Below are positions 1 through 64,000 of a stretch of DNA of 64,000 bases, one piece after another. Position 1 is the first letter of the stretch, and every line of letters starts with the position of its first letter. Both the position numbers and the translations under genes were made by a program. Origin of the DNA: Scenedesmus sp. ARA3 (lineage: Eukaryota; Chlorophyta; Chlorophyceae; Sphaeropleales; Scenedesmaceae); the NCBI GenBank assembly GCA_004335835.1, contig RWJK01001388.1, positions 45,831 to 109,830 on the forward strand. Reading direction: 5' to 3'. Under the pieces are notes generated by a model. The model was not told where the DNA came from. It saw only the letters and a program-made list of their open reading frames with translations, and ran no database searches.

Positions 1-261
1 TGAGAAGGTGCAGCCCAGTAGTCCAGCGTACCCTTGCCCTTGCCCATGCGCACCTACAGCAGCGGCAGCAGCAGCAGCAGCGACAGCGGCAGCAGCAGCA
101 GCAGCGACAGCGGCAGCAGCAGCAGCGACAGCGGCAGCAGCAGGATGAGAAGGTGCAGCCCAGTAGTCCAGTGAACCCTTGCCCTTGCCCATACGCACCT
201 ACAGCAGCAGCAGCAGGGTGAGTTTGTGCAGCGTTAGTCCAGCGCACCCTTGCCGTTGCGG
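1..261 (-). repeat. Three decayed copies of the uL16 third exon among CAG repeats
   Basis: Three copies of the same exon start on the minus strand: 53-1, 198-144 and 261-217. The first two begin after a tag acceptor and read VRMGKGKG, then LDYWAAPSH. The third has lost its acceptor and carries a stop after LD. All three stop matching at about the same place and are separated by AGC-rich repeats (55-143 and 199-216). The continuation after DYW is unlike L16, so the working exon is probably further left, beyond the window. Confidence 0.6.
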
Positions 262-1336
262 CAGCAGCAGCAGCAGCAGCAAGATGGGCATGGGTCAGCG
301 TGACGGATGATGTCCTAGGGGTGGGACTGCGCTGACCACGCTGAAGCTTCGTCTGCGCGTATCACCAGGTACTGGATAATATCGAGCCCTACTGTAAGCA
401 GGCACATAATAAACAGCACGCACGATCTGCAACACCAAAGTCACTACACACATTTGAAATTGAATGGGTGCGCTGAAAAGCAGGCACGTTCACTTCACTC
501 TGAAGCTTGTAATGCTAGTGACTCGGTGACTGCTGGTCTTCGCCATTCTGTGCTGCTGCTGCTGTTGCTGCTGATTCGTATTCAAAAAACTACATTCTAT
601 TCTTTGTTATCTTATTCCAATAAGATGGCATTATGGTATACTTGCTTCATGCCAAGCTGTACCTCTGCAGGCTTGCTGGTGACGGGCACGTTGGGCGTCA
701 CCCGGATCCACAGCATGGCTGTCTTCTTGATCGTGCGGCGCAGCGTGCGCCTGCAACATAATTTCACACAACACAGCGGCAGCAGCAGCAGCAGCAGCAG
801 CAGAAATGGCAACTGCATACCAATTGCAAGATATGGGTACGGTGATGCAACCCTGCAAAGCACGCGCGCCGCTGTGCAGCCAGCACAGTTCTGCACGTAC
901 CCTCACACCTCTGCATCACGTCCAGTCTCAAGTGCACACGATAAGGAGCATGACGTGCCCAACAGCCTGTATGAGTGTACTTGAAAGTATCGTGTGTTAC
1001 TTTGATGTAGCTTTTACAATTGTGCTGCCCGCCAGCTCACCTCGCTGCCTCCAGCGTCCTTGCAGGAATGCGGCAGTGCTCCATCGCCCTGATGCCATAC
1101 AGCCCAAACGCCAGCTGGCGCGTGTTGCCGCATATTGTCTCATTGAACCCCATGCTCTTGTGCGCCTTGCGATATTTGATGCGCCTTGGCATTAGCACAA
1201 AGCTGCGCACGCTGCCTCGCTGCTGCTGCTGCTGCTGCTGCTGCAGCATGCCCTGCGGCTGTTTGAAGGCTAGAGGCAAGCCCAGCGGCCGGCATGGCAG
1301 CAGCGGCTGCTGCTGTGTTTGGGCAAATGCTGACAT
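1..1336 (-). CDS. MRPL16: Mitochondrial ribosomal protein uL16 (partial, cut by window edge)
   Basis: Component of the large subunit of the mitochondrial ribosome. Exons on the minus strand: 1336-1041, then 750-663, then one beyond or at the left edge. The first exon gives the family signature MPRRIKYRKAHKS, then GIRAMEHCRIPARTLEAAR; the second gives LWIRVTPNVPVTSKPAE; the third would continue VRMGKGKG, then DYW. This is the bacterial L16 order: RNA-binding N-terminus, EAAR helix, then RMGKGKG loop. Junctions are gtgagc/cag and gtacag/tag with matching phases. The chosen ATG at 1336 is the first in frame after an upstream stop. A Q- and L-rich leader of about 45 residues before the conserved core could be the mitochondrial targeting sequence, and an additional upstream exon is possible because the open frame extends back to about 1547. 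The C-terminal third is outside the window. Confidence 0.8.
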
Positions 1337-2723
1337 CAGCAGCGGCTGCTGCTGTTGCTGCTGGAAGCGAGAGAGCGTCTGAGTCAGTGACGAGAGTGCC
1401 CTGCTGTTGCTGAGGCTACTGACGCCACTGCTGCTGCTGCTGCAAAGCTGCTGCACTGCAGAGCCCTGCACACATGGCAATAATATGAGGCAGCGTTTAA
1501 GGCGCCAATGACTGACCGCTGGGTTGCGTAAGTGGAAGTAAACACTTCACACATTGAAAACATTCAGCAAGTTTCACAATTGCACAAATTTAGGCTGTAC
1601 AGTGCAGCACTGAGCTGTAGCCCCCTCAAAAGCACTGGCACGCAGCATGCATCTTCACCACTGCTTCCTGATGCCTATTTTGAACAGCTGTGCGTGCTGA
1701 AATACGTGTCCCTGCATCACGGCCAAACACTGCAGTGCAACACTGGGGTACCTCCTCACTCACCTGGCTGCACAACCCTGCAGCTGCTGTCCCAGATGTG
1801 CTGAACAGTGATGCTCCTTGCCTGCAGGCATCGATCAAGTTGGTCATGCTTGGGCAGTGGTGGCGGTGCAAGGCAGTGTGTTGTGCCTAACAAACCACAA
1901 ACAGATGGCATGCGGAGAAGCAGCACATGGTGGGCCTACACGTAAGACTGAAAACTGTGATTGTATTGTTGTGGTTGCTTGTCTCACCTCCATAGGGATG
2001 GCCACTGCTGCTGTGCTGCTGCTGCCGCCACTGTGCAGTCCATTGCAGCTGCCCTAGAGCCAACCTCCAGGAGCCCTGCAAAGGCGAGTCAAGTCATTGA
2101 ACAGCTTCACAAGACAAATCGCTAAATATTGGCAAGGATGGCACAGCAGCACACCTCGACAGAGCCTGCCTGCCGAAAAGCCCCTCATGGTTGCCAGCAG
2201 GGGATCTGTAGCAGAGGAACGCCCTTGAAGACGCCTGCCTGTCCGCGAACGTGCAGACTACCGATGTAAGATCATTTAATGAATGTCAATTGAGCAGTTC
2301 GCACAATGAACAGCGCTGACAAACGATAGGGCTGCAAACTTGGTGACCAGGGACTTCAGCCAGCAGTTTGAAAAACTACTGCCAAACGATAACTACAACT
2401 TGTTTGTTTCTGCGCACTTCAGAGCCACTCTCTGACCTCTACTTCCAGGAAGTTGAAGGGGGTGTGACGAAATGTGTCATGCTTCAAACAGTGGTTCTCA
2501 ACGCTGCAGGCACCAGATGTCGAAGCTGGTGCTGCGATCCTCACATATTCTCGTTCTTTTCTGGTTTCTGCTGAGCTGGTTTGGTTGGTCACCATTGCAC
2601 GCTGCTGATGCTGCCTTCTCAGGCCAGGCAGTTGTATTAGCCTCTGCACTGCACTACCCACACAAAGACTATTTTTGACTTACAGCTGCGATAAACTCGC
2701 GCCCCTTGCTGGGCTGCAGCAGC
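1337..2723. promoter_or_regulatory. Divergent intergenic region between uL16 and SPRTN
   Basis: About 1.4 kb separates two genes that point away from each other, so it should hold both promoters and 5' UTRs. The first part (to 1480) is an open continuation of the uL16 frame without an ATG. I see no TATA box at a convincing position and no conserved gene. Confidence 0.4.
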
Positions 2724-5700
2724 ATGGCAGAAGCAGAAGGCTTTGGGGGGCTCACAGCAGATGAGCTAGAAGCACTGGACCCCCATCCAGATGTGCATGC
2801 GCTGTTCAGCCACTACAACAGCACCTACTTTGATGAGTGCCTTGGCGCATGCAGTGTGGAGTGGAGCACCAAGCGCATGACACTGTGAGCAACTGGTGTC
2901 CTGCAAGCTGTGGTGGTGATGGCACCTGCATGTGCTGTGCATGACATGACTTGCAGCTGTGCAGCTGTGCTCAGAACGTTCATGCAAGCCTTCGGACATG
3001 TCAGTTTTAGATTCGGAAAGTCGTGCAGCATGCTGAAACCTGCCTGAAGGCAATGCACAGTCACGCGTGTATGCCTGCGTTCACACAGCAGTGCAGACAC
3101 AGCTGCCGTGCAGTTGCAAGCAGAGCCTACGCGCCGGCAGCACCAGCTGGCAGCACATGCATCACCTGTCGATGTCATTTCACATTGCCATGCGGCTATC
3201 AGTTGCCGGCATCATGCCAGCACCTTCATATTTCAAGCTGTGTTGCTGTATCAAAACAGCTTGTCGCATCGCTGTTTGTGTGCAAGCGCAGGTGTGCTGG
3301 CGTGTGCCACTTCCAGCGTGGTGGCGGCTGCCGCATCAAGCTGTCGGAGCCACTGCTCAAACTCAGGTAACGAGGGGCTGCTATTGACTAGTGGGGTGCT
3401 CACTTGTTCTATAACGGGCAGTGGGCTTACAGATGAAGTGCGCATTCATATGTCCATGTGCTGTTGGGCCCTTGCTTGCTGTCAGTGGACAGCTGCACCC
3501 CAGGCAGCAGCTGTATGCGCTGACACACACCAGCTCAGGTCCACTGCTTTACCTTTGCAATGAAAACCTTTTGTCAACACCAAGCAGTGCTACATGCTAG
3601 CGGTAGCAGCAGTGCCGGAGAGGCCGACCTCAACGATACAATGCTGCTTGCTGTTGGTGACTGTCCATTGTCATGCTTGCAGGCCTCTGAGGGACCTTCA
3701 GGGCACGCTGCTGCACGAGATGATCCATGCTACAGCTGCCAGTACATTTGCACCCACATCATGTTGTGCATGCTTTTGCTATGGTTGGTGCACATCTGCA
3801 GGCCTCTGAGGGACCTGAAGGCCACGCTGCTGCACACGATAATCCACGCTACAGCTGCCAGTACATTTACACCCACATTATGTTGTGCACGCCCTTGCTG
3901 TATTGGTGCACATCTGCATTCCTGCAGGCCTCTGAGGGACCTCAAGGACACGCTGCTGCACAGCTGCCAGTACATTTGCACCCACATCAAGTTGTGCATG
4001 TCATTGCTGTGTTAATGCACATCTGCAGGCCTCTGAGGGACCTCAAGGACACACTGCTGCACGAGATGATCCACGCTACGGCTGCCAGGACATCTACACT
4101 CACATCACGTGTGCATGCTGTTCTGCATCTGCACTGTTGTTTATCATCTGTTGCCATGCCTGCAGGCCTCTGAGGGACCTCAAGGACACGCTGCTGCATG
4201 AGATGATCCATGCGGAGCTGTTCCTGAAGGGCGTGAGGGACGATGGAGACCACGGCAAGGTGTTCAGGTGTGCCAAGGAGCATGGCAGGGCAGGTGGTAC
4301 AGAGGAGTGCAGCTGCTAGAGCGTAAGCAGCACAGCGCGCAGTATGCCAGAATCGCGTCCGCCTTGCAGGTTTGGTTTGGGTTTGATTTGGGTTGAAAAC
4401 AGTATGGGCAGGCTGGTTGCAGTGGTGTCACACAAACCTCATCAGCTGTGCAGCGTTACCAGCAGACAGAAGTGGGAGAAGATGCTGCAAGCAGCAGCGC
4501 GTACAATGTGTTACAGCAGCAGCATCTGGTGGCAGTTGCGCAGGCAAACCACAAGCATGACGGTGCAGCAACGGATTGTTCAGCAGAGGTGTTGCTGCAG
4601 GATTATAAATTCTTCTCTGCTTCTGCTGCTGCTGATGCTGCTGGTGCTGATGCTGCTGCCACTTCGGCAGGTCACGCATGGATGCCATCAATAAGGCCAC
4701 ATGCAGCGACCCACAGGTAACACTGCGTTTCAGTCGCAGCACGTGCAGATGTGCTCATTTACGCGCTGCAGCTCCTGCAGTCTTTTTTCATCACAAACAC
4801 CAATTGTTTTACAAGCGAGTCACGAATAAAAGCGCATTTTGCTTGAGGCGCATGCAGAGGCTACAGTTCTAGCCTGGCGGCCGCTCAGCCCAGTTGTCAC
4901 CAACTTTCAATTCACCCTGACCCTGAACTTGGCCAGACCTGCACACAACCCCGCGCATCCCGTGCTAACTATGCGGCTTCACTGTGCGATCTCCTTGTTG
5001 TGTGGTGTTTTTTGGCACGCAGCGCCCACCTGGCGGCTACCACATCACTGTGTTCCACACCATGCATGATGAGGTCAACGTGTACAGAACACACGTGTGG
5101 GCCTGCAGCCGCTGCGGCAACACTGTGAAGCGCAGTATGAATCGGCCGCCTCAGGAGGCTGACTGCAGGGCCTTTACAAAGGCAGCAGCAGCTGCAGCAG
5201 CAGCGGCGGGCGCGCCAGGGGCGTACTGCAAGTGAGTGGCTGCAAAGTTTGCAGAGTGTTGAGGGCTGAGGGGGGTCGTGGGATATGTTCTTGCTGTTGA
5301 TGTCACAGCAGTGCTTCTGAGGGCGCGCATGATGACAGCGCACCATGCAGAGTTGTGCTTGATGTGCTGTGAGTCCATGCCATGTGGTTGCACCATGAAG
5401 CGAGTCGTGCGCTGCCGCTTGCAGCATTGTTAAGTACCACGCTTGTTGCCAGCGCTGCCTGACTGGTGCTGGCCGCTTGGCTTCTGTGGTGCGCTGCATT
5501 GCAGGGATGCTCGCTGCTGGTTCCACATGCACTCGAAGCACTGTGGAGGGCAGTACAACAAGGTGAGAGTGTATGCTATACAAGGGCAAATGTATTCGGC
5601 TTCTATTTTCAGCAGAGCGAGGTCAATGCACCACTACGCACCTTGATGTGCCAGCAGCATGTCAGCGGCCAATGGGGGCTGGGTTGGGAGGGCTGTGCTG

Positions 5701-6846
5701 TGGCAGCGTTGAGCCATCTGCGCCGGCTGACTGTGCAAGCAGTGCTTGCAGCAACGGTAGTGCCACATGGCTCGCATGCTAGCTGACACATGGCTCGCAT
5801 GCTAGCTGACTAAGCCGGTGGCATCTGCAAGTCACAGGACATTTGGAAAGGAAGTCAGTTGAAGCCATTGGTTGGGTGTGGCCGCTTGCAGCAGGAAGCA
5901 CGTCATTATGCATGGTACAGAAATTTCTGCTGTAGCGCTTGAGCACGCCTTCTGCAATGCTCTGCAGATTCAGGAGCCTGAAAAACAGCAGCCTGCAGCC
6001 GCCAGCAAAGCTGGCAGCAGCAGTAGCGGCAGCAGCGCTGGCGCCGGCGGGGGCAAGAGACCTAAGCAGCCAGCCGCAGCAGCAGCTGCAGCAGCAGCAC
6101 CTGCTGGCATGCAGCCTATAGCAGCCTTCTTCAAACCGCAGAAGCCAAAGCAGCAGGACGCAAGCCAAGGGCAAGCGCAGCAGACCGACCAACGTCTGCG
6201 CGAGTCTCAGCAGCAGCAGCAGCACCAGCAGCAGCAGCAGCAGCCATCAGCACTGCAGCAGCAAGACCAGCAATCAAACCTTCAGCAGCAGCAGCAGTCA
6301 GCGCAGGATTATTGGGGTAGTCTAGGCAAGGGTAAGGTGCTTGGGGGCAGCACCAGCGTGCATGCCAGGGCAGGAGGTGTGCAGCTAGGGCGAGGTGCAG
6401 TGGTGGTTGGAGTAAGCAGCCAGCAGCAGGGGCAGCCAGGAGTCAAACCCCCGCATAGTGTCGTGATACAGCAGCAGCAGCAGCAGCAGCGGCTCCACCA
6501 GCTGCACAGAGAGACAGGCGCAGCTGGTGTGGAGGTTGTTGAGCTGCTGTCATCAGACGATGAGGATGATCAGCAGCAGCAGCAGCAGCAGCAGCAGCCA
6601 CAGCTGCAAGGTGGCCAAGCGCTTCCCAAGCTGGCTGCGGGTGCTGGCGCTGGTGCTGCTGTGGCCACCACAGCAGTAGCTGCACACAGCAGGTCAGCAG
6701 CAGGAGCAGCACAGGCTGCTGATGCAGTAGCTGCAGGTTCTAGTAGTCTGTGCTGTCCTGTGTGCTGCCAGGAGTGGCTGCCGGGTGAGATCAGCAATGC
6801 GCAGCTGAATGCACACCTGGATGCATGCCTGGCGCGCATGCACTAG
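2724..6846 (+). CDS. SPRTN: SPRTN/DVC1-type DNA-dependent metalloprotease
   Basis: Nuclear protease that degrades proteins crosslinked to DNA at replication forks. Exons: 2724-2884, 3292-3366, 4166-4267, 4671-4716, 5023-5231, 5505-5562, 5968-6846 (1530 nt, 509 residues; all phases agree). The SprT domain covers about residues 25-220: RMTLCAGVC, then SEPLLKLRPLRDL, then the zinc site HEMIH (H90, E91, H94) with third ligand H108 in GDHGKVF, then a Cys/His zinc-ribbon-like part (VWACSRCGN, then HCGGQYNK). The long last exon is disordered and Q/A-rich, with a PIP-box-like MQPIAAFF (265-272) for PCNA binding. It ends in a UBZ4 ubiquitin-binding finger with C480, C483, H500 and C504 (CxxC, then HxxxC). 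This is the full animal SPRTN layout apart from a recognised p97 motif. ATG 2724 precedes the conserved domain directly. Confidence 0.92.
3683..4267 (+). repeat. Five tandem copies of the SPRTN active-site exon edge
   Basis: Copies start after a gcag acceptor at 3683, 3802, 3928, 4029 and 4166, spaced 101-137 bp. Each begins GCCTCTGAGGGACC and codes RPLRDL. Copies 1 and 4 keep HEMIH, copy 2 changes it to HTIIH, and copy 3 is cut before it. The first four lose similarity to the exon just after the histidines and share a different tail (tacagctgccagtaca). Only the fifth copy runs on to a good donor (gtgtgc after 4267), so it is the working exon. Confidence 0.9.
5765..5810 (+). repeat. 23-bp perfect tandem duplication in SPRTN last intron
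   Basis: The unit beginning acatggctcgcatgctag occurs twice back to back. It lies between exons six and seven and has no coding role. Confidence 0.85.
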
Positions 6847-7509
6847 GTACAGGCAAGGCTTGATGGTTGATTTGATTACAGCTGCTGCGAGTGCTGTCTG
6901 TGGCGGTGATTCGATGGCAGCTGCGGTACTCGCCCCACTGCAACAGTCCATCGCTGTTGATCAACCAGCAGGCGCTGGTTGGCAGTGTTCCCAGATCTGT
7001 TGGTGACTTAGCCGGCATTGAGGTGCTTCCTGGTGGCCTCTGGCCGCCTATCCCTTTCCTGAGTGGTAGGGTGCAGCCAACCTGTAGTTAAATGGCACTG
7101 CGATATGTGCCGCTGCTGTGTGTGGTCAACTTGTGAAGCCCTGATAGGGGTCCCACCCAGCTGGTGCTCTCTGCAGCAGTCCCACTGCTGTGGCAGAGTG
7201 GACAGCGCAGGATGTACAGCGTAGATGGGAGGTTCGGGGGTGCTAGTAGGGCGACTTAGAGCCCACATGAAACAGCACCACTTATGCTGTGCCAGGCACA
7301 CCATGCACGTCACATGTTAGGAAGGTCTCAGCCCTGCAGCGCTGTGGGCCAGCATTGGACAAGTAGCAGAGCAGTGGTTGCAGGCATCACGGCCAGACAA
7401 AGTATGTTTTCTGGTGTGTAAAGGTTCGTTTGATCACTCATCCACACGACCCCTTCCGCTTCAGCTATTAGCCTTGCTCCTTGTCCCAGCATTTTGCTTT
7501 CTGGGCACC
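6847..7509. other. Intergenic region between SPRTN and the LIFEGUARD gene
   Basis: Holds the SPRTN 3' UTR and the promoter of the next gene on the same strand. A TGTAA, the green-algal poly(A) signal, lies at 7417-7421, but it is far from the SPRTN stop, so its use is only possible. No gene is seen. Confidence 0.4.
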
Positions 7510-9066
7510 ATGGCAGCCAAGACAGCTGGGTACCCCTCAGCGTATCCGCAGTATGCGGCAGTGGACTTTGTGGATGTCGAGAAGCAGGCAACAGGCTTGG
7601 AGGATGACCCCGCAAACATCGCCCATGCGCAGATGCGTCTGGGCTTCATCAGGCAAGCTGAAAGCATCTACAACATTGTAAAACAGAATTATTTCCAGCT
7701 GACAGTGTGCAAGAGCGTTGCACTGAGACACCTTGTCCACATCGGTGCCAGCTGCACGAAGCTGCTCGGAATGCTTGTGTGATGCACCTTGGGGGCTGGA
7801 TACCTTGTTGAGAGCTCAGCAACCCTCATGATAGCCGTTGGATGCGCAGCAGATGCTGTTGTTGTGGCCGTGGAGCAGCCAATCAGGGACAGCAGCAGTG
7901 GCAGCAGCAGCAACAGCAGGGACAGCAGCAAGGGTGCCAGCCAGCATGTTGCTTGTCAACATCACCTTCTGCTACATCATCTCAGTTTCTGCTGCTGTTG
8001 TTTTGTTCTCCATCTCACTTGTAGGAAGGTGTTTGGCCTGCTGAGTGCCCAGCTGGTGCTCACTGCAGTGGTAGCAGCGCCAATTGTGATGCACAGTGGA
8101 GTGAAGGCATATGTGATGACCAGCCCATGGGTGACCATGCTGGTGCGTGGCTTTGGTCTCGACTGCTGAATGTTACAGCACAGCATCAGCAGCAGGCCAG
8201 CAGGACGCATGCTTACGTTTCATTGCTCTATTCTTTGCTGAGCACCAGCTGGCATGGTGTGTGAGGATAGGCAGCTGTGCAGCAGCAGGAACTTGGCGTG
8301 TCTTGGCATAGTCGGGAGCTACTTGCAGTCTGTCCTTGCTGTCCTGCAAGAGGACGGCAGGCACCTGGCCGCTTGGTGCAGCAAGTAGCAGCAACGCGCC
8401 ATCAGCAGGCTGCCGCCCAAGCACAAGTTCAAACATCAGAAGCTTGTACTCTCAGCATGCAGGCATCTGCTCTCATCACAAACTGTCTCACTGCTTCTGC
8501 TCACAATCTGCATGCCCCATGCTCTGCTTCTCCTTCTCCTGCAGGCAATGGTCGGCTCTCTGGTGCTGCTGCTCACCCTCAGCTTCTCGGAATCTGCGCG
8601 CCACACACACCCCACCAACCTGCTGCTGCTGGCAGCCTTTACAGCAGCAGAGGGCGTCCTAGTCGGCGCCATCACCTCACAGTACCAGATGCAAGCCATC
8701 CTGCTGGCAGTAGCCATGACAGCAGCAATCACTGTCGGCCTCACCGCCTACGCTCTGTCCACTAAGCGGGACTTCACCATGCAAGGAGGCATGCTGTGCA
8801 CGCTGCTGTGCACGCTGCTGCTCGTGGGGCTCTTTGGGGTGGCTACTCGGAGCCCCGCGCTGCAGCTGCTTCTAGCGGGCGGGGGCGCGGCGCTGTTCGG
8901 GTGTTACATCGTGTACGATGTGCAGATGATTGCAGGCGGCAAGCACAATGCGATGCAGCTCTCAGCGGATGAGTATGTGGTGGGAGCAATTCAGGTGTAC
9001 TTGGATGTTGTGAACCTGTTCCTGCACCTGCTGCGGTTCATTAGCGAGATGCAGCGCGACAGCTGA
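7510..9066 (+). CDS. LFG: LIFEGUARD/TMBIM (BAX inhibitor-1 family) membrane protein
   Basis: Multi-pass membrane protein of the calcium-leak and cell-death-suppressor family, expected in ER or Golgi. Exons: 7510-7652, 8025-8142, 8545-9066 (783 nt, 260 residues). After a short acidic N-terminus (VDFVDVEKQ, then MRLGFIRKVFGLLSAQL) there are about seven hydrophobic segments. Family signatures include SPWVTML, LTLSFSES, FTAAEGVLVG and TAYALSTKRDFT. The two aspartates of the pH-sensing pair are present in YIVYDVQMI (about D212) and VYLDVVNLFLHLLRF (about D241). Intron 1 has a GC donor (AG|GCAAGC at 7653); the frame only continues correctly if it is used. ATG 7510 has a good context (caccATGG). Length is normal for the family. 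Confidence 0.93.
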
Positions 9067-10681
9067 GCTCGGTGTATTTTTGAATGGTGTACAATCAGCT
9101 GTGATGCGGCGGCTGTACACATGCACGCACGTGTACACAATGCAATGAACTTGACAGCAACTTGTGTGGGATTGGTATGGGAGAGGTGTGTGGCGTTGAT
9201 GCTTGTGCTGCACGCAAAGTGCTGGTTGCTGGGTGCTCTTGCCGCACAACAACCAGATAGATTTTGCGGCTTTGCGCTGTGAGCAAAGCTTGTATTCTGG
9301 AAGCCATGCGCTGGCTGCTGTGGTTTGATTCTCTATTTTGACTTTGTTTCAAGCTGCGCAGGGATCAAGCATGGCGCGCTTCAATCGGATCTATCAACGT
9401 TTTGTGGAAGAAGTAACAGATATGACAGCTGAAGTTCACAGGGCGGGTGTCATGGCTCTGCCAGCTGCTGCATCACATGACTTCATTGTAACGTGATGAT
9501 GACCCAATATGCCTTTCTTGGTTGTGACGACTCATCAAATCTGCTTGGTGAGGCTCATCAGACAACTCACATGGCTACAGCTGCTGCCGCTTGATGGGTT
9601 AACATGATGATGATGAGCTGCTGCCGCTTTCTGGCTGCACCTACAACCCATTGTGCGATGGTGTTGATGCGATGGCTCGATGCAACACATAATATGATGA
9701 ACCCATTGTGCGCGAGGTTAATAGCATGTCGTGCGGGCAAGCCTACTGGATGCAGTGCCGCTGCAGCGCTGCGCTAGACAGAGGCGTACCTTGAAAGAAA
9801 TCACAGCGAGATTGGCGCTTGACACCACGTAGCATGCCATGTGTGCAACAGTGTGAGCCGTGCTGCGCTGCAGAGTTTACCTTGGACATTGCACAAGTGC
9901 CACCAGCCAGCGCTGACTAAGTTACACTGGAAGTCACGCAGTGCCGGGCAGTGTCAACATTGATAAGTTGCTGCAATGCATGGGGCCGCATGCATTGTCT
10001 GCAACAAACAATTGCACTGGATGATGCTACAACATCCGCCAGAGTAGCCAGTATCACACCACAGGGTGCATCATCAAGCCACGTGCGTGTGGCGGCCGCT
10101 CAGGTTCAACTTGCAGCAACTTGCACTGTTGAACATGCATATGTGCGCCAATCCTGGCCACGCTCACTCAGCAAAACACTTGGCAAGTGTGAACAAGCAA
10201 GTTGGTACCAGAGATCCAGGCAGCATGTGCTGAAAGGGCGACAGGAAAAAGGGAGACAGCACTTCATCCCAGCAGTACTGCACTAGTGCATCCAAGCAAT
10301 GCTGTCAGCACATTTACAGAATCAGGTGCGTCAGGTGCTGCACCTGTCAAGTGTACATCATGTAGACAGTCGCGCATGCCTGCGCACAGCAAACTCTGCA
10401 AACTCCATGTTAACAACCTGCAGCTTCCATATAGACAGGTGGTACAGTGCGGCATCTGCACATGTCGCACATGATGCGCCAAGAGCTGATCTCACGAGGA
10501 AAATGATACATGTACAGTCGGCTGCGTCACAGCCAGGCCCAGACTTGCTGCAAGTGGCACTGGAGCAGCGCCCGCTCAAGCAATGTCATGCAATAAGTGC
10601 TGACCATGCTGTGTAGGGGGTTCAACACAAGGCAAGTTGAAGGAAAGTTTCCTGCAGGTCCCAGGTTCCAGGTGACACCCC
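9067..10681. other. Convergent intergenic region
   Basis: Lies between two gene ends that face each other, so it should hold both 3' UTRs. A TGTAA at 9487-9491 could serve the upstream gene. TTACA near 10311 (TGTAA on the minus strand) could serve the oxygenase. A 41-codon open frame (9371-9496, MARFNRIYQRFVEEV at its start) is present but matches nothing I know. The rest is unremarkable. Confidence 0.35.
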
Positions 10682-12224
10682 TCAGTGCGCCTCCACGCCC
10701 TCCTCCACCCTGTACCACTCTATCTGCACCTCCTCGCCCACATTGGCATAGTCGCCCTCATAGCGCTTCGACCTGCGGCAGCACCGCAGCAGCCACGCAG
10801 CATGACAGTGAGGCGCCACACAGCAGCCAGACAGAGGGCAGGCTGGTCACAAACCAATCCGCAGTCATGAACGATCACCAGGTTTGCTGGTGGGGGCATC
10901 CGCGGCCGCAGCAGGTGGTGAGCAACGCCAGGCAGCCTGGGCATGTTGACATGAATGACGCAGCCAATATGTTTGTTGTTTTAGCGTACTGGCTGGCTGC
11001 GCTGTCATTTTTACCTGAACTCCCACCAGTTGATTGGCCGGTAGTGAGGCACCTTGTCTGCAGCAGCCACACCAAAGGCGCAGCACAGCAGCAGGGGGCA
11101 GCAGCAACACAACGTCAACGCAGGATGCATCAGCACAAACTGGCACCCACTGGCACTGCTTAGGCAGATCAGCCAGCACGCCAGCCAGCAGTCTGCAGAT
11201 GACTGCTGCCCTACTGCCAACACGACTTGCCACCTGTGCCACCCGAATAATGAACAGCTGCATGGGTGCTCCTGCTGTGATACTGTGCTACAGCTGCTGG
11301 CTTGAGACAAGTTCAGCGTGTGAGCCACGCACCTCCAACCGCCTCCACCTGCAGCGGCTGTATGTCAACGCTGGGGTTGAAGAAGAATGCACGGCTGTAG
11401 CTAAGCTTACCTGATGTCCACAACAAGGCTGCAACACATCAGACATGATGCACAACCCTCGGCACCCGCTGCCAGTGCTTCACCATGCAGGCCAACCTTT
11501 GAATGCAGTCTGTGCTCCTGCACAGGTGCAAAAAGCTTCACATGATGGCTTTTTACAGGCTGTTGCAACAAGCCACGCACCTCCAACTGCCTCCACCTGC
11601 AGCGGCTGTATGTCCACGCTGTGGCTGGGGTTGAAGAAGAACGCGCGGCTGTAGCGGGGCCGGCTGCTGGACTGCAGCACGCGGTGGTTGCTGGCAAAGA
11701 ACTTGTCGTTGGTGGCCACCTGAGCCATGTCCTGCAAGCAGCAGCAGCAGCAGCATGCAGCAGTCATACGACATGCTTGCATGCCTTGCTCCTGCATGTT
11801 TATGCATGTGTTCAAAGGCTGCAGTGCCTCAGCAGTGGGCCCTCGCTCCAGCGGCCTGCCAATGCCTTGCACAGCACGCAACAAACAGTGGGGCTTTGCG
11901 TCACACAAGAACTGCACGCCGACTGTGTGACTGCTGCACACCCAGTTGCATCTGCTCTGTTTGACCAGCATAGCATGCTTAGCTTACACATTCCTCATGT
12001 GAATCAGAAACCAAGGTATCTCGCTGTCCAGCTCCACTAAGAGTGTCAACAGCTCAGCTACAAGTGGCTGTGACCACCATCCAAAGCCATGAAACCAAAA
12101 GCATACGAGCTTGCCAACAGGTCCCCACTCACCCCAACGTTGATGGTGAAGGCTCCCGGCAGCGGCTGCACCAGGTGCCACACACCCTCCCGCAGCACCT
12201 GACACGCAGCATCACAGCAGCATC

Positions 12225-12258
<34 letters not shown>

Positions 12259-13342
12259 GTGGGTCATTGTTTTAATGAAAGGCTTACACTTGCTTGCAGC
12301 CTGGCTCCAGGAGCTGAGCTCTCTCCTGAACTACATGTCAGCACCTGATAAGCCGTACCACGGTAGTACAAGCATTCGTCACACACACAACGCCACATCC
12401 TCATCCTCGCGATGACGTGGGGCGCACCTGCAGCCCAGCCACGTGCAGCCTCATGGGCTGCAGCCCGAGGCCGGCAGTTTAGTCGGCAACAACCACAATC
12501 CCTGGTCAAACAACATGGCAGTGCGTTGACGAGCCTTACCTGCAGCCCAGCCACGCCCTCCTGCACCAGCACCGTCCGGAAGCCCGCATCCTTGTGCAAC
12601 GAATCCCGAGGCTGCCAGGCGCCTGTTCATACTGACCACACCAGTCCGACACAGCACCGCCAACAGCAAAGACAACGAGCAGAAAGGCAGACGCCTGGCT
12701 GCAGCCTGGCACCGGAAGCTGAGCTCTCCTGGCCTACAAATCCTGAGAAAAAACTCAGTGACACATACTACAACACATCTCCAGCCCCACCTGCAGCCCA
12801 GCCACGTCATCCTGCACCAGCACCGTCAGAAAGCCCGCATCCTTGTGCGGTGAGATACCCAGGCTGTCGGGCGCAGCCCCAGGCGTCACCGGGTAGTAAT
12901 TGAGCCGCAGGAAGCTGGTGTGACTTGGTGCAAACAGCCCATGCAGTGCAGTGGGCTGCAGGCCCAGGCCGGTTGCAATCACTTCGAGCAGCCGGAAGGA
13001 GATGCGGGACATCTCTGTGAAGTAGCGCTGGTTGATGGGCCTGGTGGTGTTTGGTGCGAGGGAAGGTGGGCGGATCGGGGCGTGGCAGGTAGCAGCAGAT
13101 TGGTGGGTAGTGATAGGTGCATGCTGGGGTAAAGCATGCTCCTCCATGATTTGCAGGAGGAACAGCATGGGCAAAGCATGCGTGTTGCAAGCTGTCGTTT
13201 GTGTGCAGGTAGGGCGCACAAACGCGCTGGCGCTGCTAAGTTTGTGATAGGGCTTCTAAGCTCTTTGCACTGAGTACATGCACATTGTGTAAATTTGTTC
13301 TGCAGTTGTCCAGCAATTGTCCAGCAACAATAGAAGCAACAA

Positions 13343-13381
<39 letters not shown>

Positions 13382-15314
13382 AAATGGCAGCAACAACAGC
13401 AGCAGCAGCAGCAGCGGGAGTGCCTCACTTGAAGTCCGGGTAGCTTGTCGGCCACCTATTCACCCCCTGCGGGTCATAATTGTCCGCGTGGTCATCAGGC
13501 TGCTGCGGGTTGGGTGTGTGCCTGAAGTCAAACCCTGCACGCAGTGCAAATTAGCTTGGGTGGAGAGTGCACTTTGTCGAGAGCTCCATGCTAGCACAAA
13601 AAAGTGCCTTGTGCCTTGTCACAGTGCTGTGATGCCGTCGCTGGCAGGGTGACACCCGATTTTCTGTGTGTTTCTCGTCAACTTCAACAACTTGAGCAAT
13701 GCACAAAGATGCGCTGATCCACCTCCAGTGCCTTGGCGGTTCGACAGAGCAACACACAAGCTACATGTATGCTGAAGCTGCGCAATGTAGCTCACCCTCT
13801 TTCAGGTCCAGCTTCTGCTTTGTAAATTCGTCATTAAAGTAGCCCTGCAACAACAACAGCAGCAGCAGCAGCGGCAGCAGCGCATGGTCAAGCGGTGTGA
13901 GGTAGAGCTGCTGTCACAAACTCGCTGGGGTGAGGCGGCTGCAGGACTGCACCTGCACCAGACCTGACCGTCAACATAGAACCGGCGCTGCGGGTGTTAC
14001 ATTTTGCAAGCTAATGCTTTTAAATATGAACACCATAAGTTACTTTCGAGTTTGCTGCTGAAGTGAGCTCACCATGGAGTTGTCCTTGCTGCGCTTGCAG
14101 GCTTCCTTCTCCGGCAACGGCAGCGCAAAGAACCTGCAGCAGCAGCAGCAGCAGCAGCAGCAGCTACAGGTGAGAGGTCGTACATGAAGTGCACATTCTG
14201 CAGCAGTTTGACAGCTTGCTGGGCTGCTGCTGCTGGCTGCTGGCTCCTGCAGCACGCCCGCACTACTGCATTGCCGCAATCCCAGCTCTTTGAGAAGCTC
14301 GCTAAAGCAACCTGACATTGCGTAACACCTTCCAAACTTTATGACCCAAGGGCCAGTTACTGTTCCATGGCTGCATAGTGTTCATCCAGCAGCTGCTGGC
14401 TCTTGCTGAGCAAATCTCACTCACACCTACGGCTACGCTGCAACACCCACGCGCACTGCTTACTCTGCTTACTGTGCACACGCTACTGACTGCTGCAATG
14501 CTGCATAGTGCTCATCCAACAGCGCCTGGCTCTCACTAACACGTAATGCCATGCCGCAGAACAACCACATGTATTGCTTATTGTGCGCATGCTACTCACT
14601 GCTTCTTTGCTGCGCAGTGCTCATGCAGCAGCTGCTGGCTCACGCCGCACAAAGCTCACCAACACCTCAAGCTACGCTGCCCATCATGCGCAAGCCACTC
14701 ACTGCTTCATTGCCGCGTAGTGCTCATCCAGCACCTACTGGCCCTCACTGACACCTAAATGCTATGCTGCAGAACCACGACATGTAATGCTTATTGCGCG
14801 CATGCTACTCACTGCTTCATTGCCGCGCGGTGCTCATCCATGGATTCATGGATCACAACCACATGTGTTGCTTACTGTGTGCATGCCACTCACTGCTTCA
14901 TTGCCGCGTAGTGCACGTCCAGCAGCTGCTGGCTCACGCCATGGTTCACCAGCTGGAAGAAGCCCCAGCTGCTGCATGCGTCCACAATCTGGTCTATCAC
15001 ATCCTGCGGCGGGCGCATGCCTGCGTTGCCCTGCTGGGGTGGGCGGGGCGAGAGGGAGTTGGATTGCGGTGCGTTACAGCAGACATAAATGTGACAAATT
15101 ATTTTGTCAGATTTTAACACGTGTCGTGTGGCAGCAGCGCAGAGGTGGGGACAACGCCGGTGCAGGTGTAGGTGCCGCATGCTGCTGTGCAGCGAGCCGC
15201 AGAGGTTTATACTTAGACCCGTCAACAGCAGAAAGCTTGACCGCATAAGAGACACGCAGTGTGCTGGCAGCTGCTTGCAAGCTGATTGCAAGCATCACCA
15301 ACTTGGCAAGCAGG

Positions 15315-15345
<31 letters not shown>

Positions 15346-15476
15346 CAACAGTGGTAGCAGCATTCCGTCTGGACAGCAGAACGCACGGCAAAGGGCATGT
15401 TATGTACCTGGGCGAGGAACTGCGAAGCATCGATGACCGGCACTCCCTCCAGCACAGGCTGATCAGCAGGTGCCAT
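10682..15476 (-). CDS. 2-oxoglutarate/Fe(II)-dependent oxygenase (DOXC type)
   Basis: Soluble oxygenase that couples decarboxylation of 2-oxoglutarate to oxidation of a small molecule; the substrate cannot be told. Exons: 15476-15408, 15030-14894, 14133-14073, 13844-13796, 13534-13429, 13040-12791, 12198-12133, 11731-11581, 11057-11015, 10772-10682 (1023 nt, 340 residues; all phases agree). The N-terminal DIOX_N part reads VPVIDASQF, then WGFFQLVNHGVS, then FFALPLPEKEA. The jelly-roll core has the iron ligands H and D in SPHKDAGF and the distal H in FFASNHRVLQ, and the RxS 2-oxoglutarate motif in PRYSRAFF. The C-terminus is PINWWEFRSKRYEGDYANVG. The ATG at 15476 is the first in frame next to the conserved VPVID; the frame stays open upstream, so an extra 5' exon is not excluded. 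Confidence 0.92.
11329..11402 (-). repeat. Decayed copy of oxygenase exon 8 donor edge
   Basis: Repeats the last part of the exon at 11731-11581 (YSRAFFFNPS, then VDIQPLQVEAVGG) with the same gtgcgtgg donor, about 250 bp further along the transcript. It lacks the NHRV part, so it cannot replace the real exon. Confidence 0.8.
12425..12624 (-). repeat. Copies of the oxygenase HxD exon donor edge
   Basis: The stretch 12622-12540 repeats the end of exon 6, keeping HKDAGF and VAGLQ, and has its own cag acceptor-like start and a gtaagg donor that is closer to consensus than the real gtgggg. A shorter fragment lies at 12446-12425. At 83 nt the copy would shift the frame if included. Confidence 0.75.
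13347..13416. repeat. CAG microsatellite in oxygenase intron 5
   Basis: Two CAG runs separated by a short AT-richer spacer, a few bases downstream (in transcript sense) of the donor at 13428. On the transcript they read CTG. Confidence 0.85.
14371..14935 (-). repeat. About six tandem copies of the oxygenase exon 2 donor edge
   Basis: The real exon end (SQQLLDVHYAAMKQ, donor gtgagt, edge 14894) is followed downstream in the transcript by decayed copies near 14812-14842, 14701-14750, 14601-14647, 14501-14537 and 14371-14407. Each combines the exon end with the start of the intron (catgctactcactgcttc on the plus strand). Spacing is roughly 90-130 bp. Confidence 0.85.
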
Positions 15477-18018
15477 GCTGTCCAGAGCTGCTACTGTTTG
15501 CTGCTTGCCAAGGCGCTGGCTGTATGCAACTGCTGCAGCACAAGCGAACTGTTGACGTGCGTCGAATAGAGGCTGTGAGTCCCCGGGCACAGCACACACT
15601 GAGTCCACACACGTCGTCAGAAGCGACGAGACAGATTGGGTGCGTGTTCTCGCGAGAGTGAACGACCCAGGCAGAAGTCAACTACAAGAATGTTGCTGAG
15701 AGTGGCGTACTCAGTTGCAGTCAAGTTTGTAGGGCTGCCGGCGTTGGAACGGAACAGTGCACGTCACCGAATCATGATAGTGAGAGAGTGACTGGACTGC
15801 AGATCACGTTCTAGAGCACAATAGCGTCAGTGCAGCATGCCCGGCAAAGGTATCAGCGAAATTTGACTGCCACATGTATAAGTTGCAGGACACACGTGCT
15901 GCTGCAGCTGCTGCTGTCTTGAAATAGTTGCTGCTGCTGCTGCTGCGTCAAGTGCTGCGGGACATGCAACTGTATACAGAATTGCAGCTGCTGCTGCTGA
16001 CTCTGCCCGTTTGAACCCGTCGCATGATACACCCAGAAAGGCAATACATCTGAAGCTGTTACAGTTCCAAGATGACGACAAAAGCAACAACCATGCCGCA
16101 TAACCTGCCCAACAGTGACGCTTAGGTCCAAGACCGGCAAAGCTGCCCGTCTGTTGCAGGCTGGCACTACTTTTGCTGCTGCTAGTAGCGCTACCCATGC
16201 AGTATCCTAGGGCAGCCGCTAAGCACCATAAATAGCTGTAACAACCACACTAATCACTCCTGAAGGGCTGACGTATGGAGGGACCAAACTGCCCCCAAAC
16301 ATATGTATAAGAACGAATATACACATCCGCTGAGTCCTCACGGACTGCACTGGATGCGAATCATGCAAGCAAAGCTATATGTAGATATCACCTATGTGAC
16401 GTGCATGCATGTGCAGCGAGTTGATGATAGCGAGCAAGCCGCGCCATGCCAGGTGCAGCAGGCACGGCCAAGCGCGTATATGACAAGCATATGCAGTAGC
16501 AAGGTGGGCAATGCCAAGCTAGGAAGGGCCACAAGACAGCAGCACTGCACATGCAGAGAGCAGATGCCTAGCAGTTTGCACTAGCCTGGCAGGAAGCAAC
16601 AGGAGGCATGACAAGCACAGCATGCAGCAATAGACACCTAAATGTAAGCACGGCCAGCGCCGGCACTGTTCACTGATGTACACAGAGACACACATCAGCA
16701 GCCGGAGCTCAAACAAAGAAGAAACAGCGTCAACAGTAGCTCTCAAGCCCCACATGCTTTCGCTTCCAAGCAGCAATCTGCCACCAGTCAGCCGGCATGA
16801 GCTGTGCAGCTCTTCAATCCTCTGTCTGTGGGCATGCCCAAACCTGGCATGGCTGTACAACACGAATGCCTCTCTCAAAAGCACACATAGCAGCTGTGCT
16901 GTTGGGTACGTGGATCTCACCCAAGACTCGTGCCGTTAGGTAGAGGTACCTCAATTTCAAGCTCATGCTGAACAGCCCTGCAGCTGGGCAGCTGTATCCC
17001 ACACCCAAACAACACAGCTAACCGCAGGCAGCTGCCGTCACAGGATCAGAGCATTGCCTGCCACTCTTGTGTTGTCACCTCGCATGCGCTCACTGCAATC
17101 CAGTGCAGCAGTGCAGCAAGCCCAGAGAAGAATGCACTGAAACCAACAGCATCGGCTCTGCTTGCAGGTGCACGCGCCCGTCACCAGAACACTGCGGCGT
17201 GTCAGCAGCACCGCTCCCAACCAATGCACAACTGCATGCACAACCAGCCTGCACGCAACCCTCTTTAACAGCCAGGCCAGCTGCAACAGCGCCGTTCGAC
17301 TGTCACAGCACGCAGCCCGGGCAAGTGACGCAGCATCTCCTGCTGCTCAGCAGTACCTAGCAAGTCCATACCCTCCTGTCAGATGCTCTCCAGCAGACAA
17401 AACCAGCAGCAGCCTGCATTGTAATGCAGCTAGCAGCTGCAGCAGGTGCAGCCTGCTGCATGCGTTGCCTGTCGTACGCAATGCACGTGTCATTAGAAAC
17501 CTGTTGCACTGCAGCATTCTCCACAACAAGGACAGACGCATTCAGCATCGGAATCGCACATAGCTGGGGCTGCTGCTGCAGGGGAACTCTGTCCTCTAAC
17601 CACTGAAGCTCACCCACAGCAGCAGCAGCACGTCCATCCAAGCCACCTCTGTTCTACCAATCCTGTGCCGCGCTTTCATCAAGTCAGCACTCACTGCTAC
17701 GCGCCGCTATGCAGCAATGCCATATGCTTCAATGGCAATCCTCCAAGCACAAACCCTGACAAAGCATCAACAAAAGCAATGCAGGATGCCTCTGCATCAC
17801 CACCAAAACACCGATGTACAGCAAGCAGCAGCCAGCTTGGGTGCACAGCCACAGGTGCAAACACCCTGTGCACACCCAACACTGCTGCAGCTTGCACTAG
17901 CCTGCTACACCATCACCACACTCATCCACTCACATCTCCACCATTCTACAGCTGCAACAGACTCTGCTGCTGCTAGCCGCAGACAGAGTAACAGCAGAAA
18001 TAACGTCACACAGCAGAC
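15477..18018. other. Intergenic region with one unassigned minus-strand open frame
   Basis: Should contain the oxygenase promoter and the AIG1-like 3' UTR. A minus-strand frame 16198-15827 (123 codons) begins MGSATSSSKSSASLQQTG, which looks like a first exon or a transit-peptide start, but I cannot join it to anything. The part 16200-18018 is CA-rich with no recognisable coding sequence. Confidence 0.35.
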
Positions 18019-19098
18019 CTACTGCCGCACAGCAGCGCTGCGGCGGCTGCGGGTGAGACCCAACTGCAGGTACTGCCGCCGCCGCGGCTGCTGCCCCGCG
18101 CTGCCGCTGCTGCTGCCGTCGTCACTGCTGGCGCTGCCACCCTCTCCTTCGCTGTCGCTGCTGCTGCTGCTGCTGACTCGCTCCACGCACTCTGTGATGC
18201 GGATGGACAAGTTGATGTGGCGGAGCTTCTTGTTCATGACTTTGCCTGCCCGGAAAGCCAGCACAAAGATAACAAGCCCTGCTGCAATTAGCATGCTGAA
18301 GCCCCAGGGGAATGACAGCGCATTCAAGACAGGATACGGGAAGCGCCCGTTCATGTGCCTGCACAGCATGAGGTAGCTGAGGTAGACCACCACCAGCACG
18401 CTGCTGAGGCGCTCCGAGGTTCTGCTGAAGCTGCGGCGATCTGAGGAGATCAGATCGGCCCATGCTGTGAGCGTGTTGAAGGCGTGCACGCTGACATCGA
18501 GCCAGGGAGGGCGCTGCACGTGGCCTCCCTCCACCGCCAACTTGGTAGTTCCCTGGATTGTGTAAAACATGATGCTGACGACGTGTGTGAATGCAAAGAT
18601 GGCACACGCCAGGTCATCGGTTGGCTTGGTCCAGCGGGACTTGCCGTACCAGGTGCGCTGCAGGTCATCGACTGTAGCCATGCCTAGCTGCAGCGTCTGC
18701 AGGCTGAAGCTGTAGAAAGTGAGGAAGCGGAAGAACCAGCCAAAGCCTTGGTTGCCTGGCAGCTGGGATGCTGCGGGGGTGAGGTGCCAGCACCACACAA
18801 ATGCAAACCAGCTGAAGGCAACTGCGTGCACGACGAGGCTGCGTGGTGGCGTCCTGCAGTGGAATAGCAGCGTGGTCAAGGTCGCAGAGCCAGCAGCGGC
18901 GCAACAGCAGAACATTAATAGCATGCGTGAGGGCAGGAGCGAGTGGTTGAGGGTGTAGGGAGATTTTGGCATATGCTTGCTCATGAATTGCTGCCTGCCA
19001 GGGGAGTGCTGCTCCTGCAAGACATCCAGCCACTGCTGCAGGTCCCAGAAGGATCGATGTCTGACTGGCGGTGGGGAACACAGCTGGCCCCACGTCAT
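18019..19098 (-). CDS. AIG1: AIG1/ADTRP (FAR-17a) family membrane hydrolase
   Basis: Multi-pass membrane protein of the family of threonine hydrolases that, in animals, cleave fatty acid esters of hydroxy fatty acids. Single exon, 359 residues. Family blocks in order: RFLTFYSFSLQTLQLG (catalytic Thr about T127), a hydrophobic stretch to residue 180, DVSVHAFNTLTAWADL (catalytic His about H205), and YLSYLMLCRHMNGRFPYPVL. About six or seven hydrophobic segments lie between residues 58 and 305. The C-terminus is a hydrophilic Ser/Asp/Glu- and then Arg-rich tail of about 50 residues that animal members lack. The first 50 residues are extra too; Met39 or Met43 could be the start instead. It is intronless, unlike its neighbours. 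Confidence 0.8.
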   Translation of the reverse strand: MTWGQLCSPPPVRHRSFWDLQQWLDVLQEQHSPGRQQFMSKHMPKSPYTLNHSLLPSRMLLMFCCCAAAGSATLTTLLFHCRTPPRSLVVHAVAFSWFAFVWCWHLTPAASQLPGNQGFGWFFRFLTFYSFSLQTLQLGMATVDDLQRTWYGKSRWTKPTDDLACAIFAFTHVVSIMFYTIQGTTKLAVEGGHVQRPPWLDVSVHAFNTLTAWADLISSDRRSFSRTSERLSSVLVVVYLSYLMLCRHMNGRFPYPVLNALSFPWGFSMLIAAGLVIFVLAFRAGKVMNKKLRHINLSIRITECVERVSSSSSSDSEGEGGSASSDDGSSSGSAGQQPRRRQYLQLGLTRSRRSAAVRQ

Positions 19099-21167
19099 TG
19101 CAAGCAGATCATAGAGCTAAGAACAAGATGTATGCGCGCGGCTGTGACATACTGCATGCGGCCTGCTTCAAGAACAAGCCCAAAACGCTCTCAGCGCTGT
19201 GCAAGGCCGCAGTCACCTCTATCGCAGCACGCCAGGTCACCAAGACAACATTCAGGTGCAAAAAAAGCAAACTAAATGACAACTGCCTACGCAATGCACC
19301 TGCCAGGTGGGCGGGTGTGTGCGGTGTGCAGTGTAGTCTAGCTATCAGAGGCCAAGCTGTTGTATTCATATTACACACCTTTGCCTCTCCTTGTATGCTG
19401 TAGCGTGCCGGCTGTGCAGCTCCACAAGGGGCGTGGATTCAAGCGAGAACTCCATCGCTGCTTGTCGCTTGGTACAGCTACGGTGATACGACTGACAAGC
19501 TTAAAACGACGATGTGTGACAATCAGCCAAATTCAGGGGCCAGCCGAGACAGGCTAGAGGTGCTGACGTATATGCCAGCCAGACACTAAAGCATACGGGG
19601 CAAAACAGCACAGATAATAGTCGATGACCTTCAAAGTAAGCTGATGGGAGTGGCGGAACTGGCTGCATAAGTACCATCAGACCTTTGGGCCCGGTCTGTC
19701 ACACCTCGACCAAGAACATCGGGAGCTGCTGAACCCAACTTCCTCTGGGCTGCGAGCCTCTGCATGATTTGGCATGTTGGCTCTGCAGGTAGCTGTTTGC
19801 ACCCTTGGAATCATTGTAAGACACTCTGCAAGCACACTATCAGGCTCACCAGGCAGCAAAAGCATGCACAGATGCCAGCATTTGCAGCGGGTGCACATGC
19901 ACTTCAGCATCAGCCTGCGGCTGTTGCTGTGAAATGCTTGCATGCTGCTGTTTTCGTAAACTTGATGGCTTGCTGTTTTCTGTTTTGTTCAATCAGTAGT
20001 ATATGCTGTTACCTTGAGGTGTTGCCTCTGGCCCTCAGCCGGGCTTAAGGTACCTTGTACAAGGTTGCTGCCAGGACAAGTTCAACTTGTACTGGTGCTG
20101 CCAGGACAACTTGTCCTTACCATGACAGCATCTGCAGATCATGTGTGACACATACTGGCTGGCTGAGTCAGCAGGAGCTCCAGCATGTCAGCTTGGTTGA
20201 CTCTGGAAGGGGGATTCCCAACATCTGCCACTGTAAAGATGGACAGTCTAGCATGAAAAATGCAAAGCTGCGCACCTTCAACTGTGTGGCACGCAACTGC
20301 ACCAGCTGAATCTGGGTGCTGAATGCCTGAGCTCATGAGGTGCCGCCACGTCCGCTTTCAGCGTCAATTTTCCGTTCTTGAAGTTCACACTTTGATGCTA
20401 GCTGGGCTTGCCATCGTCAAATGTGCCAGCATTTGTTGCAGATTGCGTAGGAAGTGATGTAGCTGCACTTTCCGGAGCAATTGCACGGCGAACATGCCTT
20501 TGCAACAGGCATTTACAGGAACCAGGTCAGACGTCTGTTGAAGCTTGCCACCTTGAATGCCGCTGCGATCCAGGGTTCGAATCCAGGTCATCATCTTCAA
20601 CAGTATCTGGGCCATAATCGACAACAATCGTTGCTGGCTGCATGATTTCGGCTGTATGGCTGGTTGCGACTGGCAGCCCTGAGGGCTCAGCCAGAAGCCC
20701 TGACTAACACTGTCATTGCCAGGCTGTCCTCATCATGTCTCCCGTCTGGGATACCTAGCTCCGGAGATAGCAGTATTTTTGTATAGATCAACTGAGTAGT
20801 TTTGCGCGCCAACCCGAGGTCGTCTACAGGCGGCTTCTCAATTAGCTAATCTCAGGCCAAATATTGCGCGAGCTCTTCTGAAGTTGCAGGTGAGAGTGAA
20901 CGGCTTGGAACATCTAGTATTAATGTTAGTGATGCTATGTGTTATTGCAGCAGATCTCATGCCGTGGTTGCAGCAGCTTGACGTACAGAACAGGCACCGA
21001 CACACTATGCTCCAAATCCAGCTGTGCTACATCTCGCAACGTGATTACACAGTAAAAAACATGTTGCTAAATTGCTTTATGGACGCCATCGGGGACATTG
21101 CCGACGGAATCGCTGCTGGTGACTTGCTGTGCAGCCAGGGTGCTGGTGACACAGCTTCCAGTCCATC
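19099..21167. promoter_or_regulatory. Divergent intergenic region
   Basis: About 2.1 kb between two genes that point away from each other; presumably both promoters and 5' UTRs. No conserved gene, RNA or repeat is recognisable. Confidence 0.35.
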
Positions 21168-21656
21168 ATGCCTTTCCTCATCCGGCAGCAGCTGCCGCTG
21201 CTGGCAGCAGTGCTACTGCTACTTGCCGTAGCAGCGAATGCTGCTGCCCCAAGTCGCCTGTCAGTCGACTTTTCTTCCAGCCTGATTGTGTCACCAGGCA
21301 GCACTCCCAGCAGTGTGCAAGCCAGGTGGGTCAGCTCGAACATGCACGCCAGCCGCAGCTTTGGTAACGAGCCAACTACTGCACAGAAATTGTATGATCT
21401 GCTGCGAAATAGTGTGGCTGCATGCCCTGCTGCGCAACAGTGTGGCTGTTGCGCTTTACGGGACTGCGGGCTGAGCATGCTTGCCGTGCCAGCTTGCAGC
21501 GTTAGACACGTGCAGCTGCACGCACTTCAGAGCAGCACGACCGCAGCAGGCTGGCAGCATAAGTAGCGGCAGGACATACTATGGACATGGAACGCTGTTT
21601 GTCGCGATGATGCTCTCTGTCACCCGTCACCTTGCTGCTGCGGCAACTTTGCTTGC

Positions 21657-21754
<98 letters not shown>

Positions 21755-24700
21755 CTGGATGCCCTGCTCGCTGACATGCACAGCGATGGTGTCAACAACC
21801 TCTGCAACGGCCGCCTAGACGAGCACGTGTGCAATGGCAACCCAAAGAAGCTGTCCCTGCGCACACCCGTCTTCAACTTTGAATTCAGCAAAGGACAGGA
21901 TGATGCAAAGTGCATCCTGTGTGCACCAGCAGCTCCGGCGGATGCGGCACCCTGCACATGCACTGCCCCAGGCAACAAAACCCGATGCAGTTGCAGTGGC
22001 AAGCTTACAGGCGCGCAGTTTTTCGACTCCAGCTTGTATGGCATTGAGCTTGCAAGGGTGCTGGTGGAGGCTGTGGGGGAGGACAACACAATAAAGGGTG
22101 GCAGCAATGCTAACTTCAACTCTACTGTGCGCTTCATAGGAAGCAAGCTGGTGAGTGCCCTGCAGTATTTTTGCTGTGTCGTCACTGGTGTTGATGATGG
22201 TTGCAGCATATTGTTCATAAGATCAGCAGCGACCGGCTTGGCGTTAGCAAGACAGGCGTGGTAAGAACACACATGGCAGATGGCAGAGGCTACAGTGCTT
22301 GCACTTTGATCCACTATAACACAGATACGTCGTCAGAGTTCTTGCTCTGCTGCTGCTGCATGTCACTAACGACCACAACCACCCGTGCACAACAAAAACA
22401 ACGCTTACTATGCACAGACCATCACCAGGGCGGAAGGAGTGGCTGGTGAAGAAGCCGGCCATGATCTTGAGCTAGATGAATCTCATCTGGATCTTTTGGA
22501 AGGATCTGAGCTGCATATCTTGGATGACGGAGATCTGGAGGTCGAGGATGCTGGATCGCTGTGGCTGTCTGGCCAGTCCAAGGTTGTGGCAGCTCAATCC
22601 AGCAACATCCAGACGCAGCTGGCACATGTGCTGGTGGAGGGCGGCAGCAGCATCAGCATCCAGTCAAACTCATCATGGATGGTGACACAAGAGTTTGACT
22701 TCACGCCAGCACAAGGTGCGCTGCAGCAGGATGGAGTGGTGTTGCTGTCTTGCTTGTGCTGCCAGGTGTCAGGTCTTAGAGTGCACAATTCAGATGCATG
22801 CAGCAACAAGTATGCACTCGTGTTCGATGCAGAGTTACATGGCCTGCTGGTGCTGCCAGATGCAGCAGTGCACAATTAGGCAACAGACAGCAACAAGTAT
22901 GCACTCGTAAGCAAAGCTATATGCACTTGAGGTTATGTATGCCACCTACAACCTGCGACAAATGTGTATGTAAGCATGCCAATTGCATGGGCGGCATGCC
23001 GGCTCTTCCGACAATGCATGTGCCGCTGCTGCTGCCGCCGCTGTGTGCTACCACAGCCTCTGCCACCTGCAACAAGCCCTTTGAGCCAAACGCACTAGCT
23101 GAGGCATGCTTTAAAGACAAGGAGGCATGCTGGAAGCGTCACGCGAAAGGCCTACTGACTGGCGCTGAGAAAGAGGCCTTGGGTATGCTGCAGTACCCGC
23201 CCAAGACTGACCGATGGGGCCGCCAGGCGTTCGACTATGCAGACGACGTGAGTTGGGTGTGCTGGCAACATGCAGTGTGATGCGTGTGATGCGGCAGCAG
23301 CCATGGCAGGGAGTAAAGTATTGTTCAATCATCACAAAGAAGGCAGCGGCAAGGTTTGTGGCTTGCGCAGGCATGGTTTCTGAAGCTTTTGGGCAAAGCA
23401 CCGAGCAGCGGCAGCAGCAGCAGATGGAGAACCCAGCATCTGCCGCAACACCAGCATGATTGATAATGACTACGCGGACGATGTGAGTTGCGTGTGCCGG
23501 CAGCATGCTGCAGCAGCCATAGCAGGGTGTGAAGTACTGTCTAATCATCGAAGAGAAGGCAGCAGCAAGGTTGTGAGAGTCCTGCTAGTGTGTTTTGTGG
23601 CTTGCGCAGGCATGGTTTCCAAAGATCGTGCAAAGCACCCAGCAGCGGCAGCAGCAGAGGACGGAGAACCCAGCATCTGCCGCAACACCAGCATGCCTAA
23701 TAAAGAGCGCACATCAACTCAAGCCTTCTGCCTCTGCCTGGCGTACTGCGCGTTCTGCAGGATGTATATGATGACTTTTATGACCAGGATTACATTGAGC
23801 CTCAGTTTGAAGCTGGGGAGTGCCTGGGTAGTGATGTATGCGCACAGCCAGCAGCAGCAGCAGCCAGCAGCAGCAGCAGCAGTGCTGGCAAGCGGCGCTC
23901 CCTGCTTGCTCCTGCTCCTGCACCTGCCCCCCTGCCTGCTGCCGCTGCGCCTTCAGCAGCAGCAGCAAGCGGCAGCAGCACCAACAGCACTGACAAAGCA
24001 GGAGATGATAAGGACGGCGACAGTGACAAAGCAGGAAATGATAAGGACGGAGACACTGACAAAGCGACGCACTCTAGCAACACTGACAAAGCCAACAACT
24101 CAACTGACACAGATAGCGACAGCAGCAGCACACCAGCGGCTACAGCTGTCGCTCCTGCAGCTAGGGTTGGTGACGAGGACAATAACACCCCGGGCGTCAT
24201 CAGCACAGAAGTGAATGCAAAGGATACATTGGATGGCGCTGGCTATGATCCGGAGTGGGGAGAGGGCCCTTACGGGGAGACACTGTGTGATGCACCGCCC
24301 TTCAGGGCCTTCAACTACTATGGGTGAGATGCGGCGCTGTGCACAGCTGATCTTGGCGCTGTGCACAGCTGATCTTGCAATGCAGGCAGGTTGTTTGTTG
24401 GGGCTGCTGATGGCTTGCGTTGCAGGTGCTTCACAGTACATGCTAGCAGCAGTGGCAGCAGTGCCTGCATTGCATGGCATGTCTGTTTTGCCACAGTAGA
24501 TCTATCGACCATGCAGCCCCTGCCAGCCATACACCAGGTGACAGCCCACTACATCCCTCAAACACCGCCACGACGCAAAGACTAACTAATCCTCGATCTG
24601 ATGTGCTGCACCTGCAGGCTCGTGGTGCGTGGCGGCAGCAGCATCACAATCAGCGCCTCCACATGGGAGCTGTACGACCAGAGCAGGGTGTTCATCACTG

Positions 24701-25052
24701 ACAGCAGCCTCAGCCTGGAGGCAGGTGCCACGCTGCGGCTGCTGAACAGCACGATCACGCTGATCAACAGCACGCTGGAGGTCAAGGGCGGCTCCGAGGT
24801 GCGCTGCTGCTGCTGCTGCTGGTGCTTGCAGTCAATGTCTGCTAAGATGAAGGCGGCGGTTGTGCTAAAGTCTGTTATGCAACAGTTTTGAAGCAGGTGC
24901 GGTTGGCCGTGCGTAATGGCAGAACAATGGCTCTGGTCAGGACACACACCAGCAGCAAAAGGTTTTGCAAATGTTGGCTAGCTCCTGCAGCACAGTGCCA
25001 CTGCAACCTCTAACCGCTGCCGCCGCTGCTGCTGCTGCTGCTGCTGCTGTTG

Positions 25053-25083
<31 letters not shown>

Positions 25084-25442
25084 AGATCATCCTGGAGGGC
25101 TTCTCCGGCCTGCACCTCTTCAACAGCCGCGTCACCGGCGACAGCGCGCTCTTTGCGGTGCCAGCAGAGCAGCCCAGGAGTGGATCTACATGGAAAGGCA
25201 AGCCCTGGCTGCAGCGTGGCGACTACCGTGCAAGTGCTGGAGGAGGCCTGCCTGTGTCTATGGGTGTGCAGCCTGGGGTTCAGCTGGGTTTGTATCCTGT
25301 GAGGGTTTTAGGGTTTGATATGGAGGCGCGCATGTTGCCGGCGGCTGGCTGCAACTGCAAGAAGCCGCTTGTTACCATGAATGCTGATGCAGCATGGACG
25401 GGTATGAGTGGTGGGGCTGATCTTTTGGAGGGCCTCATTTGA
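21168..25442 (+). CDS. Unrecognised secreted acidic protein with beta-helix-like repeats
   Basis: I do not recognise the family. Proposed exons: 21168-21325, 21754-22150, 22207-22260, 22418-22715, 23057-23247, 23761-24323, 24618-24798, 25086-25442 (2199 nt, 732 residues; phases agree). It starts with a clear signal peptide (about 27 residues: basic MPFLIRQQ, a Leu/Ala core, AANAAAP). A Cys-rich part follows (CILC, CTCTAP, CSC). Two stretches of short alternating beta-strand-like repeats resemble a right-handed beta-helix: GSELHILDDGDLEVEDAGS with VEGGSSISI, and VRGGSSITI, then STLEVKGGSEIILEG. Between them lies a low-complexity acidic linker with DKDGD motifs (about 24000-24110), like thrombospondin type 3 calcium sites. 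An extracellular or cell-wall role is inferred. The last about 80 codons look poorly coding, so the 3' end is uncertain. Confidence 0.55.
21661..21750 (+). repeat. Pure (TGC)30 microsatellite before an acceptor
   Basis: Thirty uninterrupted units, ending three bases before exon 2 of the secreted-protein gene (acceptor cag at 21751-21753). It replaces the usual polypyrimidine tract. Confidence 0.97.
22760..22915 (+). repeat. Imperfect duplication in intron 4 of the secreted-protein gene
   Basis: A block with gtgctgccag, then gtgcacaatt, then cagcaacaagtatgcactcg occurs twice, about 90 bp apart. The second copy ends in a consensus-like donor (ctcgtaagc) and the first does not. Neither copy fits the reading frame model. 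Confidence 0.7.
23232..23700 (+). repeat. Two tandem copies of an exon 5 donor edge plus intron, about 235 bp each
   Basis: The end of exon 5 (DYADD, donor gtgagttg) and about 210 bp of following intron are repeated once starting near 23468 (again DYADD, then gtgagttg). Shared landmarks include gtggcttgcgcaggcatggt and cccagcatctgccgcaacac. Confidence 0.9.
25027..25083 (+). repeat. CTG/TTG microsatellite before exon 8 acceptor
   Basis: Nearly pure CTG run with two TTG changes, running into the ctgcag acceptor at 25080-25085. Confidence 0.9.
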
Positions 25443-27776
25443 GTGCCGTGTTACGCCAGGGCCTCATTTTGAGTGCCGTGTTGCGCGTGGGTGATGTGAT
25501 GTGATGCTGTTGCCAGGACGTGTTGCATGCATGCTAGTTCACCATGGTCGGAGGCTACTGCTGTGTGGAATGCCACTGTAGTGCGTGAATGATGTTTGAA
25601 TGATGAGGCTGTTGGCTGAATTGCAAAAGGAACGGTACACATCAAGAGGGCGGGCATATGCAGGTGACGGTACATTGTGCTCTTGCCTGCACGCGCTACC
25701 ATTGTGAAAGAGTCTAGGTGCTTGCGTAAAGCAGGTGCACTGGCGACAGCATGTCAAATGTTCTACTGGGTGTGATGTGTTGCAGGTTGCACATCTGCCT
25801 GCTGTGTGGCTGTTTTGTTTGGACATAACTGTTTCGGTGGTGGTGCATTCAGTGGTACTTAAGCGGCCTGCTACACCTGACGGTGTATGTCGTTGCTGTG
25901 GCGCGATAGGAACGATATCATAGTTACTTTTGTGTGGGGTGCGGCTATGTGCTGACGCGCATATGTTGATGACATAATTGCAATAGACAGTGTACAGTTT
26001 GAAGCGCTGATGTTTTGGTGCGCTTATCTGCTGTGCCTGCAGATACTTCAGTTGAATGATGTGTGCTGTGCACAATCATTTATTGCAGTACTGCCACAAT
26101 GATGATGTGTCTTATGGGGCTGAATGAAACTAATCGCAGCCGTTGCGAGCGCAGGCTGGTACGGCGCTGCACAACATGAGATTTGCGTAGCTGGTAAAAC
26201 CCAGTTGCATGTCCTCCATGACGAGTTCAGCTTGCATGCACTCATTCAATGATGTCGCCCTGTTGTTGTTTGTTGGCATGCCCCACTGCACAGCACTTTG
26301 GAAGCGCTCAGCGGGAGGCTCCCATGGGCGGGCCCTTGCCCTGGCCAGGGGAGGGCCCTTGCATGCCATGCAGTGCAGCACTGGCAAATTGAGATCGTAC
26401 AACCGCTAGCGTTGTTTGCCTGCAGTGGGTGAGAGTTAGCACAGCAAGGCTGCAACACACAGTGCTGTGTCGGTGTGCAGAGCGCGTGCCACGGTGTACA
26501 GTGTAAGAGCAATGCACTGGCACTGCACATGTGTGCTCTGGCAGCCCAGCCGGCTGCTTGCTCCTCATGAGGCTGATCTGTTGATCAGCACACCGTGTGC
26601 AATGTGACTTTGCATGCCCTCAGGCTGTCAAACCTTCAGGATGTAAAGGTATTGGACGAAGTCATACGGCTCTTGGTGTCAGGTAATTGCATATCTATGG
26701 CCTTTAAGCGCAACGGGAACGGCAAGGCTGGACCAGGAGACCCCGGCCCAAAGCTCCTGATGCGTGTACCCTGGGTACAGTACCACAGCATTGCAAGGTC
26801 ACCTTGCACACAGTGTGGACAGCCTGTGGACAGGCTGAGGCTGCATCAAGCGTCTGACGCTTCCACCATTTAGGAATGTATACACAATTCTGCCAGTATC
26901 ACAGTGGCAACGCAATCAACTGTACACATTCATGGGTGTGGAAATTTTCCACTGCGTGTGGAATGCAATCCACAGTTGCTTTACAGCACCATTCAAGGGT
27001 ACACGGCTTGTGTAACAGCACTGTGTGTGGGATGTTTCAAAACGTTGCTGAAAACTGTAGACAAGCATCATAGGCGTTTAAACAAATTTGAGCGCACGAG
27101 CGCATTGCCGGTGCAACATGCACGCTGAACACATCCACAGCACTGCTGCAGCCAGCTGGTTGACGCACGTGGGTTGACATGTACCAGTCCACACAGCTGC
27201 TGCTGCTGCTGTTGCAGCCAGGCTGTTGGCTCAGGATATGCTGTCGCTGTGGTTGTATACAAACAATAAAGTCCAGTTATTTCATTGATATTTCATCAAG
27301 GTTTTGCAACATTGAAAACAATGCAAGGCTGCTCGCAGACTGAATCAGAAGTTCCACAGGTAGCGATGCTAAGAGATACACGCTATCCTGCAGGCACTAA
27401 CACGTCCTTCAGAACACCAAACGACGTAGTGACGCAAGTGAAGTGCAGTTGAGCACGTCCTGCACAGCTGGCAAGCGTTTCAGAAGATGTATGCCCAGCC
27501 AGGTTCAGCCACACCGTCAGCGGAACGGCTGCCTTCGATAAACCATTCGAGTCGACGATCGCCAACAGTTGAAACAGTTGTTTATGCGTCAAGCGCTGTG
27601 CGCAGCACCCATGCATCAAGCCCCAAAACCGCAGCGGGCGCCAAAATGTGTTGCGTGCATTCATGAGCGTCCGTGGCCACGGTTCGATAAGATTATTGTT
27701 TCAGTGCTGTGAAAGTGTCCGTTGGTACCCAACGGGCTGCATTTCGCAAGCCGCCGCATCCAGAGAATGAGAAGCC
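25443..27776. other. Gene-poor stretch
   Basis: Begins with a short imperfect duplication (gggcctcatt, gagtgccgtgtt, at 25432-25486). It otherwise contains only short open frames in several phases with no family resemblance. It may be 3' UTR of the secreted-protein gene and promoter of the next one. Confidence 0.35.
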
Positions 27777-29481
27777 ATGGCCGGTCCTGTCTGCCACATA
27801 CCGTTTGCACACCATGATAATCACTTTGGGCCCCACCCGGGGCACCCAACAGTGGTGGGTTTCCACCAGGCGCAGCAGCGCAGGGACAGTCATGGCAAAG
27901 AGCAGCCCAGCTCGGCCGTGGCTCGCGGCCGCAGCTTGCTCTCAGAGTTACTGTTGAAAGAAGAAGGTTCTCGTCACTTCGAGGAGGCCAGCTGCTGCAG
28001 CATGGACGCGTGCAGCTCAGACACCGAGGAAGACGACGCGTCTCTTGGGTGGGGGTCCTTCTGCCGGGATATGGAGGTTGAGAGGCTGGAGCGTCTCACA
28101 GACAGCACGCTGGGGTCTGGCGAAAGTGACACCTGCTCTGCGAAGAGCCAACCAGTCCCCATCCCGTCCATCACCCACAGGTGGGTGCGCTTGACGAGTC
28201 AGTTACACCCGCTGCGCCAGAATATGCACTGCATGCACGAGCTTTTGCCTTGGAACGTGTTCGCGACGTGTCTGGGGTTGGTCGCTGCAGCAGTCGCACG
28301 TGCGCCTGCCATTCCGGGACCTCAGCTGACCAGTTGCCCTTGCTGCTGTGCCTGCCTGCTCCTGCAGCTACTTCAAGGACGAGATGCAGCGAGCAGCGCT
28401 GGAGAAGCTCAACCAGAAGCGCAAGTGGTACCAGCAGCAGCTGGAGGCGGAGCGCATGATGAGCAAAAGCATTGCCAAGAGCAAGCAGGTGGGCCGGAAC
28501 GGCGCAGGATGGCTGCCAATGGCTGATGATGTACTAAGGGGCTTCCAACACCCCGTGCGCTTTGCGCTCGTACTAAAGCCGGTATGCGTCCCTGCTGCTG
28601 TGGGCATGTGTAATCGCCGATCGCTGCATGGCGCCCCTGCTAGTTGCCTCCAGCACACAGCAGCGCAGCTACTGCTGCTGCTGCTGCTTCCGGCAGTAAC
28701 TCTCCTGCAAGGCGTTGCCCGTCTCTCAACCAGCTGCTTGTCGGCTGGCGTTCGATAAGCAGGCTGTCCCGGCCTAACGGCACATCAGGCTGTCACAAGT
28801 ATGCCAGGCCTGGCTCATCTTCCAGCAACACCGTCACCAAGCAGTACAGCCCGCCAACATGGCGTGGCAGTTCCTGCAAGTAGTGATCGGCTCTGGATCG
28901 TAGGGAGGGGCTGCCACCCCTTTTCCACAAAACCAAATGGCACATGCAGCTAACAAACCTGCAACCGGCCGTGTTGGGCGTCAAGCAGCCCCATGCGCGC
29001 TATCCTTGCGCAGCATATGTGCTTGCTGCAAAGCCTTCCAGGGGGCGCACATAGATCTTCTGCTATTGTTCAGCACCTGCCTGGCGTGCTGTTGCAAAGC
29101 GTGTGTGAAAGCTCATGGGCCTGCTACCCTGTCTTAAGTTACACCTGTCTGGCAAGCAGGCTGGTAATTTCGCATGTAATTGTGAAGCTAATCTTTATGC
29201 AGCAAGCTGGCGCCATCATGATGATCATGCTTCCAACACACACAACATGCCGTGTAATGTTTGTATTGTTTGCTGCCCTACATGTTCGAGTGGCATACCT
29301 GCGCAGCAATGGTGGCAGGAGAATGCGCTGCAGCACTCTGCCTGCTGCCAGCTCCTGCTGCCCCTGCTCTGCTGACGCTGTCTCTCTGCCCTGCTCCTGC
29401 TTGCTGTGCTGTGCTTTCCTGCAGGCTTCTGTTGCTGCCAAAGGCAACAAACCCATCGGCCGGCCTGGCGCGCCAGTGTGA
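27777..29481 (+). CDS. Unrecognised coiled-coil protein
   Basis: I do not recognise this protein. Exons 27777-28180, 28368-28488 and 29425-29481 give 582 nt (193 residues) with matching phases and canonical GT-AG ends. The start has a strong context (gccATGG). The first exon is hydrophilic: a His/Pro-rich N-terminus, then an acidic Ser/Asp/Glu stretch (SSDTEEDDASLGWGSF, DMEVERLERL). Exon 2 is a charged helix likely to form a coiled coil (MQRAALEKLNQKRKWYQQQL, EAERMMSKSIAKSK). The tail is short and basic (KGNKPIGRPGAPV). There is no signal peptide or membrane segment. Exon 2 is the best-supported part; the long second intron (936 bp) could hide another exon. Confidence 0.5.
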
Positions 29482-32400
29482 GGCCAGCAGCTCTTGAGGA
29501 TGCCCCGCGTGCAGCAATGCACGCGCAGCACGGGCCACACCACCCACCCCGCAATCAGCAGGGGCAGGATGCTTCTGCCTTCAGCGGTCAGCACCCGTTG
29601 CTGCGGCATGTGGCGTTCATAAAGCGCCTAGCTGCGTGTGTGTGTTGCATCCGATCATTACCATCCCTGTGTGGTGTTGATAGGTGCGCTTTGCTGAGGC
29701 AGCGGTGGCGGTGTGTGCGTCTCAGCTACTGTGGTTCCCCCAGTTTTGTCGGGCACGCTGCGTTTGTGGACGTACTGTGCGCTGTTGCTGCTGGCTTGTT
29801 GCACGCGCTGACAAAGCGTGGCTGCAGGCGGCAGTATGCGCCAGCGTTGTTGTCAGTGCAGTTGTGCCTGGTGGGGGCACTCCTGCTAGGAGACGCGTGC
29901 TTGCGAGAGACCTTCTTGCACTCGCTAGCTGTTGCGCTGGTGTTGCTAGGGCCGGCTTTACCAGGCTGTGCGGCAAAGCGCAGAGCCTCTCTAGCAACAC
30001 CAGCGCAACACTCACTCATGTGGGGTGTCTCTGCCTGCCGTCGTTCTTTACTGCTGACACTCTCTTTGATCACCGTGCCCTGTCGCTGTTCCTGGCGCAG
30101 GGCTGTACCATCATGTCGTGATGCTGTGTGCATGTGCTGGCGGCGCGTGCCTCACACACCGCGCTTCTGCTCGTGTGTGCGTTGCCGCTGCGCTTGTCAC
30201 GCCTGCGTGGCCATGCCTGTGCTGCCTCTGCCCGCTTCCTGCGCTGCTGTTGGTGCGCGGTTGCGGCTTCTACCTCAATCCCCATGAGTGTGTGTGCATG
30301 AGTGTCTGCATTGGACCCTGGCACTGCTGATTGCAATCAAAGTAGGAGTAGTGTACTATCACATAGTAGCTACTTTCTGTGTTGGACTCATTGTGGTGAC
30401 CAGTGTGCCTGTGTCGTGGCTGTATCCTGACCTTTTTGGGGCAAGCGAGTGTGGTGCCTGCGCCCACTCGTCCACGGCCAGGCATGCTGTGTGTTCCATT
30501 CTTGCCACTAGTGCTGCAACCAAGGCTGTGCTGTGCTGCGTCCTGCATGCAGCTGCCGGCTGTGTTGTGTTGCATTGCTGTGTTTTGCAGGCAGCCGCCG
30601 GCATGTCGCCCAGTGAAATTGGTTAGTCTGCTCCATTTTTTACGCTGTCGTGCACACTGCCGGCACAGCGCGTGTGTGGAGGGCTTGTTAGTCCTGCCCG
30701 CCTGTGTGTGTGGCGTAGGTACCCAGTTCCTGTGTCTATGCGAGTATCTATTGCTGGATATCTGTCGTATGTGCAGATGGATAACAAGCAGCCGGTTGTT
30801 TGTGCGTTTGATCAAACAGTACAGTACAGCATTGGACAATGCATCAAACCCACAGTGCCACAAGCACAGTTTGAGGAGCATGTGCGCGTTGCAGGCGTTG
30901 CATTCAGCACGCGGCGCGCGCCGCGCGCTGGCAGTGTTGTGAGCCACTCTCGCGCCAACAGCATTACTTGCTGCATATCATGATCAACACAGGTGGCAAT
31001 TGTGTGACCGGTGCTGCATTCCAGTAGGCACTGTGATCTTTGGCGGCAGATCTCCCAGGCAGAGTGTGATGCTTGCAGGATGTGTGTGAGGGCAGGCGCA
31101 GCTGGGTGTGTGAGGCTGGGGTGAGCTGGCAGCGCTGCTTGCGGCTGCCGGCTGCTCCTGGCCGACTCTACTAGCGCGCCTGTTGCATTTCATGGCATCT
31201 GTGCCAACCAGCCTTGATCAAGGCAGCTGGCTGGGCATTAGCAGGCTCTCTTGGGCTCTTTTGCTGCATTTGCTTGCACTGTGTGGGGTGGCAGAGGGAG
31301 GTCTGTGTTGCTTGTATAGATGGTGGTACGTGCTGCGGTAGGTCAGGGGTGCAGATGGATGCGGCAGATCCGTGGACATCACGCACAGGCGGGCTGGAGT
31401 CAGGGGCATATATGTGTGTTCAGTCAGGGCGGTGGCTAGGCTGAGCAAGAGAGGCTGGTTTGCAACTGAAGGGCTTTGATGTGCTGAGGGGTGGGGGGTG
31501 TCCGGCCTCTCGATGCATGGGCTGCATCGCACCGTTTTACACAGATCTGCAGAATGGGCAGGGCAGGGACAGGCAGGGGATGACTGTGGTGTGCTTGTGG
31601 AGCAGCTTGGCAGCATTTGTGTCTTGTCCATCGTGTGCGTTGTTTGTCTCATCACGAGGGTGTGCAGGATTTCTTAGCGCAGCATCAGAGAAATACTCTT
31701 CTTTCACAGTAACTGGCTGCGTGGCTGCCGGCCGTACCGGCGGCAGCAGCCGATTGATTGGCAGATGTGTGTACCATACACCAACACAAAGAAAGTGCCG
31801 TGTTGATGAGCTGTGATAGCATGGTTCTTCACAGCTGGTTGCAGCAGTGCGGCGGAGTACGGCAGACAGAGCCAGGAAGTGGTTTGGGGGCTGTTTGGCC
31901 TGACTCGGTCGCGGGTTACTCTGGTGGCGCATTTGCTTTCACGTTTACCGACTGACCTGTTTCATGTCCAACGGCTGAAGGTGGTGTGCCTGTTTGTCTG
32001 CGCTCTCCGCAGTGTATTCTAGCTGGTTTATATCTAGGCACAGAAGGGAGCTTGTCAGGACGATGTCGCGTTGCAAAGTTGTGTTTATAGGTGGCACGTT
32101 GACTGCTGTTTTGTTAGTGCAGCAGCTGATCTCAACGAAGCTGGCGGCGCTTGGCTTTGTTGCACAGCTGGGCTGGGCTTTGTTGCCTGCTGTTACTTAC
32201 AGCCTTGAACAGGGATGCAGTAGAGAAGTAGTAGAGCAAGCGCTACAGTACGTGGATGCAGCTAGTGTGGTGTCCCCACTGCTGCTGGCGCTGCATGGCG
32301 CAGTTACCAGCAGCAGCGAGGGCAGCAGCTGCCACCTGTCATCCTTCAGGTGCTTGTGCCGATAGTGAGTGCTGCTGTGGTATGACATGCGGCCCATGGG

Positions 32401-34312
32401 GTTGATCTGCTGGCTTGGGCAGTTGCCATCCTGCAATTTCTGCTGCATGTTATGACGTGCACACTGTTCGTGGGTCACATGACCTGCGCATAATTATATG
32501 ACGCGCACGTTGCTGCGCTGCATGCGCGACTTGTCTGTGTTTGTTACTTTTGCACAGGGGCGGCTGCTACAGCCACATGTCATGACCGACTGTACAACAC
32601 TAGGGATGGCCTGCTGTGTAGAGCGCAGCATAACAAGTGTATGCAGTCAGGCACAATGCATGATGGCTTTGATGACGCTTGTCAGAGTAGCAGTGATGAA
32701 TGCTGCCGGCCAACGATGCCGCATCAGCGTCTTGTCTCAGTGTGTCGGGCAGAGTGGTCTTGGCTCTGTGTGCGGTGCTGTGTATGATGATGTATGATGA
32801 TGGCCTTCGTGCCCTTGCAGCTGTAACAAGCATGTATGTGAAGCGCTTACACTGGCAGTTGCCAAGACAGCCTGATCAGGCACAGTGTGTTACACCCGCC
32901 GGTGCCGCATATCTCAATGCTGCACGAAGAAGCAGTCAATGCTGCACGAAGAAGCATTTTCTAGATGCATGCTGGTTCATCAAGTCAACTGGCAAGCGCC
33001 CCGCACACGTTGTAGATGTCCAGGTTAGCAGCACTGCTGTACTAGTAGTACCGACTTACATAGAAGACGCAGTTGCATACCTAGGCTGTGATTGACGAAC
33101 ACTCGCATCACCTCAAAACCATCATTTGTTGTGTGTAAAAGCTGTTCTGCACCAAAGTGGGCAGCTGTGCCGGCGGAAAGCAACATAGCAAGCTGCGGCC
33201 CAGCACAACAGTTGATGACAGCTGCTAGTATGCTGCACTGCACACAATGACACGTTTGTGTTTGGAACATTGCAACTGACATGCGTTGCATGCAGTGCTA
33301 CTGGCACAATAACAGCAGGCATGACCAGCTGTCACAGCATAGCAGCCTAGAATAGCGATAGTGCCTGCAACTGCCACGGCGGCTGCCGTGCAAGCGCAAC
33401 CGCGCTGTCATACAACGCCCTGCACGCCACAGTGTTGGCCAACAGCCCTACAGCTATGGTATGCACCGTGCAAACGTGCCGTGACGAAAGCGCAAGACGG
33501 CCTCCGTACTGTACTGGTAGTGGTGGTCGTCAATGCACTGTGCAACAAGCAGCAGTGGCGGCCATCACAGCCAGCCAGCCAGCATGCAAACAAAGCAGAG
33601 CCCCTCACCATCTGCCAGCACGTGCAACAATTGTGCACTCTAGCAGCTCATGGGCCCAGTGCTGACTCAACTGCAGCAAAACACAAACTCATGGCCAAGA
33701 CTCGCTGCAGGCTGCTGCAGTGGCTGGTGTTGCCAGCCAGGCGGCTGCGTGTGCCAGCAGCTGGTTGCAACGCTGAGCGACATGTTGATCACACATAACA
33801 TGTACGCAGCCGCTGATCGCACGCACCAAACAAACACCTGCTACATGCCCAGCAGCAGCACAAACCTCAGGCCTTGTTTATGCCCCTGTGATGCACATGC
33901 CCCAGTCCCTGCCACCCAAATGCTTCTAGTTGCTCTGCATGAATTGATCTCAATAGACACACACCGCCAAAGCTTCCCCAAGCAATGCACTGTCACCTGC
34001 ACATTTAGTACAAACTGTACAACTCCTCGCTCAAAACACGCCGCATTGCACACCATAACCAACAGCAACAGCCACCGACCAATCTCAAAAGAGGGCCCGA
34101 GCCCCACTGCTGGCACAGCGGCTGCCGTCTTGGTTCCACCGCAGATGCACACAAACAATGTACCGCTCACCCAATGTACTGCTCGCACGCAGCAGTACAC
34201 TATCCCGCTTAGTCCATGTACTGCTCCATGTGGCAGTTGCTCCAGCTGAGCTTCATCTCCAGTGTGCCGCTCACCCAATGTACTGCTCCCACATGGCAGT
34301 ACAATGTAGTGC
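29482..34312. other. Long convergent gene-poor stretch
   Basis: About 4.8 kb between two gene ends that face each other. It is TG-rich on the plus strand with many long but Cys-rich open frames (for example 29406-30287) that resemble no family and overlap on several frames, so I treat them as chance. A 21-bp direct repeat (caatgctgcacgaagaagca) lies near 32920-32960. The end from about 34209 carries a copy of the last exon of the next gene. Confidence 0.4.
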
Positions 34313-34715
34313 TTAGTCCATGTACTGCTCCACGTGGCAGTTGCTCCAGCTGAGCTTCATCTCCAGCGTGCCGCTCTCAGCCTCCAGCAGCGGCCAGGTG
34401 TCCTTCAGGTGCCCGTTGCGCGCCACGTCAGCGACAGGGATCTGCAGCTTGCCCAGCAGCTGGTCCTGGAAGCGGCTCTGCAGGAAGAGCGACAGCAGGT
34501 AGCAGAAAGTGTGAGGAGGTGTGTGAAGTGCGAGAGGGTGTGACTAGGATCTGCAGCTTGCCCAGTAGCTGGTCAACAAGGAAGCGGCTCTGCAGGAAGT
34601 GTGAACAAAAGAACGAGCAGGAATCAAGTGTGAGAATGTGTGTGAGGAGGGGTGGATGCGCCACGTCAGCGACGGGGATCTGCAGCTTGCCCAGCAGCTG
34701 GCCCTGGAAGCGGCT
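34209..34715 (-). repeat. Copies of both edges of the last synaptotagmin-like exon
   Basis: The real exon is 34477-34313. Its acceptor edge (SRFQDQLLGKLQI) recurs upstream in the transcript at 34589-34547 and 34715-34658. Its tail, including the stop codon and surrounding bases, recurs downstream at 34270-34209. Both sides of one exon have therefore been multiplied. Confidence 0.9.
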
Positions 34716-37700
34716 CTGCAGGAAGTGTGACCAAAGTTACGCCAAACAATCAGCAACGACTCCCGTAACACTGTGCCCTCTTACTGTGAGGTAGTAGCTG
34801 CAGCACCGACACACCATGCACCAAGATGTGCCCCATGCAAGACCCCTCGAGGCTGCGTGTGGCGTCCAGAATGCCCGCTTGTTTGTCACCCAGTATAAAA
34901 CATTGACATGAACCTGAAGCTTATCAAACCCCGCCCTGGTCATCTGGCAAGACCATCTCCCTCACCTTGCTCAGCTTGAGGTTCAGAGTGGCGTTCAGGA
35001 TGCCTGTCTTGTTTTTCACGCTGAGCGTGAGCACGCTGCCCGCGCTGATCATCACAAAGTCAAACGTCTCGCACCAGCGCGGCGTGTTGTCGTTGAATTT
35101 GACACTGGTCTTCTGCGTCTCGCTGGGCCTGCGGAGTTGGCAGCAGCAGCAGCAGCAGCAGCGGCGGCAGCAGCATGTGCGAGACCGAGGGGCTTCAAGA
35201 GCGCATCAAACGTCAAAAGGCGTGTTGTTGTGGCATCAGCGGTCAGCAGCAGCAGCAGCAGTAGCAGCAGTAGCAATTGCAGGTTCTCCTCATCTACATC
35301 TTCAAACAGAAGGCTGCAAGACAGCTTGAGTGCTGCACAAAACCTACTTCATGTGCGCTGCACCTCCCTGAAAACCACCTGCGCAGGTCATAGGCCACCA
35401 CCAGCATCTCCATGTATGCATCCGGGTTGGTGAAGCTGCCAACAGCCCTGACACCCTAGGCAGCTTCAAACAAACCCCTTGCACTGCGAAGACTCATTGT
35501 TACAACAAGCTGCCCACCTGCGCGGGTCGCAGTCCACCAGCAGCATCTCCACGTATGCGTCCGGGTTGGTGAGGCTGCCTGGCGTGGCCAGCTTGCTGGC
35601 CTTGAAGATGGTCACGGTCAGCAGCCCGCGCTGGAAGTCGTTGATGTTGCTGATGAACTGGCGCGGCCTGCAGGGGCGATCGCGACATGTTATGTTATGT
35701 CATCTGTTGGAATATACGTGTGATGCGGCAGGGTGAGTGATGAGGTATGTGGGTGAGGTTACAGCTGTTGTGTGCAGCAGGTGGCAACTTTACTTTGCTG
35801 TGTTGGGGGATTGAAGGTGTGAAAGAGGGAGCTGTTGATGGTGGCAGGCAGTGCAGTGTAGCATGCGTGAGCCAGTAGTGTAGCATGCGTGAGCCAGGAG
35901 AGATCACATTGCTCCCAGATTGCTTCTGCTGCCTCGGTGTGCATGCAGAGGTAGTTGCGTGCGTCCCAGCGCACTCTGCTTCACAGCATGCAGTGAGCAG
36001 GACATGCAGTTATGGGTTTGCCGCACTGGCCGTATGTAACAAGTACAGCTGTGCTACATTACTTGTCAGTAACACACTCACTTTGGCGGAGTGAAGGGCA
36101 CGTACTGCGCAAAGCCGCCCTTGACTGGTGTGAGCTCGATGTCATCATCAAAGGTGGGGTGCTCAAATGGCATGTACTGCAGCGTGATGTGCATCATGCC
36201 CACAGGCTGCAAGCAGGCAGCAGAAACATGCGGCAACAGCAGTGGTGTCAGCAGTCAGCAGCAGCAGTACATGTCCAAGGGGGTGGCTCGAATGGCATGT
36301 ACTGCAGCGTGATGTGCATCATGCCCACAGGCTGCAAGCAGGCAGCAGAAACATGCGGCAACAGCAGTGGTGTCAGCAGTCAGCAGCAGCAGTACATGTC
36401 CAAGGGGGTGGCTCGAATGGCATGTACTGCAGCGTGATGTGCATCATGCCCACAGGCTGCGAGCAGGCAGCAGAAACATGAGGCAACAGCAGTGTCAGCA
36501 GTCAGCAGCAGCAGTACATGTCAAATGTGGGGTGCTCAAAGCACATGAACTGCAGTGTGATGTGCATCATGCCCACAGGCTGCAAGCAGGCAGCGAAGAG
36601 GTGTGGCAACAGCAGCAGTCAGTCAATGTGGGGCGCTCGAATGACATGTACTGCAGCGTGATGTGCACAATGCCCCACCCACCACATGCCAATGCATGAT
36701 CAACACGGTAGTACTGCAAAACTCAACCCTCGCTGACGCGATTGATAAGTTGAAACAGCACACCTTTGTGCCCTCAACTGCTGTGCTGCCGTTGCCGCGC
36801 AGCACCACCTCCTGCTCCACCAGCACGATCTCCTCCTCTGCCTTCTTTGCGGCCTCCTCAGCTGCCTTCTTAGCTGCGTCCTCCGCCTCGCGCTGCTCCT
36901 TGGTGAGGGCCTTGCGGCGCTTCACCTCTGCAGCAGCAAATCACACAAAAAAGAACACACCGACAGAGTGAGAGGCACACCACTGACTTGACAACAGTGC
37001 GCAGCTAGGAGCACACAGCGCTTGGTGAGCGCCTCGCGGCGCTTCCCCTCTGCGGCAGCAAGGTTGCAGACGCAGCACATTGTCAGGCACAGGAGCGCAT
37101 GTCTGCATAACTGACAGGCCGTCCTCCGCCTCGCGCTGCTCATTGATGAGGGCCTTGCGGCGCTTGGCCTCTGCAACGGCAAGGGTGCACACGTATTGCA
37201 TTGTTGAGAGCAGACAGCGACAGCGACAGCAATAGAGGGATGCATGCTACACAAGAGCAGCGCCTCACCTGCCGCTGCTGCCGCCTTTTTCTCATCTGCC
37301 AGCCGCTTCCATTCAGCCCACAGCGCTTTTTCATCCTCCTCACTCCAAGCCTCAGCAGCCTTAGGCACCCGAGCAGCAGCAGCAGCAGCCGCCGCCGCAG
37401 CCTCGGCGCTGCTGCTGCCGCTGGTGCTCGCCTTCTGTGCTGCTGCTGCCTTCTCTGCTGCCTCCATTTGTGCCGCTGCTGCAGCCTCTGCTGCTGCTTT
37501 GCGCTCCTCTTCGAGGCGCACCTCCTTTGCGGTTTTGGCCACCTGGGTGTTAAATTTGACACAGCACAGAGCTTGTTATGTTTGCAGCATCAATCAGCAG
37601 ACATGCAGGGCAGATAACCATTGCTCGCAGCACAACATATCAGCGTCGGCATGATGTACAAACCTAGCTGGTGCAGCACCAGGTTGCCGGATTCAGCAGA

Positions 37701-38179
37701 TCTTGACTTCAGTCAGCAGGCCAATGCGCTTGCCGCTATGCTGTGCCATGCTGCCGCTGACTGAACAGGCCGATGCTGTGCAAGGCTGTGCAAAGCTGAA
37801 GCAGCCATTGCACTCACCATCATGGGGATCTTGCTGTTACTTAGCATGCTGATCCTCTTGCCGCTACGCTGTGCAAGGCTGCGCAAGGCTGTGCAATGCT
37901 GTGCAATGCTGATGCAATCGTTGTGCTCACCATGATGATTGTCTTGCCTGACATGTCGCATGCCACTGTTTGTAACATGCTGCTTTGTTATGCATCCTCA
38001 TTGAAGCAACACGCTGACTGTGACGGCCGTCTTGCTGATCCTCTTGCCGCTATGCTGTACCATGCTGTGCAAGGCTGTGCAATATGCTGATGCAATCGCT
38101 GTGCTCACCACGATGATTGTCTTGCCTGACATGTCAGGGGAGCTGCCGCTGCTCTTCATGGACACTAGCCGCTTCATCT

Positions 38180-38221
<42 letters not shown>

Positions 38222-39122
38222 CAGCAAACATCAGTCACGTGTAGTCCCTCGTGTCGAGCTGGGCGCCCCCATGCAGCAGTGCCAGCCCCATTGGTAGTCC
38301 CTTCTGCAATGCTGCACACCCCAAGCCCCTGAAACCTGGCTGGCAGCCAGCTTGCTGCTGCCCTGCTGTTGACAAACGCTCGTGCCAACTCGCCCAGCAC
38401 GCTGCTCCTGCTTGTGTAACACTTCCCTGCCCATGTCAGGTGAGCACCACGAGCCATCCCACAAACAAGCATGTGTGTGAGTGCACTGCCACATCTGTCT
38501 GACAGAATGCACCCATCTTGCTCATGCGCAGCAGCAGCAGCAGCAGCTGCAGCAACCCACCGCTCCTGTTGCGCCCGTGGCTGTCTTGGCGATGCCCTTG
38601 CTCACTGCCTTGAGCAGGCCTCCCCCGGCCATGTGCAGCGGCAGCACCAGCCTCTTCTCACTCATGGGGCTCTTGATCCAGTCAGCCAGGTGGTACGCCA
38701 CCTGCAGGCAGCAGATCAAGAATAAGAGAATAATTGCGGACAAAGGACATGCTTGGTGAGCAAGCCACAGCAACATGTGCAGCGGCAGCACCAGCTTCTT
38801 CTCCTGCATGGGGTTCTTAACCAGTCCGCACGATGGTACACCACCTGCAGCGGTATATTTTAGATATGTGTGGCGTTTAGTATCAAGCCGTAAGAATGTG
38901 CAGCGGCAGCTGAATCTCCTGCATGGGGCAGCTGGTCCATTCACAAGCTCCCTTGATCGGGTGTGCCGGCTTCCAACTGAGGTCTCACAGCTGCCATAGC
39001 TTCTCCATTTCCTGTTCACTAGTGGCAGGATCCATCTGTCACTCAAGACACTATTATTACACACTGCAAACACCACCAAAACATAGTGTAATGGCGAAAC
39101 CCAGGATCGAACTGGGGACCTG

Positions 39123-39158
<36 letters not shown>

Positions 39159-41190
39159 TTCGCCCTGAACTTCACAGCAGAGGAGTGTGAATTCGGGTGC
39201 CATGCTGCTCCACTCACCAGGGACTGGCTGATTGTTTGCTGCATGACAGTGGTGTCACCGCAGCAGTTGAAGTCCCTGCAGCGCTTGAAAAAAACAGCAC
39301 CCCGGCGCGCCTCGCTGCATTTGCCACCCTGTGACGGACCACTCTCTTGCCACCCCTGTGCACACTGTGCAACCCCTCTTCTCCCACCCACCACACAAGT
39401 GCCGCACCTTCTCTCCGCCTGTTGCCGGGTCACTTCAAATGGCCTTCAGACTACCACAACACGACAAGCCACACGCATGCAGCACAGCGACTGCAACACA
39501 CCAGCGCAACACTTCCTTCACACACTAGTGTGCAGCCGGCAACTGCGCCGCCAAGCAGGGCTACAACTGAGCAGGTTTGGTCTTTAACAAAGCCCTCACC
39601 GTCTCCCCCCCAGTGGCTGGGTTGCCCTCGATGGCCTCCTCACTGAAGAACACCTCCGCAGTGCCCAGCAGCAAGTTCTACTCAGAAACAAGCCACACAC
39701 ATGCGGCACAGCCGCAACAACGCACCGGGGCAAACATGTTGCTCTTAGGAGACAAAACATTTGTCGTTCTAGGTATCGAAGTTGACGCTACGCCAAGCGC
39801 GCCAACACCTGCCAGCATGACGAGTAAAAACCACATCGGCCCGCACCTTCTCCCCGCCTGTTGCCGGGTCGCTCTCAATGGCCTCCTCACTGAAGAACAG
39901 CTCAGCAGTGCCCAGCAGGTCGTCCGTGGGGCACAGCCGGTCGTAGTCGTACACCTGCACAACGCAATTCAGAAATAACAATAACAAAATGACAATGATA
40001 ACGTCGTGTTTGAAGACAATTGTCGACACAGATTTCATGCACACAGAGAGCAGAGACAACAAGCATAGTGCTTGTGGGGCGCAGCCAGTCGGTTGATGCT
40101 GCGGGGGCTGCAGGCATGCATTTGCGATGCCGAGGTGTTCCCTGCAGCCGCTGAAAGGCACGCACAATGCATGCAAAAGTATATTGAGCAGCAGCAGCCA
40201 GCAAGGTGTACTTCTGGCCCAGCCGCAGCCATAGTTATACAGCTCGATGACTCACATCCGAAACTACAAACAAATCCCACAACAACAGTGAATCCAATCT
40301 CTGCGCCGCGCCGCACCTTGATGGAGAGCTTCTGCTGCTGGAAGTCATCCACCACCATGAAGAACTCCTGGTTGAACACCGGGTTGTTGCTGCTCTTGAC
40401 CGTCTTGCTGCGCTGCACGCGGCCCTCGCGGATCTGCATACAGCACATTTGTCACAGGCAATGTGGCCGTCAAATGACACTTGTTAGTCGACACCAAGTA
40501 AATGCTGCTCTTGACCGTCTTGCTGCGCTGCACGCGGCCCTCGCGGATCTGGAAACACATTATAAAAATTGTTGTGACAGTTTGTGTGACAGAGGTGAAG
40601 CGTGATATGGGGTGCAGGCATGTCAGATCAGCAGGTGATGCAGGGTGTGACCAGCTGCGATTGAAAGGAAGGAAACAGGAAAGGTGGCTGCAAGGTTGCA
40701 TCAGCCGCTGCAGGGCGTGCAGAAACGCTAGCGCTTCCACACCACCGACAGCTACGCAGGATCATATGCACCACAGGGATGCTTGGTGGCCGCATCAGCA
40801 GTGATGCACAAGCCCTTGCTGCCGTTGCATTTGCTTTCTGCTGTTGAAGTTGCTTGCTGCTGTTGCATATGCTTCGCACGCGCAGTGCGTACTTGTTCAC
40901 CAGCACCACACAAAATGCATTCTATTCTTCGTTGTTTACTGCACCCTCAGCCTGATCTGCAGGAACTGCACCTCCACACACGCACCTCAAACACCACGTA
41001 GGGGTCGCCCTTGGTCAGCAGGTCTGTGGTTTTGAGGTTTTCAATCTTGGTCAACGTCACTTTGACCATGCCCTGCGGCTCCGGGGGCACCCCAAAGTTG
41101 GTCATCAGCGGCACACTCACACTGTTGGGGTACAGCAGCACGTCCTTGAGCACCATCTGCACTCATTAAAGCAGCAGTGACATGCAGCAG

Positions 41191-41237
<47 letters not shown>

Positions 41238-41327
41238 ACAGTTCGTCATCAGCGGCACGCTCACACTGTTGGGGTACAGCAGCACGTCCTTGAGCACCAT
41301 CTGCACTCATTGAAGCAGCAGTGACAT

Positions 41328-41371
<44 letters not shown>

Positions 41372-42595
41372 AACTGTTCGTCATCAGCGGCACGCTCACA
41401 CTGTTGGGGTACAGCAGCACGTCCTTGAGCACCATCTGCAACAGATAACAACAAACACGCGGATCAGCAGCATCAGCAGCAACAGTTGGTCAAGAGCGCC
41501 ATCTGCGGTACAACAGCAAAACAACAAGTGCAGCAGCAGCAGCAGCAGCAGCGTCCCGAGCAGCCTGCACTGAAGCCATACTACCTGTCAAAGACGAAGC
41601 CACACCGTGTGTTGGCCAAACATCGGGGGCTTTGGGCAGGCATCTATAGCAGCAACACCCTCAGTGCAGCAAGTGCTGCTCACACCGAGCGCCCAGTCCA
41701 CCGCCGGCTTCTAAGCACAACACAGCAGCACGCACACAAGCACGCAGAGAGCCACACACACGCAGCCGCAGGGCTGCCGCCGCTGCTGCTGCTGCTCACC
41801 CCAATCGCCCAGTCCACCACACGCTTACTCATGGCAGCTGCTCAGCACCACATACACAACACACAGCCCCTAGCTACAACTGTGCTGACTGACTTTTGCC
41901 TGTCTGCCCAGCTCACCCCAATGGCCCAGTCCACGGCCTGCTTCACTCCCGGCAGCGCCATCATGTCGGGGCCGTTGAACAGGCGCAGGCTGTAGTCCAG
42001 GTGCATCGGCTGCAGCAGGCTCAGCGTGGCGCCGCCTGCAAATGCACACAAAACAGACAGTGTTCAGGCGAGCAGGCGGCAATGTGAGCAGGCCAAGCAC
42101 AAAGGGCGCAGGCTGTAGTCCAGGTGCATCGGCTGCAGCAGGCTCAGCGTGGCGCCGCCTGCGGACACACAAGACAGTGTTGTGTTTGGAAAGGCCAGCA
42201 GGCGGCAATGTGGGCTGGTCAAGTGCAACAGAAAGGGAGAACATGTGGTATGCCCTGTGCTGCGCTCCCCGGTGCCATGCTGCGCTGTGCTGCAAGTCCC
42301 TGCATAAACTCTGTTCAATCAAATTGATTGAACTCAAACCCACCGATGCAGGGTATGGTGTCCACCATGTTGGGCACCACGTGCTCCCCTGTGTTGTGCT
42401 GCGCTGTGCTGTAGTGTCCTACCTAAACATCAAAATTGTGATATGAAAACAAAAACCACGACTCACCGATGCAGGGTATGGTGTCCACCATGTTGAGCAC
42501 CACGCGTGCCAGGGCCTTGTACTGGATGTGGCTGATGTGCACGGGGATGACCACGCGCGCAGGGCCCAGCTTCAGGTACACCTGCACATCAAACT

Positions 42596-42634
<39 letters not shown>

Positions 42635-42977
42635 GCGGCGGCAGCATGGCATGAGCTGGTGTTGGTCTGCACATGCTTCGGCTACTCGAGCAGAGCACAA
42701 CATGTGTCTGCACACAGATAGCTAGGCCTGCGGGTGACCACTCGTTGCTGACCCTGATGAGCGGCATCAAACTGCGCCTTGCAATTGCAGCACTTGAAAA
42801 AGGAAGCTACAACGCACGGGCATGTGACCGCCAGCACTGCAAACAACCTAGGCTCACCACTGCGTTGCTGCCCCAGATGAGGGGCATCTCCATGATGCAG
42901 GTGTCTTCCGCTGTGCTGTACACCTTCATGCCCGCCACACGCACAGGGTGCTCGCCCAGCGTGAAGTACTTGTCTGC

Positions 42978-43076
<99 letters not shown>

Positions 43077-44817
43077 GACGACAATGTCAGGAACATAGAG
43101 CGGCCAGAGCCCCTGTAGCCGGCGCACTGGAAAAGCAATGGCTAATGACAGGCAATCGTCATGCTGGTTCTGCTGTGCTGCACAACAAGTTGCGGCACTA
43201 ATGGCAGACCTTGTCATGTGCACAGCACGAACCATGGTGCAACGTGTTGTTACATTGTCAGGTTTGTTACTTTGTCATGTTACATTGTTATTTTCTCACC
43301 TGCGATGTGTGGATCCAGGTGGTCCGCGTCCATGATGCTGTATGGCCCCAGTGTGATGTCATCAATCAGCGACAGCACTCCAGGGATCTGCAGATAAAAA
43401 CAATTTGTACAAAGACGGATTAAGCAGCAGTACAGGGAGAGCAAAAGCATGGCAGAGGTGATAGTGAATACGAGGCAGCAGTGCTGCGCAAGGCAGCCGA
43501 TGTTCCAATTACGAGCTGTCGTGCAAGGTGAACAGGCTTCCACATAAGCAATGTTCCTGCAGAAGTAGACGCCCGTGATGCAGCACAACGCTTTTGAACG
43601 TTCTACAGCTGCAACATTTTTCACAGCTGCGGCTGCGGTGCAGCTGCGGATGCGGTGCAGTACATGATGAGCAAGCGCTGCTGTCTTTGCCTGCCTGCTT
43701 GCTGCGCTGTGCGGAGCAGTGTGTAAACCCTCACCGCGTTCAGGTTCTGCTGCACGATGGGTTTGACCGCTTTGGCCACCTCCAGCAGAATCGCTGATGT
43801 CAGCTTGGGCCACAGCAGCCGAATCATGCGGTTGATCATCACCCACTGCAGCAAAACGGTAGACAAACAACAAGACATCAGCATGTGTGATTCAAGCATT
43901 GCATTAGCTTGGGCAACGGCAGCCGAATCATGCAGTTGGTCATCGGCTGCAGCAGCAAACACCATGGCAGACACCAGCACCGGCATTTCAGGATGCACGG
44001 CGTCAGCTGAAAGCATCAGCACAAGCCTGTGCAAGCAACGTAGGGTGCATGGGCATGCGCTGAACAGCATGCTTTCATGACAGCTTTTTTAACAACCACC
44101 TGCTGACCTGCTCGCGCATGCTGCACTGCATATGAGCCTGCAACCATGTGGAACTAGTGCTGCTGCTGCTTTCAGGGCAGGTGCTGTGAGCAACTTTGAT
44201 TGATCAGTTGTCTTGCAATCCTGGCCACAGGCACACGTTTCCTGACATGGCCAGCTGTGCGGCTGACTCAGAAGGCCAGCACCCGCGGCTGCTGCTATCT
44301 GAAACTTGTCCTGCAAGTGTTTCGAGTCTAGCAGCATCCTTCAAGTGTCCTGCAAGCCTGGAGATACCACGGGTGGGCAACAGCAGTGCCTAGCTGTCAA
44401 GCTGACAAGCAGCAGCACCAACTCACTCTGTCGTAGTCAGGCCAGAAGGTCCACTCAGGGGTGAGTGGGATCATGCCGCGCATCTCATCTGTCACATTGG
44501 CACACGCTGGCGTTCGGATGTTGTCATTCTTGTCTGCTGCTTCTGTGATGAAGTTAAAATCCTTGGGGCGGTCACCAGAGAAGACAGCGCTGCCAATCTG
44601 TGGTGGGTGAGTTGCAGTGTCAGTTGCAGTAGCATGAGCATAACTTAAGACACGTGAAATGCGTCCGGTGCTGATGTCTGAAAGCGTTGAGCCCGTTGCT
44701 GCACTGCTGCTGCTGCCTGGTGGTACAGTCACCAGCTTGTCAGCTGCTGTTGCCACGACTCACCCCCACGCCGGCTAAAGCCCCTAGTCCAGCTCCGATA
44801 AGCGGTCCAAACACCAT
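34313..44817 (-). CDS. Extended-synaptotagmin-like lipid transfer protein (SMP + two C2 domains)
   Basis: Expected to tether ER to plasma membrane (or another membrane) and move lipids. Eighteen exons: 44817-44764, 44597-44427, 43845-43735, 43387-43300, 42973-42858, 42593-42467, 42035-41917, 41156-40986, 40433-40317, 39954-39847, 38701-38561, 38177-38109, 37542-37269, 36927-36764, 36206-36082, 35667-35518, 35128-34966, 34477-34313 (2433 nt, 810 residues, all phases agree). A short glycine-zipper hydrophobic N-terminus (MVFGPLIGAGLGALAGVG) probably anchors it. The SMP domain follows (PEWTFWPDYDR, INRMIRLLWPKL, then VRVAGMKVY, VVIPVHISHIQY). C2A has acidic calcium loops (TKGDPYVVFE; DYDRLCPTDD). 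An Ala/Glu/Lys coiled-coil linker then leads to C2B, which ends KLSWSNCHVEQYMD. C2B lacks the loop aspartates (NPDAYVEM; VKNKTGIL). Plant relatives are SYT/NTMC2 proteins. Confidence 0.9.
34850..35445 (-). repeat. Donor-edge copies of C2B exons 16 and 17
   Basis: Fragment 35445-35379 repeats the end of exon 16 (real end 35518; TNPDAYMEMLVVAYD-like). Fragment 34893-34850 repeats part of exon 17 (real end 34966; NKTGILNATL-like, decayed). Both lie downstream of their source exons in the transcript. Confidence 0.7.
36206..36680 (-). repeat. Four tandem copies of exon 15 acceptor edge
   Basis: Upstream of the real exon start (36206), copies begin at about 36331, 36456, 36579 and 36680, spaced 125, 125, 123 and about 100 bp. 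Each has the acceptor side and the coding start PVGMMHITLQYMPFE or a decayed form, and each is joined to a CAG-containing intron piece. The two nearest copies are almost identical, so they are recent. Confidence 0.93.
37019..37170 (-). repeat. Two copies of exon 14 acceptor edge
   Basis: Fragments 37170-37119 (EAKRRKALINEQREAED) and 37050-37019 (EGKRREALTK) repeat the start of exon 14 (36927; EVKRRKALTKEQREAED). Both come before the real exon in the transcript and lack donors. Confidence 0.88.
37818..37957 (-). repeat. Two copies of exon 12 donor edge
   Basis: Fragments 37957-37931 and about 37836-37818 repeat the end of exon 12 (DMSGKTIIV, donor gtgagc; real end 38109), in a wider repeat of the surrounding intron (ctgtgcaaggctgtgcaa motifs). 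Confidence 0.75.
38180..38220. repeat. CAG microsatellite at exon 12 acceptor
   Basis: About thirteen CAG units (CTG on the transcript) directly upstream of the acceptor of exon 12. Confidence 0.9.
38773..38937 (-). repeat. Two copies of exon 11 acceptor edge
   Basis: Fragments 38843-38773 and 38937-38894 repeat the start of exon 11 (real start 38701; VAYHLADWIKSP, then LVLPLHM). They are decayed and frameshifted and lie upstream in the transcript. Confidence 0.85.
39092..39164 (-). tRNA. tRNA-Phe (GAA anticodon), nested in an intron
   Basis: 73 nt with no intron. Acceptor stem GGCGAAA/TTTCGCC with discriminator A; D stem GCTC/GAGC; anticodon loop CTGAAGA; T arm CCCAG TTCGATC CTGGG. No CCA is encoded. 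The top pair of the anticodon stem (T with C) is a mismatch, while the next pair is C-G where other eukaryotes usually have T-A. A TTTT stretch follows about ten bases downstream, a pol III terminator. It lies within intron 10 of the synaptotagmin-like gene on the same strand. Confidence 0.95.
39408..39674 (-). repeat. Two copies of exon 10 donor edge
   Basis: Fragment 39674-39600 codes LLLGTAEVFFSEEAIEG with its own gtgagg donor. Fragment 39444-39408 is shorter and decayed. The source is exon 10 (real end 39847), upstream in the transcript. Confidence 0.88.
40504..40548 (-). repeat. Copy of exon 9 acceptor edge
   Basis: Repeats the start of exon 9 (IREGRVQRSKTVKSS; real start 40433) with no change in about 45 bp, then diverges. 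It lies upstream of the real exon. Confidence 0.9.
41242..41435 (-). repeat. Two copies of exon 8 acceptor edge (start of C2A)
   Basis: Fragments 41300-41242 and 41435-41374 repeat MVLKDVLLYPNSVSVPLMT almost exactly (real start 41156) and are joined to CAG runs. Spacing is about 135-145 bp. Confidence 0.93.
41684..42380 (-). repeat. Copies of exon 6 and exon 7 edges
   Basis: Donor-edge copies of exon 7 (VDWAIG) lie at 41828-41800 and 41710-41684, downstream of the real end 41917. An acceptor-edge copy (GATLSLLQPMHLDYSLR) lies at 42158-42105, upstream of the real start 42035. A donor-edge copy of exon 6 (NMVDTIPCIG) lies at 42380-42344. Confidence 0.88.
42594..42635. repeat. CAG microsatellite at exon 6 acceptor
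   Basis: About thirteen CAG units (CTG in the transcript) directly upstream of the acceptor of exon 6. Confidence 0.92.
42980..43075. repeat. Pure (AGC)32 microsatellite before exon 5 acceptor
   Basis: The longest triplet run in the window with (TGC)30 at 21661. On the transcript it reads CTG and ends at the ccgcag acceptor of exon 5 (42973). Confidence 0.97.
43905..43946 (-). repeat. Copy of exon 3 acceptor edge
   Basis: Decayed repeat of the start of exon 3 (PMTNCMIRLPLPKL-like, compared with MINRMIRLLWPKL at 43845). It has its own ctgcag acceptor and lies upstream in the transcript. Confidence 0.8.
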
Positions 44818-45280
44818 TGCGACCGAATGAGGTGAAATAGATGGCAGGCTAAGGCGCACGAGGTGACCCTAGGAAGCAAGGCAAACTCGGACACGCCTCA
44901 GGACGGTCGCACGCTACAGTCTCCTGCTCGCTCAAAAGCTATTACACGTTTAAGACGTGGAACGGCTTATGATCACCATAAGGACAGTTGACACACTTGC
45001 CTGGGCATGCAATCACGCCCGGCGTTCCTAGGAATCAACTGGTGCAAATACACAGCAACAACACGTCTAAGAATCCACGCTAGTATCAGGGCTTATGACG
45101 AGGGTAAGTGTTACTGCCTGGGGCTTTAAGGTGCGACTTGCTTGACTTGCTCCTTTGCCCATCGCATGCTGTTTTCGTTGCCATCAAAGACCGTATCTTG
45201 TGTTCACCGGCTTCGGGGCTGCAGTTGTTCTGGTGACAGCTGTTCAGCACACAGCAGCGCGCCAACGCACCAACGCCAGT
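44818..45280. promoter_or_regulatory. 463-bp bidirectional promoter region
   Basis: Separates the start codons of the synaptotagmin-like gene (minus) and the sterol isomerase (plus). No other gene fits. I see no TATA box or repeated motif that would mark a shared control site. Confidence 0.5.
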
Positions 45281-47472
45281 ATGGCCGCATACGTGCATCC
45301 TTACTACCCGCTGGGCTTGGAATTGCCAGGGGTACAGCCTCTGGTGATGCCTTTTGAGAAAATCTTGGCAGTCTTCTTCACAGCATGTGGCATGGCGCTG
45401 GCAGCTGGCTGGTACATGACAGGTGTGCTGCTGTCCTTGGCTTTGTGCAGACCTGCCTGTCTTTGGTTGCAAGCATGGCTAATACTAATTGGTTTACTCA
45501 GCAGTAGACCGAGGCTGTTTCACCTCTGGTGGCCCTACACCCTGAGAAGCTGCTGCTGCTGCGGTCGCTGCGCTGGTGCTGCTGTCCTGCAGGACGTGCC
45601 AAGTTCCTGTCTACTGGCGAGCGCAGCATGGCATGCTGGTTCCTGTGCTCAGGCCTTATTCATCTGTTTGTTGAAGGTGCGTAGGCGCAGCATCAGCAAC
45701 TCACTGAGGCATGCAGAGGCTGCTGCCAGCAGCAGCAGCATCCAAGGTAACAATGCATAGCAGTAGACAGCAACCTCGTTCTACCCTTGCAGGAACAACC
45801 ACACACAGTAGGCCAAGCTAGTGCCTGCAGATGTATGCCTCACACATCAAGGGTATCATCCAAGATTGCATGTGTCTGACGCCACCGCTACTCTGCTGCC
45901 GCACAGGCACTGTGGTGCTCAACAGCAAGTTCTACCAGGACACTTCTGGCAACATTCTCAACGAAATTTGTGAGTGGCCGTATCCGTGCTGCGGTAGGCT
46001 GATAGGTGTCTAGTGGCGGCAGTGCGCTGAGCAGCAGCGCCGCATGTCAAAACACGTCAGGCGCAGCAGCAGCAGCAGCAGCAGCAATCGCAGCAACATC
46101 ACCAGCAGCATCAGTGCCAGAGTGGCGCATTGCTGGGCATCCTGGCAGGCAGCTCTGCAGAGCAGCCAAGCAGCTGTCCAGGCTAGTGCTCACAGCAGCT
46201 TGGCACAACACCAGCCATATGTCAGTTCAGGTCTTGTGCTGCCAGAGGTTACCCATGCAGCTGCACAACACCTGCAGGAAAGCACCAAAGCGCAATGGTT
46301 CGGCATTGCCCTCCAGCCACCTCACAGCTGCTGACATCTCGTTGTAGGCAGCCATGCTGCATGTGCCGTGACGCGTCATTACACGCACAACACCCTCGTC
46401 CTCTGGCGCTGTGCGCTGCAACGAACTGACCCTCACCTCACCTGCTGCTGTCCTGCAGGGAAGGAGTACAGCAAGGCAGACAGCCGCTACGCCACGCGCG
46501 ACGACTTTGTCATCTCCATGGAGGCCGTGACTGCCTTCATTGAGGGCCCCGGCTGCCTGCTGATCGTGTGGGGGCTGCTCAAGGCCAAGCCCTGGCGCTA
46601 CACTGCGGTGCTGCTGGTGTCGCTGGGGCAGTTCTACGGAGATGTGCTGTACTTTGGGACCTGCCTGCATGGCGGTGAGCTGCAGCAGTTGCGCTTGGAG
46701 TGTTACTCCTACCACTTGCAATGCAGAGACCACGAAACGCTATCATGCATGGTGTCCCACACACACTTAGGCTGGCGCACTCATTGGCTCGTTCAGATGT
46801 GAGGTGGCTGCCCACCCACGTCTCGTCTTGCTGCTGCTGCCTGTTCCTGCAGGCATGTCCCGCCACACTCGCCCTGAGTTCATCTACTTCTGGTTCTACT
46901 TCATCATCGTGAACGGCGTGTGGCTGGTGGTGCCCATGGCATGCATGATCCACGCAGCCAAAAAGATCAACAACGCCATTGCAGGGTGAGGCGAGGGCAC
47001 GTGTTTGTCGCATATGTGTAGCAACCCTCAAAACACAGCACAGCTTGCATTGTGGTTGAACTGCTGCTGGTGGCAGCAATCCAAGGTGGTGTGCCAGCTG
47101 CCATAGTGTAGTGGAGGTGGTGCTTGATACAGGCAGAGTTGTGCACACTGTAGTACGTGCATGCCGATTCTGTTCTGCCAATCAATTCAGAGTCCTTCAT
47201 GCATCAATCAATTACGCGTTTTTCTAGCAAGAGGTGAACCCAGAGGAGGGAGCCACTCCCAAACCACCTTAGGTGATTCCTAACCAGTGAGGAACCACCA
47301 GTGAAGGAGTGGTGTTTCCTTCATGCATGCGCCGTGCAATTGCAGCTTGATAACAAGCAGCGTGCAAAAGCCCCTCCCCAAGTGCAAAGCAAAGACGATT
47401 GCCATGTGTTGCTGTTCTGTCTGGTGGTGTTTGCTTTTGTGCTGCAGGACTGGTGAGAAGAAGCACGCATGA
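45281..47472 (+). CDS. EBP: Sterol delta8-delta7 isomerase (EBP family)
   Basis: ER membrane enzyme that moves the sterol double bond from C8 to C7 (HYD1 in plants). Exons: 45281-45422, 45593-45676, 45907-45969, 46459-46674, 46853-46985, 47448-47472 (663 nt, 220 residues; all phases agree). Family blocks: HPYYPLGLELPG at the N-terminus; GRAKFLSTGERS, then GLIHLFVEG with the catalytic H71 and E75; LNEIWKEYSKADSRY; SMEAVTAFIEGP with E118; GQFYGDVLYFGT; and FIYFWFYFIIVNGVWLVVP. About four membrane segments. It ends with a lysine-rich GEKKHA, which could be an ER retrieval signal of the KKxx type shifted by one residue. The last exon codes only eight residues plus the stop. The ATG at 45281 fits the family start. 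Confidence 0.95.
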
Positions 47473-49572
47473 GCGCAGACAGACTTGACAGGCAGCGGCA
47501 CGCAGCAGCACAAACGACTGCCATGCGACTCTCGCTGTGCAGCGCGCTGCTCGCTGATGTGTGGGCCAGGAAACATGGTGGCGTGTGTTTGACTATGGGA
47601 GCGTGCAAGCCGGACACGCTGGGATACTCTGGTGGATTGTGTGTTAGCGCCACCCGGCAGCATACGATTGCAGCAACTCGCACAATGCCCTTGACTTATG
47701 ACGAAAGGTGGCGCGCAGCACGCCAGCAGGCATATTGTGCTTGCTGGCGGCGCACTGAGGGAGCTGCTGTGTGTGCCAATGTGGCGCTTTTGTTGGCTGG
47801 CGCAAGCATGGACGAAAGCTGTAGCTGCTCGGCAGCAACAAAGGCAGCGTTTGACAGGCCCTGCGGCTCAAAGTGTGACTGAAAAGACCGCCACATGGCG
47901 CAACTGATGTGTGCGCATATGCTGCAACAGGCATACCAGGGCTTGCGCGAGAGCAGCAGCGGTCCCTTGACCCCAATTTGAATTGTGTGTGCTGCTGCTG
48001 TGCCAGCAGCAGCACGTCACTCTGATGGCCGCCAACAACGCATGCCCTTGTACCTGCAGCAGCTGCCGCTTTGCTTTGCTTCTGGCCGAGCAGTGTGTGA
48101 ATGCTTGGAGGCTTGGAGGCTCTCTGTCTAAGCTGTCGCAGGCAGCAGGCGCGTGCTACAAACATGCATGCTGCCGCCTGCGTTGGCTGACGTTGCGTGT
48201 GTGCGTGTGAGCTTGAGGCAGCTGACTGTGATGTTATATCAGCTGGCGGCTGCATGCGGCACAGGGTGCTGCTGTCCAGTGTTGTTGTCAAAGTTTGAGG
48301 ACAGCTGGCAGCAGTGTCATACTACTGCATGCTGAACATAGCACATGCCTTGGCGCATGGTACTGCCGCAAAGGGTAGTGGTGCTTAGCGGACTCTGGCT
48401 TTACTGCGGTAGCGTCGGCTCCTGTGTGGCACGTGTGCTGGAACCCTATTGTATGATTGTTCCCCGGCACTGAGCATTGTCAACTGTTTCACACTTCTGG
48501 TGCGGTGTAGGGGTACTGAGGCCATCCTGTTGTGTACACTGCACTGCACTCGCAGCCAGGCTGTGTCTGTCTTTTTTTGTCGGCTTGGCATCGCCCTGCT
48601 GTAGAACTGCGGTGTGCGCCTGGCGCTGCTGCTCAGGGGTGTGAGAGGAACCAGCGCATATGTAGCAAGCGTATAGTAGTGCTGTGCGCCGTTTGATTCG
48701 TAGGCCTGGGTGTGTCTTTTGAGCAAGTCGCTCAACCTGCATGGCAGCGCAGGCTGAGCTGTCTTGGATTTCCACCTGCACCTGACGCAGCAGGAGTGCG
48801 GCTGTCACATTTCATTGCCTTCGGAAAAAAGCGTTGGTCTCCCAGCGATGGCTTGTTGGCATGCTGCTGCTACCTGCTGTTGCATACAGTAGCGTGCTGG
48901 CACCTCTCATCGTTATCTGGCAGCATCATTTTGATGCTGGGATGGTGCTGCTTGTCTGGCTGCAGCTGGACTGGCCTTGCAACATCTGCGAAAGGTTATT
49001 TTCAAGTTGGATTTTTGCTTTGGTAACTGTGACACGACGCACTGCACATCATGTGATGAGTTTCTGCTGCCGTTCCTGCAGGCACGGAAGGTCCAGCGCC
49101 AACCAACCCGCCACTTGCTAAACTAGATATGCAGCCCTGGTCTGCATTTCCACAGCTCGAACCAGCTTACAACAGTCATTCGGACTGCGGCTTTTGTTGC
49201 GATGGAGCAAAAGCGCCACTATTACGAGGGACTTACTCGGTTTGCTCATCCCTACTCGCATGCTCCTGACGGCCTCGCGCAATGGCTAAGGCGGTACTGA
49301 CTGCACCAGTGTTAGACAGAGCCGCCTCGTTTCGTACGACTCCGAGTGCACCTGCTGTCTCATTCCCGGCAGCAGCAGTAGCACAACAGCAGCAGCATCA
49401 CCAAAGCACCCAGCAGCCTCAGCTAGGCCTCCTGCAGCAGTAGAGAGCTTAGCCTGCTGCATATCGTTCGCAAAACAACGTTTTTCTTACCGTTTTATGC
49501 GCGTGACAGCTGCAGCAGGCAGCAGTGCAGCAGCTCCAGTTACTGCAGCAGCAGCGTGCTCACCTAGCGCAC
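47473..49572. other. Intergenic stretch with a possible short upstream open frame
   Basis: Mostly without recognisable content. From 49282 an ATG opens a 53-codon frame (MAKAVLTAPVLDRAASF at its start, then Ser/Ala- and Gln-rich), stopping at 49442. It resembles a plastid transit peptide in composition. It may be an upstream open frame or a first exon of the transporter gene. Nothing else stands out. Confidence 0.4.
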
Positions 49573-49740
49573 ATGGAGGATCCAGAGACGACTCATGCCA
49601 AGCAGAAGGACCCCCTGCCAGCAGTGCAGCAAGGCCTGACTTTTGACGAGGCCCTCACACACTATGTTGGAGAGTTTGGAAAGGGCCAGCTGAGGATTGT
49701 GAGTGGCTTAGCAGCTGCTCACGTGTCTGGTGCACTGCTT

Positions 49741-49775
<35 letters not shown>

Positions 49776-52400
49776 CAGCCAGTCAAGCCTTACACTTCAC
49801 ATTGGTGCATTCTTGACTGAGGCAAGCAGCATGCATTTCAGCCACACACACCATGACAGTGCAAGCCTGGGTGGTGTCTTTCCTACATCTCGTCAGCACA
49901 GCACAGGTGCAGGAGCGCTGCCAGCAATGGTCAACCGTCGACGCTGCCTTGACTGTCGCTGTGTTCTGTTCTGATTTTTAGGTGGGAGCTGCTTCACTGC
50001 TGGGCATCCCAAATGGCCTGATCTTCCTTCTATGGGTGATGGTGAGGCATCACAGCAGCATGCTGAGCTCCTCTGCATGCAGCTGCATTGCAAATGTGTC
50101 ACGGCAGCATGCTGCACTGCGCACTGCGCAGTGCTGCGCTGCTCTGCATGCAGCTGTGATGCCTTGCCGCATAATGGGTCTTTGCATGCAGCAGCGCTTG
50201 GTGCAGCTGTGCTGTTTGAACATTTCAGTAGGCATCAGCAATGGCTGGCTGCCAGGCCATGCAACAGCAGCTGTAGCATGTGAAATAGGTGCTACAAACA
50301 CCTGTGTGCGGCCGCAAGCGCAATTTCGCATGCATCACAAGTGCAGCAGACACAGCCTATGCAGGTGCAACCATGCTACACACACAACACCGTCACAAGC
50401 TCCATAATCTGCCTTTTTTATTTTGGGCACATTGTAACATGTAACATGTTACATGCAACGTGTAACAGGTGACCATTGACCCCATCAAGAACCACGCCTG
50501 GCGCTGCACCAGCGCTGCTGACGCAGCGTGTGCAGCGGTGTGGGCCGCGCCCACCAGCGACAACTTCTGTGAGCTGCCGGCTGCCGCATGGCAGTGGACA
50601 AACTACGGTGAGTGCGGTACAGATAAATATCTGGCACCACATACCGGTAATACACATAAATATCTGGCGGCAGCCAGCCACGACTTCTGTGAGCTGCCGG
50701 CCAGCGCATGGCAGTGGAGAAACTACGGTGAGTGCGGTACAGCTGCAACTATGTTTGAATTTTTGAATTTCCCAATCCCGGTGGGAAGGCGGCAAAGGGA
50801 ACTGACGGATTCCCATGGTGATGCCCACAAAGTGTGCCGAATGCACCCCTACTATCCTCATCCTATTCCAATCTGAGATGGAGTGTCTGCACATGCTGGG
50901 CTAAGCGGCTCAGTGAGTGGCTGCTATCGCACGCATTCGAGTTGGGCTGGGGCACATCTCGATGCATGCTGTGTGTTGCACCTCAGTTTTTGCAGGGCTT
51001 CTTACGTGCTGCTGCTGCTGCTGCCCCCGCTGCTGCTGCAGACAGCCTGGTGTCGCGCTTCAACCTGATCTGCGGCGACGGCTGGAAGGTGCAGTTTGCC
51101 AACAGCGTCATGTTCGTGGGCTGCTTCATCGGTGCGCCACCCGCCCCTGTACATATTTGGTTCAGGCTTTTTGTACTTTTGGACACATAACACCTTGCGA
51201 CCTCATGTTCGTGGGCTGCTTTATAGGTGCGCCACCCGCCCCTGCACGTTTTTGGTCCAGGGTTTTTGCACTTGGTTGTTGGACATGTTCGTGGGCTGCT
51301 TCATAGTGCCGCTCCGTGCTTACACAACAGCACCCTGCAAATTCACCGTGCTTATCCATTCATGTGATGCTGTTGCTGCACAAGCCAGCCCTCTGCACCT
51401 ACCCATCTGGCACCGTCATTTTCTGCTGTGTTTGATGCAGGCTCTGGCCTGTTCGGGGCCTGGTCAGACCGAGTGGGCCGCAAGGTGCCTCTGTTTGTGG
51501 CCAGCGCACTCGCTGCTGCTGCCACGCTTGTGAGCACGGCTGGGCCAAGCTTCTGGTTTGTGGCTGCCATGCGCTTTGTTGTGGGCATCGGCGCTGCGGG
51601 GCAGGTGCAGGGAGTGGTGCTGCTGTGCATGGAGACAACTGGAAGGTCCTTCAGGTGCGCTGGCGGCTGTTGCTGCTGCTGCTGGTGCTGGTGGTAGTGG
51701 TTATGGTTGTGGTGGCGCTGCGGGGCAGGTGCAGGGCGTGGTGCTGCTGTGCATGGAGACGACCGGCAGGTCATTCAGGTGCTCTGGCTGCTGCTGCTGC
51801 TGGTGCTGCTGTTGCTGCTGCTGGTGCTGCTGCCGCTGCTGGTGCTTGCTGGTGCTGCTGGGGTGGTGGTGGTAGTGCAGGGTGTGGTGCTACTGTGCAT
51901 GGAGACGACCGGCAGGTCATTCAGGTGCGCTGGCTGCTGCTGTGGCTGGTGCTGTGGCTGGTGGTTGGGTGGTGGTGGTGGCTGTGGTGGTGGTGATTGT
52001 GCTGCAGTGCATGGAGACGACCGGCAGGTCGTTCAGGTGCGCTGGCTGCTGTTGCTGCTGCTGCTGGTGCTGTGGCTGGTGGTAATTTTGGTGGTGGTGG
52101 TGGTGGTGGTGGTAGTGGTGACTGTGCTGCTGTGCATGGAAACGACCGGCAGGTCATTCAGGTGCGGGGGCGGCTGCTGCTTAAAGTTTTGGTGGTGGTG
52201 GTGCTGGTAGTAGTGTGCTGGCCAGGTGCAGGGCGTGGTGCTGCTGTGCATGGAGACGGCCGACAGGTCGTTCAGGTGCGCTGGCTGCTGCTGCTGCTGC
52301 TGCCGTTGCTGGTGCTGCTGGTGCTGCTGGGGTGGTAGTGGTAGTGCGGGGAGTGGTGCTGCTGGGCATGCCGACGACTGGAAGGTCATTCAGGTGCGCT

Positions 52401-52439
<39 letters not shown>

Positions 52440-54867
52440 GTGGTGGTGCTGGTGCTCTCGTGCGAGATGTCGTGTCCACAGCTGGTATTGTGGCTATCCT
52501 GTATGCAGCCGAGCGTCATGCTGCTGCTGCTGCTGCTGCTGCAGGGGCATCGCCGGTGTGCCTCAGGTGGTGATGTTTTGCTTTGGGGAGTACCTGTTGG
52601 TCGCTCTAGCCGTGCTGGTGCCACACTGGCGCACCCTCACTTGGGCAGCAGGCTGTGTGGGCACTGCGGCGCTACTGATCTATCCCATTGTGCCTGAGTC
52701 AGCACGCTGGCTTATTGGTCAGGAGGGAAAAGAAGATCAGGCCGTGGAGCTGCTTCGAAGCATATCAGTTCGAAATGGATCTAGAATGCCTGAGCGGCAT
52801 TTGCTGCGCAGCAAGAGCAGCAGGTCATTTTCGGCCGCCAGTGGCGGGGACGGCAGTGACGGGCGTGCGCTGAGAGCTAGCAAGAGCGCAAAGATAGTGG
52901 GGTGCAATGCGGCATTGGAGCAGCAGCAGCAGCAGCAGCTGCGTGCTTCTAAGAGCATGCCAGTGCTGCGGCATGACAGCAGCGTCCATCCAGTAGAAGA
53001 CAGCAGCAGCAGCAGCAGCAGCAGCGACGGCTTGCCTGCTGAAGGAGATCCCTGCAGCTCACCTGCACCCAGCACGCCTGATCTGGCAGTTATCGCCACG
53101 GCAGATGACGCTGGAAGTATCATTGCCGATAGCACAGCAGCAGCACCAGCAGCAGCAGCAGCGCCTGTGCAGCCGCCGAGCCTCGGACAGCTGCTGTGGC
53201 GGCACCCCAGCATGGCGGCTATGTCACTGGTGATGCTGCTGGTGTGGTTTTCGAACTTCAGCTCCTTCTACGTGATCGCGCTGGGCAGCGGAGGCCTGCC
53301 GGGATCCATGTGAGTGCTGTCATTATGTTTGTTATGTGTCATTTTTGTGAAAGTAACAATGATGACCAGCTGTTGCACCTAATTGCATGCAGCTTGCCGC
53401 CTGCTTTCTCAATGCACATCACTCATGGTTGTGTTGACCTCCTGTGTCTGAATCTGCTGCAACTGCTGCAGCCACGTCACCTTTGCGCTGCAGGTGACTG
53501 GCCAGATCATTGCAACGCTGCTATCCGGTGCACTGATTGACCAGCTGGGCCGTCACAACATCATCTCTGCGAGCCTGCTGATTGGTGGTGCTGCATGCCT
53601 GGGATGCTCAAACACATCCAACAGGATCGCGCAGATCGTACTGGCAACCATTGGGCAGTTTGGCTGCACAGGTGCGCTGTGAGGCGGTGATGTGTACAGA
53701 CGCTTGAGCCCTCTGTCGGCATTTGGTTCGTTTGTAGCGGGTCGGTGCCGTATATTGAAAGTGCATGCTCATGGAGCTGTTAGTGCGCAGCTGCTCAGCT
53801 GGCACACACTGATCCGCGCATGCAGCAGTACCCAGCAAGCTTTGTATGTGTGCGAAACATCAACTGCGCTGCTGCTGATGCTGCTGCAGCCTCTCTGGCT
53901 GCCACACCCATCTACACAGCCGAGCTCTACCCCACCCCAGTGCGCTCGACCGCCCTGGGCATGTGCAACAAGGCCTGCAGATGTGGCAGCATCTCAGCAC
54001 CTTTCCTGCTGATGCTGGGCACGCATACTGCTGCTGCATTCGGCTCTGCGCTGTTCATGCCGTATGTCATTGTGGGCTGCGTGTGCCTGCTGGCGGGCGC
54101 GCTGGTGCTGCTGATGCCTGAGACCCTGGGCAAGGACATGCCTGAGTGCATGGAGGTGGGTTGAGGTTGCTGCTTTCTATGAAAAGTTGGGGTGGTTCAG
54201 GGCGTGCTTGGCTTTGGTTTCCTGGTGCTCGCTCATTCATTGTGTAAAGCTTGCGCATACCGTGTGCGTTCCTCTTTGCTTAACTGCCTTTGATACGTGT
54301 GAACACTTGCCGTACCATTCGTGCGCTGGTGCTGCTGATGCCAGAAACGCTGGGGAAGGACATGCCTGAGTGTATGGAGTTGAGGGACCGCTTTCTTGGT
54401 TGTGTCAGGGTGGTGTTGGGGTGTTTTTGTGATGCTTCAAGCAACACTGTTGGTGCCTCACCTGCCAACGCATGTACGTCGTGTGTTCCTTTTTGTCCCC
54501 AGCTGTGCCACGCACGAGTTACCTTGTTTTCCTGTAGCCTGCTGGGATGCTCCTGCTGCTGATGACTATTCTATTGGTGTTACAGGACGTTGCTGAGCTG
54601 CATCCAGTTGCCTCACATATCGCCGCACCCTGCCTGCGGTGAGGTTGACTGGCATAGCGTCTCGCTGCTGCTGCTGCTGTTGGGGTGTTGCTGCAGGACC
54701 TAGCCCAGCTGCAGACTGTCTTCTCAGCAAAGCCCTGGAGGCACAGCAGCAGCAGCAGCTGCACTGCTGCCAGCCGCTGCTGGTCTGTCCTGGCATTCCT
54801 GTTCAGGACGCGTGCTGAGCCTAAGGCAGTCAGCGCAGCAGCTGCAGCAGGTGCTGAAGCTGCATAG
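49573..54867 (+). CDS. SLC22-like major facilitator (organic ion/sugar-type) transporter
   Basis: Polytopic transporter, substrate unknown. Exons: 49573-49698, 49982-50041, 50469-50607, 51042-51131, 51441-51654, 52545-53309, 53472-53671, 53890-54155 and 54697-54867 (2031 nt, 676 residues; phases agree). The N-terminus FDEALTHYVGEFGKGQLRI is typical of organic cation transporters. The extracellular loop after TM1 is Cys-rich, then FNLICGDGWKVQFANSVMF. Motif A is GAWSDRVGRK. VPESARWLIG ends TM6, and IYTAELYPTPVRSTALG and LLMPETLGKDMPECME lie at the end of the second half. The cytoplasmic loop between TM6 and TM7 carries about 150 extra residues rich in Ser, Gln and Ala. Two candidate last exons exist (54586-54642, DVAELHPVAS; 54697-54867, DLAQLQTVFS); both fit in frame, so the C-terminus is uncertain. 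Confidence 0.85.
50672..51306 (+). repeat. Donor-edge copies of transporter exons 3 and 4
   Basis: Fragment 50672-50727 repeats the end of exon 3 (DFCELPASAWQWRNYG) with the identical donor and intron start (gtgagtgcggtacag). Fragments 51203-51225 and 51284-51306 repeat the end of exon 4 (MFVGCFI); the first keeps its donor (gtgcgcc). Confidence 0.9.
51604..52393 (+). repeat. Seven tandem copies of transporter exon 5 donor edge
   Basis: The exon end coding GVVLLCMETTGRSF, with its donor, recurs with edges at 51654 (real), 51778, 51924, 52036, 52161, 52275 and 52393. Spacing is 112-146 bp. Every copy keeps TTCAG|GTGC, and six of seven keep an almost unchanged exon part. Between copies are GT- and CTG-rich linkers. 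Confidence 0.95.
54322..54379 (+). repeat. Copy of transporter exon 8 donor edge
   Basis: Repeats ALVLLMPETLGKDMPECME (real end 54155) with mostly silent changes. The donor GT has become TT, so this edge is dead. Confidence 0.92.
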
Positions 54868-55920
54868 CCAGCCGCAGCAGACGCTGCCGCCGCCGCCGCC
54901 GCCGCAGCAGCAGCAGCAGCTGGAGCGGTGCAGGAGCAATGCACAACCTGTGTGAGGGTATCTTGCTTGGACAAGGAGCGTCTACCTAGAGTGGGTCAAT
55001 CCTTGGCGGGGGCACCCCGTGGTGGTGGGTCAAAGTTAAGGTCATTCCTAGAAAACACCGACTGGCTCCTGCCCTGCAGCGCCGACTGCGCATAGCGCCC
55101 ACAGCTGGTGTGTTTGTTTGTTTTGTCTGTACACAGCGGCTTCACACTCACCTGCTTGCGCCGTGTGTTTAGCAGCTGCAGATGTCGCCACAGAGGGAAG
55201 CTGCCGGCAGTAGCAGCACCGCTGATCAGCATTGACAGGCAGGTGTTGCTCGCGCATGATGGGCAACGCATTCTTTGCCCGCATAGGGCATGCAGGTTAA
55301 GTAACCGTCGTTGCATGCAGAGTGGCAGGTCCCACAGTCTCAGGGTGTGCCAGCAAATGCGGCCAGCAGCGGGGCTATGTGCAAGCTCTGTTTGCGCTGT
55401 TTGTCTTGGTTGGTTTGAGCTGCCCTGGCCGCTGTGTCGCTGGCGCCAGTGCTCAGTTGTCATCTTTCGCTTGTTTGCATGCTGTTGTGGCATGCGCTAG
55501 GATGCGCTAGGAGGTGCCAGCGCACCCCAACCAGTGCATTTTTTTCTGTACAGAAGAACTCTGTATATCCAGTGCTGGGTTTTACTCCTGACGAGTTAGT
55601 TAATCTAACACACATTCATGCACTGCAGCTTGGGCTCTGCTTGGTCTCTTTCAGGATCATGTGTTGCATGACAGAGTTTTACTAACACACACGCAGTACT
55701 GCCAGCCAGCTTGCACTAGTGCTATTTATGCCAGCTGGGTTTGTCTCTGTTGCAGTACATGCTAGCCGACCTGATAACGTCAGAGATAATTTATTGTGTC
55801 TCCCGCTTGATGCAGCCGTTGATCACTAGAACTTGGCTGCCTCTGCTGCTGCCGGACCAAGCAGCGCTGAACAATGACTCACTGTTGTGGTCGGACCACA
55901 TTGTGTTATGGCACCTGGCC

Positions 55921-56015
55921 ATGTATGGTACTTCACTACATGTATGGTACTTCACTACATGTATGGTACTTCACTACATGTATGGTACTTCACTACATGT
56001 ATGGTACTTCACTAC
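55921..56015 (+). repeat. 19-bp minisatellite, five perfect copies
   Basis: Unit atgtatggtacttcactac repeated five times without change, then atgctg. It is unlike the triplet repeats that dominate the window. Confidence 0.97.
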
Positions 56016-56577
56016 ATGCTGCGCAGTGGTGGCATGTGCAGCAGCAGCTCTGCAAGTGTGCTGATCTGTCCGGCAGTGTTGTTCACCAGTGCTGTAGCAG
56101 AGTCTGCACGTGATGTGCAAATCACTGAACTGGTCAACTGACGGTTGTACCACAATGTGTATGAGGGTCTGCGATCTGCAGCAAGCAGCTGTTTCTCCAG
56201 CACAGCGCTGTTCACAGAGAGTTTGCAGATAGCATGTAAGCATGGAAGTATCCTGTACGTTCGAGCGCTGTGTGTGTTGTGCAAGTTCTACTCTGTGCAG
56301 GGAGTGTATGCGACGGTTTGCTTGAGGCCCTCCGGTGCTGTGTGCGCCGCACACCGGCGGCCGGTTGTCACACCGCACGGTGCGTGGTAAGCACACACAT
56401 GCGGTGCATGCATGCAGTGCTGTGTTCCACATGCACAGCATTGCTCTGCTAGCTGCGGTGCAATAGTGCACATCAACGTTGATGTACACGTTAACGTGCA
56501 GCAGGTTGCAGCCCGTTGACGCAGGCAGCGTCCCTCGATTGCTGCCAGTAAAAGTCGTGCTGCGATGGTCAGCGCTG

Positions 56578-56579
<2 letters not shown>

Positions 56580-56630
<51 letters not shown>
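56580..56630. repeat. CAG microsatellite
   Basis: About seventeen uninterrupted units in the intergenic stretch, not next to any splice site I can assign. Confidence 0.95.
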
Positions 56631-57583
56631 GGGCCTCTGATGGCAGACATGCATGGTGCTTGCCAGTGCGCTAGAGTCACTGGCCAAATCCAGTGGATGG
56701 CTGATGTAGAGGTTGCCCAATGCGCCTGTCATTGGCTTGAAAACGGGCTGTGTCCCCGTCGTGCTGTGCTGCTGTGCCCAGCACGCTCTGAGCTGTGTTG
56801 TTCATGCCTGAGAGTACTTGCAGTGGTTGTTGAATTGTGTGTTGTGCAACTCTGTATAGTGACGTCAGTTGAGTGCAAAGTTCCTTCGATTTTTTTGGTG
56901 GCAACATGGGTGCAGCAGCAACAGCAGCAGCAGCAACGGTGGCAGCAGCGGCAGTTGCCAGTGCGGTGGTGCAGCATGTGTGTGAAGGCCGCCACAGACA
57001 TTGCTCGAAACATGCGCTTGCACGCATTGCCATGATCTTCAAAGGCAGACAGCAGCCAACGAAAGACACATCCTTGACGAATGGCATGGCGGGAGATGAA
57101 ACCGCTACTACTCCAGAATGGGGCTGGATCACGCCATATAACTTTTGAGTGCACGTTATATCACAAAACATGCAGGTATCAGGGATACCCAGTCAGAAGC
57201 ATGGTGGCGGGAGGTGCAAATGAGGGTGTAACCCGCACGCCTGCTCAACCCGCAACAGGGGTTATGGTGCTGCGTTGAGCCCCATTGCCACGGATAAGGA
57301 GTAAAGGTTTGTGGTTAGCCTTTTGCAAAGCGGAGGACCACGAACACACACAGTAATGGTCGTGTTACGAGGGTGGTATGAGTTGCACCTGGACACCATT
57401 CTAATATCCCCATATGGAGCCCAAGATACCTGCTCGAGCCATGATCGTGCCATTTAGCGATTGCCATTAGATCAATTCATAAGCAGGCCTGTGCCACGCG
57501 TAGCCCTTGCAGCAGATTTGTCCTTGCCAATCCACCTACTTGACCAATCCTCCTGCGGCCTGTATACAAAAAGCGGCTGCAAC

Positions 57584-60500
57584 ATGGTTGCAGCCCAGGC
57601 AAGCCCCTTGGATGGTGTAGCAGTGCTGCGCCTGCGGGGCCTGCCTTTCAACGCCACGCATTCAGACATTGTCCAGTTTTTCGAGGGCTTCAATGTGCGC
57701 GATGTCTTAATCACACGCACTTACGGTGAGCACTGCGCCTGCTGCCCTGCCTGGGAGCAAAATCAGGCATCTCGGAGAGGAGAGGTGCACGTATCCCATC
57801 AAGGGTTAGACCCCTCTTCCCTGGCCTTAACCAGTTTAAACTTACATTTGGATTTTCGATTACTTTGCAGGCAAGGCTAACGGCCAGGCCTACGTTGCCA
57901 TCGATGCCGCTCAGGCGCCCAAGGCGTTCGCCGAGCTCAACAACAAGTTCATGGGCAAGAGATACGTCGAGTGAGTTTAATATTGTCATTTCCGTGTCGA
58001 TCTGAGCTCCCACGTGCGAAGATCACCGAGGCTCACGCCAACCCCTTTCGTCAACCTGCTAAGGCAGTATTGTGGATTGCTAATGGCGAGCTGTTCTCCA
58101 CCCCAGACCTCTAACAGGCACAGTCAGCATCTTCACTTGCACAATGGACGTATTTGCAGTTATCCTCCCTACTGTCTGCTTGCAGCCATGCAGCATGAGC
58201 CACGCTCTGCTGCTTCACTTGCTGCACCTGCCCACCTTGGATCTTTCCTGCAAGTGCAACTGCTGACCCACGCCAGCCAGCCTGTGCTTAAACAACCTGC
58301 CACCCTGCGTATTTGCAGGGTGTTTGGCTCAAACGTGTCAGACATGGAGACAGCTCGCCGCATGTCAGACGACCGCAGGCCTGCAAGCAGCAGCAGCAGC
58401 AGCAAGCAGCCAGGCAGTCCCAAAAACGAGCAGCAGGTGCCCCTTCGCACCACCAGCAATGCCAGCAGCAACAGCAGCACCGGAGCCGGCGCATTCAACA
58501 CTGCTGCTGGTCCAGCTGGTGCAGGCGCTAGCCTCCCACTGCTGATGCAATCTTTCCTCAGCCTGCAGAAGAGCCAGCAGCCGCTGCCGCCTGTGCAGCC
58601 CCCGCCGCCGCCAGCAGCAGCAGCAGCAGCATCGCAGCAGCCCAACCCGCCTGCTAGCAAGCCACTGCCTGGCCGCACCAGCAGCGGCACCAGCAGCAGC
58701 AGCAGCGGCAGCAACGCTGCCAGCAGCAGCCAGATCATCCGGCTGCGGGGCTTGCCCTTTTCAGCCAGTGAGGCAGATGTTGCTGCTTTCCTTGCGCCTA
58801 TTGATCTGCCGGAAGGCCTGGGCAGCATTCACCTTGCGAGGCACCCGGATTTGAGGCCAACAGGAGAGGCATATGTGGCGCTGCGAACAGAGTCTGAGCT
58901 GCTCGCTGCTCTCAAGAAGCACAAGAGCTCCATGGGCAAGCGTTATATTGAGGTGAGGGTGCTGTCATATAACATGTTAGTAACAGTGTTACATGTGTCA
59001 CGCTGTGGTACGCGTGCCGCAACACATCCTGGCTGCTAGCAAGGCACAGGTCAGGCAAAGCAGCTTGATTCTCTTCGTTGGCAGCCAGGTGTGTTGATTG
59101 CTGCTCTGCTTTTGCAGCCTTGGTATCACTATTGCGTGACACGCCGTCCTTACTGGTATGCTTCTGTGCTGCTGTGCTGCTTGGCTGCTGCCCGCAGGTG
59201 TTTCCTAGCTGCACAGCTGAGATGCAGCAGGCACTGGCCGCCCAGCAGCGGCAGCAGCAGCAGCAGCTGCTGTCGTCAGCTCAGCACACTCCTTTCCAGG
59301 CACCAGGCAACCCACTAGTACTGCCCCCAGTCAGTAAGTGGCAATGCACATGGCTTGTGTATGTGTATGGTGTCCTAGCAACACTGATACCAGATGGACC
59401 AGGGCACAGCAACTGGCTTAGCAAGGTGCAGCAGCAGAAGCAGGAAGCACCACATGCTGGCTTGGCAGCAGCATGCAGCTGGCTGTTCATCTTGATGTAC
59501 AGCAGTACTTGCACACAATATGGTGCTTTTGCATTGTGTTGTTGGTTTCAACTGAACAGTGTGAGGGATCAATGATGCGTACTTACACTGTGCCCGCTGC
59601 TGTGTGCGACTGCTGCACTGCTTTGTTCTGGTCACTTGCAGGCATGCCATCTCCAAGCGAGTACAGTAAGGCTTGGATGCTGCAGCAGCAGCAGCTGGTG
59701 CAGCAGCAGCTGGCACAGCAGCAAGCCATTGCAAGCACACCTGCAGCACATGAGCAGCTGCTGCTTGCTGCACTCCAGCAGCAGCAGCAGCAGCTGGCGA
59801 TGCGTGCACGCGCAGCAGCAATGCAGGGGGCGCTGCTGCCTCCCTACACCATGCTGACTCAGCAAATGACAGCCGGGGGCTCGCTGCTGCCAGAGTATGT
59901 TCCAGACTTCTGCAACAGCAGCAGCAGCAGCATTGCCGGCATGCTGCTCCAGCAGCAGCAGCAGCAGCAAATGGCTGCCGCATCTGCAGCACTGGCCGCA
60001 GCACCACTGGTCAGCAGCTTAGCTGGGCTGGACCTAACAGGCCTGTCAGGACCAGCAGGCGCAAGCAGCCTGAGCCCGGTTGTGAAGGCTGCCGCCGCCG
60101 CTGCAGCAGCCGCCGCCGCAGCGGCAGTTGCAGCAGGCGCGCCAGGCAGCATGAGCACTCGCAGCAGGGCGAGCTCCTCCGACTTGCAGTACCTTCCATT
60201 CTGCTCATCCTCTGGAAGCGGATCCCTGTCTGTCTCCAGCAGCAATGCATGTCTGCAGCCTGGCCTGCTGCAGCAGATGCAAGCCTGCGGATCTGCCGCG
60301 GCAGCAGCAGCAGCAGCAGCAGCAGGCGGGCAACTGTTCAGCCCGTCTGGCCAAATGCTAAGTCCTTCGGGGCAGCTGCTCAGTCCTTCGGGAAGCATTG
60401 GAGGGCCCTGCAGCAGCTTCACTGGACTGGTGCAGCATAGTGGGGTGCCTTCAGCAGCAGATATGTTCAGTGGCAGCGGCTGCCTTGATAGCAGTAGCGT

Positions 60501-60642
60501 GGGTGTGTTAGGGCCGGCTGCTGCTGCTGCGTCTGCGCTGTGTAATGAGTCGCTGGTGAACATGAACATGAATGGCGCTGTGGCGGCGGCGGCGGCGGCT
60601 GCTGCTGCTGCGCAGGCGTGCGCTGCAAGTCAGCTGCGGTAG
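57584..60642 (+). CDS. RNA-binding protein with two quasi-RRMs (hnRNP F/H - ESRP type)
   Basis: Expected to bind RNA (G-tracts in the animal relatives) and to act in splicing or mRNA control. Exons: 57584-57725, 57871-57970, 58319-58952, 59198-59333, 59642-60642 (2013 nt, 670 residues; phases agree). The first qRRM is about residues 12-86 (VLRLRGLPFNATHSDIVQFF, then GKANGQAYVAI, KRYVEVFGS). The second is about 220-297 (IIRLRGLPFSASEADVAAFL, then TGEAYVALRTESELLAAL, KRYIEVFPS). Between them lies a Ser/Pro/Ala-rich linker. The last half is a low-complexity Gln/Ala/Ser tail with the short repeats SPSGQMLSPSGQLLSPSG, likely to be disordered and prone to condensates. The RGLPF and YIEVF motifs mark the ESRP/fusilli and hnRNP F/H group. 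No junction-copy array was seen in this gene. Confidence 0.9.
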
Positions 60643-63600
60643 GCTGGTTGCTGAGGCATGGGAGGATCTTCCACAGTCAGCCTGCAGCTGGCTTGTGCTG
60701 TTTGTCAGCTGTGAGGTAGAGGGATTGCCGCAGCTTGATGACTTGTCTGGGAGAACAATGAAGCAATGAAGGTGCGGCTGGTCTGTTTGCTGGGTTTGAC
60801 AAGTGACCATCGTGTGCTTGGAAGTGGAGGGCATTTGAAGGAGGCGCAAAGAAAGGTGCCGGAGTGCGGTTGTGGTGGCTTGGCGCGAGAGCTGATATAG
60901 GCCTGCAGCTGAAGTATGTGGCGTGTGATTGCATTCAGCACAGCAGATGTCAGCAGGTTTGGCTGTGACTTGTCCTTGTGGTGTGGTCAGCTACTTGCTG
61001 CGGGGTTGTGTGCCTCGGCTTGTGCTCATTTGAAGAACAGCGTTTGCGCGACGCTCGTGTGTTGCGCGTGTATTATCATCACCTATGCGTCCCGCATGCT
61101 ATTGAGCATCGCATAACATGCGGCGGGCTGAGTGTGCAACTGGGCGATGGCCGTTACCAGGGTTTGGGCTCAGAGGTTTTAGGCGGGACTGTGGCTGTGA
61201 GAACCCTAAAGTTTGTGAAACACATTCCCGATTGTCGCATGTTAGGAGGGTGTTTTGTGTGCTAAAGGGTGTTTGTTTTTGGGATGGCAACTGTAGCAGC
61301 AGCATGCAACGATGCTGCCAGCTAGTGCACGCACAGAACCGGGCTGTGAAGAGAAAGGGCTGCCTAGTGCATTGTGTCACAAACTGCATCAGCACGCATG
61401 CCCTGTGTGTTAAAAGCTTGTGAGAAGCGCTGGGGATGCACACTGGAAAATCTGGGTGCTAGGCAACACCATGGGGTTGCTTAGCTGTATAGGAGGGCTG
61501 TATTTGCTGCATGTTCAGTTATACATGCTGGGTTGGTTGCATGCAGGCCGAGGCCACTGTGTTTTGGTGGTGAGGGCTGCAGGCATGGTTACATGCACGC
61601 CTGGGAGCGGCGTGCGGCCATTGCGAAACGTCTGCATCGTTCTGGGGTTCAAACGGGGTCAGGAATGCGCGCTGCACCCTGTGCAATGCGGTGCAACACA
61701 GTTTGTTGCACCGCAACACACGTTGCACAAGGTGGTGAGGCAGAGGCTGTGCCGTATTGCACTTGAAAGGTGTCGTGGCCACATGCTTGCTTGTGTGTGA
61801 GGTTGTTGGGCTCGATTATGTATGCCTGTGTCACCTGTGTGCTATGTGCTGTGTCTGCGCTGGGGCGAGTGGGCTCTTTGTTTGTTTGTCGGTGGTTGAG
61901 TCCGCTTGGCGTGTTTGCATGCCCGTTGATCGGCATCAATGCATAACCTGCCAGCGGGGTTTGCAGCAGCTGCAGCTGCTGCTCAGTCCACATTGTTGCG
62001 TGTGAGCCTAGCATATGAATTGCCTGGCACGGGACAGCAGCATGTTGCTGCAATGCAGCAGCAGCAGCAGCAGCAGCTAGTATCGCATGGCTGGTTGCTG
62101 CTGCTCCGGCTTTGATTCTTGGGGTGCGCATCCATGCAGGCCAGGGAATCCTTGCGTCACCTTGCTGCATGTGCCAGCAGGCTTGTACTATCTCTAGTTG
62201 TACGTCATGTGTTACACTTTGTGTTGCATCCTGGGGAGTTGTTCTGTCTGCCAGCACCGGATCTGGCCCGCCAGACCTTGCCAGCAGCAGCAGCAGCAGC
62301 AGCAAGGGTGGCTTTGGGACTACAGGGGCTGCATGTATGTCAGGCGGCGCTGTAGCCTGCAGCTGCTGCATGTGGTGCAGCAAAAAACCGGGCAGTGCTA
62401 GCAGTACTGTGGTGCTGTAGTGCTCTGTCTTTGGGCGCGTGCAACATTGCATGCTCGTACAGCTGGGTCAATATCTTCCGGGAGATAGTTACAAAAGAAA
62501 GTATGGTTGTTATACAACATGTTATGTGCTTGTTATAACATGTTCTGTGTGGCCAGCTGGGCCGTTCACGGAACAACGGCGCTGTGTGACAGGTTGATGG
62601 AATGGTGCTGATACAATGTGGGAGTTGTACTGGGAGTGCCCATTACAGTGCAAGCGCCCATTCGACCAATAGTGTGGCTAGCCGTTGTTGCTCAGCCTGG
62701 CTTGCTTGGTAGTGTGGGTTGCACTGCGTGCTCTGGGCCGTGCATGGTGTCAAAATCAACTGCATTGCGTGCTGTGCCGGGCATGTGATCCCATGCTTGG
62801 CGTGCGACTTGTGCTGTTCAGAACCACCAAAACGGATTTGGAATTGCCGCATTTGTTGGATGTGTGGTTGTTGTGAACGGCAGCAGCCAGTGATGATAGA
62901 ACGCAGCAGCTTTTTGTGCCCTGGAGCCTTGAAGCATCCATGCTAGGGCTATACAGGGTGACATGTCTTGCCTCAGAACGCGTGGCCAGGACTACATGTC
63001 GCTCTTTGTGATGGCTGCTGTGCTCTTGAACTGCTGTTTGCTGGGAGAGCTAGCAACCTTAGAGTTGAGGGGTGGCTGGACACAGTTGCTGGCAGCTGCT
63101 GGGTGCCGTTGTTCGCTGTTGAACGCTGGGCGAGCTGCTGCTTCTTAGCTGCGCCGCATGAAGCTGAATAGTCTCATGATCATGACCCTCTGCATTGCAG
63201 CAGCAGCAGCAAGCAGCAGCAGCAGGGTGTGTCTGGCTGCAGCTGCTGCTGATGGTCAGAGCACTGCATCCAGTGTAGGCATTCAGCCTGGGACCAGAGA
63301 GCTTGTTTGGTGTGGCATTGTTTAAGGGGGTTGATGCTGTTGATGGATCGTACTGGTGCTCCTGCGCGGCTCTGCTCCTCATCCCGTTGTTTAGTTGCCA
63401 GCCAGTAGTATGTCTATCTATTTGGGGTGTTGTCTGTTGGATGCGCGGCAACTTTTGCCGATGTGTTTTTGCCGCGTGGCGTGCTGCATCACAGCACAGC
63501 ACTTGCTGCCGCTGCAGGTGCCACCTGGGGTGCATGGATGGTGCAGCTTCCCATGTGCTGCGCTCGCTTTGTTACTGTACTGTGCTTGCATGGCACAGCA

Positions 63601-64000
63601 CTGTTGCGCAGCAGGGCTACAGCAGTGGTGTATCTTGCATGCATCTTGTTTGGGTTCCATACGAGGATGCAGCTGCGACAGCTGGGTGCGGCGCGTTCCT
63701 TTTGTGTTTGCTCTTTTGGGTTCAATGCAGGGCTAGTCAAGTGTGCCGGCCAGCCAATCCTGGAATGCCGAGGTTCCAAAGAGGGCAGGACACCTTCCGA
63801 CTGCATTTCAGGGGTGCTGGGGAGTGTGCTCGCATGCAGCGGGCTGCTGCACGTATCTGGGCGCTGTGTCTGCTGCTGCGGCTCTTCAGGGCGTAGCATC
63901 GGGAGTTGGTTTTGTCAGTTCGCCTAGCTGGGCAATGAAAGGTACCGGCACGGCCGGGGCATTGTTGCTGGTGGTTGTTTCTGTAGTTGTGTTGGTGCTG
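60643..64000. other. Gene-poor stretch to the right edge
   Basis: TG-rich on the plus strand. Open frames such as 63303-63896 are Cys- and Trp-rich without family resemblance and overlap others, so I treat them as chance. A cluster of TAACATGTTA-like palindromes is present near 62510-62545. A long 3' UTR of the RNA-binding protein gene may cover part of it. Confidence 0.4.

Follow-up and report, generated by a model that had tools for sequence, protein, structure and literature searches.

About one in seven predicted exon edges tested in this alga, which is close to Tetradesmus obliquus, has a copy of itself in its own intron (78 of 511, ~15%, over ~282 kb on two contigs), and the repeated copies, lying next to the edge from which they come and in the same orientation, include both exon and splice-site sequence. 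When the targets were shuffled, a control proposed in a first-pass annotation of this DNA and run here on the ~282 kb, none of the 511 edges matched. The intron copies described by that annotation are real, and splice-edge arrays occur beyond the 64-kb stretch in which they were first noticed (hereafter the window, 64,000 nucleotides). Chance or low-complexity repetition was rejected on the same control and on Markov-shuffled sequence, which gave no matching pairs. The reading that we favour, at about even odds (probability near 0.5), is that of tandem arrays seeded on splice junctions, then expanded and homogenised through their exon-derived half while the intron half turns over.

The sample consisted of two contig stretches totalling 299,830 bp, including 18,042 N (~282 kb usable), with gene models from a semi-Markov gene finder trained on the studied sequence itself. 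The finder merged neighbouring genes, missed some exons (one of EBP, judged from protein P0001, and at least one of E-Syt, judged from P0243) and called as exons some of the copies, which we term decoys. The edge scan excluded low-complexity probes, exons shorter than 80 bp and N-rich targets. On the wrong side of the exon 16 of 480 edges match, and probes taken from exon middles and from intron interiors match in 2 of 218 and 38 of 758 cases (5%), respectively. Fourteen of the 16 wrong-side matches align over 90–100% of the exon and are whole-exon copies, or else decoys or array members that the gene finder called exons; the remaining two are a decoy called an exon (11333–11428, 69 of 96 bp) and a match at 33323–33438 of contig C712 (89 of 116 bp aligned). 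The polarity rule put forward in the first-pass annotation, with acceptor-edge copies 5′ and donor-edge copies 3′ of the real exon, is obeyed on reading by every edge placed in the window, but the wrong-side score across the sample is not zero. The rule needs no mechanism of its own, because the mRNA stays intact only if the copy in use is the one attached to the exon body.

The two stretches hold 97 arrays, of which 84 overlap a predicted exon or lie within 20 bp of one, and 13, with spacings of 57–311 bp, are further than that from any predicted exon. Since arrays make up 13% of intron bases (18,672 of 139,860, in 94 of 370 predicted introns), the description of introns as built from such copies was overstated. 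With decoy exons removed, introns with edge copies have a median length of 494 bp (n = 64) compared to 303 bp (n = 270) for those without; before that removal introns with arrays were not longer (299 versus 302 bp), we think because decoys called exons had split them. Thirteen further loci were examined. Eight, fetched for an ABC domain (26.6 kb; seven on other contigs and one on a far part of C712), carry 10 arrays on five of the loci with spacings of 98–140 bp, and five, fetched through a repeat-rich SPRTN stretch (15.5 kb), carry four arrays, all in the locus L034 (spacings 101, 106, 113 and 556 bp); in both sets the count is of arrays irrespective of exon edges.

In the window a manual count placed 19 exon edges with copies, compared to the "about 25 exons" first estimated, and all six genes originally named have them: uL16 (one edge), SPRTN (one), a 2OG oxygenase (three), a beta-helix-like gene (one), the synaptotagmin-like gene E-Syt (nine) and an MFS transporter (four). 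Pfam supports five of the six, with 2OG-Fe(II) oxygenase and MFS/sugar transporter among the matches and with C2 found for E-Syt on its T. obliquus homologue P0243, where SMP matches fell below the cut-off. The real acceptor edge of the uL16 exon (1–56, minus strand, edge at 53; Pfam Ribosomal_L16) has a 95% identical decoy 145 bp upstream (146–201). The SPRTN exon 4166–4267 (plus strand; Pfam SprT-like), whose presumed working acceptor is contiguous with the exon body, has four decoy acceptor edges at 3668–4165 with a spacing of 101–137 bp, three of which stop at an identical point in the exon. On the minus strand, the 2OG oxygenase has decoy donor edges at 11323–11401 (exon 11581–11731), at 12532–12622 (exon 12791–12955, lag 251) and, as an array of four detected decoys, at 14352–14893 (exon 14894–15003). 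The beta-helix-like gene, whose protein lacks a Pfam match, is a weak case: its 235-bp tandem unit (23233–23706, plus strand) starts within exon 23057–23247, 15 bp short of the donor edge, and the match holds those 15 bp of exon and is mostly intronic.

In E-Syt, on the minus strand, decoy acceptor edges occur twice at 34547–34735 (exon 34313–34477), four times at 36280–36675 (exon 36082–36206), where the array's outer end is close to the outermost decoy's splice edge, once at 38774–38850 (exon 38561–38701), once at 40503–40557 (exon 40317–40433), with 46 exon bases identical and the intron side dissimilar, twice at 41240–41440 (MVLKDVLLYPNS; exon 40986–41156), and once at 42105–42223 (exon 41917–42035), the last being nearly a full-unit tandem copy. 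Its decoy donor edges lie at 35375–35440 (exon 35518–35667), with GT kept and the flanking intron dissimilar, at 42264–42381 (exon 42467–42593), and at 39592–39671, for which the real donor near 39839 was placed with the help of P0243, whose alignment ends there. The MFS transporter (plus strand) has single decoy donor edges at 50674–50742 (exon 50536–50607, lag 120), at 51203–51273 (exon 51042–51131, lag 95) and at 54323–54382 (exon 53890–54155, lag 224, GT lost), and six of them, spaced by 112–146 bp, at 51714–52401 (exon 51441–51654).

Spacings below 175 bp average 121 ± 17 bp (n = 89 of 119), and a second class near 240 bp includes whole-exon duplicates; there is no preference for multiples of three (22/38/29). 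Each edge with an array has one to six copies, and the exon part has a median of 55 bp, to which the splice consensus is added. The inner boundary in the exon is shared within arrays, with a median SD of 2.8 bp compared to 25 bp overall (31 arrays with at least two decoys), which supports a tandem origin, and the outer boundary lies mostly at the splice edge. Whole-exon tandem duplication, including mutually exclusive exons, was rejected, the copies being mostly partial: where the exon is 60 bp or longer and the probe scores 50 or more (58 such arrays have a lag below 320 bp), five cases come to within 8 bp of the exon's opposite end, and the others cover part of the exon.

Curation started from 157 spanning matches at 752 predicted junctions, of which we set aside 63 with a wrong-side partner, which are whole-exon copies or decoys called exons. 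From the remaining 94, eight with fewer than 17 of 25 matches beside the junction were dropped, leaving 86, and then 21 with exons below 60 bp, leaving 65 curated edges; the outer-flank, spacing and splice-site counts come from the same 94, limited to exons of 60 bp or more whose copy was picked up by a 40-bp probe, and the outer-flank and spacing sets, also of n = 65, need not equal the curated one. The exon half is ~92% identical between the real edge and the outermost decoy (median 0.92), and for roughly three in four of 65 outermost decoys the intron half does not exceed the null's 95th percentile, so that not every copy holds the complete unit with its intron half. Inner spacers resemble each other (median identity 0.70–0.71, null mean 0.51–0.53), and the outermost flank, at 0.55, is hardly alike. 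Edges diverge by 7.3% where the intron half is similar and by 7.7% where it is not. In 19 edge-only single-unit cases a weak residual similarity is seen on the intron side at 10–45 bp (mean percentile 0.69, KS p = 0.015), and none at 16–50 bp from the edge (mean percentile 0.55, p = 0.75).

Two sources for the repeated sequence were considered and rejected. A mobile element or introner family is rejected because units are unrelated between loci: a cross-locus BLAST among the 97 arrays gave 11 rows, of which 10 link adjacent pieces of a single locus, and genome searches with the spacer at 40434–40503 and with the stretch beyond the edge at 8485 of C712 found, respectively, the query itself only and the query with neighbouring parts of its own array only. 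Derivation of the spacer by copy-back of the edge was set aside as well, there being no consistent signal in 30 cases (mean z of 0.61, −0.25 and 0.03 for the reverse complement, reverse and complement of the edge, and 1.11 for the edge itself).

The decoys had been described as decayed, which does not hold for their splice sites. GT is kept in 62 of 66 donor decoys and AG in 46 of 51 acceptor decoys (two further acceptor decoys fell short of the edge), and mean PWM scores of decoys nearly equal those of real sites (donor 5.85 versus 6.39; acceptor 5.24 versus 6.29). Differences between edges fall on codon positions 1/2/3 as 66/59/236 (85 cases), with real-specific changes at 8/7/36 and decoy-lineage changes on all positions (d1 7/10/22, d2 16/23/31); in single-unit arrays the counts are 37/37/102 (53 cases, two main classes), a third-position excess that we roughly estimate to be somewhat above expectation for neutral decoys. 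At the protein level, existing introns appear to have been extended, the homologous proteins being without copies. The T. obliquus protein P0243 contains each of the nine E-Syt edges a single time and lacks the decoys; P0245, whose name marks it as transcript-derived, has six of the nine a single time (the other three lie outside its coverage), and P0122 has single occurrences of two kinesin edges. A self-repeat scan of 253 proteins, the query P0241 aside, gave on reading only low-complexity or coiled-coil-like matches. Separately, the corresponding kinesin intron of a related alga (P0121) holds a possible decayed decoy (p = 0.0065 against shuffles), which was picked post hoc and is only suggestive.

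The first-pass annotation, whose interpretation is partly supported overall, took the arrays for plain tandem duplications of a unit (~120 bp by the present spacings) spanning the junction, with later decay that spared the outermost, functional site alone; as a rival account the decay is taken as neutral. Duplication across a junction agrees with the shared inner boundaries, the longer introns and the absence of decoys from homologous proteins, and a BLAST match runs more than 16 bp into the intron at 37 of the 65 curated edges. However, outermost decoys with an exon half of at least 0.9 (36 cases, mean 0.95) average 0.59 in the intron half, and 25% of these intron halves exceed the 95th percentile of the null, where by our own arithmetic equal decay would leave ~0.9. 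Simple unit duplication is thus unsupported, since the outermost intron half is at background while the exon half is at 0.92, and the decay model is unsupported as decoy sites are nearly as strong as real ones; the proposal is already contradicted for most outermost copies, and we consider it unlikely. Copying confined to the splice edge, in which the exon edge and splice consensus would enter the intron in one step, perhaps linked to RNA or the spliceosome, accords with several cases of identical edges whose flanks are dissimilar within a few bases. Among 36 placeable pairs, taken from 40 two-copy single-unit pairs in predicted genes that were found without reference to junctions, the intron-side match ends 3–16 bp outside the exon end in 26, 22–67 bp out in eight and inside the exon in two (manual count; in two of the 36 the end concerned is a predicted stop, and the exons include decoys called exons). 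The splice consensus itself, however, contributes several of the matching bases, independent copying would not be expected to yield a shared inner boundary within an array, and we know of no such one-step process, so we regard this as a minority prospect. Fairly doubtful, too, is a recurrent process of the lineage that would act on splice edges as such, taking edge and consensus and little beyond at a set ~120-bp pitch, with decoys tolerated because the spliceosome would pair sites strictly across the exon.

A different origin would be a diverged allele or hybrid partner, through out-of-register exchange between haplotypes or, as an artefact, an assembler that strung haplotype contigs together; this presumes introns that cannot be aligned and exons that are alike. 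It would account for similar edges beside unrelated flanks, and the partly coding-like differences between edges speak for it, but this excess is smaller in single-unit arrays, and the class near 240 bp holds whole-exon duplicates. Moreover, the assembly has short matches only, and no second full copy, for the SPRTN stretch or window 38000–44500 (in a search that skips very common words), the array stretches inspected contain no N, and two haplotypes cannot yield three to seven copies with one boundary and spacing; we hold it to be improbable. Selection might instead maintain the decoys as functional alternative splice sites, for instance for unproductive splicing, as could be suggested by their retained dinucleotides and by strengths close to those of real sites. 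Yet such retention is about what ~5–8% neutral divergence gives (own arithmetic), an in-frame, stop-free insert is possible from only 6 of 117 decoys, spacings ignore the reading frame, decoy-lineage changes fall on all codon positions and homologous proteins lack decoy sequence, making this very unlikely.

In the account that we favour, a DNA duplication event would seed the array across a splice junction, and only events leaving a splice site contiguous with the exon would be tolerated, giving the polarity rule. The exon-derived half would be the one segment common to all copies, and one of its members, the real edge, would be subject to coding selection; slippage or unequal exchange through this half would add or remove units of spacer and edge and keep the edges alike, and the spacers, above all the outermost intron flank, would turn over until unrecognisable. 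Among near-equal sites ~120 bp apart the spliceosome would pick the body-proximal one, giving the shortest exon and the longest intron, a choice to be expected under exon definition, where sites are paired across the exon and not the intron. Counted against this account is that homogenisation through the edge is itself an inferred step, and that several pairs of decoys in the MFS array with six of them have spacers more similar than their edges. The flush outer boundary beside the 46 identical bases at 40433 needs either very effective homogenisation or an edge-limited copying event. The arrays away from exons and the matches of intron-interior probes also weigh against it, and part of the enrichment at edges may come from slow evolution of the real edge, which makes copies easier to detect. 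The account leaves the seeding step, the narrow 121-bp unit and the edge-limited outer boundary unaccounted for.

Several known systems share features with these arrays. In the human 6-16 (IFI6) gene a minisatellite over a splice junction reportedly supplies multiple donor sites, the likeness being tandem repeats over a junction that give several such sites; there, a single gene and a short repeat are involved, whereas the alga has ~121-bp units in many genes and at acceptors as well as donors. Among the literature matches listed, with subscription journals mostly outside, we found no description of the splice-edge array pattern. In the potato RdRp gene, a tandem genomic duplication crosses an intron–exon boundary of a nuclear gene, as here, and most splice signals of the new intron were copied from parental ones (Ma, Lan and Niu 2016, PMC4974935). 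That case is one locus with a new intron and inserted exon sequence, whereas the algal copies lie inside an existing intron, with up to six decoys, at ~15% of tested edges and with homologous proteins that lack them (PMC4974935). In the model of Rogers (1989), as described in the same paper, introns are gained when an AGGT-bearing exon segment is duplicated; it too has a short tandem duplication with splice dinucleotides and an unchanged protein, but the exonic segment makes both sites of a new intron, whereas the alga lengthens an existing intron from one side (PMC4974935). Introners and introner-like elements are similar as a genome-wide gain of intron sequence, but are described as copies of one element (PMC9860276), unlike the algal units. 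Small tandem duplications made by Pol alpha-primase in break repair are a known cellular source that could seed arrays, and the passages on them do not tie them to splice junctions (PMC8355091).

For annotation, the gene finder used here called several decoys exons, and others may do so too. If the pattern is genome-wide, it would be a source of intron growth, in which introns lengthen as the edges of their own exons are copied in tandem. Should a process acting on splice edges as such prove true, extrapolation would put the number of competent decoy sites in the genome at tens of thousands. The arrays would also be a large natural experiment on splice-site choice, many exons having near-perfect competitors ~120 bp away, among which the site that yields the shortest exon is apparently chosen, and they would let RNA-seq test whether splice sites in compact algal genomes are recognised across exons or introns.

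We sampled 160 kb of contig RWJK01001388.1 (C1018), in which the window occupies 45831-109830, and 140 kb of a second contig (C712), together with small loci, from a genome of 87.3 Mb in 1,567 contigs. All exons, introns and edges (an exon end with its splice consensus) are predictions of gene models built in this analysis, where Pfam bore out five of six tested gene names. Self-comparison of about 282 kb of non-N sequence, with simple repeats masked first, identified 97 tandem arrays, and the same comparison on Markov-shuffled sequence gave no matching pairs. A predicted exon was overlapped or lay within 20 bp for 84 of the 97, and array spacings form a main cluster at 100–145 bp and a second group near 224–269 bp. 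Independently of this search, we compared 40-bp probes, taken from the edges of predicted exons ≥80 bp long, to targets 30–430 bp away. Matches on the probe's own intron side were found for 41/249 donors and 37/262 acceptors, compared to 0/511 for shuffled targets, which upholds the copies of exon edges in introns described by the first-pass annotation. Control probes from exon middles matched in 2/218 cases, and those from intron interiors in 38/758. Wrong-side matches came to 9/237 and 7/243; of these 16, 14 cover 90–100% of the exon, another is a decoy (an edge copy in the adjoining intron) called as an exon, and the last is partial (89/116 bp). Among 13 additional loci, with arrays unmapped to exon edges, eight fetched for an unrelated domain gave 10 arrays (spacings 98–140 bp), and five fetched via a repeat-rich stretch gave four (101–556 bp), all in one locus. 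Scaling 97 per 282 kb to 87 Mb, an extrapolation from 0.3% of the genome, would give some 30,000 arrays.

Array anatomy was taken from 65 edges of exons of at least 60 bp without a wrong-side partner. Each edge has one to six decoys, in which the copied exon part has a median length of 55 bp (IQR 42–70), and 89 of 119 successive spacings are under 175 bp, averaging 121 ± 17 bp. Within the 31 arrays with at least two decoys the exon end-point is nearly common (median SD 2.8 bp, compared to 25 bp overall), and repeat units are unrelated between loci. Introns with edge copies have a median length of 494 bp, compared to 303 bp for those without. Distinct from these partial copies, whole predicted exons are tandemly duplicated at L027:4104-5074 and L014:5200-5789 (two sampled stretches), with periods near 226–256 bp. 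The window also holds long pure GCA/TGC runs of up to 32 units, in introns (for instance 21658-21750 and 42979-43075) and predicted coding sequence (6571-6598), and a 19-bp minisatellite repeated perfectly 5.2 times (55920-56018), away from any predicted exon edge.

Were both halves of the unit duplicated across the junction and then left to decay, as first proposed, their divergence should be similar, within about two-fold. The outermost decoys, farthest from the exon body, do not fit this: their intron half has a median identity of 0.55 both to the real junction and to other decoys, near the null mean of 0.51–0.53 (26% and 22%, respectively, exceed the null 95th percentile), whereas their exon half is 0.92 identical to the real edge and 0.86 to other decoys. 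Spacers of inner decoys are partly alike (0.70–0.71). Since the outermost intron half is near background while the exon half stays alike, the usual layout of an array, moving outward from the body of the exon, is edge, spacer, edge, spacer, edge, and then unrelated intron. Printed alignments show alike or identical edges, whose flanks become dissimilar no more than a few bases away from the splice site. For two-copy pairs found regardless of junctions, the intron-side match ended 3–16 bp beyond the predicted exon end in 26 of the 36 that could be placed against one by manual count (4 of 40 were unplaceable).

Nor have the decoy splice sites decayed as the earlier model had it: GT is kept in 62/66 and AG in 46/51, with mean PWM scores close to those of real sites, which suggests that decoys are competitors of the real sites rather than relics. 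In just 6/117 cases would splicing at the decoy insert sequence that is in frame and free of stops. Homologous proteins would place the used site at the copy joined to the exon body. All nine E-Syt edges occur once at full score in P0243, the annotated Tetradesmus obliquus E-Syt, with second-best matches at background, and in P0245, a homologue whose name marks it as transcript-derived, six of them occur once each, the other three lying outside its coverage. P0243 is 89% identical across the whole query, with mismatches largely, by eye, in exons missed or mis-ended by our model; T. obliquus (Sphaeropleales) is the nearest named organism, and the remaining close matches are sphaeroplealean. A tRNA gene (Rfam RF00005, 66.5 bits; window 39092-39164, minus strand) lies within a predicted E-Syt intron on the same strand. 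In a KIN-14E-like kinesin (C1018:26717-27622, or L011:6717-7622, minus strand) a 302-codon open frame spans two exons, the intervening intron and its decoys, and P0122 from a related alga, transcript-derived by its name, has both edges once each. The frames of P0121 and P0130, also from related algae, seem to continue across the same intron, which in P0121 may contain a decayed decoy (p = 0.0065, for a case chosen after being seen). At window 45281-46985 (plus strand) lies an emopamil-binding protein (sterol isomerase) gene, for which P0001 reveals an exon missed by the gene model. The read-archive protein P0060 differs from the translation of an exon and flanking intron of this gene at one position besides the start residue, and public reads therefore seem to exist from this or a very close strain.

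We favour a mechanism in which short duplications would seed arrays on splice junctions, which would then expand, contract and homogenise via the exon-derived half, common to all copies and anchored by the real exon. Such seeding and homogenisation would account for tandem growth, for inner boundaries that are shared, for the likeness among edges and among inner spacers, and for outer flanks that are unrelated; neither the 121-bp unit nor the closeness of the outer boundary to the edge follows from it. The strongest alternative is that some process copies splice edges alone. Plain duplication followed by neutral decay is less likely, given the disparity between the halves, and we likewise give less weight to inter-haplotype exchange or an assembly artefact.

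Differences between edge and decoy fall at codon positions 1/2/3 in 66/59/236 instances (85 cases), an excess that leaves room for copies derived from a diverged allele and comes partly from the roughly 240-bp arrays that include whole-exon duplicates. The counts are 20/26/56 for single-unit arrays with a dissimilar intron half (25 cases) and 17/11/46 for those with a similar one (28 cases). In a three-way comparison, changes number 8/7/36 in the real lineage and 7/10/22 and 16/23/31 in the decoys, which we read as mostly neutral decoys beside a constrained real edge. That decoys are selected alternative splice sites is also less likely than junction-seeded arrays.

No description of such splice-edge arrays was found in the open-access literature among the matches listed. 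The nearest among them is a single potato gene, where a tandem duplication across an intron–exon boundary created a new intron (PMC4974935). In the arrays, use of the site joined to the exon body gives the shortest exon and therefore the longest intron, the choice we would expect under exon definition. In a green-algal genome comparison, T. obliquus has the longest mean intron among the five algae tabulated (462 bp; PMC5966456), and edge arrays may contribute to this length.
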